This document shows, piece by piece, positions 1 to 64,000 of a stretch of DNA of 64,000 nt. Source of the DNA: Aequorivita iocasae (GTDB lineage: Bacteria; Bacteroidota; Bacteroidia; Flavobacteriales; Flavobacteriaceae); contig NZ_CP068439.1 in the NCBI RefSeq assembly GCF_016757735.1, positions 3,002,001 through 3,066,000 of the forward strand, read 5' to 3'. The stretch's first letter is position 1; each line of letters opens with the position of its first letter. The position numbers and the translations under genes are program-made. Under the pieces are notes generated by a model. The model was not told the origin of the DNA. It ran no database searches and worked only from the letters and a program-made list of their open reading frames with translations.

Positions 1-174
1 CATACAGGTTACAATTAGTAATTTTTTTAGTTTCATGGTATGTATTTAAAAAATTGATGATGAAAGGTAAGACATATTACTTAAAATTTAATTGTTAATA
101 ACCAGAAGTTTACTATAAAATGATAACTCAGAAATCTTACATTTTTATGTGATTAAAAATCCTTCAAATTTGGT

Positions 175-182
175 TATCTTTG
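175..182 (+). promoter_or_regulatory. Probable purL promoter, -7 box
   Basis: TATCTTTG matches the Bacteroidota -7 consensus TAnnTTTG and lies about 30 bases before the chosen purL ATG, giving a short leader. I see no clear -33 TTTG. The box overlaps a possible upstream TTG start at 180, which argues against that start. Positions 1-174 hold no gene that I can recognise. Confidence 0.55.
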
Positions 183-212
183 AACCTTCTAAAACACCAA
201 ATATTCAATAGG

Positions 213-3200
213 ATGATTCACTTTTTTGGCAACGTTCAAAACACTGTTTTTGCAGTCCAAACCCACGGAAATATTTCAGAAGAAAACACTAAAAAGTTGG
301 AGTGGCTTTTCGGCAACCAACCTAAAATTGCAAAATCCGTCCTGTCCCCAAACGCGACGGATTTTTTTGTGGGGCCTCGTGCCGCAATGGTTACTCCGTG
401 GAGTACCAATGCCGTGGAAATTACGCAAAATATGGGGATTGAGGGAATCATTCGTATCGAGGAGTTTCACAGCAATAAGGTTGAAAAAGGAACTTTTGAT
501 CCTATGCTTTCGCAGAAATTTAGCCAATTGGATCAGGATATTTTCGATATCCACATCAAACCAGAGCCTATTTTGGAAATTGATGATATTTCAGAATATA
601 ACCAAAAAGAAGGGTTGGCCCTAAATGCCGAGGAGGTTGAATACCTTGAAAATCTTTCAAAAAAACTAGACAGAAAACTTACCGATAGTGAAGTTTTTGG
701 TTTCAGTCAAGTAAACAGTGAACATTGCCGCCATAAAATCTTTAACGGAACTTTTGAGATAGACGGTAAGGAAATGCCCTCCTCCCTATTCAAATTAATT
801 AAAAAAACATCTGCCGAAAATCCGAACGACATTGTTTCGGCCTATAAAGACAACGTCGCTTTTATAAAAGGCCCAAAAGTGAAACAATGGTCGCCCAAAA
901 GTGGCGACAAACCCGATTGGTACGAGGAAAAAGATTTTGAAAGTGTGATTTCCCTAAAAGCGGAAACCCACAACTTCCCAACAACCGTAGAGCCTTTTAA
1001 CGGTGCGGCCACCGGAAGCGGTGGTGAAATTCGCGACCGATTGGCTGGTGGAAAAGGATCTTTGCCCTTAGCGGGAACGGCCGTATATATGACTTCATAT
1101 TCACGATTGAATGAGGAAAGACCTTGGGAAAAAGGAATGAAAGAACGCGATTGGCTTTACCAAACGCCATTGGATATATTGATAAAAGCCAGTAATGGCG
1201 CTTCCGATTTCGGAAATAAATTCGGACAACCCTTAATTGCAGGTTCGGTGCTCACTTTTGAACATGATGAAAAACAGGATGTCACCCTGAGCGCAGTCGA
1301 AGGGTCTCGCAAGTTAGGATATGACAAAGTAATCATGCTCGCGGGCGGAATTGGCTACGGAAAAGCAAATCAAGCCATAAAAGGCAAACCCCAGGAAGGC
1401 AATAAAATTGTAGTCCTTGGGGGTGATAACTACCGCATCGGAATGGGTGGCGCCGCCGTTTCTTCCGCAGATACGGGAGAATTTCACAGCGGAATTGAAT
1501 TGAACGCAATACAAAGAAGTAACCCCGAAATGCAAAAACGTGCCGCAAACGCCATCCGCGCCATGGTGGAAAGTGATGAAAATCCAATCGTTTCCATTCA
1601 CGATCACGGCGCTGGCGGACACCTAAATTGCTTGAGCGAATTGGTGGAAGACACTGGCGGAAAAATTGATTTGGACAAACTCCCTATTGGCGACCCTACC
1701 CTTTCCGCAAAGGAAATTATGGGCAATGAAAGCCAAGAGCGCATGGGCTTGATAATTGGTGAGGAAAACATCCAGAAACTGAAGAAAGTTGCAGATCGCG
1801 AGCGTTCCCCAATGTATGAAGTGGGGAAAGTTACGGGCGACCAACGTTTCTGTTTCGAAAACGAAAATGGCGAAAAACCTATGGATTTCGCTTTGGAGGA
1901 TATGTTCGGCAGTTCTCCAAAAACCATAATGAAAGACAAAACCGTAAACAGAAATTATAAAAATGCTGATTACGAAGTTTCGAAAATAAAAGATTACGTT
2001 GAACAAGTGCTTCAATTGGAAGCCGTGGCATGTAAGGACTGGCTTACCAACAAAGTAGACCGTTGCGTTACGGGGCGCGTTGCCAAACAACAAACTGCCG
2101 GGCCACTACAACTTCCGTTGAATAACTGCGGCGTAATGGCGTTGGATTACCACGGAAAAGAAGGTGTAGCCACGAGTATCGGTCATTCGCCATTGACAGC
2201 TTTAATTGACCCTGCCGCAGGTTCGCGCAATGCAATTACTGAAGCTTTGACCAATATTGTTTGGGCGCCGTTGAAAGATGGTTTAAAAAGTGTTTCGCTC
2301 TCCGCCAACTGGATGTGGCCCTGCAACAACGAAGGTGAAGATGCGCGTTTGTATGAGGCCGTAAAAGCAGTTTCAGACTTTGCAATTGATCTCGGAATCA
2401 ATGTTCCCACAGGGAAAGATTCACTTTCGATGAAGCAGAAATACAAAGATGGCGAAGTAATTTCTCCTGGAACCGTGATTATTTCGGCGGCGGGAAATTG
2501 CAATGATATTAAAAAAGTTGTGGAGCCAGTTCTACAAAGAAATGGCGGCAGCATTTACTACATAAATATTTCACAGGACGATTTTAAATTGGGCGGTTCT
2601 TCCTTTGGGCAGATTTTAAATGCCATCGGAAATGAAGCCCCTACCGTGAAAAGTGCGGAATATGTAAAAACGGTTTTCAACACGCTGCAGGAATTAATTC
2701 GCGATGAAAAAATCCTTGCCGGGCACGATGTGGCCTCGGGTGGATTGATTACAACCTTACTGGAAATATGTTTTGCGGATGTGAATTTGGGAGCAGATTT
2801 GGATCTTTCAGGTTTGGGTGAAACTGATTTGGTGAAAGTATTATTTTCTGAAAACTGTGGGGTTGTAATTCAAGCTTCGGAAGATGCTTCGGTTGAAAAA
2901 ATGCTCGCTGAAAATAATATTGATTTCAAAAAAATTGGAAGGGTTTCCGAAAACGAAACGCTTTCAATAAATAATAATTCAGAAAAATTACAATTCAGCA
3001 TTTCAGAAATGCGCGATGTTTGGTATAAAACTTCATATTTGCTGGACAGAAACCAGAGTGGTGAAACACTTGCAAAAGAGCGTTTCAACAATTATAAAAA
3101 TCAACCGCTGAAGTTTGTGTTTCCAAAGGAATTTAATGGAAGCCTCCCTGTCAGTTCGAGCGCAGTCGAGAACGCTACATTGAGACCTAAAGCAGCAGTT

Positions 3201-3935
3201 ATCCGCGAAAAGGGTAGCAACAGCGAACGCGAGATGGCTTATATGATGCACCTTGCAGGTTTTGACGTTAAGGATGTGCACATGACCGACCTGATTGAAG
3301 GCCGTGAGGATTTGGAAGATATAAAACTGCTCGTTGCAGTTGGTGGTTTCAGCAATAGCGATGTGTTGGGAAGTGCCAAAGGTTGGGCGGGTTCGTTTTT
3401 GTATAACGAAAAGTCGAACACGGCTTTAAAGAATTTCTTTGCAAAGGAAGATACACTTTCCCTGGGCGTTTGCAACGGTTGCCAACTTTTTGTGGAACTC
3501 GGTCTTTTAAATCCTGAAGATGACGAAAAACCAAAAATGCTCCACAACGATACCGGAAAGTTTGAATGTGTGTTTACCTCTGTAAAAATTCAAGAGAACA
3601 ATTCCGTGATGCTTTCCAGCTTTGCGGGAAGTACGTTGGGAATTTGGTCTGCGCACGGTGAAGGAAAATTCAGTTTTCCAAAAGCCGAAAGCCACTATAA
3701 TATTGTTGCAAAATACGGCTACGATGCGTTACCTGCAAACCCAAACGGCAGCGATTTCAACACCGCAATGATAACAGATAAAACTGGTCGCCACTTAGTA
3801 ATGATGCCGCATTTGGAGCGTTCTACTTTTCCTTGGAACTGGGCGTATTACCCAAAAGACAGAAAGAATGATGCGGTTTCACCGTGGGTCGAGGCCCTTG
3901 TGAATGCGCGAAAGTGGATTGAAAAAGCAAAATAA
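213..3935 (+). CDS. purL: Phosphoribosylformylglycinamidine synthase, single-chain large form
   Basis: Catalyses the ATP- and glutamine-dependent conversion of FGAR to FGAM in purine synthesis, in the cytoplasm. The 1240-residue chain has the layout of single-chain PurL: N-terminal domain, two AIR-synthase-like halves (SEHCRHK near the start of the first) and a C-terminal class I glutamine amidotransferase domain with the nucleophile Cys1087 in GVCNGCQL and a SAHGEG motif. ATG 213 is chosen over TTG 180 because the protein then begins MIHFFG, as usual in this family, and because 180 overlaps a -7 box. Two short stretches, around residues 355-365 and 979-987, are encoded by an interspersed repeat and sit in variable loops. 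It appears monocistronic. Confidence 0.97.
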   Translation: MIHFFGNVQNTVFAVQTHGNISEENTKKLEWLFGNQPKIAKSVLSPNATDFFVGPRAAMVTPWSTNAVEITQNMGIEGIIRIEEFHSNKVEKGTFDPMLSQKFSQLDQDIFDIHIKPEPILEIDDISEYNQKEGLALNAEEVEYLENLSKKLDRKLTDSEVFGFSQVNSEHCRHKIFNGTFEIDGKEMPSSLFKLIKKTSAENPNDIVSAYKDNVAFIKGPKVKQWSPKSGDKPDWYEEKDFESVISLKAETHNFPTTVEPFNGAATGSGGEIRDRLAGGKGSLPLAGTAVYMTSYSRLNEERPWEKGMKERDWLYQTPLDILIKASNGASDFGNKFGQPLIAGSVLTFEHDEKQDVTLSAVEGSRKLGYDKVIMLAGGIGYGKANQAIKGKPQEGNKIVVLGGDNYRIGMGGAAVSSADTGEFHSGIELNAIQRSNPEMQKRAANAIRAMVESDENPIVSIHDHGAGGHLNCLSELVEDTGGKIDLDKLPIGDPTLSAKEIMGNESQERMGLIIGEENIQKLKKVADRERSPMYEVGKVTGDQRFCFENENGEKPMDFALEDMFGSSPKTIMKDKTVNRNYKNADYEVSKIKDYVEQVLQLEAVACKDWLTNKVDRCVTGRVAKQQTAGPLQLPLNNCGVMALDYHGKEGVATSIGHSPLTALIDPAAGSRNAITEALTNIVWAPLKDGLKSVSLSANWMWPCNNEGEDARLYEAVKAVSDFAIDLGINVPTGKDSLSMKQKYKDGEVISPGTVIISAAGNCNDIKKVVEPVLQRNGGSIYYINISQDDFKLGGSSFGQILNAIGNEAPTVKSAEYVKTVFNTLQELIRDEKILAGHDVASGGLITTLLEICFADVNLGADLDLSGLGETDLVKVLFSENCGVVIQASEDASVEKMLAENNIDFKKIGRVSENETLSINNNSEKLQFSISEMRDVWYKTSYLLDRNQSGETLAKERFNNYKNQPLKFVFPKEFNGSLPVSSSAVENATLRPKAAVIREKGSNSEREMAYMMHLAGFDVKDVHMTDLIEGREDLEDIKLLVAVGGFSNSDVLGSAKGWAGSFLYNEKSNTALKNFFAKEDTLSLGVCNGCQLFVELGLLNPEDDEKPKMLHNDTGKFECVFTSVKIQENNSVMLSSFAGSTLGIWSAHGEGKFSFPKAESHYNIVAKYGYDALPANPNGSDFNTAMITDKTGRHLVMMPHLERSTFPWNWAYYPKDRKNDAVSPWVEALVNARKWIEKAK
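1278..1307 (+). repeat. Interspersed repeat translated inside purL, copy 1
   Basis: The stretch encodes DVTLSAVEGS and contains GAGCGCAGTCGA, which recurs in the second insertion at 3148. It resembles an intergenic repeat familiar from Bacteroidota genomes (of the type CCTGAGCGCAGTCGAAGG). It is in frame and lies between the conserved GSVLTFEH and KLGYDKVIMLAGG blocks, a region of variable length in PurL. Recognition as a repeat rests on recall plus the internal second copy. Confidence 0.6.
3148..3173 (+). repeat. Interspersed repeat translated inside purL, copy 2
   Basis: The stretch encodes PVSSSAVEN and shares the 12-base core GAGCGCAGTCGA with copy 1. It lies in the linker just before the glutamine amidotransferase domain, which begins at about RPKAAVIREKGSN. 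The reading frame is kept. Confidence 0.6.
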
Positions 3936-3939
3936 ACCC

Positions 3940-3979
3940 GATTGGATTTTTGGATGTTTGGATTGTTTGATTTGGTTAA
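3940..3979 (+). repeat. 8-bp-period degenerate word tract after purL
   Basis: Four bases after the purL stop the sequence splits into five successive 8-base words: GATTGGAT, TTTTGGAT, GTTTGGAT, TGTTTGAT, TTGGTTAA. The words differ but the 8-base register holds. It is the only tract in the window with period 8; the others have period 7. Confidence 0.6.
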
Positions 3980-3980
3980 C

Positions 3981-4160
3981 CGTCATTGCGAAGGAGCAAC
4001 CAAAGAAGCCACTGCCTGTACTGAACTTGGCGAAGTGAAGCAGTCTGTGGTGTAGTTCTAATCATGATAACAAATAATCTCATGAGATTGCCACGCCTAC
4101 CGGTCGCGCAATGACGGTTTTGCACATCATTGGAAACGTCATTGCAAAGGAGCGACCATA
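3981..4160. repeat. Single copy of the CGTCATTGCGA-bounded repeat unit
   Basis: The unit starts CGTCATTGCGAAGGAGC and ends CGCAATGACG at 4116, so its ends form an inverted repeat. A short linker (GTTTTG..CATCATTGG) follows, then the start of a second unit at 4138. Internal blocks such as AATCATGATAACAA and CTCATGAGATT are shared with the 155-bp tandem array at 13570-14575, so the two loci carry the same element family. The rest of 4161-4281 shows nothing further. Confidence 0.75.
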
Positions 4161-4281
4161 GGGGATGGACATAATAACAAGCCTCCTCCACCCCGTCCCG
4201 AATGTAAAAAATAAGTAAACAATGATGACAATTCCTCACCTGTTACGATGGTTTATAAAGCGAATCCTTAAACCATACCCT

Positions 4282-5697
4282 ATGAAAACAAGAATATTAC
4301 TTTTGTCCTTATTCCTTTCCCTTGCCTTAACAACAAACGCCCAAGATGGCACGTATGACCCCTCCTTTAACCAAGGTTCAGGTTTCTCCGGTTTTGTGTA
4401 TGTCATAAAGGTTTTACCCAACCAGAAAATAATGGCAGGTGGTGAGTTTAGCCTATACAATAATACACCCGTCTCCAATCTTGTGCGTTTGAACAATGAT
4501 GGTACCTTGGATGACACCTTTGTTACCGGCACTGGATTCAATAACGATGTGTACGCCATGGCCGTGCAAGCTGATGGAAAAATAATTGTTGCGGGACAGT
4601 TTACGGAATACAATGGCCAACCTGTCCAAAGGGTAGTCCGACTGCTGGCTGACGGAACCTTGGATACCGACTTTAATACCGCCAATGCCGCCGATGATAG
4701 CGTGTATGGAATTTTGCTGCAGCCCGATGGAAAAATAATTCTCTATGGCTATTTTGAGGCATACAATTCACAACTCTACAAAGGTATTGTACGTTTGAAT
4801 ACGGATGGCAGCATAGACACCTCCTTTAACACGGGCACCGGCACAGATAATGAAGTTTTGGCAGCGGTACTTCAAGACGATGGAAAGGTGGTCATCGGAG
4901 GGTATTTTACCCAATACAATGGAATCCAGCAGAACCGTATTGCCCGCATCAACCCGAATGGCTCCTTAGATACTTCCTTTAATACCGGAACAGGCGCCGA
5001 CGAGGAAATCCGTGCGCTCGGCCTACAATCTGACGGAAAGCTTTTGGTAGGAGGTTTCCTTAATACCTTTAATGGTACAGCGGTGCCACGCATTGCACGT
5101 CTTCAGCCCGATGGCAGCTTGGACGCTACCTTTAATCCCGGCAGCGGTACCCAAGGCATCATCTATAACTTCCTGATGCTGGAAGGCGATTACAGTTTTG
5201 CCACGGGAAGTTTTCCCTCCTATGATGGCACGGCTTACAGTGGGATAGTTCGCCTGTCCCCCGATGGAAGTGTGGACAGCTCATTTGATCCCGGCACAGG
5301 CCTATCAGGCTCCATGCAGATAGGGGTTACCACTGCCTTGCAGGCAGATGGAAAATTGCTTACTGGCGGACTCTTTACCGCATATGATAACAATAGTGTA
5401 GGCAGTATTGTACGAATTTCCAATAGTATGCTTGGCACACCAACAGATATTTCACAGGAAACCAATATTGTGCTCTATCCCATTCCCGTAACAGACGTAC
5501 TCCAAATAGAAAATAATACCCACCTCCCGCTACAGTCGGTCACCGTTTATGATATAACAGGAAGAAAGGTGTTTAGTAAGGCCCTGGGCAAGACGGCATC
5601 TTCCGGCATTGATCTTTCAACCTTAACAGCCGGAAGCTATCTGTGCAGTATTACCGATGGAAATAGAGTTTGGAACAAGCATTTCATCAAGGAATAA
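4282..5697 (+). CDS. Secreted delta-60 repeat protein with T9SS tail
   Basis: The 471-residue protein starts at ATG 4282, where a signal peptide begins (MKTRILLLSLFLSLAL, cleavage after TNA). An upstream ATG at 4222 would add an unlikely leader. The body consists of about seven repeats with the pattern QxDGKIxxGGxFxxYNG...RxxRLxxDGSLDxSFNxGTG, typical of delta-60 beta-propeller-like repeats. The last 80 or so residues (NIVLYPIPVTDVLQI...YDITGRKVF...GSYLCSI) look like a type A C-terminal sorting domain for type IX secretion. Probably cell-surface or released; ligand unknown. Confidence 0.9.
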   Translation: MKTRILLLSLFLSLALTTNAQDGTYDPSFNQGSGFSGFVYVIKVLPNQKIMAGGEFSLYNNTPVSNLVRLNNDGTLDDTFVTGTGFNNDVYAMAVQADGKIIVAGQFTEYNGQPVQRVVRLLADGTLDTDFNTANAADDSVYGILLQPDGKIILYGYFEAYNSQLYKGIVRLNTDGSIDTSFNTGTGTDNEVLAAVLQDDGKVVIGGYFTQYNGIQQNRIARINPNGSLDTSFNTGTGADEEIRALGLQSDGKLLVGGFLNTFNGTAVPRIARLQPDGSLDATFNPGSGTQGIIYNFLMLEGDYSFATGSFPSYDGTAYSGIVRLSPDGSVDSSFDPGTGLSGSMQIGVTTALQADGKLLTGGLFTAYDNNSVGSIVRISNSMLGTPTDISQETNIVLYPIPVTDVLQIENNTHLPLQSVTVYDITGRKVFSKALGKTASSGIDLSTLTAGSYLCSITDGNRVWNKHFIKE

Positions 5698-6025
5698 AAT
5701 ACATGTTATTCTCAAAAAACCCATCGGTTTATGCCACTTCCACCTTGGGGAATTATCGTCCCACAACTTACATCATACCTAGAAAAATCCGTGGCCAGTG
5801 GCATAACCTTTAGGGGGCAGCCAACTCCCGTATTATTTCACTATTCAAACATCAGTTCCTACCCTCACTCCCATCATTATGGCAGGTAGCTTGCTGGGTT
5901 TACTTTTGCTCTGGTTTCTCAATAGCATAAGCACCCATAGTATCAATTTAGAATTTGAAAATACCCCTTTTTAGGTATTTACAACCCTTAGAATGTTTTA
6001 TAAGTTTGAAGTTCAAAATTATACT
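5698..6025. other. Intergenic region, nothing recognised
   Basis: About 330 bases without a supported gene. A short open frame beginning MPLPPWGIIV near 5732 has no recognisable features. A start at 5993 for the next gene is rejected in favour of 6026. Confidence 0.5.
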
Positions 6026-6907
6026 ATGATGAAAAATTACGTTTTGTTTTTTATGGTACTGCTATTAGTAGGGTGCTCCAAATCTGATGACACTTCCGAA
6101 GATCAACTTGGGCCTGGCCCTTGGGACGAAAATATTGCGGGCGGAAACCTAAAGATAAGTTTGGAGCCCATAATAAGCCATCAGCAAGTGGGTAGTAACG
6201 AAGCCGACATTGCATACATATGCAGGGATGAAATACCCCGCAAACCCTTGACTATTTTTCAGTTTAAGGTGTACGTGCCCACCTATTTGGAAACAGGATA
6301 TTCTTCAGGAATTGAAAATTTCACCGTTGACGTGTTTTACGATAACACCACCTCAGAATCCTTAGATATCAATTTGGATTATGAGAACCAAGTATTTGAT
6401 GAGCTCACGCAGCTTCAATACTCCGTGTATGCGGTGTATGTGTTTAATAGAAATGTTAAAATATATCGTGAGAACCTCGAGCAGATTAAGGCAGCGTTTG
6501 ATGTGGTGTATAAAGACGATGAAGGCGAAGAACTGTATCGCGGCAGTAAGGAAATTGTTTATAATATAAGCACCAATGAAGAAGCTTGCAGCCCTACAGG
6601 AGGAACAGGACAAGGAGCAATAATGTTTTTCAAGAGTGAGGAGTATGGATGTAATATTGGCCTACGGGTGTATATGACGGGGCCTTCGGGAAATGGGGAA
6701 GGTACCATTCGGGAGATGTATGATTTTTACAATAATGCACCCTACACAAACTGTGGCACCAATGATCCCGGGCTCTTGGTTTTTGACTCGTTAATACCAG
6801 GCTCCTATACCTTTTGGGCCACCTGCGATGGCGTGGAAATATTTCCTCAGCAAACCATAGAAATTTACAATGACAATTGCCAAGCCTTTGAATTTAAAAG
6901 TCCTTAA
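6026..6907 (+). CDS. Lipoprotein with C-terminal Cys-rich domain, function unknown
   Basis: ATG 6026 opens directly on a lipoprotein signal (MMKNYVLFFMVLLLVGC), lipobox LVGC, so the product is expected to be anchored in an envelope membrane. The middle (residues 40-190) is beta-rich without a family I recognise. The C-terminal 95 residues begin GAIMFFKS and contain spaced cysteines ending in SYTFWATC...DNC; the same layout occurs in the next gene. The two genes are 88 bases apart in the same direction and may be co-transcribed. Confidence 0.8.
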   Translation: MMKNYVLFFMVLLLVGCSKSDDTSEDQLGPGPWDENIAGGNLKISLEPIISHQQVGSNEADIAYICRDEIPRKPLTIFQFKVYVPTYLETGYSSGIENFTVDVFYDNTTSESLDINLDYENQVFDELTQLQYSVYAVYVFNRNVKIYRENLEQIKAAFDVVYKDDEGEELYRGSKEIVYNISTNEEACSPTGGTGQGAIMFFKSEEYGCNIGLRVYMTGPSGNGEGTIREMYDFYNNAPYTNCGTNDPGLLVFDSLIPGSYTFWATCDGVEIFPQQTIEIYNDNCQAFEFKSP

Positions 6908-6995
6908 TAAAAGGAAACTCTTTTTAAGCAACAAAAACCTTTAACAGATAATACTTATTTTAAATTAAATGATTTTGCACACCAAAACTATTCTA

Positions 6996-7451
6996 ATGAA
7001 CTTGAAACAACTCATATTTTTTCTTTGCCTTGCCATTTTTTGCAATTCCTGTGAAATTAATGACGCGCCGGAAGATTCAGAAACGGAAGAGGAACAACAA
7101 CAAAATGATGAAACGCAAGAAGAATTATTTGGGGCTATAATGCTGTATGATTGCAGTTGCACCTTAGTGACAGCAGGAAGTCCTATTTACAATTGCCATG
7201 CGGACGGTACCGTAACTTCAGACCGAGTGGAACTTCTGAAGGATGGAGTGTTGGTAGCCACTGGCTTTGTAGTGCTTGACGCTGGAGTATCCAGCAATGA
7301 CGATTGTGGGGAAGACGGTGCAATGACCGTTACTGGCTTGGCAGAAGGCACTTACAATATTAAAGTGTATTGTGGAAATAGCGACACTTTAATTCAAACA
7401 ACCAGTATTAGTGTATCGGCTGGTATTTGCAGAACAAAATATCTCTTTTAA
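6996..7451 (+). CDS. Small lipoprotein sharing the Cys-rich domain of its neighbour
   Basis: ATG 6996 gives a lipoprotein signal (MNLKQLIFFLCLAIFCNSC); the upstream ATG at 6969 only adds a polar leader. After an acidic Glu/Gln-rich linker, the domain starts GAIMLYDCSC and ends with GTYNIKVYC...AGIC, aligning in layout with the last 95 residues of the preceding protein. I infer a duplicated domain, probably disulfide-bonded in the periplasm or on the surface. Function unknown. Confidence 0.78.
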   Translation: MNLKQLIFFLCLAIFCNSCEINDAPEDSETEEEQQQNDETQEELFGAIMLYDCSCTLVTAGSPIYNCHADGTVTSDRVELLKDGVLVATGFVVLDAGVSSNDDCGEDGAMTVTGLAEGTYNIKVYCGNSDTLIQTTSISVSAGICRTKYLF

Positions 7452-7466
7452 AGCAGCCGAACAGCT

Positions 7467-7961
7467 TTATAATTCCGGTAATTGCTTCCAATTTTCTGGG
7501 TTATAGCTGTTATCCATTTTTTCAAGGGCTATTAGTACTTGGGCAAGACTGCGCAACAAGGCGGCGTTAGGCTCCTTTTTTAGAATAGATCCAATAACGT
7601 GTTCCCGAAGGTTTGGGTGGGTTTGCCGCATCTGTTGCACGTGTTTGGTCAATGCTTCTTCGGCCATGATCACTTGCTGTTTAGCCAACTTCTGATCCAA
7701 AATGGCGTCCTCATACTTATCTATTACCTTATCATAGGCATTAAACCCCTCTAGGGTATCCAGTAGGTTGACCCCGCCTTCTTCTGGCGGTAGGTTGCCC
7801 AGTTGCTTTAGTTCGCGCATAATGGCTGGTTGGTCTAGCGCTGGTTGTGAGATAAGCCATTCTTGAAATTCCTGCGCCGTGCCCTCGGTTATCAGCTGTA
7901 GTAGTTTTTCACGGTATTTCATAGTAGCTATTTGTTTTGATGGTTTTATAGTTTGCTGCAT
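7467..7961 (-). CDS. Hypothetical helical protein
   Basis: 164 residues, predominantly helical and charged, no signal peptide or membrane segment. I do not recognise the family. The segment EDAILDQKLAKQQVIMAEEALTK (residues 84-106) could form a coiled coil. An internal ATG at 7922 (MKYREKLLQLI) is an equally plausible start, because the first 13 residues are polar and weakly supported. It is convergent with the lipoprotein gene ending at 7451. Confidence 0.65.
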   Translation of the reverse strand: MQQTIKPSKQIATMKYREKLLQLITEGTAQEFQEWLISQPALDQPAIMRELKQLGNLPPEEGGVNLLDTLEGFNAYDKVIDKYEDAILDQKLAKQQVIMAEEALTKHVQQMRQTHPNLREHVIGSILKKEPNAALLRSLAQVLIALEKMDNSYNPENWKQLPEL

Positions 7962-8058
7962 ACATACTTTTTAGATTTAAATCTTTATGCTTTAAAATGT
8001 GCAACTCAACCAACTGCGGACACGTACGGGAAGCCAGCGCCAACCTTCGAATTTAAAT

Positions 8059-8472
8059 TTAATGATTCACTTTGCATACCGCAAAAGTTTTTCTATCAGA
8101 CAATAAATATACATAATAAGTCTTGTCAAACTTATTTTCCGTAATTGAGGAATTAGACATATTCAGTATATCAAGTTTATTTTGATATAGGTAATCATCC
8201 AATTCAATATTTAAATAGTAGTTACCTTCTTTAAATTTCTCACTTGTCATGATGGCCTTTTCCAAGTTTTGAAAAGCCAAGGAATCAACGTTGTAAAAGA
8301 GGTATTCCATCATAGGCTTAAGAAACCCTCTATCTTTACCTGATTGAATCAACGTGATATTATGGTAGTTGCTATCAAATTCTGCCATGGCAAGAACCTC
8401 ATCAAATAGTTGAGTATCTCTTTGACATCCTACAAATAGTAACGCGATGAATATTAAAAGGAGTTGGTTCAA
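8059..8472 (-). CDS. Small lipoprotein, function unknown
   Basis: 137 residues starting MNQLLLIFIALLFVGCQRD, a clear lipoprotein signal with lipobox FVGC. The mature part is about 120 residues with no family I can name. The gene stands alone on the minus strand; the DoxX-like gene upstream is 210 bases away. Confidence 0.75.
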   Translation of the reverse strand: MNQLLLIFIALLFVGCQRDTQLFDEVLAMAEFDSNYHNITLIQSGKDRGFLKPMMEYLFYNVDSLAFQNLEKAIMTSEKFKEGNYYLNIELDDYLYQNKLDILNMSNSSITENKFDKTYYVYLLSDRKTFAVCKVNH

Positions 8473-8682
8473 TTTTAATGATTTAATACAACTGCTTGAT
8501 TTTCAATACTATTGATTTGCATGTATACGCTTTGGTTGTATTTTTGGGGTAATTTAGGTGATTTTTAGAAGTTTTTCAGTGCTTCCTATTTTCATTATTG
8601 GGCAAATGAATACTATTCTTTTGAAGAACGGGATGGGTACTTTTCTCAGAATACATTGTGGTGCGTAGTGTTTTTTCGCTTT
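8473..8682. other. Spacer with cassette-like leader remnant
   Basis: On the minus strand, 8570 to 8515 reads like the leader of the restriction-modification gene at 20870-20820: both contain CTAAATTACCC, then ACAACCAAA, then GTATA and ATGCAA. Here the frame after that ATG closes after 15 codons. I infer a leftover of a gene start of the same leader family. Confidence 0.4.
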
Positions 8683-9414
8683 TTAGTCTGTATCTAATTC
8701 TTTCTTTTTCTCCTCAAACGCATCTAAACAATTTTCCAAAAAATTACCTTCGGAATGAACACATTCACAAAATTCATTTCCAATTGTTTCATATTTTGTA
8801 TTATCATATTGTTTCTTACAGTCCTTCATTGAATTTCGGGGCATAATATCAAATCCCTTTAGGAAAATTAAAATTATAAGTACAAAAGTTGCCCCCACTC
8901 CACCAAAAAATAGAAAAGGAAATTTACTATTATATTTTTCAGGTTTCTTTACAATACCATAATCAGGTATTTTCTTAAAAGGCAATATGTACTTTAACCT
9001 ATCATAGTTCCAAAAGAGTATGTACAAGTTTGCTAAAACCATGAGTGGTGAGGTAACAAAAGAACCCTCAAATCTCACTGCTAAAGACAGAATACATATA
9101 TTAACTATTATTGGAAAATAAAGAAGTGCACCTAAAGTTACTGTGCGAGGTATTAAAAGTAGTATTGCTGCAAGAATTTGGGCAATTCCGATAAATGGAT
9201 AGTAATAGCCTGTATGGTGTAGCGCAGTCAAATATGCCCCCATGGGATGAATTTCGGATAGACCACTTGCGAATTTTTCATCCATAACCTTCACTATTCC
9301 TGCAACAATAAAAGCATATGCTAAAATTATTCGACAAAAAATAGAGAAATACCAATACCATTTATTATGCTTGGCTTTTAAATAAAATTGATCAAATTTA
9401 GTTAAGTTGTTCAA
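8683..9414 (-). CDS. DoxX-like integral membrane protein
   Basis: 243 residues with about four hydrophobic segments (residues 22-42, 70-90, 95-115, 120-140) and a fifth near 170-188. The first segment FCRIILAYAFIVAGIVKVMD and the following HHTGYYYPFIGIAQILAAILLLIP match the DoxX/DoxD-like pattern. The C-terminus after residue 195 is soluble, Cys-containing and strongly charged (EKKKELDTD). Function in Bacteroidota is unsettled. The start lies 17 bases downstream of the neighbouring pseudogene's stop. Confidence 0.75.
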   Translation of the reverse strand: MNNLTKFDQFYLKAKHNKWYWYFSIFCRIILAYAFIVAGIVKVMDEKFASGLSEIHPMGAYLTALHHTGYYYPFIGIAQILAAILLLIPRTVTLGALLYFPIIVNICILSLAVRFEGSFVTSPLMVLANLYILFWNYDRLKYILPFKKIPDYGIVKKPEKYNSKFPFLFFGGVGATFVLIILIFLKGFDIMPRNSMKDCKKQYDNTKYETIGNEFCECVHSEGNFLENCLDAFEEKKKELDTD

Positions 9415-9431
9415 TTCAATTTCGTTTTTGG

Positions 9432-9714
9432 TTAGCTGTTCATAAGATATTCAATATAGTAATCTAATGAAAAATTAGCGGTTTTGTGCCAAACAGTAAT
9501 ATTCTGTTTTTGAACTTGAAATAACAATGTTTTTGCGTTATTTAAATATTCTTTTAATTGTATCCACGCATGCTCCCTTCCCTATTATTTCAGTGGTTAA
9601 ATCAGGAGCAATGAAAACAACATTTTCGTGAAGTGCTAATTCAACTTTTTCAAAATCACGCTGCGTCCAACCTGTATTAAAAGATTCGATAAAATTTTCA
9701 ATTTATTCCTTCAT
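9432..9714 (-). pseudogene. Decayed NTF2-like / SnoaL-type gene
   Basis: On the minus strand ATG 9714 is followed by an in-frame TAA at codon 4. The same frame then continues IENFIESFNTGWTQRDFEKV and ENVVFIAPDLTTEIIGKGAC, the pattern of small NTF2-like (DUF4440-type) proteins. Around 9545 the sense switches to another frame (EYLNNAKTLLFQVQKQNITV, then WHKTANFSLDYYIEYLMNS, stop at 9432). The 283-bp length is not a multiple of three. A premature stop plus a frameshift makes this a pseudogene, and it is also short for the fold. The gene is not detectable by length alone. Confidence 0.75.
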
Positions 9715-9733
9715 GGTATCGATTTTTAATGCC

Positions 9734-9800
9734 AAACAACATGTGTATTTACAACTGATTTAAATATTCTACTGTAGTTATACCGAATATGTGTGCAACT
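9734..9800 (-). repeat. attC-like palindromic site upstream of the NTF2 remnant
   Basis: Read on the minus strand, the segment shares a pattern with the region upstream of the cation transporter (24970-25040): CACAT, CGG, ATAAC, then ATACACATGTTGT, spaced alike. This suggests the NTF2 remnant once entered as a cassette of the same kind. The match is by eye and imperfect. Confidence 0.4.
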
Positions 9801-9927
9801 TATTTATTTCAAATATAATTTAAAACAATACACTGATAGTACGGGAAACTGTAACAGGCAATATTCCACTAAGAACCTTTAACGGTTAACAATTTATCAT
9901 TTTTGAAGTGGGAAGTCTGTCAAGAAC

Positions 9928-9957
9928 CAAAACCAAGAACCAAGAGCCAATAATGAA
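9928..9957 (+). repeat. Short degenerate heptad tract
   Basis: Words AAGAACC, AAAACC, AAGAACC, AAGAGCC, AATAATG: period 7 with one six-base word. It lies 15 bases before the longer heptad tract at 9973. The rest of 9801-9927 shows nothing else. Confidence 0.5.
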
Positions 9958-9972
9958 AGAGTAAGAAAATCG

Positions 9973-10083
9973 ATTCACAATTCACAATTCACAATTCACA
10001 ATTCACGATTCACGATTCACGATTCACGATTCACAATTCACGTCTCACGATTCAAGATTCACGTCTCACAACTCACAACTCAC
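9973..10083 (+). repeat. Heptad tract A, abutting the adhesin-like gene's stop
   Basis: Sixteen consecutive 7-base words without a register break: ATTCACA (x4), ATTCACG (x4), ATTCACA, ATTCACG, TCTCACG, ATTCAAG, ATTCACG, TCTCACA, ACTCACA, ACTCACT. The last word runs into the stop codon of the minus-strand gene at 10084. The words vary at positions 1, 2, 6 and 7 while the TCA core is constant. Confidence 0.9.
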
Positions 10084-11634
10084 TTAATCTGCCTTTACCA
10101 ATTCAATATTTAAGTAGGTGCCGTCAGCAATTGTCCTCACATTACCGTCTTGTGGGGTATCCGTAAAAATATAAACCTGCTCATAGGCACTAAAATGAAC
10201 CATTTTGGTTAGGGTAGCCGACACCTTATCCCCATTCCCCATAAAAACGTAGGTCGCAGAGCCTGGAATAAAGTTAGAATTCCATCCTTTTGCAAGGCTG
10301 AACTTTATATTTAAATCGCTCCCCCCTGTTTTTTCTATTGCAACGGCATAGGTTACACGATATGTACCCGCTTTAATAAACTGAACATTATTTGAATTAA
10401 CAGTAATATTCTCAGAAACAGCTGTTATTCCAAAATTAATTGGAGTCCATGGATCCAAATTTTGTGTATTTGAAGCATATATATCTGCATATGCTGTATT
10501 TCCCAATTGAGGATAGGATGTCCAAGTTGCATTTCCACTGGCGTCAGAAGTTAAAATCTTGCCCGCACCTTGGCTTCCATCTGCAATTTTAAGCGTTCCA
10601 TTCTGCAGTTTTAAAGTCCCGTCTACTTTAATATTTCCCTTGACATCCAATTTTTCGGTAGGATTACTGGTTCCTATACCAACCTTAGTGGCATCCCAAG
10701 ATGAAAGACTTAAATTATTTCCTAAAATTATTGTATTGGGATTGTTGGCTATGGAACCATTTCCTATTGCTACTGCATTTTGTGCACTCGCGTTTGAATT
10801 ATTTCCCAAGGCAGAGCTGTTAGCGCCGGTTGAGATACTGCTTGTGCCTATTGCCACTGCATATTGCCCTGTTGCCTTGGAAGAGGTGCCTATTGCAGTA
10901 CTATTTTCACCCGTTGCCTCGCTATTGGTGCCCACTGCCAGGGTATTGTTATTAGTGGAAGCTTTAGCATTTACGCCAATTGCCGTAGCCTGAAAACTTG
11001 ATGCGGTAGCTGAATTACCCAGCGCAAGCGTGCTGTTGCTTGTTATGGCTTTTGCGTTATATCCTAAGGCCGCCGACTGAAAGCCCGAAGCGGTTGCTGA
11101 GGCACCCACTGCAGTAGCTTGATTGCTGTTTGCTGCGTTGGCGTTTGTACCTATTGCAATGGAGTTGTTTTCATTGGCCACTGCCCCATACCCCAGTGCC
11201 ATCCCGCCGTGGGGATCAAATAATGCAAACCGACTGTTATTTACTTTAAAATTAAGCGCGATATAATTTGTAGTGCCTAAAAATTTGGTGCCATCCACAT
11301 TATTTCCATTCAAAGACCAGCCATCGCTACCGCCCCCTGTACCGGATGAACCTGCAGAAATTGCATTCCAAGCACTGCCATTCCAGAAATAAAAACCTGG
11401 ATTAAGATCGGCTGTTGTTGAGGTATTATAGACCAGAAGACTAACGGCTGGGTTTAACACAGTGCTATTGTCGCCAGAGCTCGTTAATGCCACTCGGGGA
11501 AAGAGCACTCCTTTATTACTGGCGGAAACATCAAGCATACTTGATGGGTCTGGAGAAGTGGTATTAATACCAACTTGTGAAAAACTTAAAAAGGAGAAAA
11601 AGAATAAGACGAAAAAGATGTAGGTAGTTTTCAT
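10084..11634 (-). CDS. Secreted YadA-head-repeat protein with C-terminal beta domain
   Basis: 516 residues. Signal peptide MKTTYIFFVLFFFSFLSFS, then a short conserved block (QVGINTTSPDPSSMLDVSAS). Residues 150-310 contain about ten 14-residue YadA-type head repeats (AIGxxAxAxxxxxxAxGxxA), the left-handed parallel beta-roll of trimeric adhesins. After a linker (VGIGTSNPTEKLDVKG) the last 120 residues form a beta domain (AGTYRVTYAV...) that resembles a C1q/TNF-like jelly roll. I see no membrane anchor or T9SS tail. A shorter frameshifted paralogue lies at 61771-62543, with the same leader and -7 box. Confidence 0.85.
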   Translation of the reverse strand: MKTTYIFFVLFFFSFLSFSQVGINTTSPDPSSMLDVSASNKGVLFPRVALTSSGDNSTVLNPAVSLLVYNTSTTADLNPGFYFWNGSAWNAISAGSSGTGGGSDGWSLNGNNVDGTKFLGTTNYIALNFKVNNSRFALFDPHGGMALGYGAVANENNSIAIGTNANAANSNQATAVGASATASGFQSAALGYNAKAITSNSTLALGNSATASSFQATAIGVNAKASTNNNTLAVGTNSEATGENSTAIGTSSKATGQYAVAIGTSSISTGANSSALGNNSNASAQNAVAIGNGSIANNPNTIILGNNLSLSSWDATKVGIGTSNPTEKLDVKGNIKVDGTLKLQNGTLKIADGSQGAGKILTSDASGNATWTSYPQLGNTAYADIYASNTQNLDPWTPINFGITAVSENITVNSNNVQFIKAGTYRVTYAVAIEKTGGSDLNIKFSLAKGWNSNFIPGSATYVFMGNGDKVSATLTKMVHFSAYEQVYIFTDTPQDGNVRTIADGTYLNIELVKAD

Positions 11635-11660
11635 TATAAATTTAATTGATTTGGGTGGTG

Positions 11661-11668
11661 CAAACGTA
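11661..11668 (-). promoter_or_regulatory. Promoter -7 box of the YadA-head gene
   Basis: On the minus strand TACGTTTG matches TAnnTTTG, 27 bases before the ATG. The same box followed by CACCACC occurs upstream of the paralogous pseudogene at 62567, so the promoter was duplicated with the gene or kept under constraint. Positions 11669-12021 otherwise show no feature that I recognise. Confidence 0.6.
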
Positions 11669-12021
11669 CTATCCCTTATAAACTCATCTAAATCTTTTCG
11701 ATATAACCATTTATAAAATCGTTAAAATGTTGATTTGGTTGATTTAGAAGCCTTTATACGTAAGAATATTCCTATATAATTTAGGTAGATGGAACGATTA
11801 TAGCTTAGTATGGTAGCCTCCCATTAACTACCCATCCCTTTGAGAAACTATGGGCAAGCCACCGCTCAGGATAGGCCCGCGCTCAGGGTAAACTTTACTT
11901 ATTCGAAATCGCTGGCGCATTTTAATTAATGAATAAATAATAATGAATAGAATTGCTACTTAAACTTTTAATTTTTTATTCTAATCTGAAATTATATATT
12001 TATTTAATAAAATCCCGAAAC

Positions 12022-13374
12022 ATGAATAAGCTCATAATCATAATATTTATCTTATTTGTCAATACCCCTCTATTTGCAAAATCTGGGAAAATTATTTTGA
12101 CGGGGCAAATAAAGAACCACACCGAGACTGCCATTGCGATAAACCATATCGATAATAAAAAATTGGCTTCAGCAGAATTGGATGTCAATGGAAACTTCAG
12201 TATTTCAACAGAAATGGAAGAAGGCTATTATCTTCTTAATTATGGGAGAAATACAACCTACCTCTATCTCTACCCAAATGATAACCTAAAGCTTACTTTT
12301 GATGCCAATCTCTTTGAAAGCACACTCGCCTTTAGTGGAAAAGGGTCTGAAAGAAATAATTATCTGGCCAAAAAATCGGTTGTAGAAGCTGAACTTACAC
12401 AAGACTTGGAAACATTTTACAAGGTAGATGAAGCCACCTATCTTTCAAATATTGAACGTGTTAAAAATACACTATCCGCCTCCCTCGATCAGTATGATGT
12501 TGAAACTTATTTTAAAAAAGAGGAAATCAAAAGTTTGGAATACGCACGCCTCTTAAGAATTCAGAACTACACCTCCAATTATAAATTCTATATAGGCGAA
12601 ACGATTACTCCCTCAGCAGATTTTTACAAACCCATTCAAAACTTAGATGTAAAGGACACCAAAGCATACAAAACGCAGCCCTATTATCGCTATATTGTTA
12701 ATTCAGTATGGAGTGACCGTATTGAAGCAGCTTCCGGCGTAGATGCCATGTTGGATGTTTTCCGAAAGGTACCATCAAAAGAGCTGGCGACGAGTCTGGT
12801 TAATGGATTCTATTCCGATATTTCCACCAATAAGGAACGTTCCAAAGATTATCTGGACCTTATCAAACGAATTACAAATCAAGAGCGCTTTATAGAAGCT
12901 GCAGAAAAAAGATATGCCGAAACTTTGATGGCCAACACATTACAGGAAGGCGATATTTCACCTGATTTCAGTTATGAAAGCTTAGAGGGCAGTAACGTTA
13001 ACCTAAGCGATCTCAAGGGCAACTACGTTTATATTGATATCTGGGCCACTTGGTGCTCCCCCTGTATTAAACAAGTGCCCTATCTGAAGGAACTGGAAAA
13101 ACGCTATCACGATAAAAAAATAGTTTTTGTAAGCATTTCAGTAGATAAAGCTGATTTTAAGAATGCATGGAAACAAATGATTGCCGATAAACAATTGGGT
13201 GGACTCCAACTTTTTGCTGATAAGTCCTTTGACAGTGATTTTATGGATGCCTATGCAGTAAACTCCATTCCTCGTTTTATCTTGATCGATCCGGAAGGCA
13301 AAATACTCGATCCGGCAGCACCCCAACCTTCTTTTGCAAAAACAAACACACTCTTGGATAGGTTATTAAATTAA
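12022..13374 (+). CDS. TlpA-like thiol-disulfide oxidoreductase with DUF4369-like N-domain
   Basis: 450 residues from ATG 12022, which opens on a signal peptide (MNKLIIIIFILFVNTPLFA). An upstream start at 11953 would bury the signal. Residues 25-120 form a beta-rich domain (GQIKNHTETAIAI...GYYLLNYG) like DUF4369 seen before thioredoxin domains in Bacteroidota; residues 120-310 are helical. The C-terminal 140 residues are an AhpC/TSA-TlpA thioredoxin fold with redox pair Cys345-Ser-Pro-Cys348 in WATWCSPC and cis-proline IPRF. Likely periplasmic. Stands alone. Confidence 0.88.
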   Translation: MNKLIIIIFILFVNTPLFAKSGKIILTGQIKNHTETAIAINHIDNKKLASAELDVNGNFSISTEMEEGYYLLNYGRNTTYLYLYPNDNLKLTFDANLFESTLAFSGKGSERNNYLAKKSVVEAELTQDLETFYKVDEATYLSNIERVKNTLSASLDQYDVETYFKKEEIKSLEYARLLRIQNYTSNYKFYIGETITPSADFYKPIQNLDVKDTKAYKTQPYYRYIVNSVWSDRIEAASGVDAMLDVFRKVPSKELATSLVNGFYSDISTNKERSKDYLDLIKRITNQERFIEAAEKRYAETLMANTLQEGDISPDFSYESLEGSNVNLSDLKGNYVYIDIWATWCSPCIKQVPYLKELEKRYHDKKIVFVSISVDKADFKNAWKQMIADKQLGGLQLFADKSFDSDFMDAYAVNSIPRFILIDPEGKILDPAAPQPSFAKTNTLLDRLLN

Positions 13375-13569
13375 GTTTTAATGATTCCCTATTTAGTGTA
13401 TTTCAAATTTACTCGAACACCTTTGTTTTCGTATTAATTGAAATTCTGCACTCAGGTCCCTGAGTGGCCGATGAAGGAGGCTGTATCGAAGGTACCGGCC
13501 TCGCGAATGACAGTTTTACAAAATATCAAAAGCCTTCCTCGAACAGCCTGCCCTGCGCAGGCGAAGGGT
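13375..13569. other. Spacer with degenerate interspersed repeats
   Basis: No gene supported. The segment GGTCCCTGAGTGGCCGATG, followed by ATCGAAGGTACC, resembles the CTGAG..TCGAAGG repeat family seen inside purL. CTCGCGAATGACAGTTTT resembles a worn end of the 155-bp unit that follows. Confidence 0.45.
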
Positions 13570-14575
13570 CTTTGCGAAGGAGCGACCCAAGGAGCGACTG
13601 AAGCAATCTGCCCAGGGGTGGTTACAATCATGATAACAAGTAGCCTCATGAGATTAACTCCGTTGAATCTTCGATTTGCCACGCTGCGCTCGCAATGACG
13701 GTTTTGTTCATCATTGGTACCGTCATTGCGAAGGAGCGACCCCAAGGAGCGACTGAAGCAATCTGCCCAGGGGTGGTTACAATCATGATAACAAGTAGCC
13801 TCATGAGATTAACTCCGTTGAATCTTCGATTTGCCACGCTGCGCTCGCAATGACGGTTTTGTTCATCATTGGTACCGTCATTGCGAAGGAGCGACCCCAA
13901 GGAGCGACTGAAGCAATCTGCCCAGGTGTGGTTACAATCATGATAACAAGTAGCCTCATGAGATTAACTCCGTTGAATCTTCGATTTGCCACGCTGCGCT
14001 CGCAATGACGGTTTTGTTCATCATTGGTACCGTCATTGCGAAGGAGCGACCCCAAGGAGCGACTGAAGCAATCTGCCCAGGGGTGGTTACAATCATGATA
14101 ACAAGTAGCCTCATGAGATTAACTCCGTTGAATCTTCGATTTGCCACGCTGCGCTCGCAATGACGGTTTTGTTCATCATTGGTACCGTCATTGCGAAGGA
14201 GCGACCCCAAGGAGCGACTGAAGCAATCTGCCCAGGGGTGGTTACAATCATGATAACAAGTAGCCTCATGAGATTAACTCCGTTGAATCTTCGATTTGCC
14301 ACGCTGCGCTCGCAATGACGGTTTTGTTCATCATTGGTACCGTCATTGCGAAGGAGCGACCCCAAGGAGCGACTGAAGCAATCTGCCCAGGTGTGGTTAC
14401 AATCATGATAACAAGTAGCCTCATGAGATTAACTCCGTTGAATCTTCGATTTGCCACGCTGCGCTCGCAATGACGGTTTTGTTCATCATTGGTACCGTCA
14501 TTGCGAAGGAGCGACCCCAAGGAGCGACTGAAGCAATCTGCCCAGGGGTGGTTACAATCATGATAACAAGTAGCT
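13570..14575. repeat. 155-bp tandem repeat array, about 6.5 units
   Basis: Landmarks recur every 155 bases (CAGG-K-GTGGTTAC at 13613, 13768, 13923, 14078, 14233, 14388, 14543). Copies are nearly identical, and one variable base reads G,G,T,G,G,T,G, which implies a three-unit (465-bp) higher-order repeat. Each unit is bounded by CGTCATTGCGA and TCGCAATGACG, an inverted pair, with CTCATGAG inside. The last unit is cut after ACAAGTAGC, directly against the stop codon of the ClC gene. Reading frames of 84 codons on the minus strand are a by-product of the repeat, not genes. Confidence 0.95.
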
Positions 14576-14993
14576 TCATTTTTTTTCCATTTGCGAAGCT
14601 ATAAAAGGAATTCTTGGCGCTAAGAAATAGCCTGTCAAACTTGCAAATAATATGGGTATGAAATGTCCAAATCCGGTAAGAGTAGCTAGTAAAATGGTTG
14701 TACTCATTGGTGTACGTGTTACACAAGCGTTAATTGCTGCCATACAGCTAACTATGGCTAATGTTAAATTTATAGTCGGAAATAGTTGATGGATAATTAG
14801 CCCCAATGTTGCGCCTACGAAAAACAGAGGTATTATAAATCCACCCCTCCAACCTGATGTAACGGTTATGGAAATTGCTATGATTTTAAAAATCAAAATT
14901 GCACACAGTAAGGTTAATGAGAAATTTTCTGATAGTAGTACGTTTATCTCGTGATGTCCAAAGTATCGGGTTATGGGAAGATAAAATGAAATG

Positions 14994-14997
14994 ATAC
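14994..14997. repeat. Target-site duplication, left copy
   Basis: ATAC directly before the IS left end; the same ATAC follows the right end at 16219-16222. Four bases is consistent with insertion by IS3 elements of the IS407 group. Confidence 0.9.
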
Positions 14998-15062
14998 TGT
15001 AAGCTTCCCTTAAAACCGAACTGTTTAAAAGTAGAATAATTATCTTAAATTTAAACAGTATT

Positions 15063-15329
15063 ATGAGACGAAGTAAATTTTCACCGCAACAGATTGCAAA
15101 GATTTTAAAGGAATTCGACAACGGAAAGAGTGTTGACCAGATCAGCCGTGAGCACGGTGTTGCCCCTGCGACCTTCTATAAGTGGCGCTCCAGGTATGCC
15201 GGGATGAACACCAAGGAGCTCAAGCGCCTCAAGGAGCTGGAAGAAGAGAACGCCAGGCTCAAGCAGATGTATGCCTCCCTTGCCCTTGACCACCAGATGG
15301 CCAAGGAGATCATCGAAAAAAAGCTCTAA
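15063..15329 (+). CDS. IS3 transposase OrfA
   Basis: 88 residues. N-terminal helix-turn-helix ([20 protein letters not shown]...[11 protein letters not shown]) that binds the IS ends, followed by a leucine-zipper-like coiled coil ([18 protein letters not shown]). The frame closes with GAA AAA AAG CTC TAA, so A AAA AAG is in the correct register for programmed -1 frameshifting into orfB, which lies in the -1 frame. Confidence 0.93.
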
Positions 15330-15403
15330 AGCCCTGCAGGAAGCGAACCATTGCCAAAGAACTTATTCATTACGGCATCTGCAGGGCGTGCCGTGTACTC
15401 AAC

Positions 15404-16192
15404 ATGAGTAAGAGTGTTTATTATTATAGGCCGTTGCCCAAGGATGACAGCGAGATAGAACAGGCCTTACAACAAAAGGCAAAGGAACATTCAGAGGAAG
15501 GTTTTTGGAAGGCCTATGACCGGTTGCGCGAAGAGGGAAAACCCTGGAACCATAAGCGTATGCACCGGGTCTATGTGGCACTGGGGCTCCCCTTGCGCAG
15601 AAAGGTGAAGAAACGTTTGCCTGCCAGAACAAAAGAACCCCTGGAGGTTCCAAGCGAGCTCAACCATACCTGGAGCATGGATTTTGTAACAGACGTCCTA
15701 GAGAACAAAAGGCGCTTTAGGGCATTTAATATAATCGACGATTTTAACAGGGAGGCACTCCATATTGAGGTCGACTTCTCCCTGACGAGCAACCGCGTGG
15801 TCTGGGTGCTCAACCACCTTATCAATAAAAAAGGCAAACCAAAAAAAATACGGATGGACAACGGCCCTGAGTTTATCGCCAAGATCGCCTCGGAATGGAG
15901 CGAGATGCACGATATCGAGTTCAAGTATATACAGCCGGGGAAACCCACACAAAATGCGTTTGTCGAAAGGTTCAATGGGAGTTACAGAAGAGGGGTGCTC
16001 AACAAATATATCTTTGAGGATATAGATCAGGTAAGGGAGCAGACACAGATATGGATGCACGATTACAACCATTACCGCCCGCACGACGGGCTGGGTAAAA
16101 TACCGCCGGTAAAATATGCGGAACTTAATTCTCTTGGGGCTAGCCCCAAGAGAATTAAAAACAATAAGTTTGTAAAAGTATTAGAAAAATGA
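15404..16192 (+). CDS. IS3 transposase OrfB, DDE integrase domain
   Basis: 262 residues from ATG 15404; the open frame extends upstream to about 15332 ([20 protein letters not shown]), so the working product is probably the OrfAB fusion made by -1 frameshifting. HTH_21-like region [18 protein letters not shown], then an rve integrase core with the acidic triad in WSMDFVTD (D), RMDNGPEF (D) and [14 protein letters not shown] (E). The pattern fits the IS407 group. Confidence 0.93.
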
Positions 16193-16218
16193 ACAGTTCT
16201 AATTAGGGGAAGCTTACA

Positions 16219-16222
16219 ATAC
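16219..16222. repeat. Target-site duplication, right copy
   Basis: ATAC directly after the IS right end, identical to 14994-14997. Confidence 0.9.
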
Positions 16223-17086
16223 CAAGTAAAATTCCACCAATTAAAGTTTTGATATAAATGGGTATTGGTCTTTTCTCGAAAAGTGATTTGAAAAATTTGG
16301 TGCAAAAAATAAAAGCCCATCCAAAAGCTGCCCCTATGATTGCAAAAAGAACTGCATAACCAAAATCAAAAATCCCTGAATATTCATAAGCAGATAAATC
16401 CCATATGGGACCAAGACCTAAATGAATGATTAGGGCGAACACCAAATAACTAAAGCAACTTGCAACAAATGCGGGAATTATGGCTTTGTAATATTCAACT
16501 GCGTGTTTGTGGTGGAGTATTTCCAAAGAAAATAAACTGCCCCCTAAAGGAGCTCCAAATAAAGCAGTAAAACCTGAAGCCATACCCGCAATACTTAATG
16601 ATTTTAACTCTTCGCCTTTTAGTCGAAACATTTTTCCTAACCAAGTACCTGTAGAACCTGTTACTTGTACCAATGGCGCTTCTGGACCTAAACTTCCACC
16701 TGAGGCAACACACAATAAAGAGGAAAGTATCATTGAAGGATTGTTTTTAGGGTCAAGCTTCCCTTTATTAAATCGAATGTTGTTTACAATTAAATGTATT
16801 TCTCCCGGGTCTCCAATGAAGTGAATTATCAAACCTGCTAAAAGTCCGCAAATTGCCATAACGGGAATTACTTGCCAACCATTAAAAATTGCTAATTGGT
16901 GTGTTAAGAATTCAAGTCCAATCCAATAAGCGCCTGCAATTATTCCACCCAATAATCCAAGTAAAGCCCATAATAGAAACGTTCGACTGAAAACGAAAGG
17001 ATTAAATTGGACTGGTTGGTCTAGAATATTTAAGTATGTTACTAATTTTCTTCTTCGTTTTAATTTCACTGTTTGGTTTTTGTTTT

Positions 17087-17140
17087 ATAGGGCACCACAA
17101 GCGTACAGCTGGCGGGATGCCCACGCCAGCTTGGGGTATT
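17087..17140 (-). repeat. Hairpin site between R-M and ClC genes (attC-like, weak)
   Basis: AGCTGGCG (17107-17114) pairs with CGCCAGCT (17124-17131), with GGG/CCC extending the stem around a three-base ATG tip. It occupies the junction between two minus-strand genes in the same way as the stronger attC-like sites at 20871 and 22319, but it lacks a clear GTTRRRY core. It could also act as a terminator for the upstream gene, although no T-run follows. Confidence 0.45.
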
Positions 17141-17172
17141 TATGAATGCAATACTAAATATCAAAATTATTT

Positions 17173-20100
17173 TTAACTAGTAGCCCCCTCAACAATAGCA
17201 ACCTCCTCCTCAGTTAAACCGTAAAGCTCATACACTAATTGGTCTATTTGGGCTTCGAGTTGAGTAGTATCAAAATTTTCATCTTCTTCTTTCAAAGTAA
17301 TCAGATAATTAATAATATCTATTATTGCAGTAAAGTCCAATAAACTCTTAAGAAAGGGTAACTTCAAAATATGAATTATTTTAGTTTCAACGAAAGTATT
17401 ACCTAAAGAAGGTGCGATAATTCTTCTTATGTAATAATTAGCAAATTTTGAATTTAGTAACCCCAAAACTGGTAACAATCTTTCATAACTATTAAATTCA
17501 TAGTCTTTAAATTGAATTGAAAAAAAGTTATTTGATGCATAGTTAGATTTATCTATGAATGCTTTAAATGGGTTACCAGTTCTTGTTAAATATATTTTTG
17601 GATTATTAAAGATTCTCTCATCTCTTAGGGAAGCATATTCGTTTTTGTCCTTGTCAATAATTTCCTTTCTGTAATCTACAAACCAACCAAATCTATAGGA
17701 AATGTAATTTTCTATTTTATCTCCATTACGACCTCCAAGAAACATAGGTTTTTCAAAATCATTTGTTTTTGTTTCAATAAATAACTTTTCACGTATGTTT
17801 CCAGAGTGAATACCTTCATGGCACTGCAAATAATCATCAAGAATTTTACAATCTCTCAATTTATTAAGAATATTAATATCCTTTTCATCCAATAGGATGT
17901 TATAAGTGTTATCATATTCTTTAAGTATAAAATCATTCTTTTTTGCCAACCATTTGTTTTCTACAATTCCAAGGTTTTTATAAAATCGCGTTGAAATGGT
18001 CGATTCGTTTATTTCCTTCGTCAAATCTAAAAATAATGTACATACGTCATGTTCAACATCTATAAAGGGTCTTACGGAATCTGGAATAGCTGTATTTTGA
18101 TACCAAGCCAGATTATAAAGCCCTGAAGCACATAGTTCTCTAGTATTGGAAAAATCTTTTACCAGAATACTGTCCGGGAGAATTTGGGTAATAAATGAAT
18201 GAGAAATACTAAATGAAAGACCCATAAAATAAGCAAAAGTATTCGGTGTCGAACTATCAATATTTGAATATTTTAATTTTAAAAATGCTTTCTGTTCTTT
18301 AGACAAAGTTGCTCCCCATGGCGGATTCCCAATAACCACATCAAAACCCACAAAGTCGCCATTGTCATCCAGCACCTCCGGAAACTCAAAGCGCCACTCA
18401 AAGGCATCTTCGTAAATCTTGTTGTTCTTTATTTCCTCAATTTCGGTTTCCAGCTTGGCGGTGTCCTCCCCTAACTTCTTTAGCTTTTTGTTCCAGGCCG
18501 CCTTTTCCTTTGGGCTCATCTCAAACATTTGGGTTTGGTTGGTCATGCCAAAGAGTTCGCCCTTCAGTTTGTTCAACCTTTTCACCTTGGGGTCGTTAAG
18601 CGATATCTCAGAACGGAAATCGCTCTTTATATCGGCTATCAGCTTTTCCATGGCGCGCTTCTGCTCCTTGTTTTGGGCGTTTCTATACGTATCAACCGCC
18701 ACGCGGTAACTATCTATGGTCCACTTGCTGCTTTTTAGCGCCTTCTTTAGGTCGGCATCCAGCGCGAACCTGCTTATTAGCGAGTTGCCGCGCTTTATGT
18801 TTATGTCTATGTTCGGCAATGTCTCCAACTCGCTTTCGGTTTTGTAATAGGCGTTTTTAAGCAGCTCTATCCAAAGCCGCAGGCGGCAGATTTTTACGGA
18901 GTTTGGGTTTATGTCCACCCCAAACAGGCAGTTTTCAATGATAGTCTGCTTTTCGTGGAAAAGGGTTTGCTGTATGCGCTGGCTTTCCTTGTTGGTAGGG
19001 TTGTACTCAAACAGTTCGCCGTCCTCATCGGTAACTATCAATTCGTCGTTTACTACTTCAAATTGGTACTCTTTTAGGCGTTTGCCATCGCGGTCCTGCA
19101 ATATTTTTAGGTCGTTCTTGATGGCAATCATCTCATTGAGTGCCGACACCAGAAAATGCCCCGACCCTACTGCGGGGTCACATATTTTTAGGCTGTTTAC
19201 AATTTGGTTTGCCTCTGCCCTATCTTCTATTTTGTCATAAAGGGCATCTATATCTTTACAATCCCAATTTTTGGTTTCGTTAAACTTTTGCACCACCGCC
19301 TTGCGGATGGTCTCCCGGCACATATACATAGTAATAAAACCAGGCGTAAAAAACGAACCGTCCTTATAGCCGTTTATCTTTTCAAATATCAGCCCCAGTA
19401 CGCTGGCGTTGATTAGGGTTTTGTTGTCTTCCTGAATTTCTTCCTTGCCCTCGCTGCTAAAATCGTAGGCGTTTAGGAATTCAAACAGATATTCCAAAGT
19501 GCTTAAACTGCCCGTGCGTTTTTTGCCCGTATCGGTTTTCAGCACCGTTGCGGAATAAAGGGGCAGTTGTTTCTCGTCGCGCAGGTTGCTTATAAACAGG
19601 GTGGCGTGCTCTATGCCTGTGGGTTCAAACAGCGAACTGTTTAGGTAGGGCACTTTTGCAAAAATATCCTTTAAATCGGTGGTGCGCTCCTCGTGTTTTC
19701 GCGCAAGTATTTGAAAGAAAAGGCCATTCAGGTCGTCGTAATCATGTATTTTCTTGTGGCTAAGAAACTCGTAGCTTTTATCGCCTTTGTGATAGGTAAG
19801 CAGCTGCGCTTCCAGCAACTTAAGGAACAGGATGCGGTTAACCCACGTAATGGCAAGCTCCAGACCTACATTAAAAAGACGCTCCTCGTAAGTGACGCCA
19901 AAGTGCTGCGGATTGTCCAACCTGCTTATTTTGTCTAGACTGTCCAACTGGATAATGGCATTTTCCAACAGACTACCATTATTGCGCTCCCCGGGCTTGT
20001 TGCGGGCTATCAGTTTCTTGCTGCCCTCCTTGGTTTCCGAAAGACCGATAATGTGGAGCAGTTCGCCATAAAAGCGTTTGTCCAGACTGTTGCTGTCGTT

Positions 20101-20823
20101 GGCAAAGGGGAGTTTTAATAAATGTTCCGGGGAAAGGAGTTTGAATAGCGCAATGAGTTTGTTATCGTCATTCGGGTTGTCGTTGCGCAGCGGTTTTTCA
20201 TATTCGCGGATATCGAAATAGGTAAACTCTATTTCCTGTTTGATGGTGTTGATAAAGGGTTCCGCAATTTCCCTGTAGAAGAAATCGGTAGTCTTTCCCG
20301 CCAGCCTGCCCGCCTCAAAATCGGTAAACTGTTTTACCAATGCTTTGTTCTGTGCAAACAACCGCTCAAAACTGTTGGCATCAAAAATGAACCACTCATT
20401 GATATTGGTAACCACCAGCTGTTTTACCTCCAGGTTTTTATGGGCAATGCGCTCCCGCAGATAGTAAAGCACCAATTCCTGAAAGGCTTTTGCATTGAGC
20501 TTCTCCCCGGTTACCATCTCTGCCCTATTGGTTGGCTTTTTGGCCTCAATGATTACGCCCACGCTGCTCTTTGCCTTGTTGCCATTGTGGATAACAAGAT
20601 CGTTGCGGCCTTTGGTATTTATAAAGTGGCTGGGGTCGTAATAGGTTTTCTTTAGGAAATCGGAAACCAGATTTTTGTGGAACTCCTCGCTTTCGGTATC
20701 GTTGGTACGGTCCAGTAATTCTATAAGATTGGCCTTAAAGCGCTCAATCTCGGTGCGGTTTGGTTTTATTTTTAGGAAGGCCTTGTTTATTGCCTTTCTG
20801 GGTTTTAGGGCTTTTGGTTGCAT
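17173..20823 (-). CDS. Type IIG restriction-modification enzyme (fused nuclease-methyltransferase)
   Basis: 1216 residues. Residues 60-100 carry a PD-(D/E)xK-like nuclease motif (Asp75 in RNDLVIHN, then Glu93-x-Lys95 in IIEAKKP). A helical linker follows, then an N6-adenine methyltransferase: motif I DPAVGSGHFLVSA (549-561) and catalytic motif IV NPPW (833-836). The last 300 residues resemble a TaqI-like target recognition region (CHEGIHSGNI...). One chain would cut and methylate; SAM-dependent, cytoplasmic. No separate specificity subunit is nearby. Lies in a minus-strand run between hairpin sites, consistent with a mobile cassette. Confidence 0.88.
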   Translation of the reverse strand: MQPKALKPRKAINKAFLKIKPNRTEIERFKANLIELLDRTNDTESEEFHKNLVSDFLKKTYYDPSHFINTKGRNDLVIHNGNKAKSSVGVIIEAKKPTNRAEMVTGEKLNAKAFQELVLYYLRERIAHKNLEVKQLVVTNINEWFIFDANSFERLFAQNKALVKQFTDFEAGRLAGKTTDFFYREIAEPFINTIKQEIEFTYFDIREYEKPLRNDNPNDDNKLIALFKLLSPEHLLKLPFANDSNSLDKRFYGELLHIIGLSETKEGSKKLIARNKPGERNNGSLLENAIIQLDSLDKISRLDNPQHFGVTYEERLFNVGLELAITWVNRILFLKLLEAQLLTYHKGDKSYEFLSHKKIHDYDDLNGLFFQILARKHEERTTDLKDIFAKVPYLNSSLFEPTGIEHATLFISNLRDEKQLPLYSATVLKTDTGKKRTGSLSTLEYLFEFLNAYDFSSEGKEEIQEDNKTLINASVLGLIFEKINGYKDGSFFTPGFITMYMCRETIRKAVVQKFNETKNWDCKDIDALYDKIEDRAEANQIVNSLKICDPAVGSGHFLVSALNEMIAIKNDLKILQDRDGKRLKEYQFEVVNDELIVTDEDGELFEYNPTNKESQRIQQTLFHEKQTIIENCLFGVDINPNSVKICRLRLWIELLKNAYYKTESELETLPNIDINIKRGNSLISRFALDADLKKALKSSKWTIDSYRVAVDTYRNAQNKEQKRAMEKLIADIKSDFRSEISLNDPKVKRLNKLKGELFGMTNQTQMFEMSPKEKAAWNKKLKKLGEDTAKLETEIEEIKNNKIYEDAFEWRFEFPEVLDDNGDFVGFDVVIGNPPWGATLSKEQKAFLKLKYSNIDSSTPNTFAYFMGLSFSISHSFITQILPDSILVKDFSNTRELCASGLYNLAWYQNTAIPDSVRPFIDVEHDVCTLFLDLTKEINESTISTRFYKNLGIVENKWLAKKNDFILKEYDNTYNILLDEKDINILNKLRDCKILDDYLQCHEGIHSGNIREKLFIETKTNDFEKPMFLGGRNGDKIENYISYRFGWFVDYRKEIIDKDKNEYASLRDERIFNNPKIYLTRTGNPFKAFIDKSNYASNNFFSIQFKDYEFNSYERLLPVLGLLNSKFANYYIRRIIAPSLGNTFVETKIIHILKLPFLKSLLDFTAIIDIINYLITLKEEDENFDTTQLEAQIDQLVYELYGLTEEEVAIVEGATS

Positions 20824-20870
20824 TTATACTGTTTGGTTGTGTTGATTGGGTAATTTAGGGATTTTTTGGG

Positions 20871-20932
20871 GAACGGTCTGGCTATGCGCAGTGTCCCAAA
20901 GGGCATTGCGTATAGGTGTTGTTGGGCGTAGT
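20871..20932 (-). repeat. attC-like site 2, between HEPN pair and R-M gene
   Basis: On the minus strand it begins GCCCAAC (20927-20921, matching RYYYAAC) six bases after the HEPN gene's stop and ends AGACCGTT before the R-M leader. CTATGCGCAGTG (20882-20893) pairs with CATTGCGTATAG (20904-20915), and CCC-AAA-GGG forms the tip. The motif AACGGTCT-GGCTATG is shared with site 1 at 22326. The site's right end reads GTTCCCC, which does not fit GTTRRRY. Confidence 0.65.
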
Positions 20933-20933
20933 T

Positions 20934-21680
20934 TTATATTTTTTCAATTACGTTTTTAACTAAGTCTTGTATAAAGGCTATTGCCTTATAATCTTCAATA
21001 ACCAATGTGTTTGGGTGCGCACAAGAGTTTCTGATTCCGAGTTTCTCATCAAGAATCTTTCGTGTATCATTAGATATGAGTTTGGCCACCCTTAATAGTT
21101 CAATAAAATCTGATTCTTTTATATCACTAAAGTCTTCCTTCTTATTGATTGTTATTTTTTTGTATTTCCCGTGAGCTTGAATAGCATTATTGAATTTCGC
21201 AATGTTAGGGACCTGCAAAACATGCTCATAAATTGTATCAATAGTAAGTAGCCACACCATTAGAATGGATGCTCTAAAAGATTTTACTTCAAAACATGTG
21301 ATTGCTTCTTCAAGGAAAGATTTTTGTTCTTTCCCACTTACGTTTTGCAACAAATCACGCAAGGTCGTAGAAATCTCTCTTTTATGAGTTGTTCCAAGGT
21401 AGGTTTCTTCTAAGCCCTTTTTGGCCTTACGCTGAAAACTTAGACCACTCTTTCCTGAAATTAGGACTGCAGGCTTTTCCTTTTTTAATTTTAGAACCTC
21501 ATTAGATACATTAGCTGGAAGTGAAAGAGAATGTTTCTCAAATTCAGCCTTAATATCTGTGGTTGTAAAAAATTCTTTAGAATATTCAACGCAATGGAAG
21601 AAGGCAATTAACTTGACCTGTTCCTTTTGAGTTAATTTCTCAAAATCGTCTACTCTATCAATTAAATCAGAGACATTCAT
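20934..21680 (-). CDS. HEPN-like protein with winged-helix-like N-domain
   Basis: 248 residues. Residues 15-95 look like a winged-helix module (KEQVKLIAFFHCVEYSKEFF...KKGLEETYLG). Residues 120-248 resemble a HEPN domain: a helix of the form CFEVKSFRASILMVWLLTID and the R-x4-H signature Arg217-NSCA-His222 followed by Pro, as in HEPN ribonucleases. The start overlaps the stop of the upstream gene by ATGA, so the two are translationally coupled. HEPN proteins are common as RNases in toxin and phage-defence systems; I infer such a role but the family is not known to me. Confidence 0.7.
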   Translation of the reverse strand: MNVSDLIDRVDDFEKLTQKEQVKLIAFFHCVEYSKEFFTTTDIKAEFEKHSLSLPANVSNEVLKLKKEKPAVLISGKSGLSFQRKAKKGLEETYLGTTHKREISTTLRDLLQNVSGKEQKSFLEEAITCFEVKSFRASILMVWLLTIDTIYEHVLQVPNIAKFNNAIQAHGKYKKITINKKEDFSDIKESDFIELLRVAKLISNDTRKILDEKLGIRNSCAHPNTLVIEDYKAIAFIQDLVKNVIEKI

Positions 21681-22300
21681 TTTTCTGACTTGGTTGGAAG
21701 GTCTTCATCAACGAATATTTCAGCAGCGCGTGTTAATTTCCAAGCACCAGATACGCCTTCTACAGGCTCAAACAAGTCACGTGTGTTTTTATTATTAATT
21801 ATTATTTGTCTCATAAACTTAGGCCTTCCTTTCAAATCCAAAATCCGGTATGCAAATTCCACATTACCTTCCGTGAAATATGGAAGTTTTCTTACGAATT
21901 GGATATAATATCCTATTGCAGCAATTTTGTTACCTGTGTTGGAATCTGCTCCAGGACATTTTGATAGAAAAAAGTCCTTAAGCCCCTCTATTTTGCCATC
22001 CTTTAGATAGTCGAATTTTTCTGATTCTATTGAGGGAGCCTTTCCTGATGAAGTTTTTTTCTTTGACTTCTTTTCTCCATTTGTTGTCTCAGTTACAGTT
22101 TTACTTCCTTTTGGGGTCGAAGTAGGATTTGAGGAATGTGATTCCACTTCTACACTTTCTTCAGCTTCGAAATCACTATTATTCTGATAAGCTTTAATAT
22201 ATTCTTTGAAATGTTCGAGTTGGTTGCTAACAAACTCCTCGCTTCCTTCTAATTCAATTTGACCATCTTTTAGGTTGATCTTGGCTTTTGCTGTATTCAT
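21677..22300 (-). CDS. Partner of the HEPN-like protein, function unknown
   Basis: 207 residues. Residues 4-35 (KINLKDGQIELEGSEEFV...EHF) form a small amphipathic module. Residues 45-90 are a low-complexity Ser/Thr/Lys-rich linker. Residues 95-200 (KIAAIGYYIQFVRKLPYFTE...GAWKLTRAAEIFV) parallel the N-domain of the HEPN protein in hydrophobic spacing, ending like a winged helix. The stop overlaps the next start (ATGA). The gene begins 20 bases after a GTTGGGC core site, which makes the two genes one compact cassette of about 1.4 kb. Confidence 0.68.
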   Translation of the reverse strand: MNTAKAKINLKDGQIELEGSEEFVSNQLEHFKEYIKAYQNNSDFEAEESVEVESHSSNPTSTPKGSKTVTETTNGEKKSKKKTSSGKAPSIESEKFDYLKDGKIEGLKDFFLSKCPGADSNTGNKIAAIGYYIQFVRKLPYFTEGNVEFAYRILDLKGRPKFMRQIIINNKNTRDLFEPVEGVSGAWKLTRAAEIFVDEDLPTKSEK

Positions 22301-22318
22301 ATTACTTTAGTTTTAATT

Positions 22319-22450
22319 ACGCCCAACGGTCTCGGCTATGAGTAGTTGCGTGGTTTAGCGGTTAACTTTGCAGGTATACACCAAATTGAAAATCCGCAAG
22401 GATTTTCAGAAGTAAGCGAGAACAAGCAATTACTTATAGCCATTGTGCCT
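22319..22450 (-). repeat. attC-like site 1, before the HEPN pair
   Basis: Ends (minus strand) in GTTGGGC at 22327-22321, a perfect GTTRRRY core. GGCTATGAGTAGTTGC (22334-22349) pairs with GCAATTACTTATAGCC (22426-22441) with two mismatches, and the apex is a perfect TGAAAATCC-GCAA-GGATTTTCA hairpin. Orientation matches site 2. The outer end is interrupted by the IS1182 element at 22451, with the presumed remainder at 24122-24144 (CCATTGTTGTGGTTAGTG on the plus strand). Confidence 0.7.
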
Positions 22451-24121
22451 GTTGCACAAGTTAAGGATTTTCCGTAATTTCATGGTATGCAAGGAAAAAA
22501 GATCTACCAAGAAAAGCTCTTCAACGATTTCCGTTTGAGCGAGCGCGTTCCGGAGCACAATTTTTACCGTCGGCTACAATCGGCTTTGGACCTGAATTAT
22601 TTATATGCACTTACAAGGGACTTTTATGGCGACAGCGGCCAAAAGAGCATCGACCCGATCGTATTTTTCAAGCTTTGTCTGGTTGGTTATTTGGAGAACA
22701 TCACCAGCGACCGCAAGCTTGTGGAACATTGCGGGATGCGCCTGGATATCCTCTACTTTTTGGGCTATGGGATAGACGAGCAACTCCCTTGGCACTCTAC
22801 CATCAGCCGTACGCGGCAACTCTTTCCCGAGGATGTCTTTGAAGCAGTGTTCACCAAGGTCTTCACCCTCTGCGTGGATGTGGGGATGGTCAGCGGCCAT
22901 ACCCAGACGGTGGACAGCGCCCCGGTCAAGGCCAATGCCTCTATGGACAGTCTGGAGCTGAAGGTTCCGGAAGAAGAGCTGGAATCACATCTTCGTAAGG
23001 TTCGCCACATAAGCGCAATGGATAAAGAAAAGCCCTTTCGCAAAAGCAAGGGCGATAGATCAGATAAAGGCCAGCGTACTATTACCGCCAACGGGAAGGA
23101 ACTCAATGCCATTGCCTCACGAAACAAACGCTGGAACAAAGACCAAGATCAGCGCCCCGGAGCGGGAAACAAGGGAAGTAAATATACCAGCAACAAGACC
23201 CATTACAGCCCCACCGATCCCGATGCCCGCATCAGCGTAAAGCCCGGCAAGGCACGGAAGCTCAACTACCTGAGCCAGCTGTGCGTGGACACCGCCCACC
23301 ACGTGATCAGCGATATAAGGGCCTACCACGCGGATGGAAAGGACAACCAGCAATTGCCGGACATTGTACAGCGATTAAAACGGCGGCTAGGGAAACAAGG
23401 CCTGGTCTGGGAAAACTGCGTGGCCGACACGGGCTACAGCAGCGGCGAGAACTATGCATTCCTTGAAAGGCAGGGCATCAAGAGCTTTATCCCGCCCCAC
23501 GGCACCTACAAAGGTGGCCCGGAGGGTTTTGTCTATATAGAGGGCGGGAATTACTGGCTGTGCCCACAGGGAAAAAAGGTGACCTTCCGCAAGCAGAAAC
23601 TGGAAAAGGGAACGCTCAAGGATAACTATTTCACCAGGAGGAGCGATTGCAAGGGCTGTCCCATCAAGGCCCAGTGCATCGGCAAGTCGCACGAAAAACG
23701 CATCAACATAACAGCATATCGAGAGGAATATGAACGTAACATTGCCCGTGTAAGCAGCCCACTGGGCAGGTATATGAAGGGCAAAAGGCAGAGTACGGTG
23801 GAACCGGTCTTCGGAACGCTCACCCAGTTTATGGGGCTTGGCAAGGTAAATACCATTGGGCTGGCACAGGCCAACAAGTGCATGCACCTCTCGGCAATGG
23901 CCTACAACCTTAAAAAATACCTAAAGTTCGTCCAGAAACGGTCAAAAAGTGGGGCAATCTGCCTTGCGCTTACGTTTTCACTGAAAAAGCACCTTCAGAG
24001 ATGTATAGCCCCGTTTTTAATACTTCCGAAGAGTGCCTACGCTGTAGCGTGAACAAAAAATAAAGCCGCTTAAAACGGCTTAAACGGGGTCAGCTTTTAC
24101 GGAATTAAGGGGTTGTGCAAC
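22451..24121 (+). mobile_element. IS1182-family insertion sequence
   Basis: Bounded by GTTGCACAAG on the left and GTTGTGCAAC on the right, a 9-base inverted match (GTTGCACAA). More distant similarity follows inside (TTAAGGA..TTCCGTAA on the left, TTACGGAATTAAGG on the right). No target duplication is obvious. The element carries one full-length transposase gene and interrupts the attC-like site. Confidence 0.85.
22487..24052 (+). CDS. IS1182-family transposase
   Basis: 521 residues. N-terminal DUF772-like region (DFYGDSGQKSIDPIVFFKL...LPWHSTISRTRQLFP) and a DDE core with Asp residues in TVDSAPVKANAS and VADTGYSSGENY and a late Glu in STVEPVFGTL. A zinc-knuckle-like DCKGCPIKAQC lies between. 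The length is normal for the family and no frame damage is seen, so it may be active. GC content is higher than in the neighbours. Confidence 0.93.
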   Translation: MQGKKIYQEKLFNDFRLSERVPEHNFYRRLQSALDLNYLYALTRDFYGDSGQKSIDPIVFFKLCLVGYLENITSDRKLVEHCGMRLDILYFLGYGIDEQLPWHSTISRTRQLFPEDVFEAVFTKVFTLCVDVGMVSGHTQTVDSAPVKANASMDSLELKVPEEELESHLRKVRHISAMDKEKPFRKSKGDRSDKGQRTITANGKELNAIASRNKRWNKDQDQRPGAGNKGSKYTSNKTHYSPTDPDARISVKPGKARKLNYLSQLCVDTAHHVISDIRAYHADGKDNQQLPDIVQRLKRRLGKQGLVWENCVADTGYSSGENYAFLERQGIKSFIPPHGTYKGGPEGFVYIEGGNYWLCPQGKKVTFRKQKLEKGTLKDNYFTRRSDCKGCPIKAQCIGKSHEKRINITAYREEYERNIARVSSPLGRYMKGKRQSTVEPVFGTLTQFMGLGKVNTIGLAQANKCMHLSAMAYNLKKYLKFVQKRSKSGAICLALTFSLKKHLQRCIAPFLILPKSAYAVA

Positions 24122-24153
24122 GGTTACCATTGTTGTGGTTAGTGTTTTTTTAT

Positions 24154-24948
24154 TTATTTACTCAATTTTAAAATTCTAAAAGCCCCTTGAATTACTAAAA
24201 CAAAAACTATTGTTCCGATAATCAAATCAGGTTTGCTTGAACTCAACCAATTTACCAAAAGTCCCGCAATAATAACTCCCAAATTGATAATCACATCATT
24301 TGAAGTGAAAATCATACTTGCTTTCATATGAGCCTCTTCTTTACTTTTTGACTTTTGTAAAATATAAAGGCAAATTCCGTTTGCAATAAGGGCGAAAATC
24401 GAAACGATAATCATTGTCGAAAAGTTGGGTAGTTTCTCGTCTCCGAAAAATCTTCTTAAAACTTCTACAAATCCGATAATTGCAAGTGTTATTTGAAAAT
24501 ATCCAGCAAGTTTGGCAATCCGTTTTTTCTTTATTACTGTTCCGCCAACCGCAAACAAGCTAATTCCGTAAACGAAACTATCCGCAAGCATATCTAAACT
24601 GTCGGCAACCAATCCCATTGATTTTGAGATTATTCCTGTTGTCATTTCAATTATGAAAAAAGAAAAATTTATGGCAAGTACAGACCAAAGTAGCTTTTTT
24701 TGGTTTGCATTTTCGTTAAATTCAGTTTGGTCGGTTTGTTCAGTCGAGATTTTCTTTCCTCCTAAATTCAGTTCGATAACTGATTTTTCAATTTGGTCAG
24801 TTTCTCCGCTGTGAAAAACGGTCAGTTTTCGGTTGGGAATGTCAAAGTCCAAATTCGCAATACTTGAAATTCCGTCCAATTTCATTCGAATTAGATTTTC
24901 CTCTGAAGGACAGTCCATTTTGGTAATCTCAAATATTGTTTTATTCAT
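24154..24948 (-). CDS. Cation diffusion facilitator with HMA-like N-domain
   Basis: 264 residues. Residues 1-70 form a ferredoxin-like metal-binding-type domain (FEITKMDCPSEENLIRMKL) with a single Cys. Residues 88-260 form a CDF transporter core with five to six membrane segments; the metal-site motif is DSLDMLADS (Asp at the HxxxD-type site) and a second is FTSNDVIINLGV. Expected to export Zn2+ or a similar divalent metal across the inner membrane. It lies at the head of the minus-strand cassette run. Confidence 0.85.
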   Translation of the reverse strand: MNKTIFEITKMDCPSEENLIRMKLDGISSIANLDFDIPNRKLTVFHSGETDQIEKSVIELNLGGKKISTEQTDQTEFNENANQKKLLWSVLAINFSFFIIEMTTGIISKSMGLVADSLDMLADSFVYGISLFAVGGTVIKKKRIAKLAGYFQITLAIIGFVEVLRRFFGDEKLPNFSTMIIVSIFALIANGICLYILQKSKSKEEAHMKASMIFTSNDVIINLGVIIAGLLVNWLSSSKPDLIIGTIVFVLVIQGAFRILKLSK

Positions 24949-24969
24949 TTAGTTTCTTGGTTTTTCAAC

Positions 24970-25040
24970 ATTAACCACAACATGTGTATATACGCATGTT
25001 TTTGAATCCCTATTGCTGTTATCCCGCACATGTGCGCTAT
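24970..25040 (-). repeat. attC-like palindromic site upstream of the CDF gene
   Basis: CGCACATGTGCG (25025-25036) is a perfect palindrome and ACATGTGTATATACGCATGT (24981-25000) an imperfect one. The spacing resembles 9734-9800 upstream of the NTF2 remnant. CATTAACCACAAC at 24970 mirrors GTTGTGGTTAGTG at 24132, so the CDF gene is bracketed by a 13-base inverted match. Confidence 0.45.
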
Positions 25041-25074
25041 ATTAATTAATAATCTTTCAAAATTAACGCATAGC

Positions 25075-25112
25075 AAAACCCAAACATGGCCTAACCAGCC
25101 TAAGGGTTTTGT
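25075..25112. terminator. Possible terminator-like hairpin
   Basis: AAAACCC at about 25076 pairs with GGGTTTT near 25104, with further GGC/GCC pairing inside, followed by GTTTAAAAGG. It is weak, and there is no plus-strand gene directly upstream. Confidence 0.3.
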
Positions 25113-25187
25113 TTAAAAGGGGAGAATAAAACACGAGGTTTCAGTTTCAAATATAGCAATAATCTTTAATGTATTAACTTTTTTTAT

Positions 25188-25336
25188 GGCTATAGGCTTT
25201 AAGCTTTAGGCTATAGGCTTTAGGCTATAGGCTGGTGGGTGAATCGTAAATCGTAAATCTTGAATAAGTGAATGCGTGAATGGTTGATGAAAAATCTTAC
25301 GTCTTACGTCCTAAGTCTTACGTCCTACATCTAATG
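25188..25336 (+). repeat. Heptad tract B with three word families
   Basis: Successive words: GGCTATA, GGCTTTA, AGCTTTA, GGCTATA, GGCTTTA, GGCTATA, GGCTGGT, GGGTGAA, TCGTAAA (x2), TCTTGAA, two 8-base words, TGGTTGA, TGAAAAA, TCTTACG (x2), TCCTAAG, TCTTACG, TCCTACA, TCTAATG. The word family changes twice while the 7-base register holds apart from two single-base slips. No gene spans it. Confidence 0.85.
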
Positions 25337-25464
25337 ATGAACTTCGTATTTCGCAACTCCTCCCGGTCCGCTCCCACCCTTGTTCGCAAAAAGGTTCTTT
25401 TTTGGAACCCGCAACTGAACATGACCAAACCAACACCCAAACAAAACCCGCGGAAAATGCCTTA

Positions 25465-25640
25465 ACCTATGCAATGGTATGCAATTGCGGTACATTCCGG
25501 TCTGGCGTGTGCAATGGTGTGCAATGGCGGTCCATGGTGTTCAGGAGTGTGCAAGGGTGTGCAATGGCGTGCAATCGAGGTACATTTTGGGCAGGGGTGT
25601 GAAAGCGGATGCAATGGTAGTACATTTTAATCCTTTGGTT
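25465..25640 (+). repeat. Degenerate GTGCAATGG / GGTACATT repeats before DUF6266 gene
   Basis: TGCAATGG-like words recur about nine times, punctuated by GGTACATT or AGTACATTTT at 25488, 25580 and 25619. Spacing is irregular, so this is not a heptad tract. The open frame through it (25479-25763) reads as cysteine- and tryptophan-rich repeats and is not believable as protein. Positions 25641-25791 contain CAATTCCAGTCAATTCCATTCAA-type words but no gene. Confidence 0.6.
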
Positions 25641-25791
25641 TTAATTGCAGGCCGTGGGGAGCCTTGGAGTGCTATTGGTTTTGATTGCGTTCAATTCCAG
25701 TCAATTCCATTCAACTATTTGGATAACAGTTATTTGCCCATTACTTTGGCAGTGATTAATTAAAATGAATGTTTAACTAATTTTTAAAAAG

Positions 25792-26433
25792 ATGGGAACA
25801 TACAACAAAGGTATCCTAGGCCCCTTTAGGGGAAAAGTTGGCCCCGTGATCGGTTATTCCTGGAGAGGAAAAGACCTGATGCGCGGGTTGCCAAAAGAAT
25901 CGACTGTTGCTGCCACAAAGGCGCAGCTTGAACAACGTGCAAAGTTTGGCACGGTCATTAAATTTTTAACTCCTATTAAAGGCATTTTAAGTGCCTATTT
26001 TGGGAAAGAACAAAAAGCGAAGTCGCCGTTTAACCTGGCAACAGGCTATCATTTAAATGAGGCCCTATTGCCCGGCCCCGACGACACTTGGCTAATTGAT
26101 TACCCAAAAGTGCTGATAAGCCGGGGCGACCTAAGAGGGGTTGATAATCCGCAACTTGCCGTGGAAGGTGGGTTAATAAACCTTACGTGGACGGACAACA
26201 GCGGCCTAGGTTCTGCAGATGCTACCGACCTGTTGATCGCGGTGGTGTATTGTACGGAAATGAACGAGTTTGTGCAGTTTAATCCTGCCGCTACCCGTGC
26301 AGATGCCGTTGTACAACTTGCCATTCCCGCGTATTTGAGCGGATCCTTGGCAGAGGTATGGGTTACCTTTGCAACAGCAGAGGGCAATCTGGCAGCCGTT
26401 AGCAGCTATGCGGGTGCGGTTACCGTGCCTTAA
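25792..26433 (+). CDS. DUF6266 family protein
   Basis: 213 residues. The N-terminus MGTYNKGILGPFRGKVGPVI followed by GYSWRGKDLMRG is the hallmark of the DUF6266 family, frequent in Flavobacteriia and often multicopy. The C-terminal 100 residues form a beta-sandwich-like domain (LINLTWTDNSG...AEVWVTFATAEG). No signal peptide. Function unknown. The gene is isolated between repeat tracts. Confidence 0.85.
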   Translation: MGTYNKGILGPFRGKVGPVIGYSWRGKDLMRGLPKESTVAATKAQLEQRAKFGTVIKFLTPIKGILSAYFGKEQKAKSPFNLATGYHLNEALLPGPDDTWLIDYPKVLISRGDLRGVDNPQLAVEGGLINLTWTDNSGLGSADATDLLIAVVYCTEMNEFVQFNPAATRADAVVQLAIPAYLSGSLAEVWVTFATAEGNLAAVSSYAGAVTVP

Positions 26434-26439
26434 TTTTTG

Positions 26440-26594
26440 CTGTAGGCTTTAGGCCGTAGGCTGTAGGCTTTAATCCTACGGCTTACGGCTTTTGGCTTTT
26501 AGCAATAGTCGCTCTATTGATAAAGGTATAGCCTACGTCTTATGTCATACGTCATAAGTCATAAGTCATACGTTTTCAGCATTCAACCTTCAGC
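26440..26594 (+). repeat. Heptad tract C between two convergent stop codons
   Basis: First block: CTGTAGG, CTTTAGG, CCGTAGG, CTGTAGG, CTTTAAT, CCTACGG, CTTACGG, CTTTTGG, CTTTTAG, CAATAGT. A 22-base gap follows. Second block: CCTACGT, CTTATGT, CATACGT, CATAAGT (x2), CATACGT. Third block: TTCAGCA, TTCAACC, TTCAGCT, which runs into the stop codon of the HTH gene at 26595. It starts six bases after the DUF6266 stop. Confidence 0.85.
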
Positions 26595-26834
26595 TTACGG
26601 TTTTTCATCCATATCATCGGGAAGCTTGCCCCCGCGTAGGTAGAGCATTTTTAAAATTACATCTTCAAGGTAAAAATTGGTACTTCCAATTTTCATATAA
26701 GGAATGGCACCCCGCTTTCGCCATCGATAGAGGCAGGATTTGCTAATTCCAAATAGCTCGGTAATCTGCTCGTCCTTTACCAGACGAACTTCTCGCAGGT
26801 CCTTAGACCTTTCTTTAGTAGGTTCTTGAGGCAT
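26595..26834 (-). CDS. Small helix-turn-helix (excisionase-type) protein
   Basis: 79 residues. The central part (KDEQITELFGISKSCLYRWR followed by KRGAIPYMKIGSTNFYLEDV) is a HTH_17 / MerR-like DNA-binding domain with a wing. Proteins of this type regulate mobile elements or act as recombination directionality factors. It stands alone beside DUF6266 and a transposase remnant, so a regulatory role for a lost element is possible. Confidence 0.82.
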   Translation of the reverse strand: MPQEPTKERSKDLREVRLVKDEQITELFGISKSCLYRWRKRGAIPYMKIGSTNFYLEDVILKMLYLRGGKLPDDMDEKP

Positions 26835-26950
26835 ACTATAAAAGATTTAGAGCTGGGGAGTACTGCTAAGATAAAATTTATTTTTAAAAAAAGGCCTATC
26901 GAGTCTGAATATGCCGTAAGGCGTCAAAATGCGAATAAAAAAAGCCGCTG

Positions 26951-27100
26951 TTACCACGCGATTGCATCGCGTGGGTCAGACAAGCTTTTAACCAAGATGT
27001 CCTTGTATTCATTTCTCCTAAAAACATCAAGCCATTCAATTACTGCAAAACTTACAAAATACAGGCCCTCAGGATTATGGAATTTATAATTTCGACTCAC
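26951..27100 (-). pseudogene. Truncated REP-associated (Y1/RAYT-type) transposase
   Basis: From GTG 27100 the minus strand reads SRNYKFHNPEGLYFVSFAVI, then EWLDVFRRNEYKDILVKSLS, the conserved N-terminus of flavobacterial TnpA-REP proteins. It then runs straight into a REP-like palindrome and a stop at 26951. Only 49 of about 180 residues remain and the catalytic HUH and Tyr motifs are missing. Confidence 0.75.
26954..26974. repeat. REP-like palindrome, copy 1
   Basis: CCACGCGAT-TGC-ATCGCGTGG: 9-base arms around a 3-base loop. It forms the 3' end of the RAYT remnant. A related copy with the loop reversed (GCA) lies at 27149, so the two flank the remnant in inverted orientation. Confidence 0.75.
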
Positions 27101-27148
27101 GTTTTAAACTTGTTTATTTTTACTTGTTCAAAAATATTGCTGTGAATG

Positions 27149-27166
27149 GACGCGATGCAATCGCGC
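27149..27166. repeat. REP-like palindrome, copy 2
   Basis: GACGCGAT-GCA-ATCGCGC: same core as copy 1 in opposite orientation, about 50 bases upstream of the RAYT start. Confidence 0.65.
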
Positions 27167-27178
27167 AATAGCGGGGGT

Positions 27179-27265
27179 AATTGGCTAATTGATAATTTGG
27201 AATTTGGGATTTGGGATTTGGAATTTGGGATGTGGGATTTGGGATTTGGAATTTGGAATTTGACC
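27179..27265 (+). repeat. Heptad tract D, G-rich
   Basis: Twelve or so words in unbroken register, for example TTGATAA, TTTGGAA, TTTGGGA (x2), TTTGGAA, TTTGGGA, TGTGGGA, TTTGGGA, TTTGGAA (x2), TTTGACC. It lies 137 bases before the acyl-CoA ligase start. Positions 27266-27401 form an AT-rich leader. Confidence 0.85.
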
Positions 27266-27401
27266 CTTCTTCAGCATTACCAAATTACATCCTGTTTCTT
27301 AGTCTTTTAAAAAACCAATTGTATATTCTGGCGACAATCATTTTTCATTTGCAAAAAAACTTAAAAAAAATCATTATTTTCACTTCCTTAATAATTCTAT
27401 C

Positions 27402-29186
27402 ATGACAGATCCAAAAAGACTCTTCGATTTCCCATATTATCAGCTTGAAAAATATCCTCAGGAAAAATCACTTGTTACAAAATACAACGGGGAGTGGAAA
27501 GCCACATCCACCCAGGAATATATTGATAAGGCCAATGCATTAAGTCGCGCGCTTATAAGCATGGGCGTTAAAGCGAACGATAAAATTGCGGTAATCTCAA
27601 TGACCAACCGAACAGAGTGGAACATCTGCGATATTGGGATTATGCAAACGGGCGCCCAAGATGTACCCATCTACCCTACCATTTCTGAAGATGAATATGA
27701 ATACGTATTAAACCATAGTGAAAGTGTTTACTGCTTTGCTTCCTGTAAAGAGGTTTACGATAAAGTCCAGAAAATAAGAACTAACGTACCCTCATTAAAA
27801 GAGGTTTATACCTTTGATAAAGTTAAAGGCGCCAAAAACTGGCAAGAGGTACTGGATGAAGGTAAAGACAAAAGTAACCAGGACGAGCTGGATAAAAGAA
27901 AAGAAGCCATACAGGAGGATGATTTGGCAACCTTAATTTATACTTCAGGCACAACCGGAAAGCCCAAAGGGGTAATGCTTTCGCATAAAAATATTGCTTC
28001 AAATGCCAAATTCAGCTCAGAACGTTTACCCATTGAACTTGGAAAATCAAAAGCATTAAGTTTTCTGCCCGTTTGCCATATTTATGAGCGCATGCTGCAG
28101 TATATGTATCAATATTGCGGGGTAGAAATCCATTTTGCGGAATCGCTGGAAACCATCAGCGAAAATCTGAAAGAAGTAAAGCCCGACGTTATGAGCGCCG
28201 TTCCGCGTTTGCTGGAAAAAGTGTACGATAAAATTTATGCCAAAGGTGCGGACCTTACGGGAATTAAGAAAAAACTCTTTTTCTGGGCCATAGAGCTTGG
28301 TCTTAAATACGAACCCTACGGCCAAAATGGCTGGTGGTACGAAAGCAAACTGAAAATTGCCCGTAAGCTTATTTTCAGCAAATGGCAAGAGGCCTTGGGA
28401 GGAAACCTAAAGGCCATTGCCTCCGGGAGTGCAGCCTTGCAACCGCGCTTGGCAAGGGTTTTCAACGCTGCGCAAATTCCGGTGATGGAAGGCTATGGAT
28501 TGACCGAAACATCTCCCGTAGTTTCCGTAAACGATATGCGCAACCACGGTTTTAAAATAGGAACCGTAGGCAAACCGCTAAGAGAAACCGAAGTAAAGAT
28601 TGCTGAAGACGGCGAAATATTGGTTAAAGGGCCACAAGTGATGTGCGGCTATTACAAAAACCAAGAACAAACAGAAGAAGTGCTTAAAAATGGCTATTTC
28701 CACACGGGAGATATTGGCGAAGTGGATAGCGAAGGCTTCCTTAGAATTACCGATCGCAAAAAGGAAATGTTTAAGACCAGTGGAGGTAAATACGTGGCGC
28801 CACAACTTTTGGAAAATGCAATGAAACAGTCTCGCTTTATTGATCAAATTATGGTAATAGGTGAAGGCGAGAAAATGCCTGCAGCGCTTATTCAGCCCGA
28901 TTTTGATTTTGTAAAGGAATGGGGAAACAAAAAAGGACGCAACATACCTTCAGATCCTGCGGAATTGGTAAAAAACCAAGATGTTATTGACCGTATCCAA
29001 AAAGAAATTGATTTTTATAACCAACGTTTCGGCCAATGGGAAAAAGTAAAGAAGTTTGAGCTCACCCCTGAGCAATGGAGTATTGAAGGTGGCCACTTAA
29101 CCCCTACCATGAAAATGAAGCGAAAAGTAATCAAGGAGAAGTATATTGATTTGTACAATAAGATTTATGGGCATAGCGGGGAATAA
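27402..29186 (+). CDS. Long-chain acyl-CoA synthetase (AMP-binding)
   Basis: 594 residues. Activates fatty acids to acyl-CoA via an acyl-adenylate. The P-loop-like motif LIYTSGTTGKPKGVMLSHKN lies at about 178-197, GYGLTETSPVV at about 365-375, and the hinge motif RITDRKKEMFKTSGGKYV at about 447-464. The length and the N-terminal region match the long-chain (FadD/FAA-type) AMP-forming branch in Bacteroidota. It lies upstream of a beta-oxidation operon, so it probably supplies its substrate, but three unrelated genes intervene. Confidence 0.93.
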   Translation: MTDPKRLFDFPYYQLEKYPQEKSLVTKYNGEWKATSTQEYIDKANALSRALISMGVKANDKIAVISMTNRTEWNICDIGIMQTGAQDVPIYPTISEDEYEYVLNHSESVYCFASCKEVYDKVQKIRTNVPSLKEVYTFDKVKGAKNWQEVLDEGKDKSNQDELDKRKEAIQEDDLATLIYTSGTTGKPKGVMLSHKNIASNAKFSSERLPIELGKSKALSFLPVCHIYERMLQYMYQYCGVEIHFAESLETISENLKEVKPDVMSAVPRLLEKVYDKIYAKGADLTGIKKKLFFWAIELGLKYEPYGQNGWWYESKLKIARKLIFSKWQEALGGNLKAIASGSAALQPRLARVFNAAQIPVMEGYGLTETSPVVSVNDMRNHGFKIGTVGKPLRETEVKIAEDGEILVKGPQVMCGYYKNQEQTEEVLKNGYFHTGDIGEVDSEGFLRITDRKKEMFKTSGGKYVAPQLLENAMKQSRFIDQIMVIGEGEKMPAALIQPDFDFVKEWGNKKGRNIPSDPAELVKNQDVIDRIQKEIDFYNQRFGQWEKVKKFELTPEQWSIEGGHLTPTMKMKRKVIKEKYIDLYNKIYGHSGE

Positions 29187-29217
29187 TTTTTACTATTTTG
29201 CGGAAAAAATTTTGAGA

Positions 29218-30567
29218 ATGAATAAAATTACTTTAAAGATATTTCTTGTCGTTTTGCTGATTGGCAATATGTGGTTTATTAATGGACAATGTTTGCCTAA
29301 TGGAATTACATTTTATAATCAAGAGACAATTGATAATTTTTCTACAGATTATTCTGGATGCTCTGTAATCGAAGGGAATGTAACTATACATGATATATTT
29401 GGAGATATAACAAATTTAAACGGACTTTCGCAAATTGTGGAAATTCAAGGAGGCTTAGTAATTAATTCTTCTCATCAATTAATAGATCTTACAGGGCTCG
29501 ACAATTTAAATATCCTTGGTGAGGGTTTATATATATCTGAAAATAATAATCTTGTAAATCTTCACGGATTGGAAAACCTTAATTCTGTAGGAAATTTAAG
29601 TATAAGAAATAATGATAACCTTACGAATATTTCGAATCTGAATATTATGCAAATAAATGATGCAATTTCAATTTCTTATAACGATATTTTGTCTTCTTTA
29701 AACGGTTTAGAAAATATTACATCCATAAATTATTTACTAATAGATAATAATGATTCTTTAACCAATTTAAGCGGATTGGATGGCCTATCAATAATTAATT
29801 CAGGTTTTGATATCTTAAGAAATGATGGGTTGATCGATTTAAGTGGCTTGGATGCTTTAGTCTATACTAATTATGGTGTGATTTCAGAAAATGGATCGTT
29901 ATTAACCCTACAAGGACTTGAATCTTTAACAACCATAAATTATTTCTACATACAACTCAATGATCAACTTCAGGACATTAGTGGCCTATCCTCACTTACT
30001 GAAATTATTGAGTTTAATGGAATTGAGGGAAGACTTATGATACTTGAGAATAACATGCTTTTATCTTTAAATGGCCTTGAAGGATTAACTGCTGTTCATG
30101 GTGAGCTGGGAATTGCGAATAATAATCAACTTTCAAACATAGGAGGAATTAGAAATGTTGATGCCGAAACAATAACTAATCTTTACATAAACTATAACCC
30201 AAATTTATCAGAATGTGCTGTTTTAAGTGTTTGTGATCATTTAGATATCGACTTGGAAAATACATATATAAATGATAATAATATAGGCTGTCAAACCCCA
30301 CAAGAAGTAGAAGCCGCCTGCGCTCTCGACACAGAAGAAAATCAAATTGCTAAAATCAAAATTTACCCAAACCCAACGAACGGGTCGTTTGAAATTTCAG
30401 GATTAAAAGATGGAACTATTGAAATAATTGACAGCCAAGGAAGAACCGTTAAAAAAATGGATTTAGGTGAGCGCAACTATTCAATCTCTGAATTAACATC
30501 CGGAATATATTTCGTAAAAATTACTTCGGAAAATTCTTCACTTACGAAACAGCTCATAAAAATTTAA
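29218..30567 (+). CDS. Secreted leucine-rich (receptor-L-like) repeat protein with T9SS tail
   Basis: 449 residues from ATG 29218; the ATG at 29146 overlaps the previous gene and would precede a normal signal peptide (MNKITLKIFLVVLLIGNMWF). The body has about ten repeats of the form LxGLxxLxSIxxLxIxxNxxLxNL, a receptor-L-domain or LRR-like solenoid. Residues 365-449 (KIKIYPNPTNGSFEISGLKD and later GIYFVKI) form a type A sorting domain for type IX secretion. Unusually AT-rich compared with its neighbours, as such surface proteins often are. Confidence 0.88.
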   Translation: MNKITLKIFLVVLLIGNMWFINGQCLPNGITFYNQETIDNFSTDYSGCSVIEGNVTIHDIFGDITNLNGLSQIVEIQGGLVINSSHQLIDLTGLDNLNILGEGLYISENNNLVNLHGLENLNSVGNLSIRNNDNLTNISNLNIMQINDAISISYNDILSSLNGLENITSINYLLIDNNDSLTNLSGLDGLSIINSGFDILRNDGLIDLSGLDALVYTNYGVISENGSLLTLQGLESLTTINYFYIQLNDQLQDISGLSSLTEIIEFNGIEGRLMILENNMLLSLNGLEGLTAVHGELGIANNNQLSNIGGIRNVDAETITNLYINYNPNLSECAVLSVCDHLDIDLENTYINDNNIGCQTPQEVEAACALDTEENQIAKIKIYPNPTNGSFEISGLKDGTIEIIDSQGRTVKKMDLGERNYSISELTSGIYFVKITSENSSLTKQLIKI

Positions 30568-30570
30568 AAT

Positions 30571-30897
30571 TTGAACTGGCTCCTCCTTATAATCGCCGGC
30601 CTCTTTGAAGTAGCCTTCGCAGCCTGCCTCGGCAAAGTAAAGGAAACCTCGGGCCTCGATTCAAAATTGTGGTTTGGGGGGTTTTTAATTTGCCTTTTTA
30701 TCAGTATGTTTTTACTTATAAAAGCTACACAAACGCTTCCCATCGGTACTGCCTATGCGGTGTGGACGGGCATTGGAGCCGTGGGGACGGTATTGGTGGG
30801 GATATTCTATTTTAACGAACCAGCTACTTTCTGGCGGGTATTCTTTCTTGCTACCCTCATTGCCTCTATAATAGGGTTGAAATTCGTTGCAAATTAA
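30571..30897 (+). CDS. Small multidrug resistance (SMR) family transporter
   Basis: 108 residues, four membrane helices. The conserved membrane Glu lies in LFEVAFA (residue 13), followed by the typical KVKETSG and the GTAYAVWTGIGAVGT block, which places it in the SMR family, near SugE/guanidinium exporters. The start codon is TTG at 30571: homologues begin MNWLLLIIAGLFE and there is no in-frame ATG nearby. It starts four bases after the preceding stop. Confidence 0.88.
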   Translation: MNWLLLIIAGLFEVAFAACLGKVKETSGLDSKLWFGGFLICLFISMFLLIKATQTLPIGTAYAVWTGIGAVGTVLVGIFYFNEPATFWRVFFLATLIASIIGLKFVAN

Positions 30898-30920
30898 TAT
30901 CCTAATTAGTCTTACGTATT

Positions 30921-31175
30921 TTCTCTGTTCTCTGTTCTCTGTTCTCTGTTCTCTTGTCTCACATCTCACTACTCACAACTCACAACTCACTCCTCACTAC
31001 TCACTACTCACTACTCATCACTACTCACTACTCACTACTCAATACTCACTACTCAATACTCACTACTCAATACTCACTACTCAATACTCACTACTCAATA
31101 CTCACTACTCACTACTCACAACTCACTACTCACAACTCACTACTCACAACTCACTATTCACTACTCACTACTCAC
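30921..31175 (+). repeat. Heptad tract E, about 36 words
   Basis: Begins TTCTCTG (x4), TTCTCTT, GTCTCAC, ATCTCAC, then TACTCAC / AACTCAC / TCCTCAC variants and a block alternating TACTCAA and TACTCAC five times. One 10-base word (TACTCATCAC) is the only break in register over 255 bases. It fills most of the spacer between the SMR and MarR genes. Open frames through it are artefacts. Confidence 0.92.
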
Positions 31176-31217
31176 AAAAAACATCCCCACATACTATGCA
31201 TGCATAATAAATTTTTG

Positions 31218-31225
31218 TATCTTTG
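31218..31225 (+). promoter_or_regulatory. Probable promoter -7 box of the marR-fad operon
   Basis: TATCTTTG fits TAnnTTTG, 27 bases before the MarR ATG. No clear -33 box; the heptad tract ends 42 bases upstream. Confidence 0.55.
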
Positions 31226-31251
31226 ATATTCCACTTTTTCAAAGTCTCTTA

Positions 31252-31692
31252 ATGAAGGAAAAAACAATCGATTATATACTGCGCTCCACCTGGATGAGCG
31301 TAACAAAAATGTACAATGAAGAAGCTGGAAAAAAAGGAAGCACCATGGCCACAGGCTTTGCCCTTATAAGCATTGATCCCGAGGAAGGCACGCCCTCCAC
31401 GGCACTTGGACCAAAAATGGGGATGGAAGCTACTAGCCTCTCAAGAACCTTGAAATCTATGGAACAAAAAGGTTTGATAGAGCGCAAACCCAATCCTGAT
31501 GATGGTCGCGGGGTCTTGATCCACTTAACGCCTTTCGGAAAAGAGATGCGCGATTTTTCAAAAGGGGTGGTTTTAGGCTTTGATGAAGCGGTAAAAAAAA
31601 ATGTCTCTGCCGAAGAACTGGAGATTTTCAAAAAGGTGGCAAACACAATAAACGAATTAATCAATTCAAAAAAAATATACGACTCTCAATAA
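31252..31692 (+). CDS. MarR-family transcriptional regulator
   Basis: 146 residues with a winged helix-turn-helix: GMEATSLSRTLKSMEQKGLI as recognition region and the wing RKPNPDDGRGVLIHLT. First gene of the fatty-acid degradation operon, so probably its autoregulated repressor, perhaps responding to acyl-CoA. That role is inferred from position. Confidence 0.9.
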   Translation: MKEKTIDYILRSTWMSVTKMYNEEAGKKGSTMATGFALISIDPEEGTPSTALGPKMGMEATSLSRTLKSMEQKGLIERKPNPDDGRGVLIHLTPFGKEMRDFSKGVVLGFDEAVKKNVSAEELEIFKKVANTINELINSKKIYDSQ

Positions 31693-31762
31693 AGAGTTAG
31701 GAATTAAGAATTAGGAAAATAGTTATAACCCAATTAACGAATAACTATTAACCACTAACTTT
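31693..31762. repeat. Empty heptad hairpin between marR and fadB-like genes
   Basis: Starts at the base after the MarR stop. Left words: AGAGTTA, GGAATTA, AGAATTA, GGAAAAT. Right words: TAACGAA, TAACTAT, TAACCAC, TAACTTT, whose complements end in GTTA like the left words. AATAGTTAT (31718-31726) pairs perfectly with ATAACTATT (31741-31749). There is no open frame in the loop. Confidence 0.75.
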
Positions 31763-31769
31763 AAAAAAT

Positions 31770-34178
31770 ATGTCAAAAAGAAGAATTAACAAAGTAGCGG
31801 TAATCGGTTCCGGAATTATGGGAAGCGGCATAGCCTGCCATTTCGCCAACATAGGCGTGGAAGTGCTGTTGCTGGATATTGTTCCGCGCGAGCTTACCGA
31901 TGAGGAAAAGAAAAAGGGCTTAACCCTAAATGATAAGGCTGTACGAAACAGGATCGTAAACAACGATTTGCAGAAATCGATAAAAAGCAACCCTGCCCCA
32001 CTCTACCACAAGGATTTCGCAAAACGGATTTCCACCGGAAATCTCGAGGACGATATTTCCAAGGTAAACACTGCCGATTGGATCATTGAAGTGGTTGTAG
32101 AGCGCCTGGACATTAAAAAGCAGGTTTTTGAAAATCTTGCAAAACACCGAAAGGAAGGCACACTTATTACCACAAACACTTCCGGAATCCCGATACACTT
32201 AATGAGCGAAGGCCATAGCGAGGATTTTCAGAAACATTTCTGCGGTACGCACTTTTTCAATCCGCCCCGCTATTTAAAACTTTTTGAAATCATTCCCGGA
32301 CCAAAAACCTCGCCTGAAGTTTTAGACTTTTTAAATGAATATGGCGAAAAATTCCTCGGGAAAACTTCCGTGGTCGCAAAAGACACTCCTGCATTTATAG
32401 GAAACAGAATCGGAATCTTCGGCATTCAAAGTCTTTTCCACCAAGTAAAGGAAATGGGCCTTACCGTGGAAGAAGTAGATAAACTGACCGGGCCGGTAAT
32501 CGGCCGACCCAAATCGGCAACCTTCCGCACTGTTGATGTGGTTGGTCTCGATACCTTGGTGCACGTTGCAAACGGAATCTATGAAAATGTGCCCGACGAT
32601 GAGGAGCACGAAACCTTCAGACTGCCAAAATTCATCAACACAATGATGGAAAACAAATGGCTGGGAAGCAAAAGCGGACAGGGTTTTTACAAAAAAGTGA
32701 AAAACGACGACGGAAGTAGCGAAATCCTATCACTCGACCTTGAATCCATGGAATACCGAAAAAGCAAAAAAGCCTCTTTCGGTACCTTGGAAAAAACCAA
32801 ATCGGTTGATAATGTGGCCGACCGTTTCCCAATTCTTATAAAAGGTGAAGACAAGGCAGGCGAATTCTACCGAAAAAATTTCGGGGCTATGTTTGCTTAC
32901 GTTTCCAAAAGAATTCCCGAAATAACCGACGAGCTCTATAAGATTGACGATGCCATGAAAGCCGGTTTCGGCTGGGAAAACGGCCCGTTTGAAATATGGG
33001 ATGCCGTGGGCGTGAAAAAGGGAATTGAACTAATAAAAGATTTAGGGAAAGAGCCCGCCCCTTGGGTAAATGAAATGCTTGAGAGTGGCGTGGATAGCTT
33101 TTATGAAGTACGTGAAGGGAACACATACTATTACAGTATCCCAGACAAAATACATAAAAAAATACCCGGACAGGATGCCTTTATTATTCTGGACAACATC
33201 CGAAAATCCAAGGAAGTTTGGAGCAACAAAGACGTTGTGGTTGAAGATTTGGGCGATGGTATTTTAAATGTAGAATTCCGAAGCAAGATGAACAGTATTG
33301 GGGGCGATGTACTTGCCGGTGTAAACAAAGCTATAGACCTTGCCGAAGCTAGTTTTGACGGTTTGGTAATTGCCAACAACGGCAAAAACTTTTCCGTGGG
33401 CGCCAACATTGGTATGATCTTTATGATGGCAGTAGAACAAGAGTATGAAGAATTAAATGCAGCCGTAAAGTATTTTCAGGATACAAGTATGCGCATCCGC
33501 TATTCCTCTATTCCCGTGGTGGTTGCACCACATGGAATGACCTTGGGTGGAGGTTGTGAGTTTACGCTCCACGCAGACCGCGTGGTTGCAGCAGCCGAAA
33601 GTTACATAGGTTTGGTTGAATTTGGCGTTGGAGTAATCCCCGGCGGTGGCGGTTCCAAGGAAATGGCAATGCGCGCCAGCGACACTTTCAAAAAAGATGA
33701 TGTGGAATTGAACAGACTTCAGGAATATTTCTTGACCATTGGAATGGCAAAAGTTTCCACTTCAGCCTATGAAGCTTACGATACGGGTATTCTTCAAAAA
33801 GGAAAAGATATCGTTATCGTAAACCAAAACAGGCAAATTGCCGCAGCGAAGGAAGTTGCGCGTTTTATGGCAGACCAAGGCTACACAAAACCAATCCCAA
33901 GAACCGATGTGAAAGTACTCGGAAAGCAAGCCTTGGGAATGTTTTTAGTTGGAACGGACCAAATGGTGGCAGGTAATTACATCAGCGAGCACGACAAAAA
34001 AATAGCCAATAAGCTTGCCTATGTAATGGCAGGTGGTGATTTGAGCGAAGCAAGCTACGTAAGCGAACAATATTTACTTGACCTTGAAAGGGAAGCCTTC
34101 TTAAGTTTAACCGGAGAGCGAAAGACTTTGGAAAGACTTCAGCATATGATTCAGAAAGGGAAACCTCTTAGAAATTAG
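31770..34178 (+). CDS. 3-hydroxyacyl-CoA dehydrogenase / enoyl-CoA hydratase, FadN-like
   Basis: 802 residues. Hydrates enoyl-CoA and oxidises 3-hydroxyacyl-CoA in beta-oxidation. The dehydrogenase comes first (NAD-binding VAVIGSGIMGSGIACHFA near residue 9; FFNPPRYLKLFEIIPG) and a crotonase domain follows (GGGCEFTLHADRVVAA, VEFGVGVIPGGGGSKEM at about 590-635). This order matches FadN rather than E. coli FadB. The preceding hairpin and the following inverted element bracket the gene within the operon. Confidence 0.92.
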   Translation: MSKRRINKVAVIGSGIMGSGIACHFANIGVEVLLLDIVPRELTDEEKKKGLTLNDKAVRNRIVNNDLQKSIKSNPAPLYHKDFAKRISTGNLEDDISKVNTADWIIEVVVERLDIKKQVFENLAKHRKEGTLITTNTSGIPIHLMSEGHSEDFQKHFCGTHFFNPPRYLKLFEIIPGPKTSPEVLDFLNEYGEKFLGKTSVVAKDTPAFIGNRIGIFGIQSLFHQVKEMGLTVEEVDKLTGPVIGRPKSATFRTVDVVGLDTLVHVANGIYENVPDDEEHETFRLPKFINTMMENKWLGSKSGQGFYKKVKNDDGSSEILSLDLESMEYRKSKKASFGTLEKTKSVDNVADRFPILIKGEDKAGEFYRKNFGAMFAYVSKRIPEITDELYKIDDAMKAGFGWENGPFEIWDAVGVKKGIELIKDLGKEPAPWVNEMLESGVDSFYEVREGNTYYYSIPDKIHKKIPGQDAFIILDNIRKSKEVWSNKDVVVEDLGDGILNVEFRSKMNSIGGDVLAGVNKAIDLAEASFDGLVIANNGKNFSVGANIGMIFMMAVEQEYEELNAAVKYFQDTSMRIRYSSIPVVVAPHGMTLGGGCEFTLHADRVVAAAESYIGLVEFGVGVIPGGGGSKEMAMRASDTFKKDDVELNRLQEYFLTIGMAKVSTSAYEAYDTGILQKGKDIVIVNQNRQIAAAKEVARFMADQGYTKPIPRTDVKVLGKQALGMFLVGTDQMVAGNYISEHDKKIANKLAYVMAGGDLSEASYVSEQYLLDLEREAFLSLTGERKTLERLQHMIQKGKPLRN

Positions 34179-34604
34179 AATTGAGTAGTTAGTATTGAGT
34201 ATTGAGAAAATGCACAAGTTAGAAGAATTAAAGATTTGGAATAAAGCGATGGAAGTTGCTGAAGAAGTCTATCTACTAACTGCAAATTTTCCAAATGAAG
34301 AAAAGTTTGGATTGATCAGTCAACTTCGTAGAAGTGCTGTTTCAATTCCTTCTAATATTGCAGAAGGGGCAGGAAGAAATACCAATGGTGAATTTAAAAA
34401 CTTCCTCGGCATTGCTAACGGTTCTTCATATGAGCTTTTTACACAATTATTATTATCAATTAAATTAAAACTTGGTTCAGAATCATTAGTAAATCCAATT
34501 TTATCCAAAGTTATTGAACTACAAAAAATGAGCTATTCATTAATAAAATCGTTAGAAAAATGAGTGTCTCAATACTCAATACTAACATCTAAATACTAAA
34601 TAAA
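34171..34604 (+). mobile_element. Heptad-armed element 1 with four-helix-bundle gene
   Basis: GTTAGTATTGAGTATTGAG (34188-34206) is perfectly complementary to 34568-34586, and the match extends imperfectly for another 17 or so bases. Both arms have period 7: left TTAGAAA, TTAGAAT, TGAGTAG, TTAGTAT, TGAGTAT; right (complement) TTTAGTA, TTTAGAT, GTTAGTA, TTGAGTA. The left arm includes the FadB-like stop codon; the right arm starts 5 bases after the enclosed gene. The RNA would fold into a long stem with the gene in the loop, as in 23S rRNA intervening sequences. Confidence 0.75.
34210..34563 (+). CDS. Four-helix-bundle protein, 23S rRNA IVP family, copy 1
   Basis: 117 residues from ATG 34210; a TTG at 34195 lies within the inverted arm and is rejected. 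The pattern LEELKIWNKAMEVAEEVYLL, then LRRSAVSIPSNIAEGAGR, is that of pfam05635-type proteins first seen in rRNA intervening sequences, related in fold to the Avd accessory protein of diversity-generating retroelements. The function is unknown; it might bind its own hairpin or nucleic acid. It sits between two beta-oxidation genes in the same direction. Confidence 0.88.
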   Translation: MHKLEELKIWNKAMEVAEEVYLLTANFPNEEKFGLISQLRRSAVSIPSNIAEGAGRNTNGEFKNFLGIANGSSYELFTQLLLSIKLKLGSESLVNPILSKVIELQKMSYSLIKSLEK

Positions 34605-34605
34605 A

Positions 34606-35793
34606 ATGAAAACAGTATATATAGTAAAAGCATACAGAACCGCAGTGGGCAAAGCACCGCGCGGGGTATTCCGCTTCAAGCGTCCAGACGAACTGGCTGC
34701 GGAAACCATTAAATATATCATGAATGAATTACCGCAACTCGACAAAAAGCGAATTGACGATGTAATTGTGGGTAATGCCATGCCCGAAGCCGAACAGGGA
34801 CTAAATATGGGCCGGTTGATTTCGTTGATGGGTCTTGATATTGTTGACATTCCAGGAATGACGGTAAACCGTTATTGCGCTTCGGGATTGGAAACCATTT
34901 CCATTGCCGCGGCAAAAATCCAAACAGGAATGGCAGATTGCATTATTGCAGGGGGTGCGGAGAGCATGAGTTACATTCCAATGGGTGGCTACAAGCCTGT
35001 TCCAGATTATAAATTGGCAAAGGAGGGCCACGAAGATTATTACTGGAATATGGGATTGACTGCTGAAGCAGTTGCCAAAAAATACAATGTTTCCCGAGAG
35101 GATCAAGACGAGTTTGCCTATACAAGTCAAATGCGCGCCTTAAAAGCTCAGGACGAAAATCGTTTTCAAGATCAAATTGTGCCTATTGAAGTGGAACACA
35201 CTTTCGTAAACGATTCGGGAAAAAAAGTAACCGAAAAATATACGGTAAATAAGGATGAAGGCCCTAGAAAGGGAACCAATATTGAGGCTCTTTCAAAATT
35301 GCGCCCGGTTTTTGCCGAAGGCGGAAGTGTTACCGCAGGTAATTCCTCACAGATGAGTGACGGCGCAGCTTTCGCAGTTGTTATGAGTGAAGAAATGGTA
35401 AAGGAACTAAACCTAGAACCCATTGCCAGATTGGTAAGTTTTGCCGCTGTTGGCGTGGAGCCAAGCATTATGGGAATTGGACCAGTCTATGCAATTCCAA
35501 AAGCCTTAAAACAAGCTGGATTGAAGCAAGACCAAATAGAACTTATAGAATTGAACGAAGCCTTTGCCTCACAGTCTTTGGCCGTAATCCGTGAACTTGG
35601 TTTGGATAGGGAAAGAGTAAACGTAAACGGCGGCGCTATCGCTTTGGGACACCCACTGGGTTGTACAGGCGCAAAACTTTCAGTGCAATTGTTTGATGAA
35701 ATGCGCAAGCGCAACCTACAAGGAAAATACGGAATGGTAACCATGTGCGTGGGGACGGGACAAGGAGCGGCTGGTATTTATGAAGTATTTTAA
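34606..35793 (+). CDS. fadA: Acetyl-CoA C-acyltransferase (3-ketoacyl-CoA thiolase)
   Basis: 395 residues. Thiolytic cleavage of 3-ketoacyl-CoA, last step of beta-oxidation. Nucleophilic Cys91 in [22 protein letters not shown], the His motif [16 protein letters not shown] and the second catalytic Cys381 in MCVGTGQGA. Length is normal. Third enzyme gene in the operon; the downstream junction holds the second heptad-armed element, whose left arm overlaps the stop codon. Confidence 0.94.
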
Positions 35794-36227
35794 ATGTTGA
35801 ATTCAAAATTTTGAAGGAATGGAGCCGAAGAAGGAAAATATCATAATTGACAAAACCTTTAAGTTTTCCCTCGATATAATTTCTTTGTACCAAAAACTTC
35901 AAAATGAAAAGGAATATATTCTTTCAAAACAGCTTTTACGTTCGGCAACCAGTATAGGAGCTAACGTTGAAGAAGCATCGGCAGCCCAGTCGAAAAAGGA
36001 TTTTATAAATAAAATGTCCATCGCGTCTAAGGAGGCACGTGAAACAAAATATTGGCTTAACCTTTTGGACAAGTCTAATTTGACCCAACTTAATATTTCC
36101 CCTTTTTTGATGGAAATAGAACACATAATAAACATTTTGACCAAAATAATAATCACGGCTCAGACCAATTTAAAAAACAATAACATCTAAATTTTCATTC
36201 AAAATTTAGAATTCAAAATACAAAATA
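35786..36227 (+). mobile_element. Heptad-armed element 2 with four-helix-bundle gene
   Basis: The left arm (35786-35817) and the right arm (36196-36227) are complementary at about 27 of 32 positions, centred on TTGAATTC-AAAATTTTGAA against TTGAATTCTAAATTTTGAA. Both have period 7: TTTTAAA, TGTTGAA, TTCAAAA, TTTTGAA on the left; ATTCAAA, ATTTAGA, ATTCAAA, ATACAAA, ATAAAAA on the right. The words differ from those of element 1, but the architecture is the same. Confidence 0.72.
35819..36190 (+). CDS. Four-helix-bundle protein, 23S rRNA IVP family, copy 2
   Basis: 123 residues. Shares the family signature (LLRSATSIGANVEEASAAQS) with copy 1 but is otherwise distant, so this is not a recent duplication. 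Four amphipathic helices are predicted from the hydrophobic spacing. It starts two bases after the left arm and ends five bases before the right arm. Function unknown. Confidence 0.87.
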   Translation: MEPKKENIIIDKTFKFSLDIISLYQKLQNEKEYILSKQLLRSATSIGANVEEASAAQSKKDFINKMSIASKEARETKYWLNLLDKSNLTQLNISPFLMEIEHIINILTKIIITAQTNLKNNNI

Positions 36228-36233
36228 AAAAAA

Positions 36234-38045
36234 ATGGAAACACAAACTAAAAATAACTCTGAATTACTAAGAGGCGGTCAATTTCTAGTAAAAGAAACAA
36301 AAGCCGAAGACGTCTTTACCCCGGAAGATTTTTCCGAAGAACAAAAGATGATGCGCGATTCCGTAAAGGAATTTGTAGATCGCGAAATTTGGCCCAAAAA
36401 GGAGGAATTTGAACATAAAAATTATGCGCTCACCGAAGAGATTATGCGCAAGGCAGGAGAAATGGGCCTATTGGGCGTGGCCGTGCCCGAAGAATATGGC
36501 GGACTTGGCATGGGCTTTGTAACCACGATGCTTGTCTGTGACTATATCTCTGGTGCTACCGGTTCTGTGGCTACTGCCTTTGGAGCGCACACGGGTATCG
36601 GTACGCTGCCTATTACGCTTTATGGAACCGAAGAGCAAAAGAAAAAATACGTACCAAAACTTGCTACGGGCGAATGGTTTGGCGCATATGCCTTGACTGA
36701 ACCGGGTGCGGGAAGCGATGCCAACAGCGGTAAGACAAAAGCCGTACTTTCTGAAGACGGAAAATACTACAAGATAAGTGGGCAGAAAATGTGGATTTCA
36801 AATTCAGGTTTCTGTCATACTATGATTGTATTTGCACGTATTGAAGATGATAAATATATCACTGGCTTTATTGTTGAAAACGACCCAGAAAACGGAATCT
36901 CAATGGGCGAGGAAGAAAAGAAGTTAGGAATCCACTCCTCCTCTACCCGTCAGGTTTTCTTCAATGACACGAAAGTTCCTGTTGAAAATATGTTGGGCGA
37001 GCGCGGTGAAGGTTTCAAAATTGCAATGAACGCCTTGAATGTAGGCCGAATTAAACTTGCCGCCGCTAGTCTTGACGCACAACGCCGTGTTATTTCAAGT
37101 GCCGTTAAATACGCAAATGAGCGCATTCAGTTTAATGTGCCTATTTCCTCCTTTGGCGCAATAAAATTGAAATTGGCCGAAATGGCAACCAGTGCGTATG
37201 TGGGAGAAAGTGCCAGCTACCGTGCCGGAAAAAATATTGAGGACAGAATTGCGCTTCGTGTAAAAGCTGGCAATTCTCACCAAGAAGCAGAATTAAAAGG
37301 TGTAGAGGAATACGCCATTGAGTGTTCCATCTTGAAAGTTGCCGTTTCTGAAGACATTCAAAATTGCAGTGATGAGGGAATCCAGATTTACGGCGGAATG
37401 GGCTATAGTGCAGATACCCCTATGGAATCTGCTTGGCGCGATGCGCGAATTGCCCGTATCTATGAAGGGACCAACGAAATCAACCGTATGTTGGCGGTGG
37501 GAATGTTGGTAAAAAAAGCAATGAAAGGGCACGTAGATCTTTTAAATCCCGCCCAAGCAGTAGCTTCGGAATTGATGGGAATACCTTCTTTTGAAACGCC
37601 AGATTTCTCAGAATTGCTTTCCGAAGAAAAAGCAATGATTGCAAAACTGAAAAAAGTATTCTTAATGGTTGCCGGAAGCGCTGTCCAAAAATATGGAACC
37701 GAACTAGAGGAACACCAGCAAACCTTGATGGCAGCCGCAGATATTTTGATTGAAATCTACATGGCCGAAAGCGCCATTCTCCGTACCGAAAAGAATACAA
37801 AGCGCTTTGGAGCGGATACGCAAAAGGAACAGATTGCGATGTCGCAGCTATATCTTTACCACGCAGTGGATATTATCACCGTAAAAGCAAAAGAAGCGAT
37901 TCTATCTTTTGCTGAGGGAGACGAACAACGTGCAATGTTGATGGGACTTAAGCGTTTCACCAAATATCAAAACATGCCAAATATTGGCGAATTGCGTAGA
38001 ACGATTGCCCACAAAGTTATTTCGGAAAACAACTATCCGTTTTAA
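36234..38045 (+). CDS. Acyl-CoA dehydrogenase (very-long-chain / FadE type)
   Basis: 603 residues. FAD-dependent first step of beta-oxidation. Motifs: WFGAYALTEPGAGSDANSGK, WISNSGFCHTMIVFARIED, and QIYGGMGYSADTPMESAWRD with ARIYEGTNEINRM near residues 385-420. The extra C-terminal region (450-603) places it with VLCAD-like enzymes. Last gene of the operon; a strong terminator follows. Confidence 0.93.
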   Translation: METQTKNNSELLRGGQFLVKETKAEDVFTPEDFSEEQKMMRDSVKEFVDREIWPKKEEFEHKNYALTEEIMRKAGEMGLLGVAVPEEYGGLGMGFVTTMLVCDYISGATGSVATAFGAHTGIGTLPITLYGTEEQKKKYVPKLATGEWFGAYALTEPGAGSDANSGKTKAVLSEDGKYYKISGQKMWISNSGFCHTMIVFARIEDDKYITGFIVENDPENGISMGEEEKKLGIHSSSTRQVFFNDTKVPVENMLGERGEGFKIAMNALNVGRIKLAAASLDAQRRVISSAVKYANERIQFNVPISSFGAIKLKLAEMATSAYVGESASYRAGKNIEDRIALRVKAGNSHQEAELKGVEEYAIECSILKVAVSEDIQNCSDEGIQIYGGMGYSADTPMESAWRDARIARIYEGTNEINRMLAVGMLVKKAMKGHVDLLNPAQAVASELMGIPSFETPDFSELLSEEKAMIAKLKKVFLMVAGSAVQKYGTELEEHQQTLMAAADILIEIYMAESAILRTEKNTKRFGADTQKEQIAMSQLYLYHAVDIITVKAKEAILSFAEGDEQRAMLMGLKRFTKYQNMPNIGELRRTIAHKVISENNYPF

Positions 38046-38065
38046 TTGATTGATAAATTATTCTT

Positions 38066-38100
38066 AAAACCGCTCCGGAAATGGGGCGGTTTTATTTTTA
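38066..38100 (+). terminator. Terminator of the beta-oxidation operon
   Basis: AAAACCGCTCC and GGGGCGGTTTT pair (one G-U) around a 6-base loop, followed by a T-rich run. Confidence 0.85.
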
Positions 38101-38149
38101 GCAGTAATTTGGTTCGAAGTTTGCTATTTTTTAAAAAAAACAATTTATA

Positions 38150-39019
38150 ATGAAAAAGCTCCTTTTCCTATCCATCATATTCATTACCTATAATACGTTC
38201 GCACAAACCAATACCGAAGTATATGTTTTTGATATTTCTCCCGCATATGAAGGGTTAGAATTATTAAACATTCAACCAGTTTCCAGCAATAAAGGATACA
38301 ATAACCAACCTTCATTTCAAACGGACGATTTTATTCTTTATTCGAGCAATAATGATGGGCAAAATGATATAGCAAAGTTTCACGTCACATATCGCGTTTG
38401 GGAATGGTTTAATACTCCAACAAAAAATGGCAGTGAATTTTCCCCACAAACATTCCCTTCATCTAATGATGTGGCCGCAGTAAGGCTTGATAAAGACGGT
38501 TTACAGAGATTATACAAATACAATTATAAAACCGGAACTTCGTCAGAGTTGATTAAAGATTTACAAGTAGCTTATTTCGCTTTTTATAATGACAAAGAAA
38601 TTCTTGCCACGGTTTTAAATGGCAATACAATGGATTTGGTTTTCATAAATCTTCAAACAAAAACTGCCGACACACTTTTCCGAAATGCCGGAAGGTCGTT
38701 ACAAAAAGTCCCGAAAACAAATTCTATGAGTTATTCCCTGGTAAATGAGGAAGGAAATTTAGACCTATATCTTTTGGATATGGATTCCTTTGAAAGTTTT
38801 TTTGTTACACAATTGCCCATCGGCATTCAGGATTATGTTTGGATCAATGACACACAAATTCTTATTGGCAGTGGCAATAAACTCTACATGTACGATACTT
38901 TAGGCGATTCAGAATGGACCAAGGTTGCTTCCCTTGAAGAATATGGCCTGAAGAATATTAGCCGTATGGCCATAAGCCCCAATGGTAATAAACTTGCTAT
39001 CGTTTCAGAATCAAAATAA
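38150..39019 (+). CDS. Secreted beta-propeller-like (TolB-type) protein
   Basis: 289 residues with signal peptide MKKLLFLSIIFITYNTFAQ. The rest has PD40/TolB-like blades (NQPSFQTDDFILYSSNNDGQ, and near the end NISRMAISPNGNKLAIVSES). No catalytic motif is visible. It precedes secreted peptidase genes in the same direction and may be co-transcribed with them (77-base gap). Confidence 0.75.
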   Translation: MKKLLFLSIIFITYNTFAQTNTEVYVFDISPAYEGLELLNIQPVSSNKGYNNQPSFQTDDFILYSSNNDGQNDIAKFHVTYRVWEWFNTPTKNGSEFSPQTFPSSNDVAAVRLDKDGLQRLYKYNYKTGTSSELIKDLQVAYFAFYNDKEILATVLNGNTMDLVFINLQTKTADTLFRNAGRSLQKVPKTNSMSYSLVNEEGNLDLYLLDMDSFESFFVTQLPIGIQDYVWINDTQILIGSGNKLYMYDTLGDSEWTKVASLEEYGLKNISRMAISPNGNKLAIVSESK

Positions 39020-39096
39020 TTACAAATTTTACATTCTTTAAAAGTTTTGGGACGTTCTTCGTTCTTTTTGGTATTTTTAAAAAAAATCCCTTGCCG

Positions 39097-40428
39097 ATGA
39101 AAAGTTTTATTTCCATCATTATTTTTTGTTTTACCGCTTCTTCCTATTCGCAAACCGATCAAAGAATTTACGATATCATAAAAGCTGTTTCTTCGGAAAG
39201 AATTGAGGCTGATATCATAACGCTTGCTAATTTCGGCACCCGAAATACTTTTAGCGATACCGTAAGCAACACCCGTGGCATCGGTGCAGCACGTAGATGG
39301 ATTAAATCTGAATTTGAAAAGATTTCAGCAGGGTGCAACAACTGTTTAAATGTTTTCTATCAAAAAGATTTTGTAAAAGCCGAAGGAAACGACCGAATCC
39401 CAATGGATACTTGGATTGTAAATGTGGCGGCAATTCAAAAAGGAACAAAATACCCCAACCGTTACATCATTATGAGTGGCGATATAGACTCCCGAAACAG
39501 TGATGGTAGCGATTTTGAAAAAGATGCTCCCGGGGCTAACGACAACGCCAGTGGTATGGCTGGAGCCCTTGAAGCAGCGCGTGTGCTTTCAAAATATAAA
39601 TTTGAAAGCAGCATCATTTATTTAGGATTGAGCGGCGAGGAACAAGGGCTGTTTGGCGGAAAAGGCTTTGCGGAATATGCCAAAGCACAAGGTTGGGAAA
39701 TCATTGGAGTTTTAAATAACGATATGATCGGGAACATTGAAGGGGTAAATGGCGTAATCAGTAATCGCGATTTCAGAATTTTCAGTGAACCCGTTCCGCC
39801 TACAGAAACAGAAAAGGAAAGACAAATGCGACGTTTTTACGGCGGCGAAGTTGACGGGATTTCACGTCAACTTGCCCGTTACGTTTTTAAAACTACTCAG
39901 ACTTATATGCCAGAAATGGACCCAATGATGATTTATAGATTGGATCGTTTTGGTCGCGGTGGGCATCACCGTCCCTTCAATGATTTGGGCTGGGCTGGAA
40001 TTAGAATTATGGAAGCACATGAAAATTACAATCAGCAACACCAAGACATTCGAACCGAAAATGGAATAGAATATGGCGACAAACTCAAGTTTGTGAATTT
40101 TGACTACGCAGCAAAACTCACCGCTGTTAATGCCATAAATCTGGCCAGTCTTGCCTGGGCACCTCCTGCTCCATCAGACGTTGCTATTGGCGGTGTTGTT
40201 GAACCATCAGCAAAATTGAAATGGGACAAAGTAGATGGCGCAACGGGTTATAAAATTTATTGGCGGGATACAACCAGCCCAACTTGGGATTATAGTCGGT
40301 TTGTAGGCGATGTTTCAGAATTTACTTTGGAAGGCATTGTGATTGACAATTACTTTTTCGGTGTAGCTTCAGTAGGAAAGGATGGGTTTGAAAGTATTGT
40401 TATGTTTCCAAATTCGGTATTTAGATAA
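39097..40428 (+). CDS. Secreted M28-family peptidase with fibronectin III domain
   Basis: 443 residues; ATG 39097 opens on the signal peptide (MKSFISIIIFCFTASSYS), preferred over TTG 39091. The zinc-peptidase core has APGANDNASGMAGALE, GLSGEEQGLFGG with the catalytic Glu pair, NNDMIGN and RGGHHRPFND. The first ligand block reads SGDIDSR, with Asp where many M28 enzymes have His. The C-terminal 90 residues (PSAKLKWDKVDGATGYKIYW) form a fibronectin type III domain. Expected to be an extracytoplasmic aminopeptidase. Confidence 0.9.
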   Translation: MKSFISIIIFCFTASSYSQTDQRIYDIIKAVSSERIEADIITLANFGTRNTFSDTVSNTRGIGAARRWIKSEFEKISAGCNNCLNVFYQKDFVKAEGNDRIPMDTWIVNVAAIQKGTKYPNRYIIMSGDIDSRNSDGSDFEKDAPGANDNASGMAGALEAARVLSKYKFESSIIYLGLSGEEQGLFGGKGFAEYAKAQGWEIIGVLNNDMIGNIEGVNGVISNRDFRIFSEPVPPTETEKERQMRRFYGGEVDGISRQLARYVFKTTQTYMPEMDPMMIYRLDRFGRGGHHRPFNDLGWAGIRIMEAHENYNQQHQDIRTENGIEYGDKLKFVNFDYAAKLTAVNAINLASLAWAPPAPSDVAIGGVVEPSAKLKWDKVDGATGYKIYWRDTTSPTWDYSRFVGDVSEFTLEGIVIDNYFFGVASVGKDGFESIVMFPNSVFR

Positions 40429-40440
40429 TAAATTAATAAA

Positions 40441-42111
40441 ATGATTACACTAAAAAATCAAAACATTATTTCCCCTTTGAAGGGAGTTAGGGGGATGTTT
40501 TTCGTTGCAATTTTATTTTTATTTCAATCCGCCTTGGCGCAAAAATTTACGCGCGCAGATACGCTTATAGGAAGCATAACGCCGGAACGAGCGTGGTGGG
40601 ATGTAACGCACTATGATTTAAAAGTAACAGTGAATCCTTCGCAAAAAACCATCAAAGGAAGCAACACCATTTCCTATAAAGTCTTGGAGCCTAACAATAT
40701 TATGCAAATAGACCTGCAGACTCCTATGAAAATTGATAAAATACTTCAAGATGGAAAGAAGATAACGTACACTTCTGAAGGAAATGCCCATTTTTTAAAA
40801 CTTCAGAAAAAACAAATAAAAGGAAGCGAAAATAATATAACCATCTATTTTTCCGGAAAACCAACTGAAGCCGTTCGTCCTCCTTGGGATGGAGGTTTTA
40901 CATGGACAAAAGACAGTAATGGCAAGCCTTTTATAGCAACGTCCAACCAAGGTATTGGTTCCAGTGTTTGGTGGCCTTTAAAGGACCATCCATCCGAAGA
41001 GCCCGATAACGGGGTTACTATTGCCGTAACTACTCCTAAGGATTTAATGGATGTAAGCAACGGAAGGCTAATTAAAGTTAGTGAAACCGACTCTACCAAA
41101 ACTTGGACCTGGCAAGTGGTAAACCCAATAAATGCGTATGGTGTGGACATAAACATTGGCGATTATGTGCATTGGGGTGAAAAGTACAAAGGCGAAAAAG
41201 GAATGCTCGATATGGATTATTATGTGCTTCGCGAAAATGAGGCGAAAGCAAAAGAGCAATTTAAACAAGCGCCAAAAATGATGGAAGCTTTTGAGCACTG
41301 GTTTGGCCCCTACCCTTTTTATGAAGATGGTTATAAACTTGTCGAGGCGCCCTATTTGGGAATGGAGCACCAAAGCAGCGTAACCTATGGCAATAAATTT
41401 AAAAATGGATATTTAGGCCGTGACCTTTCCGGCACGGGTTGGGGATTGAAGTTCGATTTTATAATAATCCATGAAAGTGGCCATGAGTGGTTTGCAAATA
41501 ATATTACCAACAAAGACGTGGCAGATATGTGGATCCATGAAGGGTTCACAAATTATTCCGAAAATTTGTATTTGGATTATTTTTTCGGTAAAAAGGCTTC
41601 TTCGGAATATGTGGTTGGAATCAGAAACAACATATCGAACGATCGCCCCATTATTGGTATTTACAATGTTGATTACGAAGGAAGCGGCGATATGTACTAT
41701 AAAGGCGCCAACATACTGCACACCATTCGGCAACTCGTTGATGATGATGAAAAATGGCGTAAAATATTACGGGGTTTAAATAAGGAATTTTATCATCAAA
41801 CCGTTACCACCAAACAGGTTGAGGACTATATTTCCAAAGAAAGCGGGATTGATCTCTCAGTTTTTTGGAACCAATATTTACGAACCACGATGATTCCCAA
41901 ATTGGAATACACTATTGATGGGAAAACTTTAAAATTTCGATATGTAAATATTGTTGATGATTTCAAAATGCCCATTATTGCTGTGGTGAAAGGTAAAGAA
42001 GAATGGATTTACCCTACTTCGGAATGGAAGACCAAAAAATTTCCAGCTGCAATTGAAACAGTAGAAATAAAAAAAGATTTCTATGTGAATTCCGAAGAAA
42101 TAAAACAATGA
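40441..42111 (+). CDS. M1-family zinc aminopeptidase, secreted
   Basis: 556 residues as given; a second ATG at 40495 starts directly at the signal peptide core (MFFVAILFLFQSALA) and is an equally good start. The 18 residues between include a translated repeat (PLKGVRG). Gluzincin motif HESGHEW (His344, Glu345, His348 in the long numbering) with the third ligand Glu in WIHEGFTNY, and the upstream exopeptidase-type motif GMEHQSSVTYG. Overlaps the next gene by ATGA. Confidence 0.92.
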   Translation: MITLKNQNIISPLKGVRGMFFVAILFLFQSALAQKFTRADTLIGSITPERAWWDVTHYDLKVTVNPSQKTIKGSNTISYKVLEPNNIMQIDLQTPMKIDKILQDGKKITYTSEGNAHFLKLQKKQIKGSENNITIYFSGKPTEAVRPPWDGGFTWTKDSNGKPFIATSNQGIGSSVWWPLKDHPSEEPDNGVTIAVTTPKDLMDVSNGRLIKVSETDSTKTWTWQVVNPINAYGVDINIGDYVHWGEKYKGEKGMLDMDYYVLRENEAKAKEQFKQAPKMMEAFEHWFGPYPFYEDGYKLVEAPYLGMEHQSSVTYGNKFKNGYLGRDLSGTGWGLKFDFIIIHESGHEWFANNITNKDVADMWIHEGFTNYSENLYLDYFFGKKASSEYVVGIRNNISNDRPIIGIYNVDYEGSGDMYYKGANILHTIRQLVDDDEKWRKILRGLNKEFYHQTVTTKQVEDYISKESGIDLSVFWNQYLRTTMIPKLEYTIDGKTLKFRYVNIVDDFKMPIIAVVKGKEEWIYPTSEWKTKKFPAAIETVEIKKDFYVNSEEIKQ

Positions 42112-42680
42112 AAACCAAGCCTACACTTTATTTTAAAAATGATAAAGAATGGCGTGAATGGCTGCACGAAAATCATGAAATACATCCCCAGGGTGTTTAC
42201 CTGATTTTTTACAAGCTTGAAATGGAAATTCCAACGATGCGCTGGGAAGAAGCGGTTAAAATAGCCCTTTGTTACGGTTGGATTGACAGCACGGTGAAAA
42301 GCCTTGGCGATGGGAAGCGTCAGCAATATTTTTGTCCGCGGAACCCAAAAAGTGTTTGGAGCGCGCTCAATAAGTCGTATTTAAAGGAATTAAAAAGAGA
42401 AAACCTACTTCACAAAAACGGAAAAAAGGCAATAACAGAAGCCAAGAAAAATGGAAGCTGGACAGCTTTGGACGATGTGGAAAACCTAGTGATCCCTGAA
42501 GATCTTAAAAAAGAATTTGATAATAACGCAAAGGCATTTTCAAACTTTAAAAACTTCAGCCGTAATTATAGAAAAAGCTATCTTTATTGGCTAAATCACG
42601 CAAAAAGGGAAGAAACTCGACAAAAGCGTATTTCAGAAATTATATCGCTGTGCGAAAACAATATTAAATCCAGAAATTAA
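42108..42680 (+). CDS. YdeI/OmpD-associated family protein
   Basis: 190 residues, cytoplasmic. The pattern WREWLHENH...GVYLIFYK, WEEAVKIALCYGWIDSTVKS, RKSYLYWLNHAKREETRQKR matches the YdeI-like family, whose biochemical role is poorly defined. Coupled by a 4-base overlap to the M1 peptidase gene, yet no functional link is apparent. Confidence 0.85.
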   Translation: MKTKPTLYFKNDKEWREWLHENHEIHPQGVYLIFYKLEMEIPTMRWEEAVKIALCYGWIDSTVKSLGDGKRQQYFCPRNPKSVWSALNKSYLKELKRENLLHKNGKKAITEAKKNGSWTALDDVENLVIPEDLKKEFDNNAKAFSNFKNFSRNYRKSYLYWLNHAKREETRQKRISEIISLCENNIKSRN

Positions 42681-42698
42681 TCTCCAATTTTTTAAAAT

Positions 42699-45600
42699 AT
42701 GAAAACATTTTCATTAATCCTATCTCTTGCTATATGCACTACTTTTTACGCACAAAAGAAGGATAAAAAAGATAAGGAAAAGGAAGAGCCCAAATGGGAA
42801 GTTGCCAACCCTGGAAAAGATTTCAACTATAAAACCCACTCCTTTACTACTAACGAAGGCACTTGGATGAACCTGGACATAAGTCCCGATGGTAAAACCA
42901 TAGTTTTTGATATGCTAGGCGATATTTATACCCTTCCTATTTCGGGAGGAACCGCTAAGGCAATAAGAACGGGGATTCCTTTTGAAATACAACCTAGGTT
43001 CAATCCCGATGGCACTAAAATTTCGTTCACCAGTGATGCCGGGGGTGGCGATAACATTTGGGTGATGAATATAGATGGTAGTGAAGCAAAGCAAGTTACA
43101 GAAGAGGATTTCCGATTGTTGAACAATGCCGTATGGAGTGCAGACGGTAATTATTTGATTGCACGTAAACATTTTACTTCTGAAAGAAGTTTGGGTGCCG
43201 GGGAAATGTGGCAGTACCACAAATCTGGTGGAACCGGTTTACAAATTACAAAACGCAAAAACGATCAGCAGGACGTAAACGAACCTTTTGTTTCACCCGA
43301 TGGGAAATATCTTTATTACAGTGAAGATATGTATCCAGGTGGTTATTTTCAATACAACAAAGATCCCAACGACCAGATTTATGTAATTAAAAGATATGAT
43401 TTTGAAACAGGGAAAACAGAAACAATAACGGGAGGTCCCGGCGGAGCTGCAAGACCAACAATTTCGCGAGATGGAAAAAAATTGGCCTTTGTAAAAAGAG
43501 TACGCACCAAAAGTGTGCTTTTCATTCAAAACTTGGAAACTGGAGAAGAATGGCCTATTTATGATAAATTGAACAAAGACCAACAGGAAGCTTGGGCTAT
43601 CTTCGGCGTTTATCCAAACTTTAGCTGGATGCCAAACAATGATGAAATTGTTTTTTGGAGCGGTGGAAAAATAAATAAGATAAATGTAAATTCTTTAGAG
43701 GTTACAAACATTCCCTTTACAGTAAATGTGAAAATTGATTTGGCCGAAACTGTACATTTCAATAATAAAATTGAAACAGAAACTTTTACTCCGAAAATGA
43801 TTCGCCATGCGGTTACTTCACCAAATGGGGAGATTATTGTATTTAGTGCATTGGGCCATTTATACAAGAAAATTTTGCCAAATGGAGAACCAACACGATT
43901 AACAAACAGTACTGATTTTGAATTTGAGCCTGCCTTCTCCCCCAACGGTTCCGAAATATTATATGTTACTTGGAATGATTTGGAAAAAGGCGCTATTTAT
44001 AAAATTTCCGCAAATGGTGTAACACCTGTAAAGCTTACTTCAAAAAAAGGAATTTACCGCACCCCTTCCTATTCGCCAAATGGAACACAAATTACCTTCA
44101 GAAAAGAAAATGGAAATACCGATCAGGGATTTACTTTCACCAAAAATGATGGGATTTATGTAATGAATGCCGACGGCAGCAATGAAAAATTTGTTATAGA
44201 CAAGGGCGAATACCCACTATTCAGTAAAGATGGAAAACGGATTTTTCTTCAGACTGGTGGAACCTATTTTGGAGATATTGAGAAAAAACTTATTAGCGTA
44301 AACCTTGAAGGTAACGATGAAAAAACCCATGTTACTTCAAAATATGCAAATAGATTAATCCCCAGCCCAGACAATGATTGGATTGCTTTTACAAATCTTC
44401 ATAAATTATATGTTGCCCCATTGGTGCTGAATGGCCACGCCATTGACTTAGACGATAAAACCAAGGCGCTCCCCGTTTCGCAACTCGCAAAAGATGCAAG
44501 TATTAATATCCATTGGTCTCCAAACAGTCAAAAAGTAATGTGGACATTGGGCGATGAATATTTCAGTAATGAATTGAAGAACAGGTTTACGTTTTTAAAA
44601 GGCTCTCCGGAAGAAGTGACAGAATTGACTTCAACCGGAACAAAAATCGGTCTGCAAGCCCCCGTGGATAAACCCAGCGGAAAGATTGCTTTTACCAACG
44701 CGCGCATCATCACTATGGAAAATGATGAAGTAATTGAAAATGGAACTATTGTTATTAATGAAAATAAAATAGAAGCTATAGGCGCAGCCGATAAAGTTTC
44801 TGTTCCCACTGGTGCAAAAGTCTATTCCGCCGAAGGAAAAACCATCATGCCCGGAATGGTAGATGCACACGCCCATGTAGGTGCTTTTCGCTATGGATTG
44901 CCATCGCAACAATATTGGCCTTTTATGGCTAATTTGGCTTTCGGTGTAACTACTTCGCACGATCCTTCGGCTAATACTGAAACGGTCTTTACGCTTTCCG
45001 AACTTCAAAAAAGTGGGCAATTGGTGGGGCCGCGATTGTTTTCAACAGGATTCATTCTCTATGGCGCCGATGGCGATTTTAAGGCAGTTATCAATAGTTT
45101 GGAAGATGCCCGCAGCAGTATTCGCCGCACCAAAGCCTTTGGGGCAAAAAGCGTAAAAAGCTATAACCAACCCCGCCGAGACCAACGCCAACAGGTATTA
45201 CAGGCTGCTCGCGAGATGGGTATAAATGTGGTTCCCGAAGGCGGCTCCACTTTTTATCACAACATAACCCAGATTATTGATGGCCACACGGGGATTGAGC
45301 ATAACATACCGGTGGCGCCCGTTTATAAAGATATATTGGAAGTTTGGGGCAAAAGTGGAACGGGCTATACCCCTACGCTGATTGTGAACTACGGTGGAAT
45401 GAACGGAGAATATTATTACTATGAACGCGACAATATTTGGGAAAACGAAAAACTTCTCACATTCACTCCCCGAAGTATTGTGGACAGCCGATCACGCCAC
45501 AGAATTAAATCACCCCAAGATGAATATGATAATGGCCATATTTTGGTTTCTGAAACTGTAAAAAGCTTGAGCGATGCTGGCGTAAAAGTAAACATGGGAG

Positions 45601-45989
45601 CTCACGGACAGTTACAAGGTTTGGGCGCACATTGGGAAACCTGGATGCTGCAACAGGGCGGAATGAGCAATCTGGAAGCCTTAAAAGCTGCAACTATCAA
45701 TGCTGCTGAATATATTGGCGCCGGTGAAGATATTGGTTCATTGAAAATTGGAAAACTTGCAGATTTAATCGTGATGGACAAAAATCCTTTGGAAAATATT
45801 GAAAATACCGAATCTATAAAAATGGTAATGGTTAACGGCAGGTTATACGATACAGATACGATGAACGAAATTGGCAACAACCCACAAGAGCGACTTCCAT
45901 TTTTTTGGGAAATGGATAAATATAACCAAGCATTCCCTTGGCATCAGGAAACCCACGGTTTTATGGATGGTGGATGCAGTTGTCATTAA
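42699..45989 (+). CDS. Secreted amidohydrolase with TolB-like propeller
   Basis: 1096 residues. Signal peptide MKTFSLILSLAICTTFYAQ, a Lys-rich stretch, then PD40/TolB blades (ISPDGKTIVFDMLGDIY and so on) to about residue 650. The amidohydrolase domain follows (670-1070) with the metal motif MPGMVDAHAHVG, a second His in GHTGIEHN and a late Asp/Gly motif KLADLIVMDKNP. The C-terminus ends in GGCSCH. The Bacteroidota family with this fusion is envelope-located; the substrate is unknown (prolidase-like activity is often suggested). Confidence 0.9.
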   Translation: MKTFSLILSLAICTTFYAQKKDKKDKEKEEPKWEVANPGKDFNYKTHSFTTNEGTWMNLDISPDGKTIVFDMLGDIYTLPISGGTAKAIRTGIPFEIQPRFNPDGTKISFTSDAGGGDNIWVMNIDGSEAKQVTEEDFRLLNNAVWSADGNYLIARKHFTSERSLGAGEMWQYHKSGGTGLQITKRKNDQQDVNEPFVSPDGKYLYYSEDMYPGGYFQYNKDPNDQIYVIKRYDFETGKTETITGGPGGAARPTISRDGKKLAFVKRVRTKSVLFIQNLETGEEWPIYDKLNKDQQEAWAIFGVYPNFSWMPNNDEIVFWSGGKINKINVNSLEVTNIPFTVNVKIDLAETVHFNNKIETETFTPKMIRHAVTSPNGEIIVFSALGHLYKKILPNGEPTRLTNSTDFEFEPAFSPNGSEILYVTWNDLEKGAIYKISANGVTPVKLTSKKGIYRTPSYSPNGTQITFRKENGNTDQGFTFTKNDGIYVMNADGSNEKFVIDKGEYPLFSKDGKRIFLQTGGTYFGDIEKKLISVNLEGNDEKTHVTSKYANRLIPSPDNDWIAFTNLHKLYVAPLVLNGHAIDLDDKTKALPVSQLAKDASINIHWSPNSQKVMWTLGDEYFSNELKNRFTFLKGSPEEVTELTSTGTKIGLQAPVDKPSGKIAFTNARIITMENDEVIENGTIVINENKIEAIGAADKVSVPTGAKVYSAEGKTIMPGMVDAHAHVGAFRYGLPSQQYWPFMANLAFGVTTSHDPSANTETVFTLSELQKSGQLVGPRLFSTGFILYGADGDFKAVINSLEDARSSIRRTKAFGAKSVKSYNQPRRDQRQQVLQAAREMGINVVPEGGSTFYHNITQIIDGHTGIEHNIPVAPVYKDILEVWGKSGTGYTPTLIVNYGGMNGEYYYYERDNIWENEKLLTFTPRSIVDSRSRHRIKSPQDEYDNGHILVSETVKSLSDAGVKVNMGAHGQLQGLGAHWETWMLQQGGMSNLEALKAATINAAEYIGAGEDIGSLKIGKLADLIVMDKNPLENIENTESIKMVMVNGRLYDTDTMNEIGNNPQERLPFFWEMDKYNQAFPWHQETHGFMDGGCSCH

Positions 45990-45996
45990 TAAAAAA

Positions 45997-46020
45997 AAAA
46001 GCCCCAAAAGTGGGGCTTTT
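45997..46020. terminator. Bidirectional terminator
   Basis: AAAAGCCCCA and TGGGGCTTTT form perfect 10-base arms around AAAG. It has A-run and T-run flanks and lies between convergent genes. Confidence 0.9.
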
Positions 46021-46041
46021 AAATTTACCTAAAATATTGAA

Positions 46042-46674
46042 TTACATTTTTGGCATCAATACTTTATCCACAACGTGAACAACACCGTTTGATGCATCCA
46101 TATCAGCACTTGTTACGGTAGCTGTATTTCCTTTAGCATCTTTAATCATGACTTTACCTCCTTTTTCAGACAAAGTTAAAACTTCACCATTAAGGGTGGT
46201 AACATCAAGCTTGTTATTGGCTTCTTTAATTTTAGCCAAAACATCTGTTGCATTCATCTTACCTTGAAGAACGTGATACTTTAACAATGCTTGAAGTTGT
46301 TCTTTGTTTTCTGGCTTCATCAAGTTATCCATTGTTGCCTTTGGAACTTTGTTGAAAGCTTCATTGGTTGGTGCAAATACAGTGTATTCACCTTCAGATT
46401 TTAAGGTCTGTGCCAAATCGGCTGCTTGAAGAGCGCTTACTAAAGTTGACAAGTCTGAATTGCCCATTGCTTTAGCAGCAATTGAATTGGCTTCCATCTC
46501 GGCCATTTTAGCGGCGTTCATTTCTTCAACTTTCATCAAAGAATCTTTTTCGCGTTCCATACGCATTTGTTCAGCCTTGGCTTGTTCCTCAGCTTCTTTC
46601 TTTTTAGTGTCTTCACAGCTAGCGAAAAGCATTCCCACTACAGCTAGAGACAGTACAATTGATTTTAGTTTCAT
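46042..46674 (-). CDS. Fasciclin-domain lipoprotein
   Basis: 210 residues from the ATG at 46674, which opens on a lipoprotein signal (MKLKSIVLSLAVVGMLFASC); the upstream start at 46707 is rejected. A Glu/Lys/Met-rich helix (residues 25-60) links to a fasciclin domain with DLSTLVSALQAADLAQTLKS, YTVFAPTNEAFNKVP, LLKYHVLQGKM and NGVVHVVDKVLMP. A probable surface-exposed or periplasmic adhesion-type domain. Confidence 0.92.
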   Translation of the reverse strand: MKLKSIVLSLAVVGMLFASCEDTKKKEAEEQAKAEQMRMEREKDSLMKVEEMNAAKMAEMEANSIAAKAMGNSDLSTLVSALQAADLAQTLKSEGEYTVFAPTNEAFNKVPKATMDNLMKPENKEQLQALLKYHVLQGKMNATDVLAKIKEANNKLDVTTLNGEVLTLSEKGGKVMIKDAKGNTATVTSADMDASNGVVHVVDKVLMPKM

Positions 46675-46704
46675 AATAGTTATTGTTGATTTAAATGTTT
46701 GTAC

Positions 46705-46712
46705 CAAAGGTA
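46705..46712 (-). promoter_or_regulatory. Promoter -7 box of the fasciclin gene
   Basis: Minus strand TACCTTTG fits TAnnTTTG, 30 bases before the ATG. Confidence 0.6.
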
Positions 46713-46883
46713 TTCTAAGTGCCGTAATTTTTTTTACTAATTGTAATTAATCTTTAGTTAAATATTTGATAATTTTTTTAGGGGTTTACTAATAAACCAT
46801 TCATACTATTAAATTTTTCACAATGTCAAAAATTACCGACCATAAAATGGTATTTTTAGATATTAACTTAAAAATTAAAAAAA

Positions 46884-47261
46884 ATGATTAAATCGAAGTA
46901 TCAAAGCGTTTTGGAACTAGGTGAAAAATTAAACATCCAAAATGGTGATGTAAAAGAGGAAAATGGCCAATTAAAAGTTTGGGGGACAGCAAAAAACCAA
47001 TATGAAAAGAACCTTCTTTGGGATGAAATAAAACGTATTGGAGGCGAAAATCCTACCGATATCATGGCCGATATTAAAGTTGCCGATACTTCTGCCTTTG
47101 CCCACCATACTGTAAAAAGTGGAGAATCATTGAGTAAAATTGCAAAGCATTATTATGGCGATGCTAATAAATATAATGCTATTTACGAAGCCAACAAGGG
47201 AAAATTGAAATCTGCGGACCTAATCCACCCGGGTGATGAATTGGTTATTCCGAATATTTAA
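46884..47261 (+). CDS. LysM-domain protein, Kbp/YgaU-like
   Basis: 125 residues without a signal peptide. Residues 1-70 form a BON-like domain (GDVKEENGQLKVWGTAKNQY), and the C-terminus a LysM domain (YHYGDANKY-type: KIAKHYYGDANKYNAIYEAN, HPGDELVIP). The same layout as E. coli Kbp/YgaU, a potassium-binding cytoplasmic protein, so that role is possible. Monocistronic with its own terminator. Confidence 0.87.
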   Translation: MIKSKYQSVLELGEKLNIQNGDVKEENGQLKVWGTAKNQYEKNLLWDEIKRIGGENPTDIMADIKVADTSAFAHHTVKSGESLSKIAKHYYGDANKYNAIYEANKGKLKSADLIHPGDELVIPNI

Positions 47262-47281
47262 TATTTAGGTTAAAAGAAAAT

Positions 47282-47317
47282 AAAACCGCCACTTTTTCAG
47301 TAAATGGCGGTTTTTTT
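47282..47317. terminator. Terminator between LysM and MoxR genes
   Basis: AAAACCGCCA pairs perfectly with TGGCGGTTTT, followed by T's; it serves the convergent genes on both sides. Confidence 0.88.
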
Positions 47318-47328
47318 ATTGTTTATAT

Positions 47329-48792
47329 TTAAAGTCCGCTAATATAGCTTCCGTATAAATCTTTAAAATGCAAGCCATTCCCCAAACTGAATTTGCTCAG
47401 TTTTTTATTTTCGGCCAATGCCCAAAGAATTACTTCCTTTAGAAAATAACTATCCTCTTTTGAAGTCTCGGGCTGATACTTTTCAATCAATTGTTGCAAC
47501 GGAATAATCCGGTCCAATTCATTTTTATATTCTTCATCAGTGTAGGAATCCAGCAGTTCAAAATCATTTTCTTCAAAAAACCATGCAACTACTTCTGCAT
47601 ACGGATCTGGGTCACCATCTTTTGTGAGTTTTTCTATCTTTGGAAATTTCTCTTTAAAAATAGTATTTACAGCATCAGCAATCAATTGTTGTGCAACCTG
47701 CGAAACACCTTCCTCCTCTCCTTCGTACACCAATTCAATCTTGCCGGTGATGGAAGGAATGATGCCCACAAAATCTCCCAAACGCACGCTGGTTTTTTCT
47801 TCTCCATTATGCAAAGTTCTCCTTTCAGCCGTACTTAAAAGGTTTTCAAAAGCAGTAATACTCAGTCTGGCGCTTACGCCACTTTTAGCATCAATAAAAT
47901 CATTTTCACGCGCCTCAAAACTTATTTGCTCTAAAATATCCTTTGCCAAATCGGGTACGTAAACATTCGATTTTGAATTGATGGCATCTGCCGTTTCCTG
48001 TTCCGTTATTGTGCGTGCAGTTGCAATATCTTCGGGATAATGCGTCAAAATCTGTGAACCAATTCTATCTTTAAGCGGTGTGACAATACTTCCGCGGTTT
48101 GTATAATCCTCAGGGTTTGCAGTGAAAACGAACTGAATATCCAACGGCAAACGTACTGCAAAACCTCGAATTTGCACATCGCCCTCCTGCAAAATATTAA
48201 ACAGCGCAACCTGGATACGCGGCTGTAAATCTGGCAATTCATTAATAACAAAAATGCAACGGGTACTTCGCGGAATCATTCCAAAATGAATCACGCGATC
48301 ATCTGCATAGTTCAATTTTAAATTTGCAGCTTTTATGGGGTCCACATCGCCAATAATATCTGCTACCGTAACATCGGGCGTTGCCAATTTTTCTGAAAAG
48401 CGATCGTTCCGGTGCAACCAGCTGATGGACGTGTTATCCCCTTTTTCATGCACCAGGTTTTTGGCGTAACGCGAAATAGGGTTGAAAGGATCATCATTAA
48501 TCTCGCTCCCTTCTACAATAGGAATATATTCATCCAAGAGCCCCACCATTTGTCGCGCCAATCGGGTTTTTGCTTGCCCGCGAAGCCCCAACAAATTTAT
48601 GTTGTGTTTTGAAAGAATGGCGCGTTCCAGTTCTGGAATTACGGTAAGTTCATAGCCGTGAATTCCCACAAAAGGCGTTTCCTTCTTCATTATTTTTTGA
48701 AGTAGATTGCGGCGCAATTCTTCTTTGATTGATTTCGGTTCGTAACCCGATTTTTTAAGTTCACCGAAGGTTTTTATTTTTTTTATTTCCAT
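47329..48792 (-). CDS. MoxR/ChlI-like AAA+ ATPase
   Basis: 487 residues from ATG 48792 (MEIKKIKTFGELKK); the ATG at 48843 adds an unlikely leader drawn from a spacer repeat. Walker A is GLRGQAKT, with Ala in place of the usual Gly before Lys, and the Walker B region is CIFVINELPDL with Asn in place of the first Asp but Glu kept. The arginine-finger region and lid are present. It pairs with the VWA gene upstream (109 bases apart, same strand); such pairs act as chaperone-like ATPase and MIDAS adaptor. Confidence 0.87.
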   Translation of the reverse strand: MEIKKIKTFGELKKSGYEPKSIKEELRRNLLQKIMKKETPFVGIHGYELTVIPELERAILSKHNINLLGLRGQAKTRLARQMVGLLDEYIPIVEGSEINDDPFNPISRYAKNLVHEKGDNTSISWLHRNDRFSEKLATPDVTVADIIGDVDPIKAANLKLNYADDRVIHFGMIPRSTRCIFVINELPDLQPRIQVALFNILQEGDVQIRGFAVRLPLDIQFVFTANPEDYTNRGSIVTPLKDRIGSQILTHYPEDIATARTITEQETADAINSKSNVYVPDLAKDILEQISFEARENDFIDAKSGVSARLSITAFENLLSTAERRTLHNGEEKTSVRLGDFVGIIPSITGKIELVYEGEEEGVSQVAQQLIADAVNTIFKEKFPKIEKLTKDGDPDPYAEVVAWFFEENDFELLDSYTDEEYKNELDRIIPLQQLIEKYQPETSKEDSYFLKEVILWALAENKKLSKFSLGNGLHFKDLYGSYISGL

Positions 48793-48814
48793 AACTTTTA
48801 TTTCTATATTTTTT

Positions 48815-48860
48815 AACCCCAGAGGGCACAAAGTTTTTTGCAAAGGTCGCAGAGGATATT
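48815..48860 (-). repeat. Interspersed spacer phrase between VWA and MoxR genes
   Basis: On the minus strand it reads CCTCTGC, GACCTTTGC, AAAAAACTTTGTG, CCCTCTGG: CTTTG/CTCTG words spaced mostly by 7 to 9 bases. I recall similar phrases in spacers of many Bacteroidota. It may be a worn relative of the heptad tracts (compare TTCTCTG in tract E). Confidence 0.4.
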
Positions 48861-48900
48861 TCCAATGAAACTCAATTGCTCGCGATAAATCGCAAACCTA

Positions 48901-50022
48901 TTATTTAATCCGCTTTCTGCGGTTCGTTTCATAATCGCTAAAAATCATTTCACCCAAACCTTTAAGACCTGTGTAAAATGCCTTTCCTTGATTGGCTGCT
49001 GTAAAATGCTCCACAAACTGCATCAAATAGGGATCTTCGGCAATCATAAAAGTGGTGATTGGGATGTGAAGCTTCCGAGCTTGTGATGCCATTGCGTAAC
49101 ATTTGTTTACAATATAACTATCCAATCCGTTGCTATTTTTATAATATCTTCCATCGGGAAGCCTTACGCAACTAGGTTTTCCATCGGTTATCATAAAAAT
49201 TTGTTTGTTGGTATTGCGTTTTCTTCGCAATAAATCCATTGCCAATTGAAGTCCCGCAACTGTATTTGTGTGATAGGGACCAACATTCAAATACGGCAAA
49301 TCCTTAATTTTAATTGGCCAAGCATCATTTCCGAAGACTAAAATATCCAGCGTATCTTTTGGGTAACGGGTAGTAATAAATTCCGAAAGTGCCATTGCCA
49401 CTTTTTTAGCTGGAGTTATGCGGTCTTCGCCGTAAAGAATCATGCTATGGCTGATGTCTATCATCAAAACCGTGCTCATTTGGGTTTTATACATGGTTTC
49501 CTCAACTACCAAATCGTTTTCAGATAGTGTGAAATCGCCCAAACCGTGATTTATCTGCGCATTTTTAAAACTTTCCGTCATGGAGATTTGTTCCAGCGAA
49601 TCGCCAAAGCGATAATTGCGGAACTCGCCCGCCTGCTCATCTCCCCTGCCCGTTTGCTTGGTTCGGTGGTTCCCGGCACCACTTTTTCTGAGTTTTCCAA
49701 AGATTTGCTCCAAGGCTCTTTTGCGGAGGGCTCTTTCGGTTTTTTCGGTAATTGCCAAACCGTTTGAACCGTCAATCTTTATTTCTTCGCGAAGATATCC
49801 TTTCTTTTTAAGGTCTTCCACAAAATCATCCAGTGTATAATCTTCTGTTGTGAGGTTATATTCTTCGTCCAACTGTTTTAACCAGTCCATCGCTTCTTCA
49901 AAATCGCCCGAGGTATGGGTAATAAGTTCTTGAAAGACCTCAAAAAGTTTCTCAAAGGGAGATTGGTCTCTGGGTGTATGTTTAGTGAAGATAAATCCGC
50001 TCTTGGCTTCCATTTTATTCAT
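48901..50022 (-). CDS. VWA-domain protein, partner of the MoxR-like ATPase
   Basis: 373 residues (a start three codons later at 50013 is also possible). Residues 60-175 are charged and helical; residues 180-350 form a von Willebrand A domain with the MIDAS motif DISHSM, the threonine in HTNTVAGL and the aspartate in MITDGKPS. No signal peptide or membrane anchor, so cytoplasmic. Probably transcribed together with the MoxR gene downstream. Confidence 0.88.
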   Translation of the reverse strand: MNKMEAKSGFIFTKHTPRDQSPFEKLFEVFQELITHTSGDFEEAMDWLKQLDEEYNLTTEDYTLDDFVEDLKKKGYLREEIKIDGSNGLAITEKTERALRKRALEQIFGKLRKSGAGNHRTKQTGRGDEQAGEFRNYRFGDSLEQISMTESFKNAQINHGLGDFTLSENDLVVEETMYKTQMSTVLMIDISHSMILYGEDRITPAKKVAMALSEFITTRYPKDTLDILVFGNDAWPIKIKDLPYLNVGPYHTNTVAGLQLAMDLLRRKRNTNKQIFMITDGKPSCVRLPDGRYYKNSNGLDSYIVNKCYAMASQARKLHIPITTFMIAEDPYLMQFVEHFTAANQGKAFYTGLKGLGEMIFSDYETNRRKRIK

Positions 50023-50242
50023 AATTTAAAAGTAAAACAATCCTTGTTTAAAAAAAATGTAGAAACGTTAAACTACTACCAAAAAAAGGAATTTAGCTGT
50101 ACAAAAGATTATTTGACCCTATTGTAACGCGTTAATTATGCTTTATTTAAATTTTAGTTAACAGATTTTTAATGCAAGTGTAGATGTTGAAGCCTTATAT
50201 TTAAAAGAACAAAAAATAATCAACCTCTAAAAAATTAATATT

Positions 50243-50902
50243 ATGGCAGAGATTAAAATTGAAAAGAAAAAACCCATTTGGCCCTGGATACTTGCAGCAT
50301 TAGTAATACTTGCTGCTATCTATTTTATTTGGTCAAGTAACGATGACGATTACGAGACCGATGATGAAGTACTTGGCAATGATACTATTTCTCAAATAGA
50401 TCAAAATACCTATGATACAACAGCAAATGATTCCACTACCCTATATACAGGCACATATGGTACAATGGTGAAAGAAAAAGCGCTATCAAATTATTTTACT
50501 TATATAGATAATGAAAAAATGGGCTTGGACCATGAGTATACCAATGGCGCCTTAATCCATTTAATTACTGCAACTGAGGCAGAAGCAAATAATTTGAATG
50601 TAGATATAAATGCCAATTTGGAAGAAGCACGTACTCATGCTTTTGAAATTACGAAAGATCCGATGTCGCTCAAGCATGCAGATAAAATTAGAGCTGCAGG
50701 CCTCGAAATTGTGACTGCTCTGAAAACAATTCAGGAAAAGGAATTCCCGAATCTTTCAGCCGAACTGGGTGAATTAAAAGTTGCTGCTGAGGATATTAAT
50801 CCCGCAACTCCAACGCTTGAACAGAAAGAAGATGCCAAAGCCTTTTTCGAAAAAGCGGGACGCGTACTTCAAAAAATGAATGAATCTGAAAATAATCAAT
50901 AA
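50243..50902 (+). CDS. Single-pass membrane protein, function unknown
   Basis: 219 residues: a short Lys-rich N-terminus, one membrane helix (IWPWILAALVILAAIYFIW), then an acidic Asp/Thr-rich linker and a helical domain (residues 75-215) rich in Glu and Ala. The orientation is probably N-in. It is followed by a PRC-barrel gene 10 bases on, so the two likely form a unit. Family not recognised. Confidence 0.75.
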   Translation: MAEIKIEKKKPIWPWILAALVILAAIYFIWSSNDDDYETDDEVLGNDTISQIDQNTYDTTANDSTTLYTGTYGTMVKEKALSNYFTYIDNEKMGLDHEYTNGALIHLITATEAEANNLNVDINANLEEARTHAFEITKDPMSLKHADKIRAAGLEIVTALKTIQEKEFPNLSAELGELKVAAEDINPATPTLEQKEDAKAFFEKAGRVLQKMNESENNQ

Positions 50903-50912
50903 ACTAAAAACT

Positions 50913-51422
50913 ATGAAAAATCAAGAAAAACACTTATATAAACTCCACGAACTCTCGGACTACAAAGTAGTGAGCGATGACCCCGACATTCGCTCTTGGG
51001 AAGTTCGCGATATTGACAATCGGGTAATAGGCAAAGTTGATAATCTGTTGGTAAACAAAAACGCCAAAAGAGTGGTTTACCTTGACGTGGAAGTAGATGA
51101 AACCATTATTGATGAAAACCACGACCCCTATGCTAAGCCCAGTAATACCGAAACCCACGAATTCTTAAATGAAGAAGGTGAAAACCACATAATTGTCCCA
51201 ATTGGAATGGTACGTCTGGATGAAGAAAACAAATTAGTACGTGCAAACGGTATAAACCACCGAACCTTTGCAGAAACAAAACGTTACCGAAAAGGCGATA
51301 CGATAAATAGGGAGTATGAAATAATAGTCTTAGATTCCTATAATCGCAATAACGTATCTGCAGATGACAGAACGGAAAATGACGACGATTTCTATAATAG
51401 AGACGAATTTAACAGAGAGTGA
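50913..51422 (+). CDS. PRC-barrel domain protein
   Basis: 169 residues from ATG 50913; the ATG at 50880 overlaps the previous gene. Residues 8-110 match the PRC-barrel pattern (LSDYKVVSDDPDIRSWEVRD followed by IGKVDNLLVNKNAKRVVYLD and IIVPIGMVRLDEENKLV). The C-terminus is acidic and Asn-rich (DDRTENDDDFYNRDEFNRE). Family members are often stress-linked; the role here is unknown. Confidence 0.85.
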   Translation: MKNQEKHLYKLHELSDYKVVSDDPDIRSWEVRDIDNRVIGKVDNLLVNKNAKRVVYLDVEVDETIIDENHDPYAKPSNTETHEFLNEEGENHIIVPIGMVRLDEENKLVRANGINHRTFAETKRYRKGDTINREYEIIVLDSYNRNNVSADDRTENDDDFYNRDEFNRE

Positions 51423-51454
51423 TATAACAAGTAATTCATCTTTATCAATCCGCA

Positions 51455-51497
51455 AACCCGAACGCCCAAGCTCACACCTTGGGCCTTCGGGTTTTTT
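51455..51497 (+). terminator. Terminator after the PRC-barrel gene
   Basis: AACCCGAACGCCCAAG pairs with CTTGGGCCTTCGGGTT, apart from an A-C mismatch, followed by a T-run. Confidence 0.88.
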
Positions 51498-51586
51498 GAA
51501 ATGTTCACATTCGTAACTCCTTCAGTAAGTAAAAAACATAATGTTTTTAATGTGAAACTGAATATAAATTCTATAATAAAATTCAG

Positions 51587-51594
51587 TAGATTTG
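51587..51594 (+). promoter_or_regulatory. Promoter -7 box of the S9 peptidase gene
   Basis: TAGATTTG fits TAnnTTTG, 39 bases before the ATG. Confidence 0.55.
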
Positions 51595-51633
51595 TGCTGA
51601 AAATCAACAAAATAACTTCCAAAACTCCACTTT

Positions 51634-53574
51634 ATGAAAAATTTTAGTTTAATTTTTTCAGCACTCTTGCTCTTTGTTGCGTGTAAAGACACACAAAAGG
51701 ATAACACCAACGAGGTTGCTGATATTAAAACCTATACTATAGAGCAATTTATGGGGAACGAAAATGCATTTGCAAATGGCTTTTCTCCGGACAATTCAAA
51801 AGTATTAATAACCAGCAACCGTTCCGGCATTTACAATATGTATAATGTTTCTGTAGAAGGCGGCGAATTTATGCCCATAACGCAGTCTGACAGCGCTTCA
51901 GTTTATGGTATTTCCTATTTTCCTAATGACGACAGGATTCTTTTCAGAATGGATGGCAATGGAGATGAAATTTTCAAAATTTTTCTGAAAGACAGCAACG
52001 GTATTAAAAGGTTAACACCGGAGAAAAATGTTAGAGCACTCTTTCAAGGCTGGGCTAAGGATGGCAATAGTTTTTATTACCAAAGCAACGAACGCAGCCC
52101 ACAAATAATGGATGTTTATGAAATGGACATTGCGACCTTTAAACCAAAACTTCTTCTTAAAAATGATGACGCTATGGATTTTGGCGGAATTTCAGCAGAT
52201 AAAAATTATATGTTGCTTTCAAAATCCATCAATACAAACGATAGTGACTTGTTTCTTTTAAATCTTAAAACGAATAAAAAAACTAAGATAAATGAAACAT
52301 TGAGCAAGAATACACCTGAAGATTTTTCGCCCGATGGAAAATCATTTTACTACACAACCGATGTAGATGCTGAATTCAGCTATTTGATGAAATACAATAT
52401 TGAAGACGGCAGCAAAGAAAAGGTTTTGGAGAAAGATTGGGATATCAATGCCTTCTATTTCACCCACAACGGAAAATATCAAGTTATGTTTACCAACGAA
52501 GATGCCAAAACAGAAATGTACGTAACCGAAGTGGCAACCGGAAAAGAATTGAATTTTCCTGAAATTGATGGACAGGCCATAAATGCCGCAAGTTTTTCGA
52601 GGGACGAAAAAATGGCTTTGTTGACCGTGGGAAGCTCCCAACTTCCCACAAATACGTATTCGTACAATATTGCATCTGGAGAATATCACAAGCTTACCGA
52701 TGTTTTAAACAAAGAAATAAATCCGGATGATTTGGTGAAAGCAACTGTGGTTCGTTTTAAATCTTTTGACGGATTGGAAATTCCGGCAATCTACTATCAG
52801 CCAAAACAAGCAAGTTCCGCTAATAAAACTCCAGCGTTGGTTTGGGTCCACGGTGGTCCAGGGGGTCAATCAAGGCAAGGGTTTAGTTCGTTTATTCAAT
52901 ATCTTGTAAACCACGGATATGCAATCTTGGCGGTTAACAACCGTGGCAGTAGCGGTTACGGGAAAACTTTTTTTCAAATGGACGACCAAAACCACGGCGA
53001 TAAGGATTTGAAAGATTGCATTGCCGGGAAAAATTGGTTGGCAAATCAAGAAATAATCGATAAAGACAAAATTGGTATTATTGGAGGCTCTTACGGAGGC
53101 TATATGACGATGGCGGCACTTACCTACGCTCCCGACGAATTTAAGGTTGGCGTAAATATTTTCGGGGTTACCAACTGGATCAGAACTTTAAACAGTATTC
53201 CACCCTGGTGGGAATCTTTTAAAGATGCGCTTTATTTAGAAATGGGCGATCCAAATACTGCAGATTCCGTTCGCTTAAAGCAAATTTCACCATTGTTCCA
53301 TACCGAAAATGTAACAAAACCTTTAATGGTACTGCAAGGTGCGCAGGATCCACGGGTTCTTAAAATTGAATCGGATGAAATTGTGGAAGGAGTTAAAAAG
53401 AACGGCGTTCCAGTGGAGTATGTGGTTTTTGAAGATGAAGGCCACGGATTTGTAAAAAAGGAAAACGAGATTGAAGCCTACGGAAAGGTTTTGAAGTTTT
53501 TGAACCAATATTTAAAAGGAAAAGATCAAACTACTTTGGATACAGGCGCCACAGAAACTACCGAAGTGAAATAA
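51634..53574 (+). CDS. S9-family prolyl oligopeptidase-type peptidase, lipoprotein
   Basis: 646 residues. Lipoprotein signal MKNFSLIFSALLLFVACKD (lipobox FVAC). Residues 30-360 form a TolB-like propeller (GFSPDNSKVLITSNRSGIYN). The alpha/beta hydrolase domain has nucleophile Ser486 in GGSYGGYM, Asp in QGAQDPR and His in DEGHGF. A membrane-anchored exopeptidase acting on short peptides is expected. Confidence 0.92.
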   Translation: MKNFSLIFSALLLFVACKDTQKDNTNEVADIKTYTIEQFMGNENAFANGFSPDNSKVLITSNRSGIYNMYNVSVEGGEFMPITQSDSASVYGISYFPNDDRILFRMDGNGDEIFKIFLKDSNGIKRLTPEKNVRALFQGWAKDGNSFYYQSNERSPQIMDVYEMDIATFKPKLLLKNDDAMDFGGISADKNYMLLSKSINTNDSDLFLLNLKTNKKTKINETLSKNTPEDFSPDGKSFYYTTDVDAEFSYLMKYNIEDGSKEKVLEKDWDINAFYFTHNGKYQVMFTNEDAKTEMYVTEVATGKELNFPEIDGQAINAASFSRDEKMALLTVGSSQLPTNTYSYNIASGEYHKLTDVLNKEINPDDLVKATVVRFKSFDGLEIPAIYYQPKQASSANKTPALVWVHGGPGGQSRQGFSSFIQYLVNHGYAILAVNNRGSSGYGKTFFQMDDQNHGDKDLKDCIAGKNWLANQEIIDKDKIGIIGGSYGGYMTMAALTYAPDEFKVGVNIFGVTNWIRTLNSIPPWWESFKDALYLEMGDPNTADSVRLKQISPLFHTENVTKPLMVLQGAQDPRVLKIESDEIVEGVKKNGVPVEYVVFEDEGHGFVKKENEIEAYGKVLKFLNQYLKGKDQTTLDTGATETTEVK

Positions 53575-53580
53575 TAAAAT

Positions 53581-54546
53581 TTAGACTATTCCAATCTTTT
53601 CGGAATGTGCAATAGCTTTTTCGCTGTTGGCAAAATAACAAGTAGCAACACCCATAGATTCTATATTGTTCAGAATTTTTTGGGTTTTTGCTTTTTTTCC
53701 TTTTGAAGTTTGCCGAATGTAAATAGCCTTTATATTTTGCGGAAATATCTTAACCACCCGTTCATAAAGGTATGGATCCTTCTGTGAGTCATCGCCCAGT
53801 AACACATATTCAAGTTTAGGGTAAAACATGACAATATCCTTTATCTTTTCAAATTTATGGTCGTGGCTGCCTCTTCCCGTAAAAAGAAAATCGGAGATTC
53901 CGGTTTTTATTTTTTTCAGTTTTATTACTGCCTTCGGCAATTTGTGAAGTCGCGCAAAGGAATCAATAAATTCGTATAGGTTCCACTCGCTGCTGGAAAC
54001 GTAAAAAAACGAATTGGAAGCCCTTTCATTGTTTTGTCCTGCTTTACTCAAAGCTTGGTAATGCGGCACTACATCCTCAAAGACCTTACGTTTGTTGATG
54101 TTTTTAAGAAGAAGCACATAAAGTTTTTTAAAAAAAATTCCGCTGTGCGAAACCAAGAAAGTATCGTCAATGTCTGATATTACGCCGACCTTGCTTTCAA
54201 AGGGCTTCAACAATTCAGAATTTTCAACGATTCCGTAATCATACAGCTCGCAACATACCTGAAACGGGTGCCAACCACTCTCAAGTTTCTCGGAATATGG
54301 AATTGTAAACCGAAAATATCCATCAGCCAATGTTTTGGTAGTGACTTCTAAATTTTTAAACTTCAATTTTACCTCTACATTTTCCAAAGGTTTTATTCGG
54401 AACATATGAATCACGGACACCGCATGGCGAATTCCCTTTCGGTCCAATCTGTATTTGTCGGGTGCCCACGATTTAAAAACGTGGCCAAAAACAACCAATT
54501 CCTCATCATTTACATAGCCACGGTACAATTTTAAATCAAGCTTCAC
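53581..54546 (-). CDS. DUF2183 / App1-like phosphatase-domain protein
   Basis: 321 residues, no signal peptide. Residues 1-100 form a beta-rich N-domain; the catalytic part has SDIDDTFLVS (DxDxT of the HAD-like type), FFYVSSSEWNLYEFI and LLGDDSQKDPYLYE. Yeast App1 with this domain is a phosphatidate phosphatase; substrate here not known. Divergent from the lipid kinase gene, which may point to related lipid metabolism. Confidence 0.87.
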   Translation of the reverse strand: MKLDLKLYRGYVNDEELVVFGHVFKSWAPDKYRLDRKGIRHAVSVIHMFRIKPLENVEVKLKFKNLEVTTKTLADGYFRFTIPYSEKLESGWHPFQVCCELYDYGIVENSELLKPFESKVGVISDIDDTFLVSHSGIFFKKLYVLLLKNINKRKVFEDVVPHYQALSKAGQNNERASNSFFYVSSSEWNLYEFIDSFARLHKLPKAVIKLKKIKTGISDFLFTGRGSHDHKFEKIKDIVMFYPKLEYVLLGDDSQKDPYLYERVVKIFPQNIKAIYIRQTSKGKKAKTQKILNNIESMGVATCYFANSEKAIAHSEKIGIV

Positions 54547-54611
54547 TTATTGAGATTTCGTTAACGGTTTAATATTTCCAAAATAGGTATTTTTAAATTC
54601 AATCTTTATTA

Positions 54612-55520
54612 ATGAAATCAGAAAATTATATTTTATTGGTGGTTAACCCAATTGCGGGCGATAACGACAAATCTTCTATAATCACAGCAGTTGAATATGA
54701 GGTGTCCCAACGCGATTATAAGCTTAAAATCTATGAGACTACCGGAGATGATGATAAAAACACCATAGATTCCTTAATAGAGGAATACAATCCATCCCGA
54801 ATTATAGTTGTGGGGGGTGATGGCACAATTTCATTGGTCGCGGAATGTGTTTATGAAAAGGAGATAATTCTAGGTATCATACCGGCCGGATCCGCAAATG
54901 GAATGGCGGTAAATTTCGGCATTCCTGAAACAATTAAAGAACAGATAGCCATAGCGCTTTCTGATTGGACATTAAAAGTAGATGTGCTTTTTATCAATGG
55001 GCGAATGTGCCTTCATATTGCAGATTTGGGCATCAATGCAGAATTGGTCAAAAACTATGAAAGTTCAGGAGTTCGGGGCAAATGGGGCTATTTTTTACAG
55101 TCCATCCCCACGCTTATAAATTCAGAATCGCCTTTCCATTTCACCATTGAAACTGCCGAGGGAATGGTTAATGAGTCAGGAGTTTTACTGGCTATTGCAA
55201 ATGCCAATAAATTTGGCACCGGCGCTACCATAAACCCCAACGGAAAAATAAACGATGGCATATTTGAAATCTTGATTTTTAAACATCTTGATTTTATAGA
55301 AATTTTTAAAACAATAAACGACAAGCCTGATATGTCTTCAGATTTTGTTCAAGTAATATCAACAGAAAATGCTATAATTCGTTCCACTAAAAAAATTCCA
55401 TTCCAAATAGATGGAGAATTTATTGGTGAAATTGATGAAGTTAAAGTTTCAGTGGCGCAAGAAAAATTATTAGTTGCGCTGCCTGAAAAGTTCTGTAAAC
55501 ACTATACATTCCAACATTAA
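54612..55520 (+). CDS. Diacylglycerol-kinase-family lipid kinase
   Basis: 302 residues. The nucleotide-binding motif VGGDGTISLVAECV lies at residues 73-86 and GIIPAGSANGMA at 93-104, as in the YegS/BmrU/DgkB group; the C-terminal half is the beta-sandwich lid. Phosphorylates a lipid alcohol at the inner membrane; the exact substrate cannot be told. Followed 3 bases later by the hydrolase-OsmC gene. Confidence 0.9.
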   Translation: MKSENYILLVVNPIAGDNDKSSIITAVEYEVSQRDYKLKIYETTGDDDKNTIDSLIEEYNPSRIIVVGGDGTISLVAECVYEKEIILGIIPAGSANGMAVNFGIPETIKEQIAIALSDWTLKVDVLFINGRMCLHIADLGINAELVKNYESSGVRGKWGYFLQSIPTLINSESPFHFTIETAEGMVNESGVLLAIANANKFGTGATINPNGKINDGIFEILIFKHLDFIEIFKTINDKPDMSSDFVQVISTENAIIRSTKKIPFQIDGEFIGEIDEVKVSVAQEKLLVALPEKFCKHYTFQH

Positions 55521-55523
55521 ATT

Positions 55524-56741
55524 ATGAATATTCAAAAAGTATCATTTACCAATAAAGATGAAGAACAACTGGCAGGGCGTTTGGAACTTCCGTTAGACCA
55601 AAAGCCCCATAATTTTGTCATTTTTGCACACTGCTTTACGTGTACCAAAAATTTGAGCGCCGTTAAAAATATTGGTAGGGCACTTACAGATTCGGGTTTT
55701 GGCGTTTTAAGGTTTGACTTTACGGGGTTGGGAGAAAGCGAAGGCGATTTTGAAAACACAAACTTCTCCGGCAATGTGGAAGATTTAGTTGAAGCTGCAA
55801 ATTTCCTAAAAAAAAATTACGAAGCTCCCACCCTTATTATTGGTCATTCCCTAGGGGGCGCAGCGGCAATCTTTGCTGCAAATAAAATTGATTCCATAAA
55901 AACTGTAGCGGTTATCAATTCTCCCAGCCATCCTTCACATGTAATGCATTTGCTGAGAGAAAGCAAACATGAAATAACAAAAAATGGAAAAGCAAAGGTA
56001 AATCTTGGGGGATTGGATTTCACCATAAAAAAACAGTTTCTGGACGATCTGAAAGATAAATCGCTTTTGAAAATTGTCAGCAAATTCAAAAAGGCATTAC
56101 TTATTTTACATTCACCGCAGGATACCGTTGTTGGAATAAATAACGCCGAAGAAGTATATACATCCGCACACCACCCTAAAAGTTTTATATCGCTCGACGG
56201 TGTTGACCATCTATTGAGCAAAAAAGAAGATTCAAAATATGTGGGGCAAGTAATTGCAGGCTGGGCTTCCCGCTATTTAGAAATTCCAAGCATTAAGGAG
56301 GTTAAAAGTAAAAGTAAAGTTGCGGCAAGTTTAGATAAGGATGAAATGTTTACCACCCATTTAAAACTAGGTGACCATAATTTAATTGCAGATGAACCCA
56401 CAAGTTTTGGGGGAAACAATTATGGCCCTTCCCCTTACGAATTTCTTTCCGCAGGGCTTGCCGCCTGCACTGTAATGACCATACAAATGTATGCCCGAAG
56501 GAAAAAATGGAATGTTGAAAACGTAACCTGTCATATCAACTATTCGAAGGATCATGCGGTAGATTGTGAGCATTGTGAAGATGACTCGGCCAAAATAGAC
56601 ACCTTCACCCGCGAAATAAAATTAGAAGGAAATCTTTCCGAAGAGCAAAAAACAAGACTGCTGCAAATTGCCGATAAATGTCCGGTTCATAAAACGTTAC
56701 ACACAAAAACCCAAGTTATTACATCTTTATATATTTCTTAA
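55524..56741 (+). CDS. Alpha/beta hydrolase fused to OsmC domain
   Basis: 405 residues. Residues 1-255 are an alpha/beta hydrolase (GHSLGGAAA, nucleophile Ser; Asp in SPQDTVVG; His in DGVDHLLS). Residues 270-405 are an OsmC-like domain with the paired cysteines in LAACTVMTIQMYA and DKCPVHKTLH, typical of hydroperoxide reductases. The fusion is a known bifunctional type. A role in detoxifying organic peroxides or esters is likely. Confidence 0.9.
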   Translation: MNIQKVSFTNKDEEQLAGRLELPLDQKPHNFVIFAHCFTCTKNLSAVKNIGRALTDSGFGVLRFDFTGLGESEGDFENTNFSGNVEDLVEAANFLKKNYEAPTLIIGHSLGGAAAIFAANKIDSIKTVAVINSPSHPSHVMHLLRESKHEITKNGKAKVNLGGLDFTIKKQFLDDLKDKSLLKIVSKFKKALLILHSPQDTVVGINNAEEVYTSAHHPKSFISLDGVDHLLSKKEDSKYVGQVIAGWASRYLEIPSIKEVKSKSKVAASLDKDEMFTTHLKLGDHNLIADEPTSFGGNNYGPSPYEFLSAGLAACTVMTIQMYARRKKWNVENVTCHINYSKDHAVDCEHCEDDSAKIDTFTREIKLEGNLSEEQKTRLLQIADKCPVHKTLHTKTQVITSLYIS

Positions 56742-56797
56742 ACCCACAATCGTATCAATCTATTTTGTAAACTTGTAGGGTATTTAAACTACAGTTT

Positions 56798-57334
56798 ATG
56801 AAAATAAAAACACATTTAATTCTATTAATAATAGGAGGCGTAACAGTTTTACAAAGTTGCTGCTGGTATGGCGATTGCAACGAAGGAGATGATATACCCC
56901 CAATTTTTGTTGAATCTGATTACGAGCCTGTATTTATGGAACGGGCTGCTTTTGAAAGCAGTGTAGTACTCTCTCCAGCTAAACCAGTGGTAAATGCGGG
57001 AAAAATTTATGTTATCGATACATTTCTTTTTATCAATGAAAAGAATGAAGGATTTCACATTTTCAATAATGAAAACCCTTCAAGCCCATCCCCAATTTAT
57101 TTTATAGAATCGCCCGGTGCAACAGATTTGGCCATAAGAGAAAATGTATTCTACATAAATCAGGCAACAGATCTTATAGCGGTGCAAGTTGATTTGGCAG
57201 CAGGAGGTCTTAATGTTTCTAAACGAATAAGAAACACCTTTCCTGAAATGCTTTCTCCAGATGGATTTTATCCCAATGATATTCCACAGAATAATGTAGT
57301 TATAAACTGGATACCAAAAACCGATACCCCATGA
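56798..57334 (+). CDS. LVIVD-like lipoprotein, short
   Basis: 178 residues. Lipoprotein signal MKIKTHLILLIIGGVTVLQSC. The mature part has repeat-like strands (GKIYVIDTFLFINEKNEGFH, TDLAIRENVFYINQATDLIA) similar to LVIVD propeller blades. Overlaps the next gene by ATGA, so both are made together. Confidence 0.75.
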   Translation: MKIKTHLILLIIGGVTVLQSCCWYGDCNEGDDIPPIFVESDYEPVFMERAAFESSVVLSPAKPVVNAGKIYVIDTFLFINEKNEGFHIFNNENPSSPSPIYFIESPGATDLAIRENVFYINQATDLIAVQVDLAAGGLNVSKRIRNTFPEMLSPDGFYPNDIPQNNVVINWIPKTDTP

Positions 57335-58077
57335 AAAAGATAGTAATTTTTATTATAACTGTAGCTTTCACCTTAGCCTGTAGCCAAGAGGGAGAAAATG
57401 TATCTCAAAATGAAACTATGGGCAACAACGATGGACAAGGTGGCTCTTTGGCGCGTTTTGCAATGCTAGGGGATTATCTGTACACCGTGGATGAATACGG
57501 ATTGAATGTTTACAACATTGCAACTCCATCTGATCCTGTATTCGTTAATAACATTCCTATTAGTTTCAGAATTGAAACCCTTTTCAATTATAAGGAATTT
57601 CTCTACATAGGTTCACAAAATGGAATGTTTATATATAGCATTAGAAATCCAGAATTTCCAGAATATATGGCAGATGTACAGCATTTTACCTCTTGCGATC
57701 CTGTTGTGGCAAATGACACCACAGCTTTTGTTACGCTGTGGTCAGATTTAGGGTGTGGAACTACTGTAAACCAATTGGAGATTTATGATATAACCGATGT
57801 TGTAAACCCCACATTGTTAAGCGTTAGAAGCCTAACATTTCCAAAAGGTATGGGACTTTATGGAGATTATTTATTTGTTTGTGATGATGAAATAAAAGTC
57901 TTTGATATTTCAGACCCAGCAAATTCAGTTTTGGTCCATAATATAAACCGATTAGCTTTTGATGTAATTATACAACACAATTTATTAATTGCCATTGGCG
58001 AGAATGGAATCTATCAATATCAACTCAACCAAAATGATATTACCAATACTTCCCAACTGAGTGCTTTAAACTTTTAA
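57331..58077 (+). CDS. LVIVD-repeat lipoprotein
   Basis: 248 residues. Lipoprotein signal MKKIVIFIITVAFTLAC. Four to five blades of the form GDYLYTVDEYGLNVYNIATP, FLYIGSQNGMFIYSIRNPEF and DYLFVCDDEIKVFDISDPAN, a beta-propeller of the LVIVD type. Surface or periplasmic, function unknown. Translationally coupled to the previous lipoprotein gene. Confidence 0.82.
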   Translation: MKKIVIFIITVAFTLACSQEGENVSQNETMGNNDGQGGSLARFAMLGDYLYTVDEYGLNVYNIATPSDPVFVNNIPISFRIETLFNYKEFLYIGSQNGMFIYSIRNPEFPEYMADVQHFTSCDPVVANDTTAFVTLWSDLGCGTTVNQLEIYDITDVVNPTLLSVRSLTFPKGMGLYGDYLFVCDDEIKVFDISDPANSVLVHNINRLAFDVIIQHNLLIAIGENGIYQYQLNQNDITNTSQLSALNF

Positions 58078-58155
58078 AGTATTCTTAAATTATTGCTGTC
58101 GCTCAAAAACTATTGTACCTTTATTTTAAACTAGTAATAAACCAAAAAATAAATC

Positions 58156-58758
58156 ATGAAAAAAATTAGATTATTTTGCAGTCTTTTAGCGGTTATGGCA
58201 TTTATAAGCTGTAAAAACGAAAAAAAAGATATGGATTCCACCAATGGAATGAATGATTCTATATTAATGGAAAATGAAAACCAAGAAAACTTGGTACAGG
58301 AAGAAGCTAAAACAGTCTCTGTGTCCTTGGAATCTAAAAGTGGAAGTACAGCTGTAGGTGAAGCATATTTTAGTGAAACAAAAGGCATGGTTACCTTTGA
58401 GGCTAAATTTTCTGGACTACAACCTGGAACTCATGCCATTCATATTCACGAAAAAGCAGATTGCAGTGCCGCAGACGCCACTTCTGCAGGCGGTCACTGG
58501 AATCCCACACACACCAAGCACGGAAAATGGGGCGATGCAGCTGGATACCATAAAGGAGATATCGGAAATTTTGAGGTTACCGACGATGGAAGAGGCCGAA
58601 TTTCGATGGAAACCAACGAATGGTGCATAGGCTGTGGCGATGAGAATAAAGATATTCTTGGCAAAGCTTTAATTGTACACGAAGGTAAAGATGATTTCAC
58701 AACCCAACCTACTGGCGATGCCGGAGGTAGAGTAAGTTGTGGAGGAATTATTAAATAA
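58156..58758 (+). CDS. sodC: Cu/Zn superoxide dismutase, lipoprotein
   Basis: 200 residues. The N-terminus MKKIRLFCSLLAVMAFISC has lipobox FISC; an acidic linker follows (25-55). Copper and zinc ligands lie in HAIHIHEKADCS, GHWNPTHTKHG and later DAGGRVSCGG; the disulfide cysteines are present. Converts superoxide in the periplasm. Single gene with its own terminator. Confidence 0.93.
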   Translation: MKKIRLFCSLLAVMAFISCKNEKKDMDSTNGMNDSILMENENQENLVQEEAKTVSVSLESKSGSTAVGEAYFSETKGMVTFEAKFSGLQPGTHAIHIHEKADCSAADATSAGGHWNPTHTKHGKWGDAAGYHKGDIGNFEVTDDGRGRISMETNEWCIGCGDENKDILGKALIVHEGKDDFTTQPTGDAGGRVSCGGIIK

Positions 58759-58784
58759 AATTTTTGATCTTAATTTCATACAAA

Positions 58785-58812
58785 AAATGTCGGCAAAATG
58801 CCGACATTTTTT
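58785..58812. terminator. Bidirectional terminator after sodC
   Basis: AAAATGTCGGCA and TGCCGACATTTT are perfect 12-base arms around AAA, with a T-run; shared by the convergent lpd gene. Confidence 0.92.
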
Positions 58813-58836
58813 TTTATTTCAAGAATATGAGCGTTA

Positions 58837-60240
58837 TTAAATATGCAATGCTCGGTCATCGGTTGCAGCAAGTGCGGCTTCTTTCACTGCTTCGGCATAT
58901 GTGGGGTGCGCATGGCTCATTCTGGCAATATCTTCGGCACTGGCGCGGAATTCCATAGCCGTAACAGCTTCTGCAATTAAATCAGCAACACGAGCTCCTA
59001 CCATGTGTACACCTAGAACCTCATCCGTTTTTTTATCGGAAAGAATCTTTACAAAACCGTCGGTATCGCCACTGGCACGGCTTCTTCCCAAAGCGCGCAT
59101 CGGGAACTGACCGCTTTTATATTCAACATTCGCTTCTTTTAATTGCTCTTCGGTTTTCCCAACGGAAGCAACTTCCGGCCAAGTGTAAACCACCCCCGGG
59201 ATTAAATTATAATCAATATGTGGCTTTTGTCCGGCAATAATTTCGGCAACTAAAACACCTTCTTCCGAAGCCTTGTGCGCAAGCATTGCCCCGCGAACCA
59301 CATCACCAATGGCATAAATATTTTTAATATTTGTTTGTAAATGGTCGTTAACGTCAATCATTCCGCGTTCTGTGATTTTCACACCTGCGTTTTCAGCTTT
59401 CAACCCATCGGTATATGGTTTTCTTCCAACGGAAACCAAGCAATAATCGCCTTTAAAATTTACTTCTTTATCATTTTTATCGGTAGCAGTAACAGTTACT
59501 TCTTTTCCTTTTTTGGAAACTGCGGAAACTTTATGTGAAACAAAGAACTTCACGCCCTGCTTTTTCATTACCTTCATCAATTCCTTGCTTTGTGTGGAAT
59601 CCATTGTGGGAATAATTCGGTCCATATATTCCACTACGGAGACTTCGGAGCCCAATCGGTGATAAACTTGTCCCAATTCCAAACCAATTACGCCACCTCC
59701 AATAACCACAAGGTGTTTCGGGATTTCTTTTAAACTCAAGGCTTCGGTAGAAGTGATAATCCGGTCTTTGTCCAATTTTATAAAAGGAAGCGTTGCAGGC
59801 TTGCTGCCGGTAGCAATAATGGTATTTTTGGCTTCAATGGTCTCCTTTTTCTTACCATTTGTTATTTCAATATTGGTAGCATCCCTAAAAGCACCCATCC
59901 CGGTAAAAACGTCAATTTTGTTTTTATCCATTAAAAACGCTATCCCTTTGGTGGTTTGGTCTACAACGGAAGCTTTGCGTTCAATCATTTTTTTGAAGTT
60001 CAGCTTTATTTCTCCTGGAATTTCAATTCCGTGTTCCTCAAAATGTTTCAAGGCATCTTCGTAATGATGTGAGGAGTCAAGTAATGCTTTGCTGGGAATA
60101 CAACCCACATTCAGGCAGGTTCCCCCCAAAACATCATATTTTTCAATGATTGCGGTTTTCATTCCCAATTGTGCGCAGCGGATTGCTGCCACATAGCCCC
60201 CGGGGCCAGACCCAATTACTGCTACATCATATTTGCTCAT
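58837..60240 (-). CDS. lpd: Dihydrolipoyl dehydrogenase
   Basis: 467 residues. The E3 flavoenzyme of 2-oxo acid dehydrogenase complexes and the glycine cleavage system. FAD site VAVIGSGPGGYVAAI at the N-terminus, redox-active disulfide GGTCLNVGCIPSK (residues 40-52), NAD site VVIGGGVIGLELG near 177, and the C-terminal active-site His-Glu in HAHPTYAE. Length normal. Confidence 0.95.
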   Translation of the reverse strand: MSKYDVAVIGSGPGGYVAAIRCAQLGMKTAIIEKYDVLGGTCLNVGCIPSKALLDSSHHYEDALKHFEEHGIEIPGEIKLNFKKMIERKASVVDQTTKGIAFLMDKNKIDVFTGMGAFRDATNIEITNGKKKETIEAKNTIIATGSKPATLPFIKLDKDRIITSTEALSLKEIPKHLVVIGGGVIGLELGQVYHRLGSEVSVVEYMDRIIPTMDSTQSKELMKVMKKQGVKFFVSHKVSAVSKKGKEVTVTATDKNDKEVNFKGDYCLVSVGRKPYTDGLKAENAGVKITERGMIDVNDHLQTNIKNIYAIGDVVRGAMLAHKASEEGVLVAEIIAGQKPHIDYNLIPGVVYTWPEVASVGKTEEQLKEANVEYKSGQFPMRALGRSRASGDTDGFVKILSDKKTDEVLGVHMVGARVADLIAEAVTAMEFRASAEDIARMSHAHPTYAEAVKEAALAATDDRALHI

Positions 60241-60266
60241 AAAAGTTGAATTTTATATTGAAGTGC

Positions 60267-60274
60267 CAAAGGTA
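60267..60274 (-). promoter_or_regulatory. Promoter -7 box of lpd
   Basis: Minus strand TACCTTTG fits TAnnTTTG, 26 bases before the ATG. Confidence 0.6.
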
Positions 60275-60281
60275 CGATACT

Positions 60282-60435
60282 GTTTAAGAGTTTAAAAGTT
60301 TAAGTTATGTGAATTTGTAAAATTGTGAGTTGAATTTATACCCCCCCTATTCCCATATTCACAGATTTACAAGTTCACTTACACGCTTACTCCCAACTTG
60401 CATACTCACTTATCCACTTATTCACTTATTAACCA
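60282..60435. repeat. Tract G: degenerate heptad hairpin
   Basis: Left arm words GTTTAAG, AGTTTAA, AAGTTTA, AGTTATG, TGAATTT, GTAAAAT, TGTGAGT, TGAATTT. After a loop with seven C's, right words ATTCACA, GATTTAC, AAGTTCA, CTTACAC, GCTTACT and then CACTTAT-type words of 8 bases. GTGAATTTGTAAAATTGTGA pairs with the complement of the segment at about 60356-60377 with few mismatches. There is no gene in the loop. Confidence 0.65.
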
Positions 60436-60500
60436 TATAATAATTTCACCACTCCTATTAATTTTTGCATTTTTGCCAAATAACCAACAATTCCAAAAAA

Positions 60501-61700
60501 ATGGCTTTTAAACCAGCAGACAAAATTCAAGATTTACAATACTTCGGTGAATTTGGAGGCGTTAATCCTTCCATCTCCGATTCTTCCACCTACACCTTTC
60601 TTTCGGCTAAAACAATGTTTGATACTTTTGAAGGGAATGCAGATGGGTGCTATTTATACTCGCGTCACTCCACCCCTTCCAATCTATATTTAGGACAGGC
60701 TCTTGCAGCCATGGAAGGCACCGAAACAGCAAATGTTGCAGCAAGCGGAATGGGTGCGATTACACCTGCTATTCTCCAACTTTGCAAAGCTGGTGACCAT
60801 ATTATTTCCAGCCGTACTATTTACGGTGGAACCTATGCTTTTCTCAAAAATTTTGCCCCTCGTTTAAATATTGAAACATCTTTTGTAGATATTACAAAAC
60901 TAGACGAAGTTGAAGCAGCTATCACTGAAGACACAAAAATAATCTACTGCGAAACTGTGAGCAATCCGCTATTGGAAATTGCCGATATTGAAGCTCTTTC
61001 AAAAATTTCAAAAAAACACGGTCTCCAATTATTGGTTGACAACACTTTTTCACCTTTAAGCGTTTCACCCGCAAAATTGGGCGCTGATGTTGTTTTACAC
61101 AGTTTAACCAAATTCATAAACGGAAGTAGCGATACCATGGGTGGCGTAACTTGCGGAACACAGGAGTTTATAGATAACCTTCGTAATGTGAACGATGGCG
61201 CCAATATGCTTCTCGGTCCCGCAATGGACAGTTTGCGTGCGGCTTCTATCTTGAAAAATTTGAGAACGCTTCACATACGTATAAAGCAACATAGTGAGAA
61301 TGCCCTGTATTTAGCCGAAAAATTTGAGGCAGATGGTTTGAAAACCGTTTATCCGGGATTGAAGTCGCATCCGGGACACAAGCTCTTCAAAAAAATGATG
61401 AATGAGGAATATGGTTTTGGTGGCATGCTGACCGTTGATGTGGGCGGAATTGATAAAGCCAATAAATTAATGGAATTAATGCAGGAGCGTAATCTTGGAT
61501 ATTTGGCGGTAAGTTTAGGATTTTACAAAACCTTATTTAGTGCGCCGGGTTCTTCCACGTCTTCAGAAATTCCAGAGGACGAACAAAAGGCTATGGGGCT
61601 TAGTGATGGACTTATCCGTTTTTCAATTGGTCTTGACAATGATATTCAACGAACCTACCAAATGATGCGGGAATGTATGGTGGAGGTTGGTGTTCTTTAA
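60501..61700 (+). CDS. PLP-dependent Cys/Met metabolism enzyme (methionine gamma-lyase-like)
   Basis: 399 residues from ATG 60501 (MAFKPADKIQDL); the ATG at 60465 lies in the leader. Fold-type I transsulfuration family: SRHSTPSNLYLGQALAAMEG, PLP-binding LLVDNTFSPL and Schiff-base Lys204 in HSLTKFINGSSD, plus RFSIGLDND near the C-terminus. Methionine gamma-lyase, cystathionine gamma-synthase or beta-lyase cannot be told apart with certainty. Confidence 0.88.
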   Translation: MAFKPADKIQDLQYFGEFGGVNPSISDSSTYTFLSAKTMFDTFEGNADGCYLYSRHSTPSNLYLGQALAAMEGTETANVAASGMGAITPAILQLCKAGDHIISSRTIYGGTYAFLKNFAPRLNIETSFVDITKLDEVEAAITEDTKIIYCETVSNPLLEIADIEALSKISKKHGLQLLVDNTFSPLSVSPAKLGADVVLHSLTKFINGSSDTMGGVTCGTQEFIDNLRNVNDGANMLLGPAMDSLRAASILKNLRTLHIRIKQHSENALYLAEKFEADGLKTVYPGLKSHPGHKLFKKMMNEEYGFGGMLTVDVGGIDKANKLMELMQERNLGYLAVSLGFYKTLFSAPGSSTSSEIPEDEQKAMGLSDGLIRFSIGLDNDIQRTYQMMRECMVEVGVL

Positions 61701-61721
61701 AAAACAAATTCCTTATAAGCA

Positions 61722-61755
61722 AAAAACTCCTGATAGTATCAGGAGTTTTTCTTTT
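61722..61755. terminator. Bidirectional terminator
   Basis: AAAAACTCCTGATA and TATCAGGAGTTTTT are perfect 14-base arms around one base, with T-rich continuation; convergent with the adhesin-like pseudogene. Confidence 0.92.
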
Positions 61756-61770
61756 AAAGTCAATAATGAA

Positions 61771-62543
61771 TTAATCAATACGCTCAATTATCATATTTGT
61801 CGTTCCCCCAAAAATCTTTATTTTGGGAATAGGTGTAATTTTTGTTCCGGAAGGCCCTGTTTTAGAAGCATTGATAAAATAGGTTTGATAAGCATCTAAA
61901 TGAAGTAATCTTACGGTAGTAAATGAATGTATTTCAGTATCTAAAATTTCAGTTACCGTTGCGGTATTATTTATTCTATTATTATTTTTAGATAAATAAA
62001 ACTCAATATTTTTAATCGCACTGTTCACACCCGTTACACGTTGATATGTAACAGTATAGGTGACTTTATAAGTCCCCGACACCTTTTGTCGTATTCCATT
62101 GCTAAGTAGTTCTACATTTGAACTTGACAAATCTGTGGTTTGCATATTTGGTAAACTTAAATTATCAGTATATTGGCTTAATTGTAGTGTTGTATTATTT
62201 GCTAAAAAAATCTCTCCATATTCTTTTGTACTACCAGTTGAACCACCGCCAGAGTTGTTACTGGTATTAACCAAATTCCAAGTACTGCCACCCCAAACAA
62301 AAAACCCCGAAGTCAACGTACTGTTGTTTGTAGTATTATAAATAAGTAAGCCTTCAGCAGGATTAGCAATAGTTGTATTATCATTTATCCCCGTAGGGCT
62401 ACACGTGGAAAAAGAACACCCTTATTTGATGCAGAAATATCAAGGATACTTGAAGGATCAGGCGATGTGGTATTGATGCCAACCTGTGAAAAACTATAAA
62501 AGGAAAATAAGAAAAATGGGATGAAGTTGTAGGTAAATTTCAT
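61771..62543 (-). pseudogene. Frameshifted paralogue of the YadA-head gene, without head repeats
   Basis: ATG 62543 gives signal peptide MKFTYNFIPFFLFSFYSFS and QVGINTTSPDPSSILDISAS, nearly the same as the gene at 11634. The frame stops after FPRVALRG near 62396. One extra base there would let it continue (LTGINDNTTIANPAEGLLIY) into the long frame ending at 61771, which holds SGFFVWGGSTWNLVN and the C-terminal beta domain (SGTYKVTYTVTYQR). So a single-base deletion, or a sequencing error, breaks a gene of about 258 codons that lacks the YadA repeats of its paralogue. Confidence 0.85.
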
Positions 62544-62566
62544 AATAAGATTTTGATTTGGTGGTG

Positions 62567-62574
62567 CAAACGTA
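62567..62574 (-). promoter_or_regulatory. Promoter -7 box of the paralogous gene
   Basis: Minus strand TACGTTTG, then CACCACCAAATC, the same as upstream of the gene at 11634. Positions 62575-62826 contain no gene. Confidence 0.6.
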
Positions 62575-62826
62575 ATTTGCTTTTGCAGAATTGCAATGTC
62601 CCAAATATCAGTTTTCGATATAACCAATTATATACTCGTTGAAGTGCAGATTGTTAAGAGAATGAGGGGGTTGGTAGAAGAATTCACCTACAAAACACAA
62701 GGCTGTTTTCTTTTTTATGACGAAATAGTCATCGTTAATTTAAATTTTCTTTCAATCGTGGTGATGACATTTCAATGCGAAAATCGATGGATTTGCACAG
62801 GTCTTATAATTTAAAAAAAAACAAAG

Positions 62827-64000
62827 ATGAAAAGAACCACATTTTTTTTTGCGCTTATTTTCATTGTATTTCAAATCCAAAAACTTAATGCACAAAATTT
62901 TGAATGGGCAAAACAATTGGGAGGCACTACAAATGACGAAGGCATAGCCATAACCGTGGATGCTTCAGGAAATGTTTTAACAACGGGTAGATTTACAAAT
63001 ACAGCAGATTTTGACCCGGGTAATGGTACATTCAATTTAACTTCCGTGGGTAGTAGGGATATTTTTATCTCAAAATTAAATGCTACAGGAGATTTTGTGT
63101 GGGCAAAACAAATAGGAGGAACTATTAATGAAATTGCAAATTCAATAGCCACAGATGTTTCTGGAAATATTTACATCGTGGGAAATTTTGAAGGTACTGC
63201 CGATTTTGATCCTAGCGCCACCTCCTTTAATCTTACCTCAGCCGGAAGTGACGACATCTTCATTCCAAAGTTGGAAGCGAACGGCAATTTTGTTTGGGCC
63301 AAACAGATAGGCAGTACGAATACTGATTTAGGATATAGCATCATAGCTGATCCTTCTGGAAATGTATATTTTACTGGCACCTTTGAGGGTACTGTAGATT
63401 TTGATCCGGGTGCAGGCATTTTTAATCTTTCTTCAGTAGCATTTAATGATGCCTTTATTTGCAAACTTGATTCCGCGGGCAATTTTATTTGGGCAAAACA
63501 ATTTACGGGAACAAGTAGCGTAAATTCAAATGCGATTAATATAGACTCCTCGGGAAATATTTATGTAGCGGGAGATTTTTTTGAAACTGTTGATTTTGAT
63601 CCAAATTCGGGTACTTTTAACCTTACTGCGGCAGGAAATTTCAATGATATTTTTGTCTCTAAATTGGATTCCTCCGGAAATCTGATTTGGGCAAAACAAA
63701 TGGGCGGAAATGGTATAGATATAGCCCGCTCCATCTCAATTGACGCGTCTGGAAATGTGCTTACTACAGGTGATTTTCGTGCATTGGCAGATTTTGATCC
63801 TGGAGCTGGCAATTTTCCACTTACCCCAATTGGCTTACAGGATACCTTCATTTCCAAACTTGATGCCTCTGGCAACTTTGTTTGGGCAAAACAATTGGGA
63901 GGTACTGAATTGGTTATAGGCAATTCCATAACTACTGATGCCCAGGGAAAAGTATTTTCAACAGGATATTTTCAGGGAATGGCAGATTTCGACCCTGGTA
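62827..64000 (+). CDS. Secreted SBBP-type beta-propeller repeat protein (partial)
   Basis: ATG 62827 opens a frame without stop to the window end (391 codons seen). Signal peptide MKRTTFFFALIFIVFQIQKL, ending LNAQ. It then has about seven repeats of 50-55 residues: FxWAKQxGG, a DxSGN block, GxFxxTxDFDPGxGxFNL, then DxFIxKLDxxGN. These match SBBP-like repeats of Bacteroidota surface proteins; a T9SS tail is to be expected beyond the window. Minus-strand frames here are shadows. Confidence 0.88.
   Translation, partial: MKRTTFFFALIFIVFQIQKLNAQNFEWAKQLGGTTNDEGIAITVDASGNVLTTGRFTNTADFDPGNGTFNLTSVGSRDIFISKLNATGDFVWAKQIGGTINEIANSIATDVSGNIYIVGNFEGTADFDPSATSFNLTSAGSDDIFIPKLEANGNFVWAKQIGSTNTDLGYSIIADPSGNVYFTGTFEGTVDFDPGAGIFNLSSVAFNDAFICKLDSAGNFIWAKQFTGTSSVNSNAINIDSSGNIYVAGDFFETVDFDPNSGTFNLTAAGNFNDIFVSKLDSSGNLIWAKQMGGNGIDIARSISIDASGNVLTTGDFRALADFDPGAGNFPLTPIGLQDTFISKLDASGNFVWAKQLGGTELVIGNSITTDAQGKVFSTGYFQGMADFDPG

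Follow-up and report, generated by a model that had tools for sequence, protein, structure and literature searches.

Why should several intergenic spacers in a 64 kb stretch of an Aequorivita genome (the window, meaning the whole stretch analysed) be divided into consecutive seven-base words, with a register that outlasts the words themselves? The answer that we consider probable, from sequence comparison, is that the tracts stem from S23/IVP foldback elements, kin to the intervening sequences (IVS) of 23S rRNA and situated in intergenic spacers: some tracts would be arms of such elements, and others relatives that lack the gene. The rhythm itself is real and is partly ordinary short-repeat stuttering.

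Periodicity was determined in 36 spacers of the window (7,547 bases), computed without the spacers of a 155-bp array. Identity at lag 7 was 0.333, whereas 100 dinucleotide shuffles gave 0.282 (z 10.3); this is the autocorrelation peak that the original prediction had expected. The z values were 5.4 at lag 8 and 3.6 at lag 6. Lags 14 and 21 gave 5.7 and 5.6, while the remaining lags among 2–30 stayed within 3 SD of the shuffles. In coding DNA of the window, lag-7 identity was 0.262 and an excess like that of the spacers was not seen.

Tracts were counted by ungapped detection in the window and 20 evenly spaced 20-kb stretches, together 464 kb of the host genome. Intergenic tracts of period 5, 6, 7, 8, 9, 10, 11 and 12 numbered 1, 0, 23, 7, 0, 0, 5 and 0, so that 30 of 36 have period 7 or 8; shuffled controls gave 0.6 at period 8 and 0 at the other periods. 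The listed tracts of period 7 or 8 have internal lag identities of 0.61–0.94. The window holds 10 listed tracts plus the one at 30921 in 64 kb, versus 20 in the 400 kb of the even genome sample; the 30921 tract is absent from the intergenic list because a 106-codon ORF runs through it. At the gathering threshold, no part of the window matched an Rfam family.

Table 1. Periodic tracts and IVP elements of the window (positions counted from its first base).
Feature	Position	Strand	Context or basis
Period-8 tract, TTGGATTT	3942–3972	.	3' of PurL-like ORF; tract census
Single-arm period-7 tract, ATTCACR	9973–10083	.	Adjoins end of minus-strand ORF at 10084
Period-7 tract, GGCTTTA then AATCGTA words	25188–25265	.	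Sequence, tract census
Period-7 tract, CTTACGT	25295–25331	.	Sequence, tract census
Period-7 tract, GGCTTTA then partly complementary CCTACGG stretch	26439–26503	.	Internal hairpin score 21
Period-7 tract, CATACGT	26534–26603	.	Sequence, tract census
Single-arm period-7 tract, TTTGGRA	27186–27262	.	Tract census, word comparison
255-bp tract, TTCTCTG followed by some 29 words of CTCACTA type	30921–31175	.	Sequence, TRF
Short decayed GAATTAG array	31688–31717	.	Between MarR-like and fadJ-like genes; TRF score 32
IVP element 1, 5' arm, GTATTGA/GTAGTTA words	34176–34207	+	Starts at fadJ-like stop codon
IVP1, S23/23S_rRNA_IVP four-helix-bundle gene, in loop	34210–34563	+	PF05635, E 4.3e-37
IVP element 1, 3' arm, complement of 5'-arm words, period 7	34568–34612	+	Tract census
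IVP element 2, 5' arm, TTTTGAA words	35794–35818	+	Sequence
IVP2, divergent S23/23S_rRNA_IVP gene	35819–36190	+	PF05635, E 1.4e-25
IVP element 2, 3' arm, period 7	36197–36232	+	Tract census
Period-8 spacer with complementary parts, GTTTAAGA; GTGAATTT words and complement	60282–60433	.	Tract census

The positions of the tracts between 9973 and 31175 were confirmed (Table 1), and each tract has its own word family, as had been described, with a 7-nt pitch far above chance. Most of the seven spacers originally listed as period 7 stand, except that the array at 31693 is short, weakly scored and missed by ungapped detection, and that the 60282 spacer has period 8, in two tracts (60282–60304 and 60344–60433) with a complementary partner score of 26 versus 19. 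Period 8 was also found, as foreseen, in the tract after purL, and is the minor form (7 versus 23 tracts). Several tracts have counterparts among IVP elements. The words at 3942 match element L010 of the host genome, and those at 27186 are the words of its element L018 (score 65); at the latter site 11 of 12 other Aequorivita have no period-7/8 tract, and G314 has one with different words. The words at 30921 are the complement of words like those in the IVP1 arms, 3 kb off, and score 45 against the arm of host element L009.

Both four-helix-bundle elements of the window are S23/IVP genes in foldbacks with arms of 7-bp words. The arms pair with Smith–Waterman (SW) scores of 46 for element 1 and 43 for element 2, measured in the identical loci L011 and L019, and the complementary partner scores of the 3' arms are 44 versus a median of 19 and 40 versus 20. 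Both 3' arms have period 7 in the census, in agreement with the pitch earlier ascribed to them. IVP2 was found at 96 bits by iterated HMM search. The neighbouring genes encode 3-hydroxyacyl-CoA dehydrogenase, thiolase and acyl-CoA dehydrogenase. The IVP family is presumably related to Avd of diversity-generating retroelements, systems that combine a reverse transcriptase with template and variable repeats.

S23/IVP genes occur in 235 of 296 sampled Bacteroidota genomes (221 above the family cut-off), and their flanks were compared with those of size-matched control ORFs. The best flank lag was 7 in 81/111 IVP elements versus 26/227 controls, 8 in 19/111 versus 35/227, and either in 100/111 versus 61/227; arms both periodic and inverted were found in 63/111 versus 7/227. 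Many of the 111 elements are interrelated and therefore not independent, and the 227 controls may include some IVP genes, which were kept in. Within the arms, lag identity was 0.554 at 7, 0.368 at 8, 0.526 at 14 and 0.27–0.31 at other lags, and the median arm is 34 nt, about five words; these values and the G·U counts given below leave out the 26 of 111 elements with an arm score below 26. In these comparisons, IVP genes are mostly enclosed by two arms of 7-bp, sometimes 8-bp, words, the two arms being roughly complementary to each other.

An arm pairs better with its cognate partner than with the arms of other elements. The median was 28 versus 17 in a set of 55 elements (64 matches minus duplicate proteins, L021/L025, partial matches and short flanks), with the cognate arm ranking first in 15 and in the top three in 30. 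A second set of 57 (58 loci minus partial matches and short flanks) gave 25 versus 16, first in 17 and top three in 36, and a cyanobacterial set, freed of the duplicate plasmid locus L349, gave 38 versus 15, first in 8 of 12. Heptad arms also flank some S23 genes on cyanobacterial plasmids, the cognate arm not being top-ranked in 8 of 20, and are present in a true 23S rRNA IVS of Azospirillum. The link of the 7-nt pitch to S23/IVP genes across phyla goes beyond the earlier reading.

Tracts without a gene were compared with the arms. Solo tracts score 30.7 against IVP arms of the host genome, 21.5 against arms of other genera and 19.6 when shuffled (p 2.4e-4 for the host-genome match, n=27); host-genome arms are no better than those of other Aequorivita (p 0.13), and the fit of solo tracts to the word grammar described below is marginal (combined z 2.0). 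Solo tracts resemble the resident repertoire of IVP-arm words. Gene-less hairpins are present in the same spacers as IVP elements, and one spacer retains both arms although its IVP gene has lost its middle, an internal-deletion relic; a search for IVP remnants in 9 gene-less spacers found one (G307 S2). The notion that every tract is a hairpin was rejected, since only 5 of 30 sampled tracts have, within 1.2 kb, a partner of significant complementarity, four of the five being IVP arms; the single uniform tract family first proposed fails on the same count. Four further sampled tracts fold on themselves, with an internal score of at least 21. Across 16 genomes, 80 kb each, solo-tract density correlated weakly with the number of IVP genes among the matches listed (rho 0.43, p 0.09). 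Four genomes with 10 to at least 15 IVP matches (G103, G226, G065, G191) had zero period-7/8 intergenic tracts in 80 kb, as had three IVP-free genomes in 80 kb apiece.

Arm words follow one loose grammar (2.505 bits versus a null of 1.75, SD 0.05), measured on 64 of 85 arms, the others having been dropped for a length under 24 or a lag-7 identity below 0.5. It includes an A–G step per word. Words such as GAAGAGA contain no stop codon. The three most variable positions within words are not adjacent beyond chance (p 0.79). Spacers of one operon share words (p 5e-5 among 15 loci, some with a non-heptad hairpin, retained), and a further same-operon test, covering operons with a periodic stretch in their spacers, gave p values of 0.020, 0.0025 and 0.0067; in that test one of five spacer pairings was not significant (p 0.094).

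The strongest rival holds that replication slippage alone, with a built-in bias towards units of 7 nt, made the tracts and that the IVP genes are bystanders; we give it somewhat less than an even chance. Word identity falls from 0.74 at distance 7 to 0.66 at 14 and 0.54 at 42, and the GAATTAG array, counterpart of the 31693 tract, has 0 to 10 exact copies across other Aequorivita, which points to slippage plus mutation. The 60282 region is an exact 8-mer array in G306, while in G305 no tract was found at its counterpart, though the neighbouring gene is 98% identical. Arrays differ between species by whole words and adjoining words are most alike, so that both whole-unit length change and greater likeness of adjacent units, the marks of slippage-type VNTRs, are present. 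The comparison of relatives for gain, loss and resizing of tracts, which the original prediction had called for, shows such changes, and its dismissal of slippage was too strong; decay from an exact unit, which it had named as telling against it, largely holds for the 31693 and 60282 tracts. Heptamers are also over-represented in many bacteria according to the available text of PMC4679880 and PMC4692102, the former attributing a polymerase-contact idea for the 7-nt preference to Mrazek and colleagues, and the weak correlation of solo-tract density with IVP count fits slippage as well. However, slippage does not produce a complementary pair of arms around a gene, and it leaves unexplained both the contrast of 63/111 IVP elements with 7/227 control ORFs and the likeness between solo-tract words and the arms of resident IVP genes.

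The reading that we prefer, heptad tracts as arms and gene-less relatives of S23/IVP foldbacks, would make use of slippage. Aided by folding of the arms, it would insert or drop words as complete units. Words would also be transferred by template switching, either from one paired arm to the other or from hairpin to hairpin in one operon; the register would therefore persist while the words drift. With less confidence, the arrays might be bound by the IVP protein, possibly with one subunit on each word, and the pitch of 7 would be kept for that reason.

Taken on its own, the proposal that the arrays are putative IVP-protein binding sites with selected spacing, one subunit per word, seems doubtful. 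TRAP, which binds spaced triplets, offers an analogy. The common grammar with its one A–G step per word, the median arm of about five words and the five chains in each of the solved relatives 2gsc and 2rld would suit it, but five chains per entry do not prove a pentamer in solution. The protein of 2gsc is XCC0516, which we take to be an X. campestris locus tag. Words are common to most protein pairs above 70% identity and seldom to those below 60%, and hairpins of an operon have words in common with its IVP; common descent, however, also gives word sharing among similar proteins, and L018, at 25% protein identity, still has words in common with the second IVP of L009. A word-reading role of the S23/IVP protein is putative.

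That the hairpins are retained as RNA structures in operons (for processing, stability or termination), with unrelated hairpins interchanging, we regard as unlikely. The ends of the fadJ-fadA spacer are complementary beyond shuffles in 18 of 21 Aequorivita (p ≤ 0.05; 0.055–0.085 in the other three), with at least seven kinds of hairpin by eye and three kinds of IVP; G305 has three CTCAATA words. For 16 gene-less spacers, predicted folding is better than for their shuffles, with z between −0.7 and −4.4, but many of these values are weak, and the wider family includes 15 loci, out of 80, at which neither spacer reaches 40 bases. Selection on the sense RNA through G·U wobble was rejected on a contrary result, G·U-compatible mismatches being fewer (110 versus 158, p 0.004).

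Stop-codon arrays shutting all three frames, which a period of 7 or 8 but not of 6 or 9 achieves, are a very improbable explanation. Of 78 5' arms, 46 shut all three frames, versus 26.8 (SD 3.2) in dinucleotide shuffles, with 327 stops versus 292 (SD 7.8), but any stop-bearing tandem word with a period not divisible by 3 suffices, periods 5, 10 and 11 would serve too and yet are rarer, and GAAGAGA-like words have no stop. An enzyme dedicated to templated copying in strides of 7 nt, a stronger form of the stepwise copying originally suggested, is scarcely credible, since the register is indeed retained despite word variation but neighbouring words vary in a graded way and relatives carry exact arrays.

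Elements of this kind were originally held to be undescribed, which does not hold for the arrays. Heptamer arrays, some heterogeneous or inverted, are reported from cyanobacteria, Xanthomonas, Beggiatoaceae and a few Bacteroidetes in the available text of PMC4679880, PMC4692102 and PMC4476775. A literature search found no report joining heptamer repeats to S23/IVP genes outside rRNA. The accessible part of PMC4692102 describes the Xanthomonas GGGAATC repeats as intergenic and partly heterogeneous, with 70 close inverted pairs in one species and 75 in another, and treats them as G-quadruplexes. TAACTGA repeats, intergenic and present in part in Aequorivita sublithincola beside other heptamers, are one exact word, unlike the window tracts; the consulted part of PMC4679880 reads them as possible translational regulator sites or traces of rearrangement, and reports 7-nt indels between close Cyanothece strains. 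The P6b stem of the Nostoc tRNA-Leu intron is likewise a hairpin of 7-nt words in which one heptamer class is repeatedly supplanted by another, and the GTATTGAG words of the window agree with its Class II motif, NNTGAGT; in contrast to the window IVP elements it belongs to a group I intron, with no gene in its loop as far as the available text of PMC4476775 describes. Calothrix STRR has 7-nt units of several kinds (cited in the available part of PMC4692102).

Like STRR heptamers, the window tracts are tandem, degenerate and intergenic with 7-nt units; unlike them, they reside in Aequorivita, not a cyanobacterium, and their words are AT-rich. Published STRR words are G/C-rich. Arm words of cyanobacterial plasmid S23 genes are also G-richer (GGGAACA and others) than the AT-rich Aequorivita words. 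Matching heptad arms around an S23 gene in several phyla suggest that separately described repeat families may be one. A tentative extension, which we would not bet on, is that many intergenic heptamer repeats of bacteria (STRR, Nostoc stems, Xanthomonas GGGAATC, Bacteroidetes heptamers) and the 23S IVS form a single foldback family with arms of 7-nt words, whose S23/IVP protein would act in trans and read words specific to each protein lineage, these words spreading to nearby hairpins within an operon. To our knowledge, S23/IVP genes have no known function. For cyanobacterial and Xanthomonas heptamer repeats, the available parts of the literature give no agreed origin. Should the two turn out to be parts of a single element, either problem would help with the other: the protein would have an obvious candidate ligand in the word arrays, and the gene would flag where gene-bearing copies sit. 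Heptad spacers can, moreover, be wholly unlike between close relatives.

The nearest known system is the 23S rRNA IVS, which RNase III excises. The window elements differ from it in lying between operon genes, outside 23S rRNA and with no Rfam match. In Coxiella, the 23S IVS has direct heptamers 5' of its ORF in strain-variable copy number, according to the available text of PMC4990558. The window elements resemble the 23S IVS in having a PF05635 ORF within complementary arms, at the E-values and SW scores given above, and in the heptad arms found also in the Azospirillum IVS.

Identity at lag 7 in the spacers of the window was 0.333, against 0.282 after shuffling (z 10.3), and 0.262 in coding DNA. 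Lags 8, 14, 21 and 6 were also raised, more weakly than lag 7, so the 7-bp spacing of the intergenic tracts, with its excess over lags 6 and 8, is confirmed. The tract positions of the original prediction hold, apart from a short, weak GAATTAG array and a region of period 8. The source genome is a single contig of 3.35 Mb, the window being its bases 3,002,001-3,066,000; both of the nearest named relatives of the window's thiolase belong to Aequorivita. An ungapped lag score over 464 kb of this genome detected intergenic tracts of period 7 (23), 8 (7), 11 (5) and 5 (1), and none of period 6, 9, 10 or 12; the shuffled control gave 0.6 tracts at period 8 and 0 at other periods. Period 11 was thus the third commonest in this sample (loci L039, L041, L042, L043 and L044).

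Coordinates of repeats, tracts and associated genes in the window
Feature	Position	Strand	Remark
155-bp array	13568-14579		6.5 nearly identical copies; unit starts GTCATTGCGAAGGAGCGAC
CLC chloride-channel-like ORF	14576-15121		adjoins the 155-bp array
Degenerate TGCAATGGTG-type repeats	25470-25618		about 150 bp; TRF periods 10, 40, 50; between tracts, preceding the DUF6266 gene
DUF6266 gene	25792-26433		flanked on both sides by GGCTTTA tracts
30921 tract	30921-31175		about 29 CTCACTA-type words
GAATTAG array	31688-31717		short, weak; before fadJ; one exact copy plus decayed copies
IVP1	34210-34563	+	S23/IVP gene
IVP2	35819-36190	+	S23/IVP gene
60282 region	60282		period 8

Both small genes of the fadJ-fadA-acyl-CoA dehydrogenase region (gene names such as fadJ and fadA being shorthand for Pfam matches) match PF05635, the S23/IVP four-helix-bundle family. 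The source genome holds 17 such matches, two of which are neighbouring pieces and one of which has two internal stops. Most are surrounded by complementary arms built of words, which usually differ from element to element. Among 80 named loci with a thiolase relative, an IVP element occupied one or both adjoining spacers in 39, and both spacers were shorter than 40 bases in 15. Locus L122 comes from a MAG labelled Bifidobacterium breve; its thiolase is 78% identical in protein to that of the source flavobacterium and an IVP element is adjacent, so the label is probably wrong.

The flanks of 111 distinct IVP proteins, many related to each other, were pooled from own-genome, thiolase-locus, phylum and genus sets. 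The best lag was 7 in 81 and 8 in 19 of them, against 26 and 35 of 227 control ORFs of similar size, and periodicity together with inverted arms was found in 63 elements versus 7 controls. In 85 elements, arm identity was 0.554 at lag 7, 0.368 at lag 8, 0.526 at lag 14 and 0.27-0.31 at the remaining lags within 3-13, and G exceeded C in the 5' arm of 80. The words of 64 period-7 arms can be aligned on a single loose consensus, G-W-W-D-T-D-A, which carries 2.505 bits of information against 1.75 (SD 0.05) in 200 column permutations.

The fadJ-fadA spacer measured at least 75 bases in all 21 Aequorivita genomes, its ends were complementary beyond shuffles in 18, and at least seven kinds of insert were counted by eye, three IVP and four gene-less. 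One genome, G307, retained both arms around an IVP gene whose middle is lost. An IVP element in one spacer and a gene-less hairpin in the other spacer of the same fadA operon had a mean word similarity of 28.0, versus 19.3 between operons (15 loci, permutation p 5e-5). Across the 21 Aequorivita operons, words agreed within the operon among three spacers (p 0.020, n = 12; 0.0025, n = 6; 0.0067, n = 9); for two pairings that included the spacer between MarR and fadJ, p was 0.094 and 0.026. Between G000 and G305 the fadJ-fadA spacer is wholly different; identity is 0.90-0.95 where fadJ ends and 0.74-0.98 in fadA, against 0.98-1.00 in acdh and 0.99-1.00 over the greater part of the 3' half of fadJ, and it is mixed across the 5' half of that gene. 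This single case fits import by homologous recombination.

Other arrangements were observed in these operons. A GC-rich, non-heptad hairpin of 110-114 bp (GCCCC...GGGGGC) fills the fadJ-fadA spacer, the site of IVP elements in other species, in G314 (L330), G307 (L340), G309 (L342) and G316 (L346). The fadA-acdh spacer of G322 (L345) carries a tandemly duplicated gene-less heptad hairpin of 217 bp, and a run of N near a heptamer tract upstream of MarR in G314 (L247) may reflect either a gap in the assembly or masking.

For the solo tracts, 27 were taken from the own-genome sample, with four IVP arms removed and the 30921 tract added. They scored 30.7 against own-genome IVP arms and 21.5 against equal numbers of other-genera arms (p 2.4e-4), while shuffled tracts scored 19.6 against own-genome arms; own-genome arms were not significantly above those of other Aequorivita (26.6, p 0.13). 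The 30921 words are the complement of IVP1-like words. A significant complementary partner within 1.2 kb was detected for just 5 of 30 tracts, so the solo tracts are mostly single arms. Their density was poorly predicted by IVP copy number.

Word identity within tracts drops with distance, from 0.74 at lag 7 to 0.54 at lag 42. The proposed comparison among relatives showed differences in the presence and length of tracts: the GAATTAG array ranges from none to 10 exact copies across species (G307 10, G322 7, G312 4, G305 3), and the 30921 site lacks a tract over threshold in 14 of the 21 genomes listed (G300, G308 and G322 among them with a weaker hairpin) and has three exact CTCAATA words in G305. 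Tract change between species is apparently whole-unit slippage plus point mutation.

The sequences themselves demonstrate the arms and their words, the grammar, a single loss of the gene, the sharing of words and the change by unit steps. Complementary arms and shared words would result from template switching among hairpins that are paired or lie next to each other, and the IVP protein is a putative binder of the word array. Five chains are present in each of the solved relatives, 2gsc and 2rld, and the median arm length of 34 nt fits five words; a match of chains to words is a suggestion only. Base pairing in sense RNA was tested through G.U wobble, and the result was contrary to it.

A tblastn search with IVP1 of 72,556 plasmid records gave 29 matches, 27 cyanobacterial by name. 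Of the 21 records retrieved among these, 20 entered the arm analysis: 18 from cyanobacteria and one each from Gemmatirosa and Azospirillum. Mean lag-7 identity of the arms was 0.48 and 0.47, versus about 0.28-0.35 at other lags, with GGGAACA, GGGTGTA, GGGAGTA, GGGAAAA and GGTGACA words clearly visible. Cognate arms took first place among the 20 for 12 of the genes and did not for the other 8. The Azospirillum match sits within a 23S rRNA gene, between arms of GACAGAG/GACGGAG-type heptads. The Coxiella intervening sequence is described as carrying tandem GACAGAT heptamers, in strain-variable number, upstream of its S23p ORF (PMC4990558). Given the plasmid, Azospirillum and Coxiella cases, the 7-nt pitch is not peculiar to the source genome and often accompanies the IVP family. 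As to gene context, among four cyanobacterial-plasmid S23 genes (L353, L355, L358, L350), two have cas6 on one side and cas4 on the other, one is flanked by cas10 and a Cmr3-family gene, and one, on the opposite strand, separates the beta and alpha genes of ribonucleotide reductase.

The window tracts are probably S23/IVP foldback arms together with gene-less relatives shaped by slippage, and what seems new and testable is that the 7-nt pitch goes with S23/IVP genes across phyla. A literature search, with most subscription journals outside it, turned up heptamer repeats from several lineages as well as papers on intervening sequences; none of the papers listed connected arms of this kind with S23/IVP genes other than those in rRNA. 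The claim that no element of this kind had been described is not borne out by the published repeats. Heptamers are reported from Aequorivita sublithincola in a paper that also cites a proposal that 7 nt mirrors polymerase contact (PMC4679880); two Xanthomonas have 70 and 75 inverted heptamer pairs (PMC4692102). A Nostoc intron has the motifs NNTGAGT and TDNGATT (PMC4476775), the former of which fits the IVP1 words of the window.
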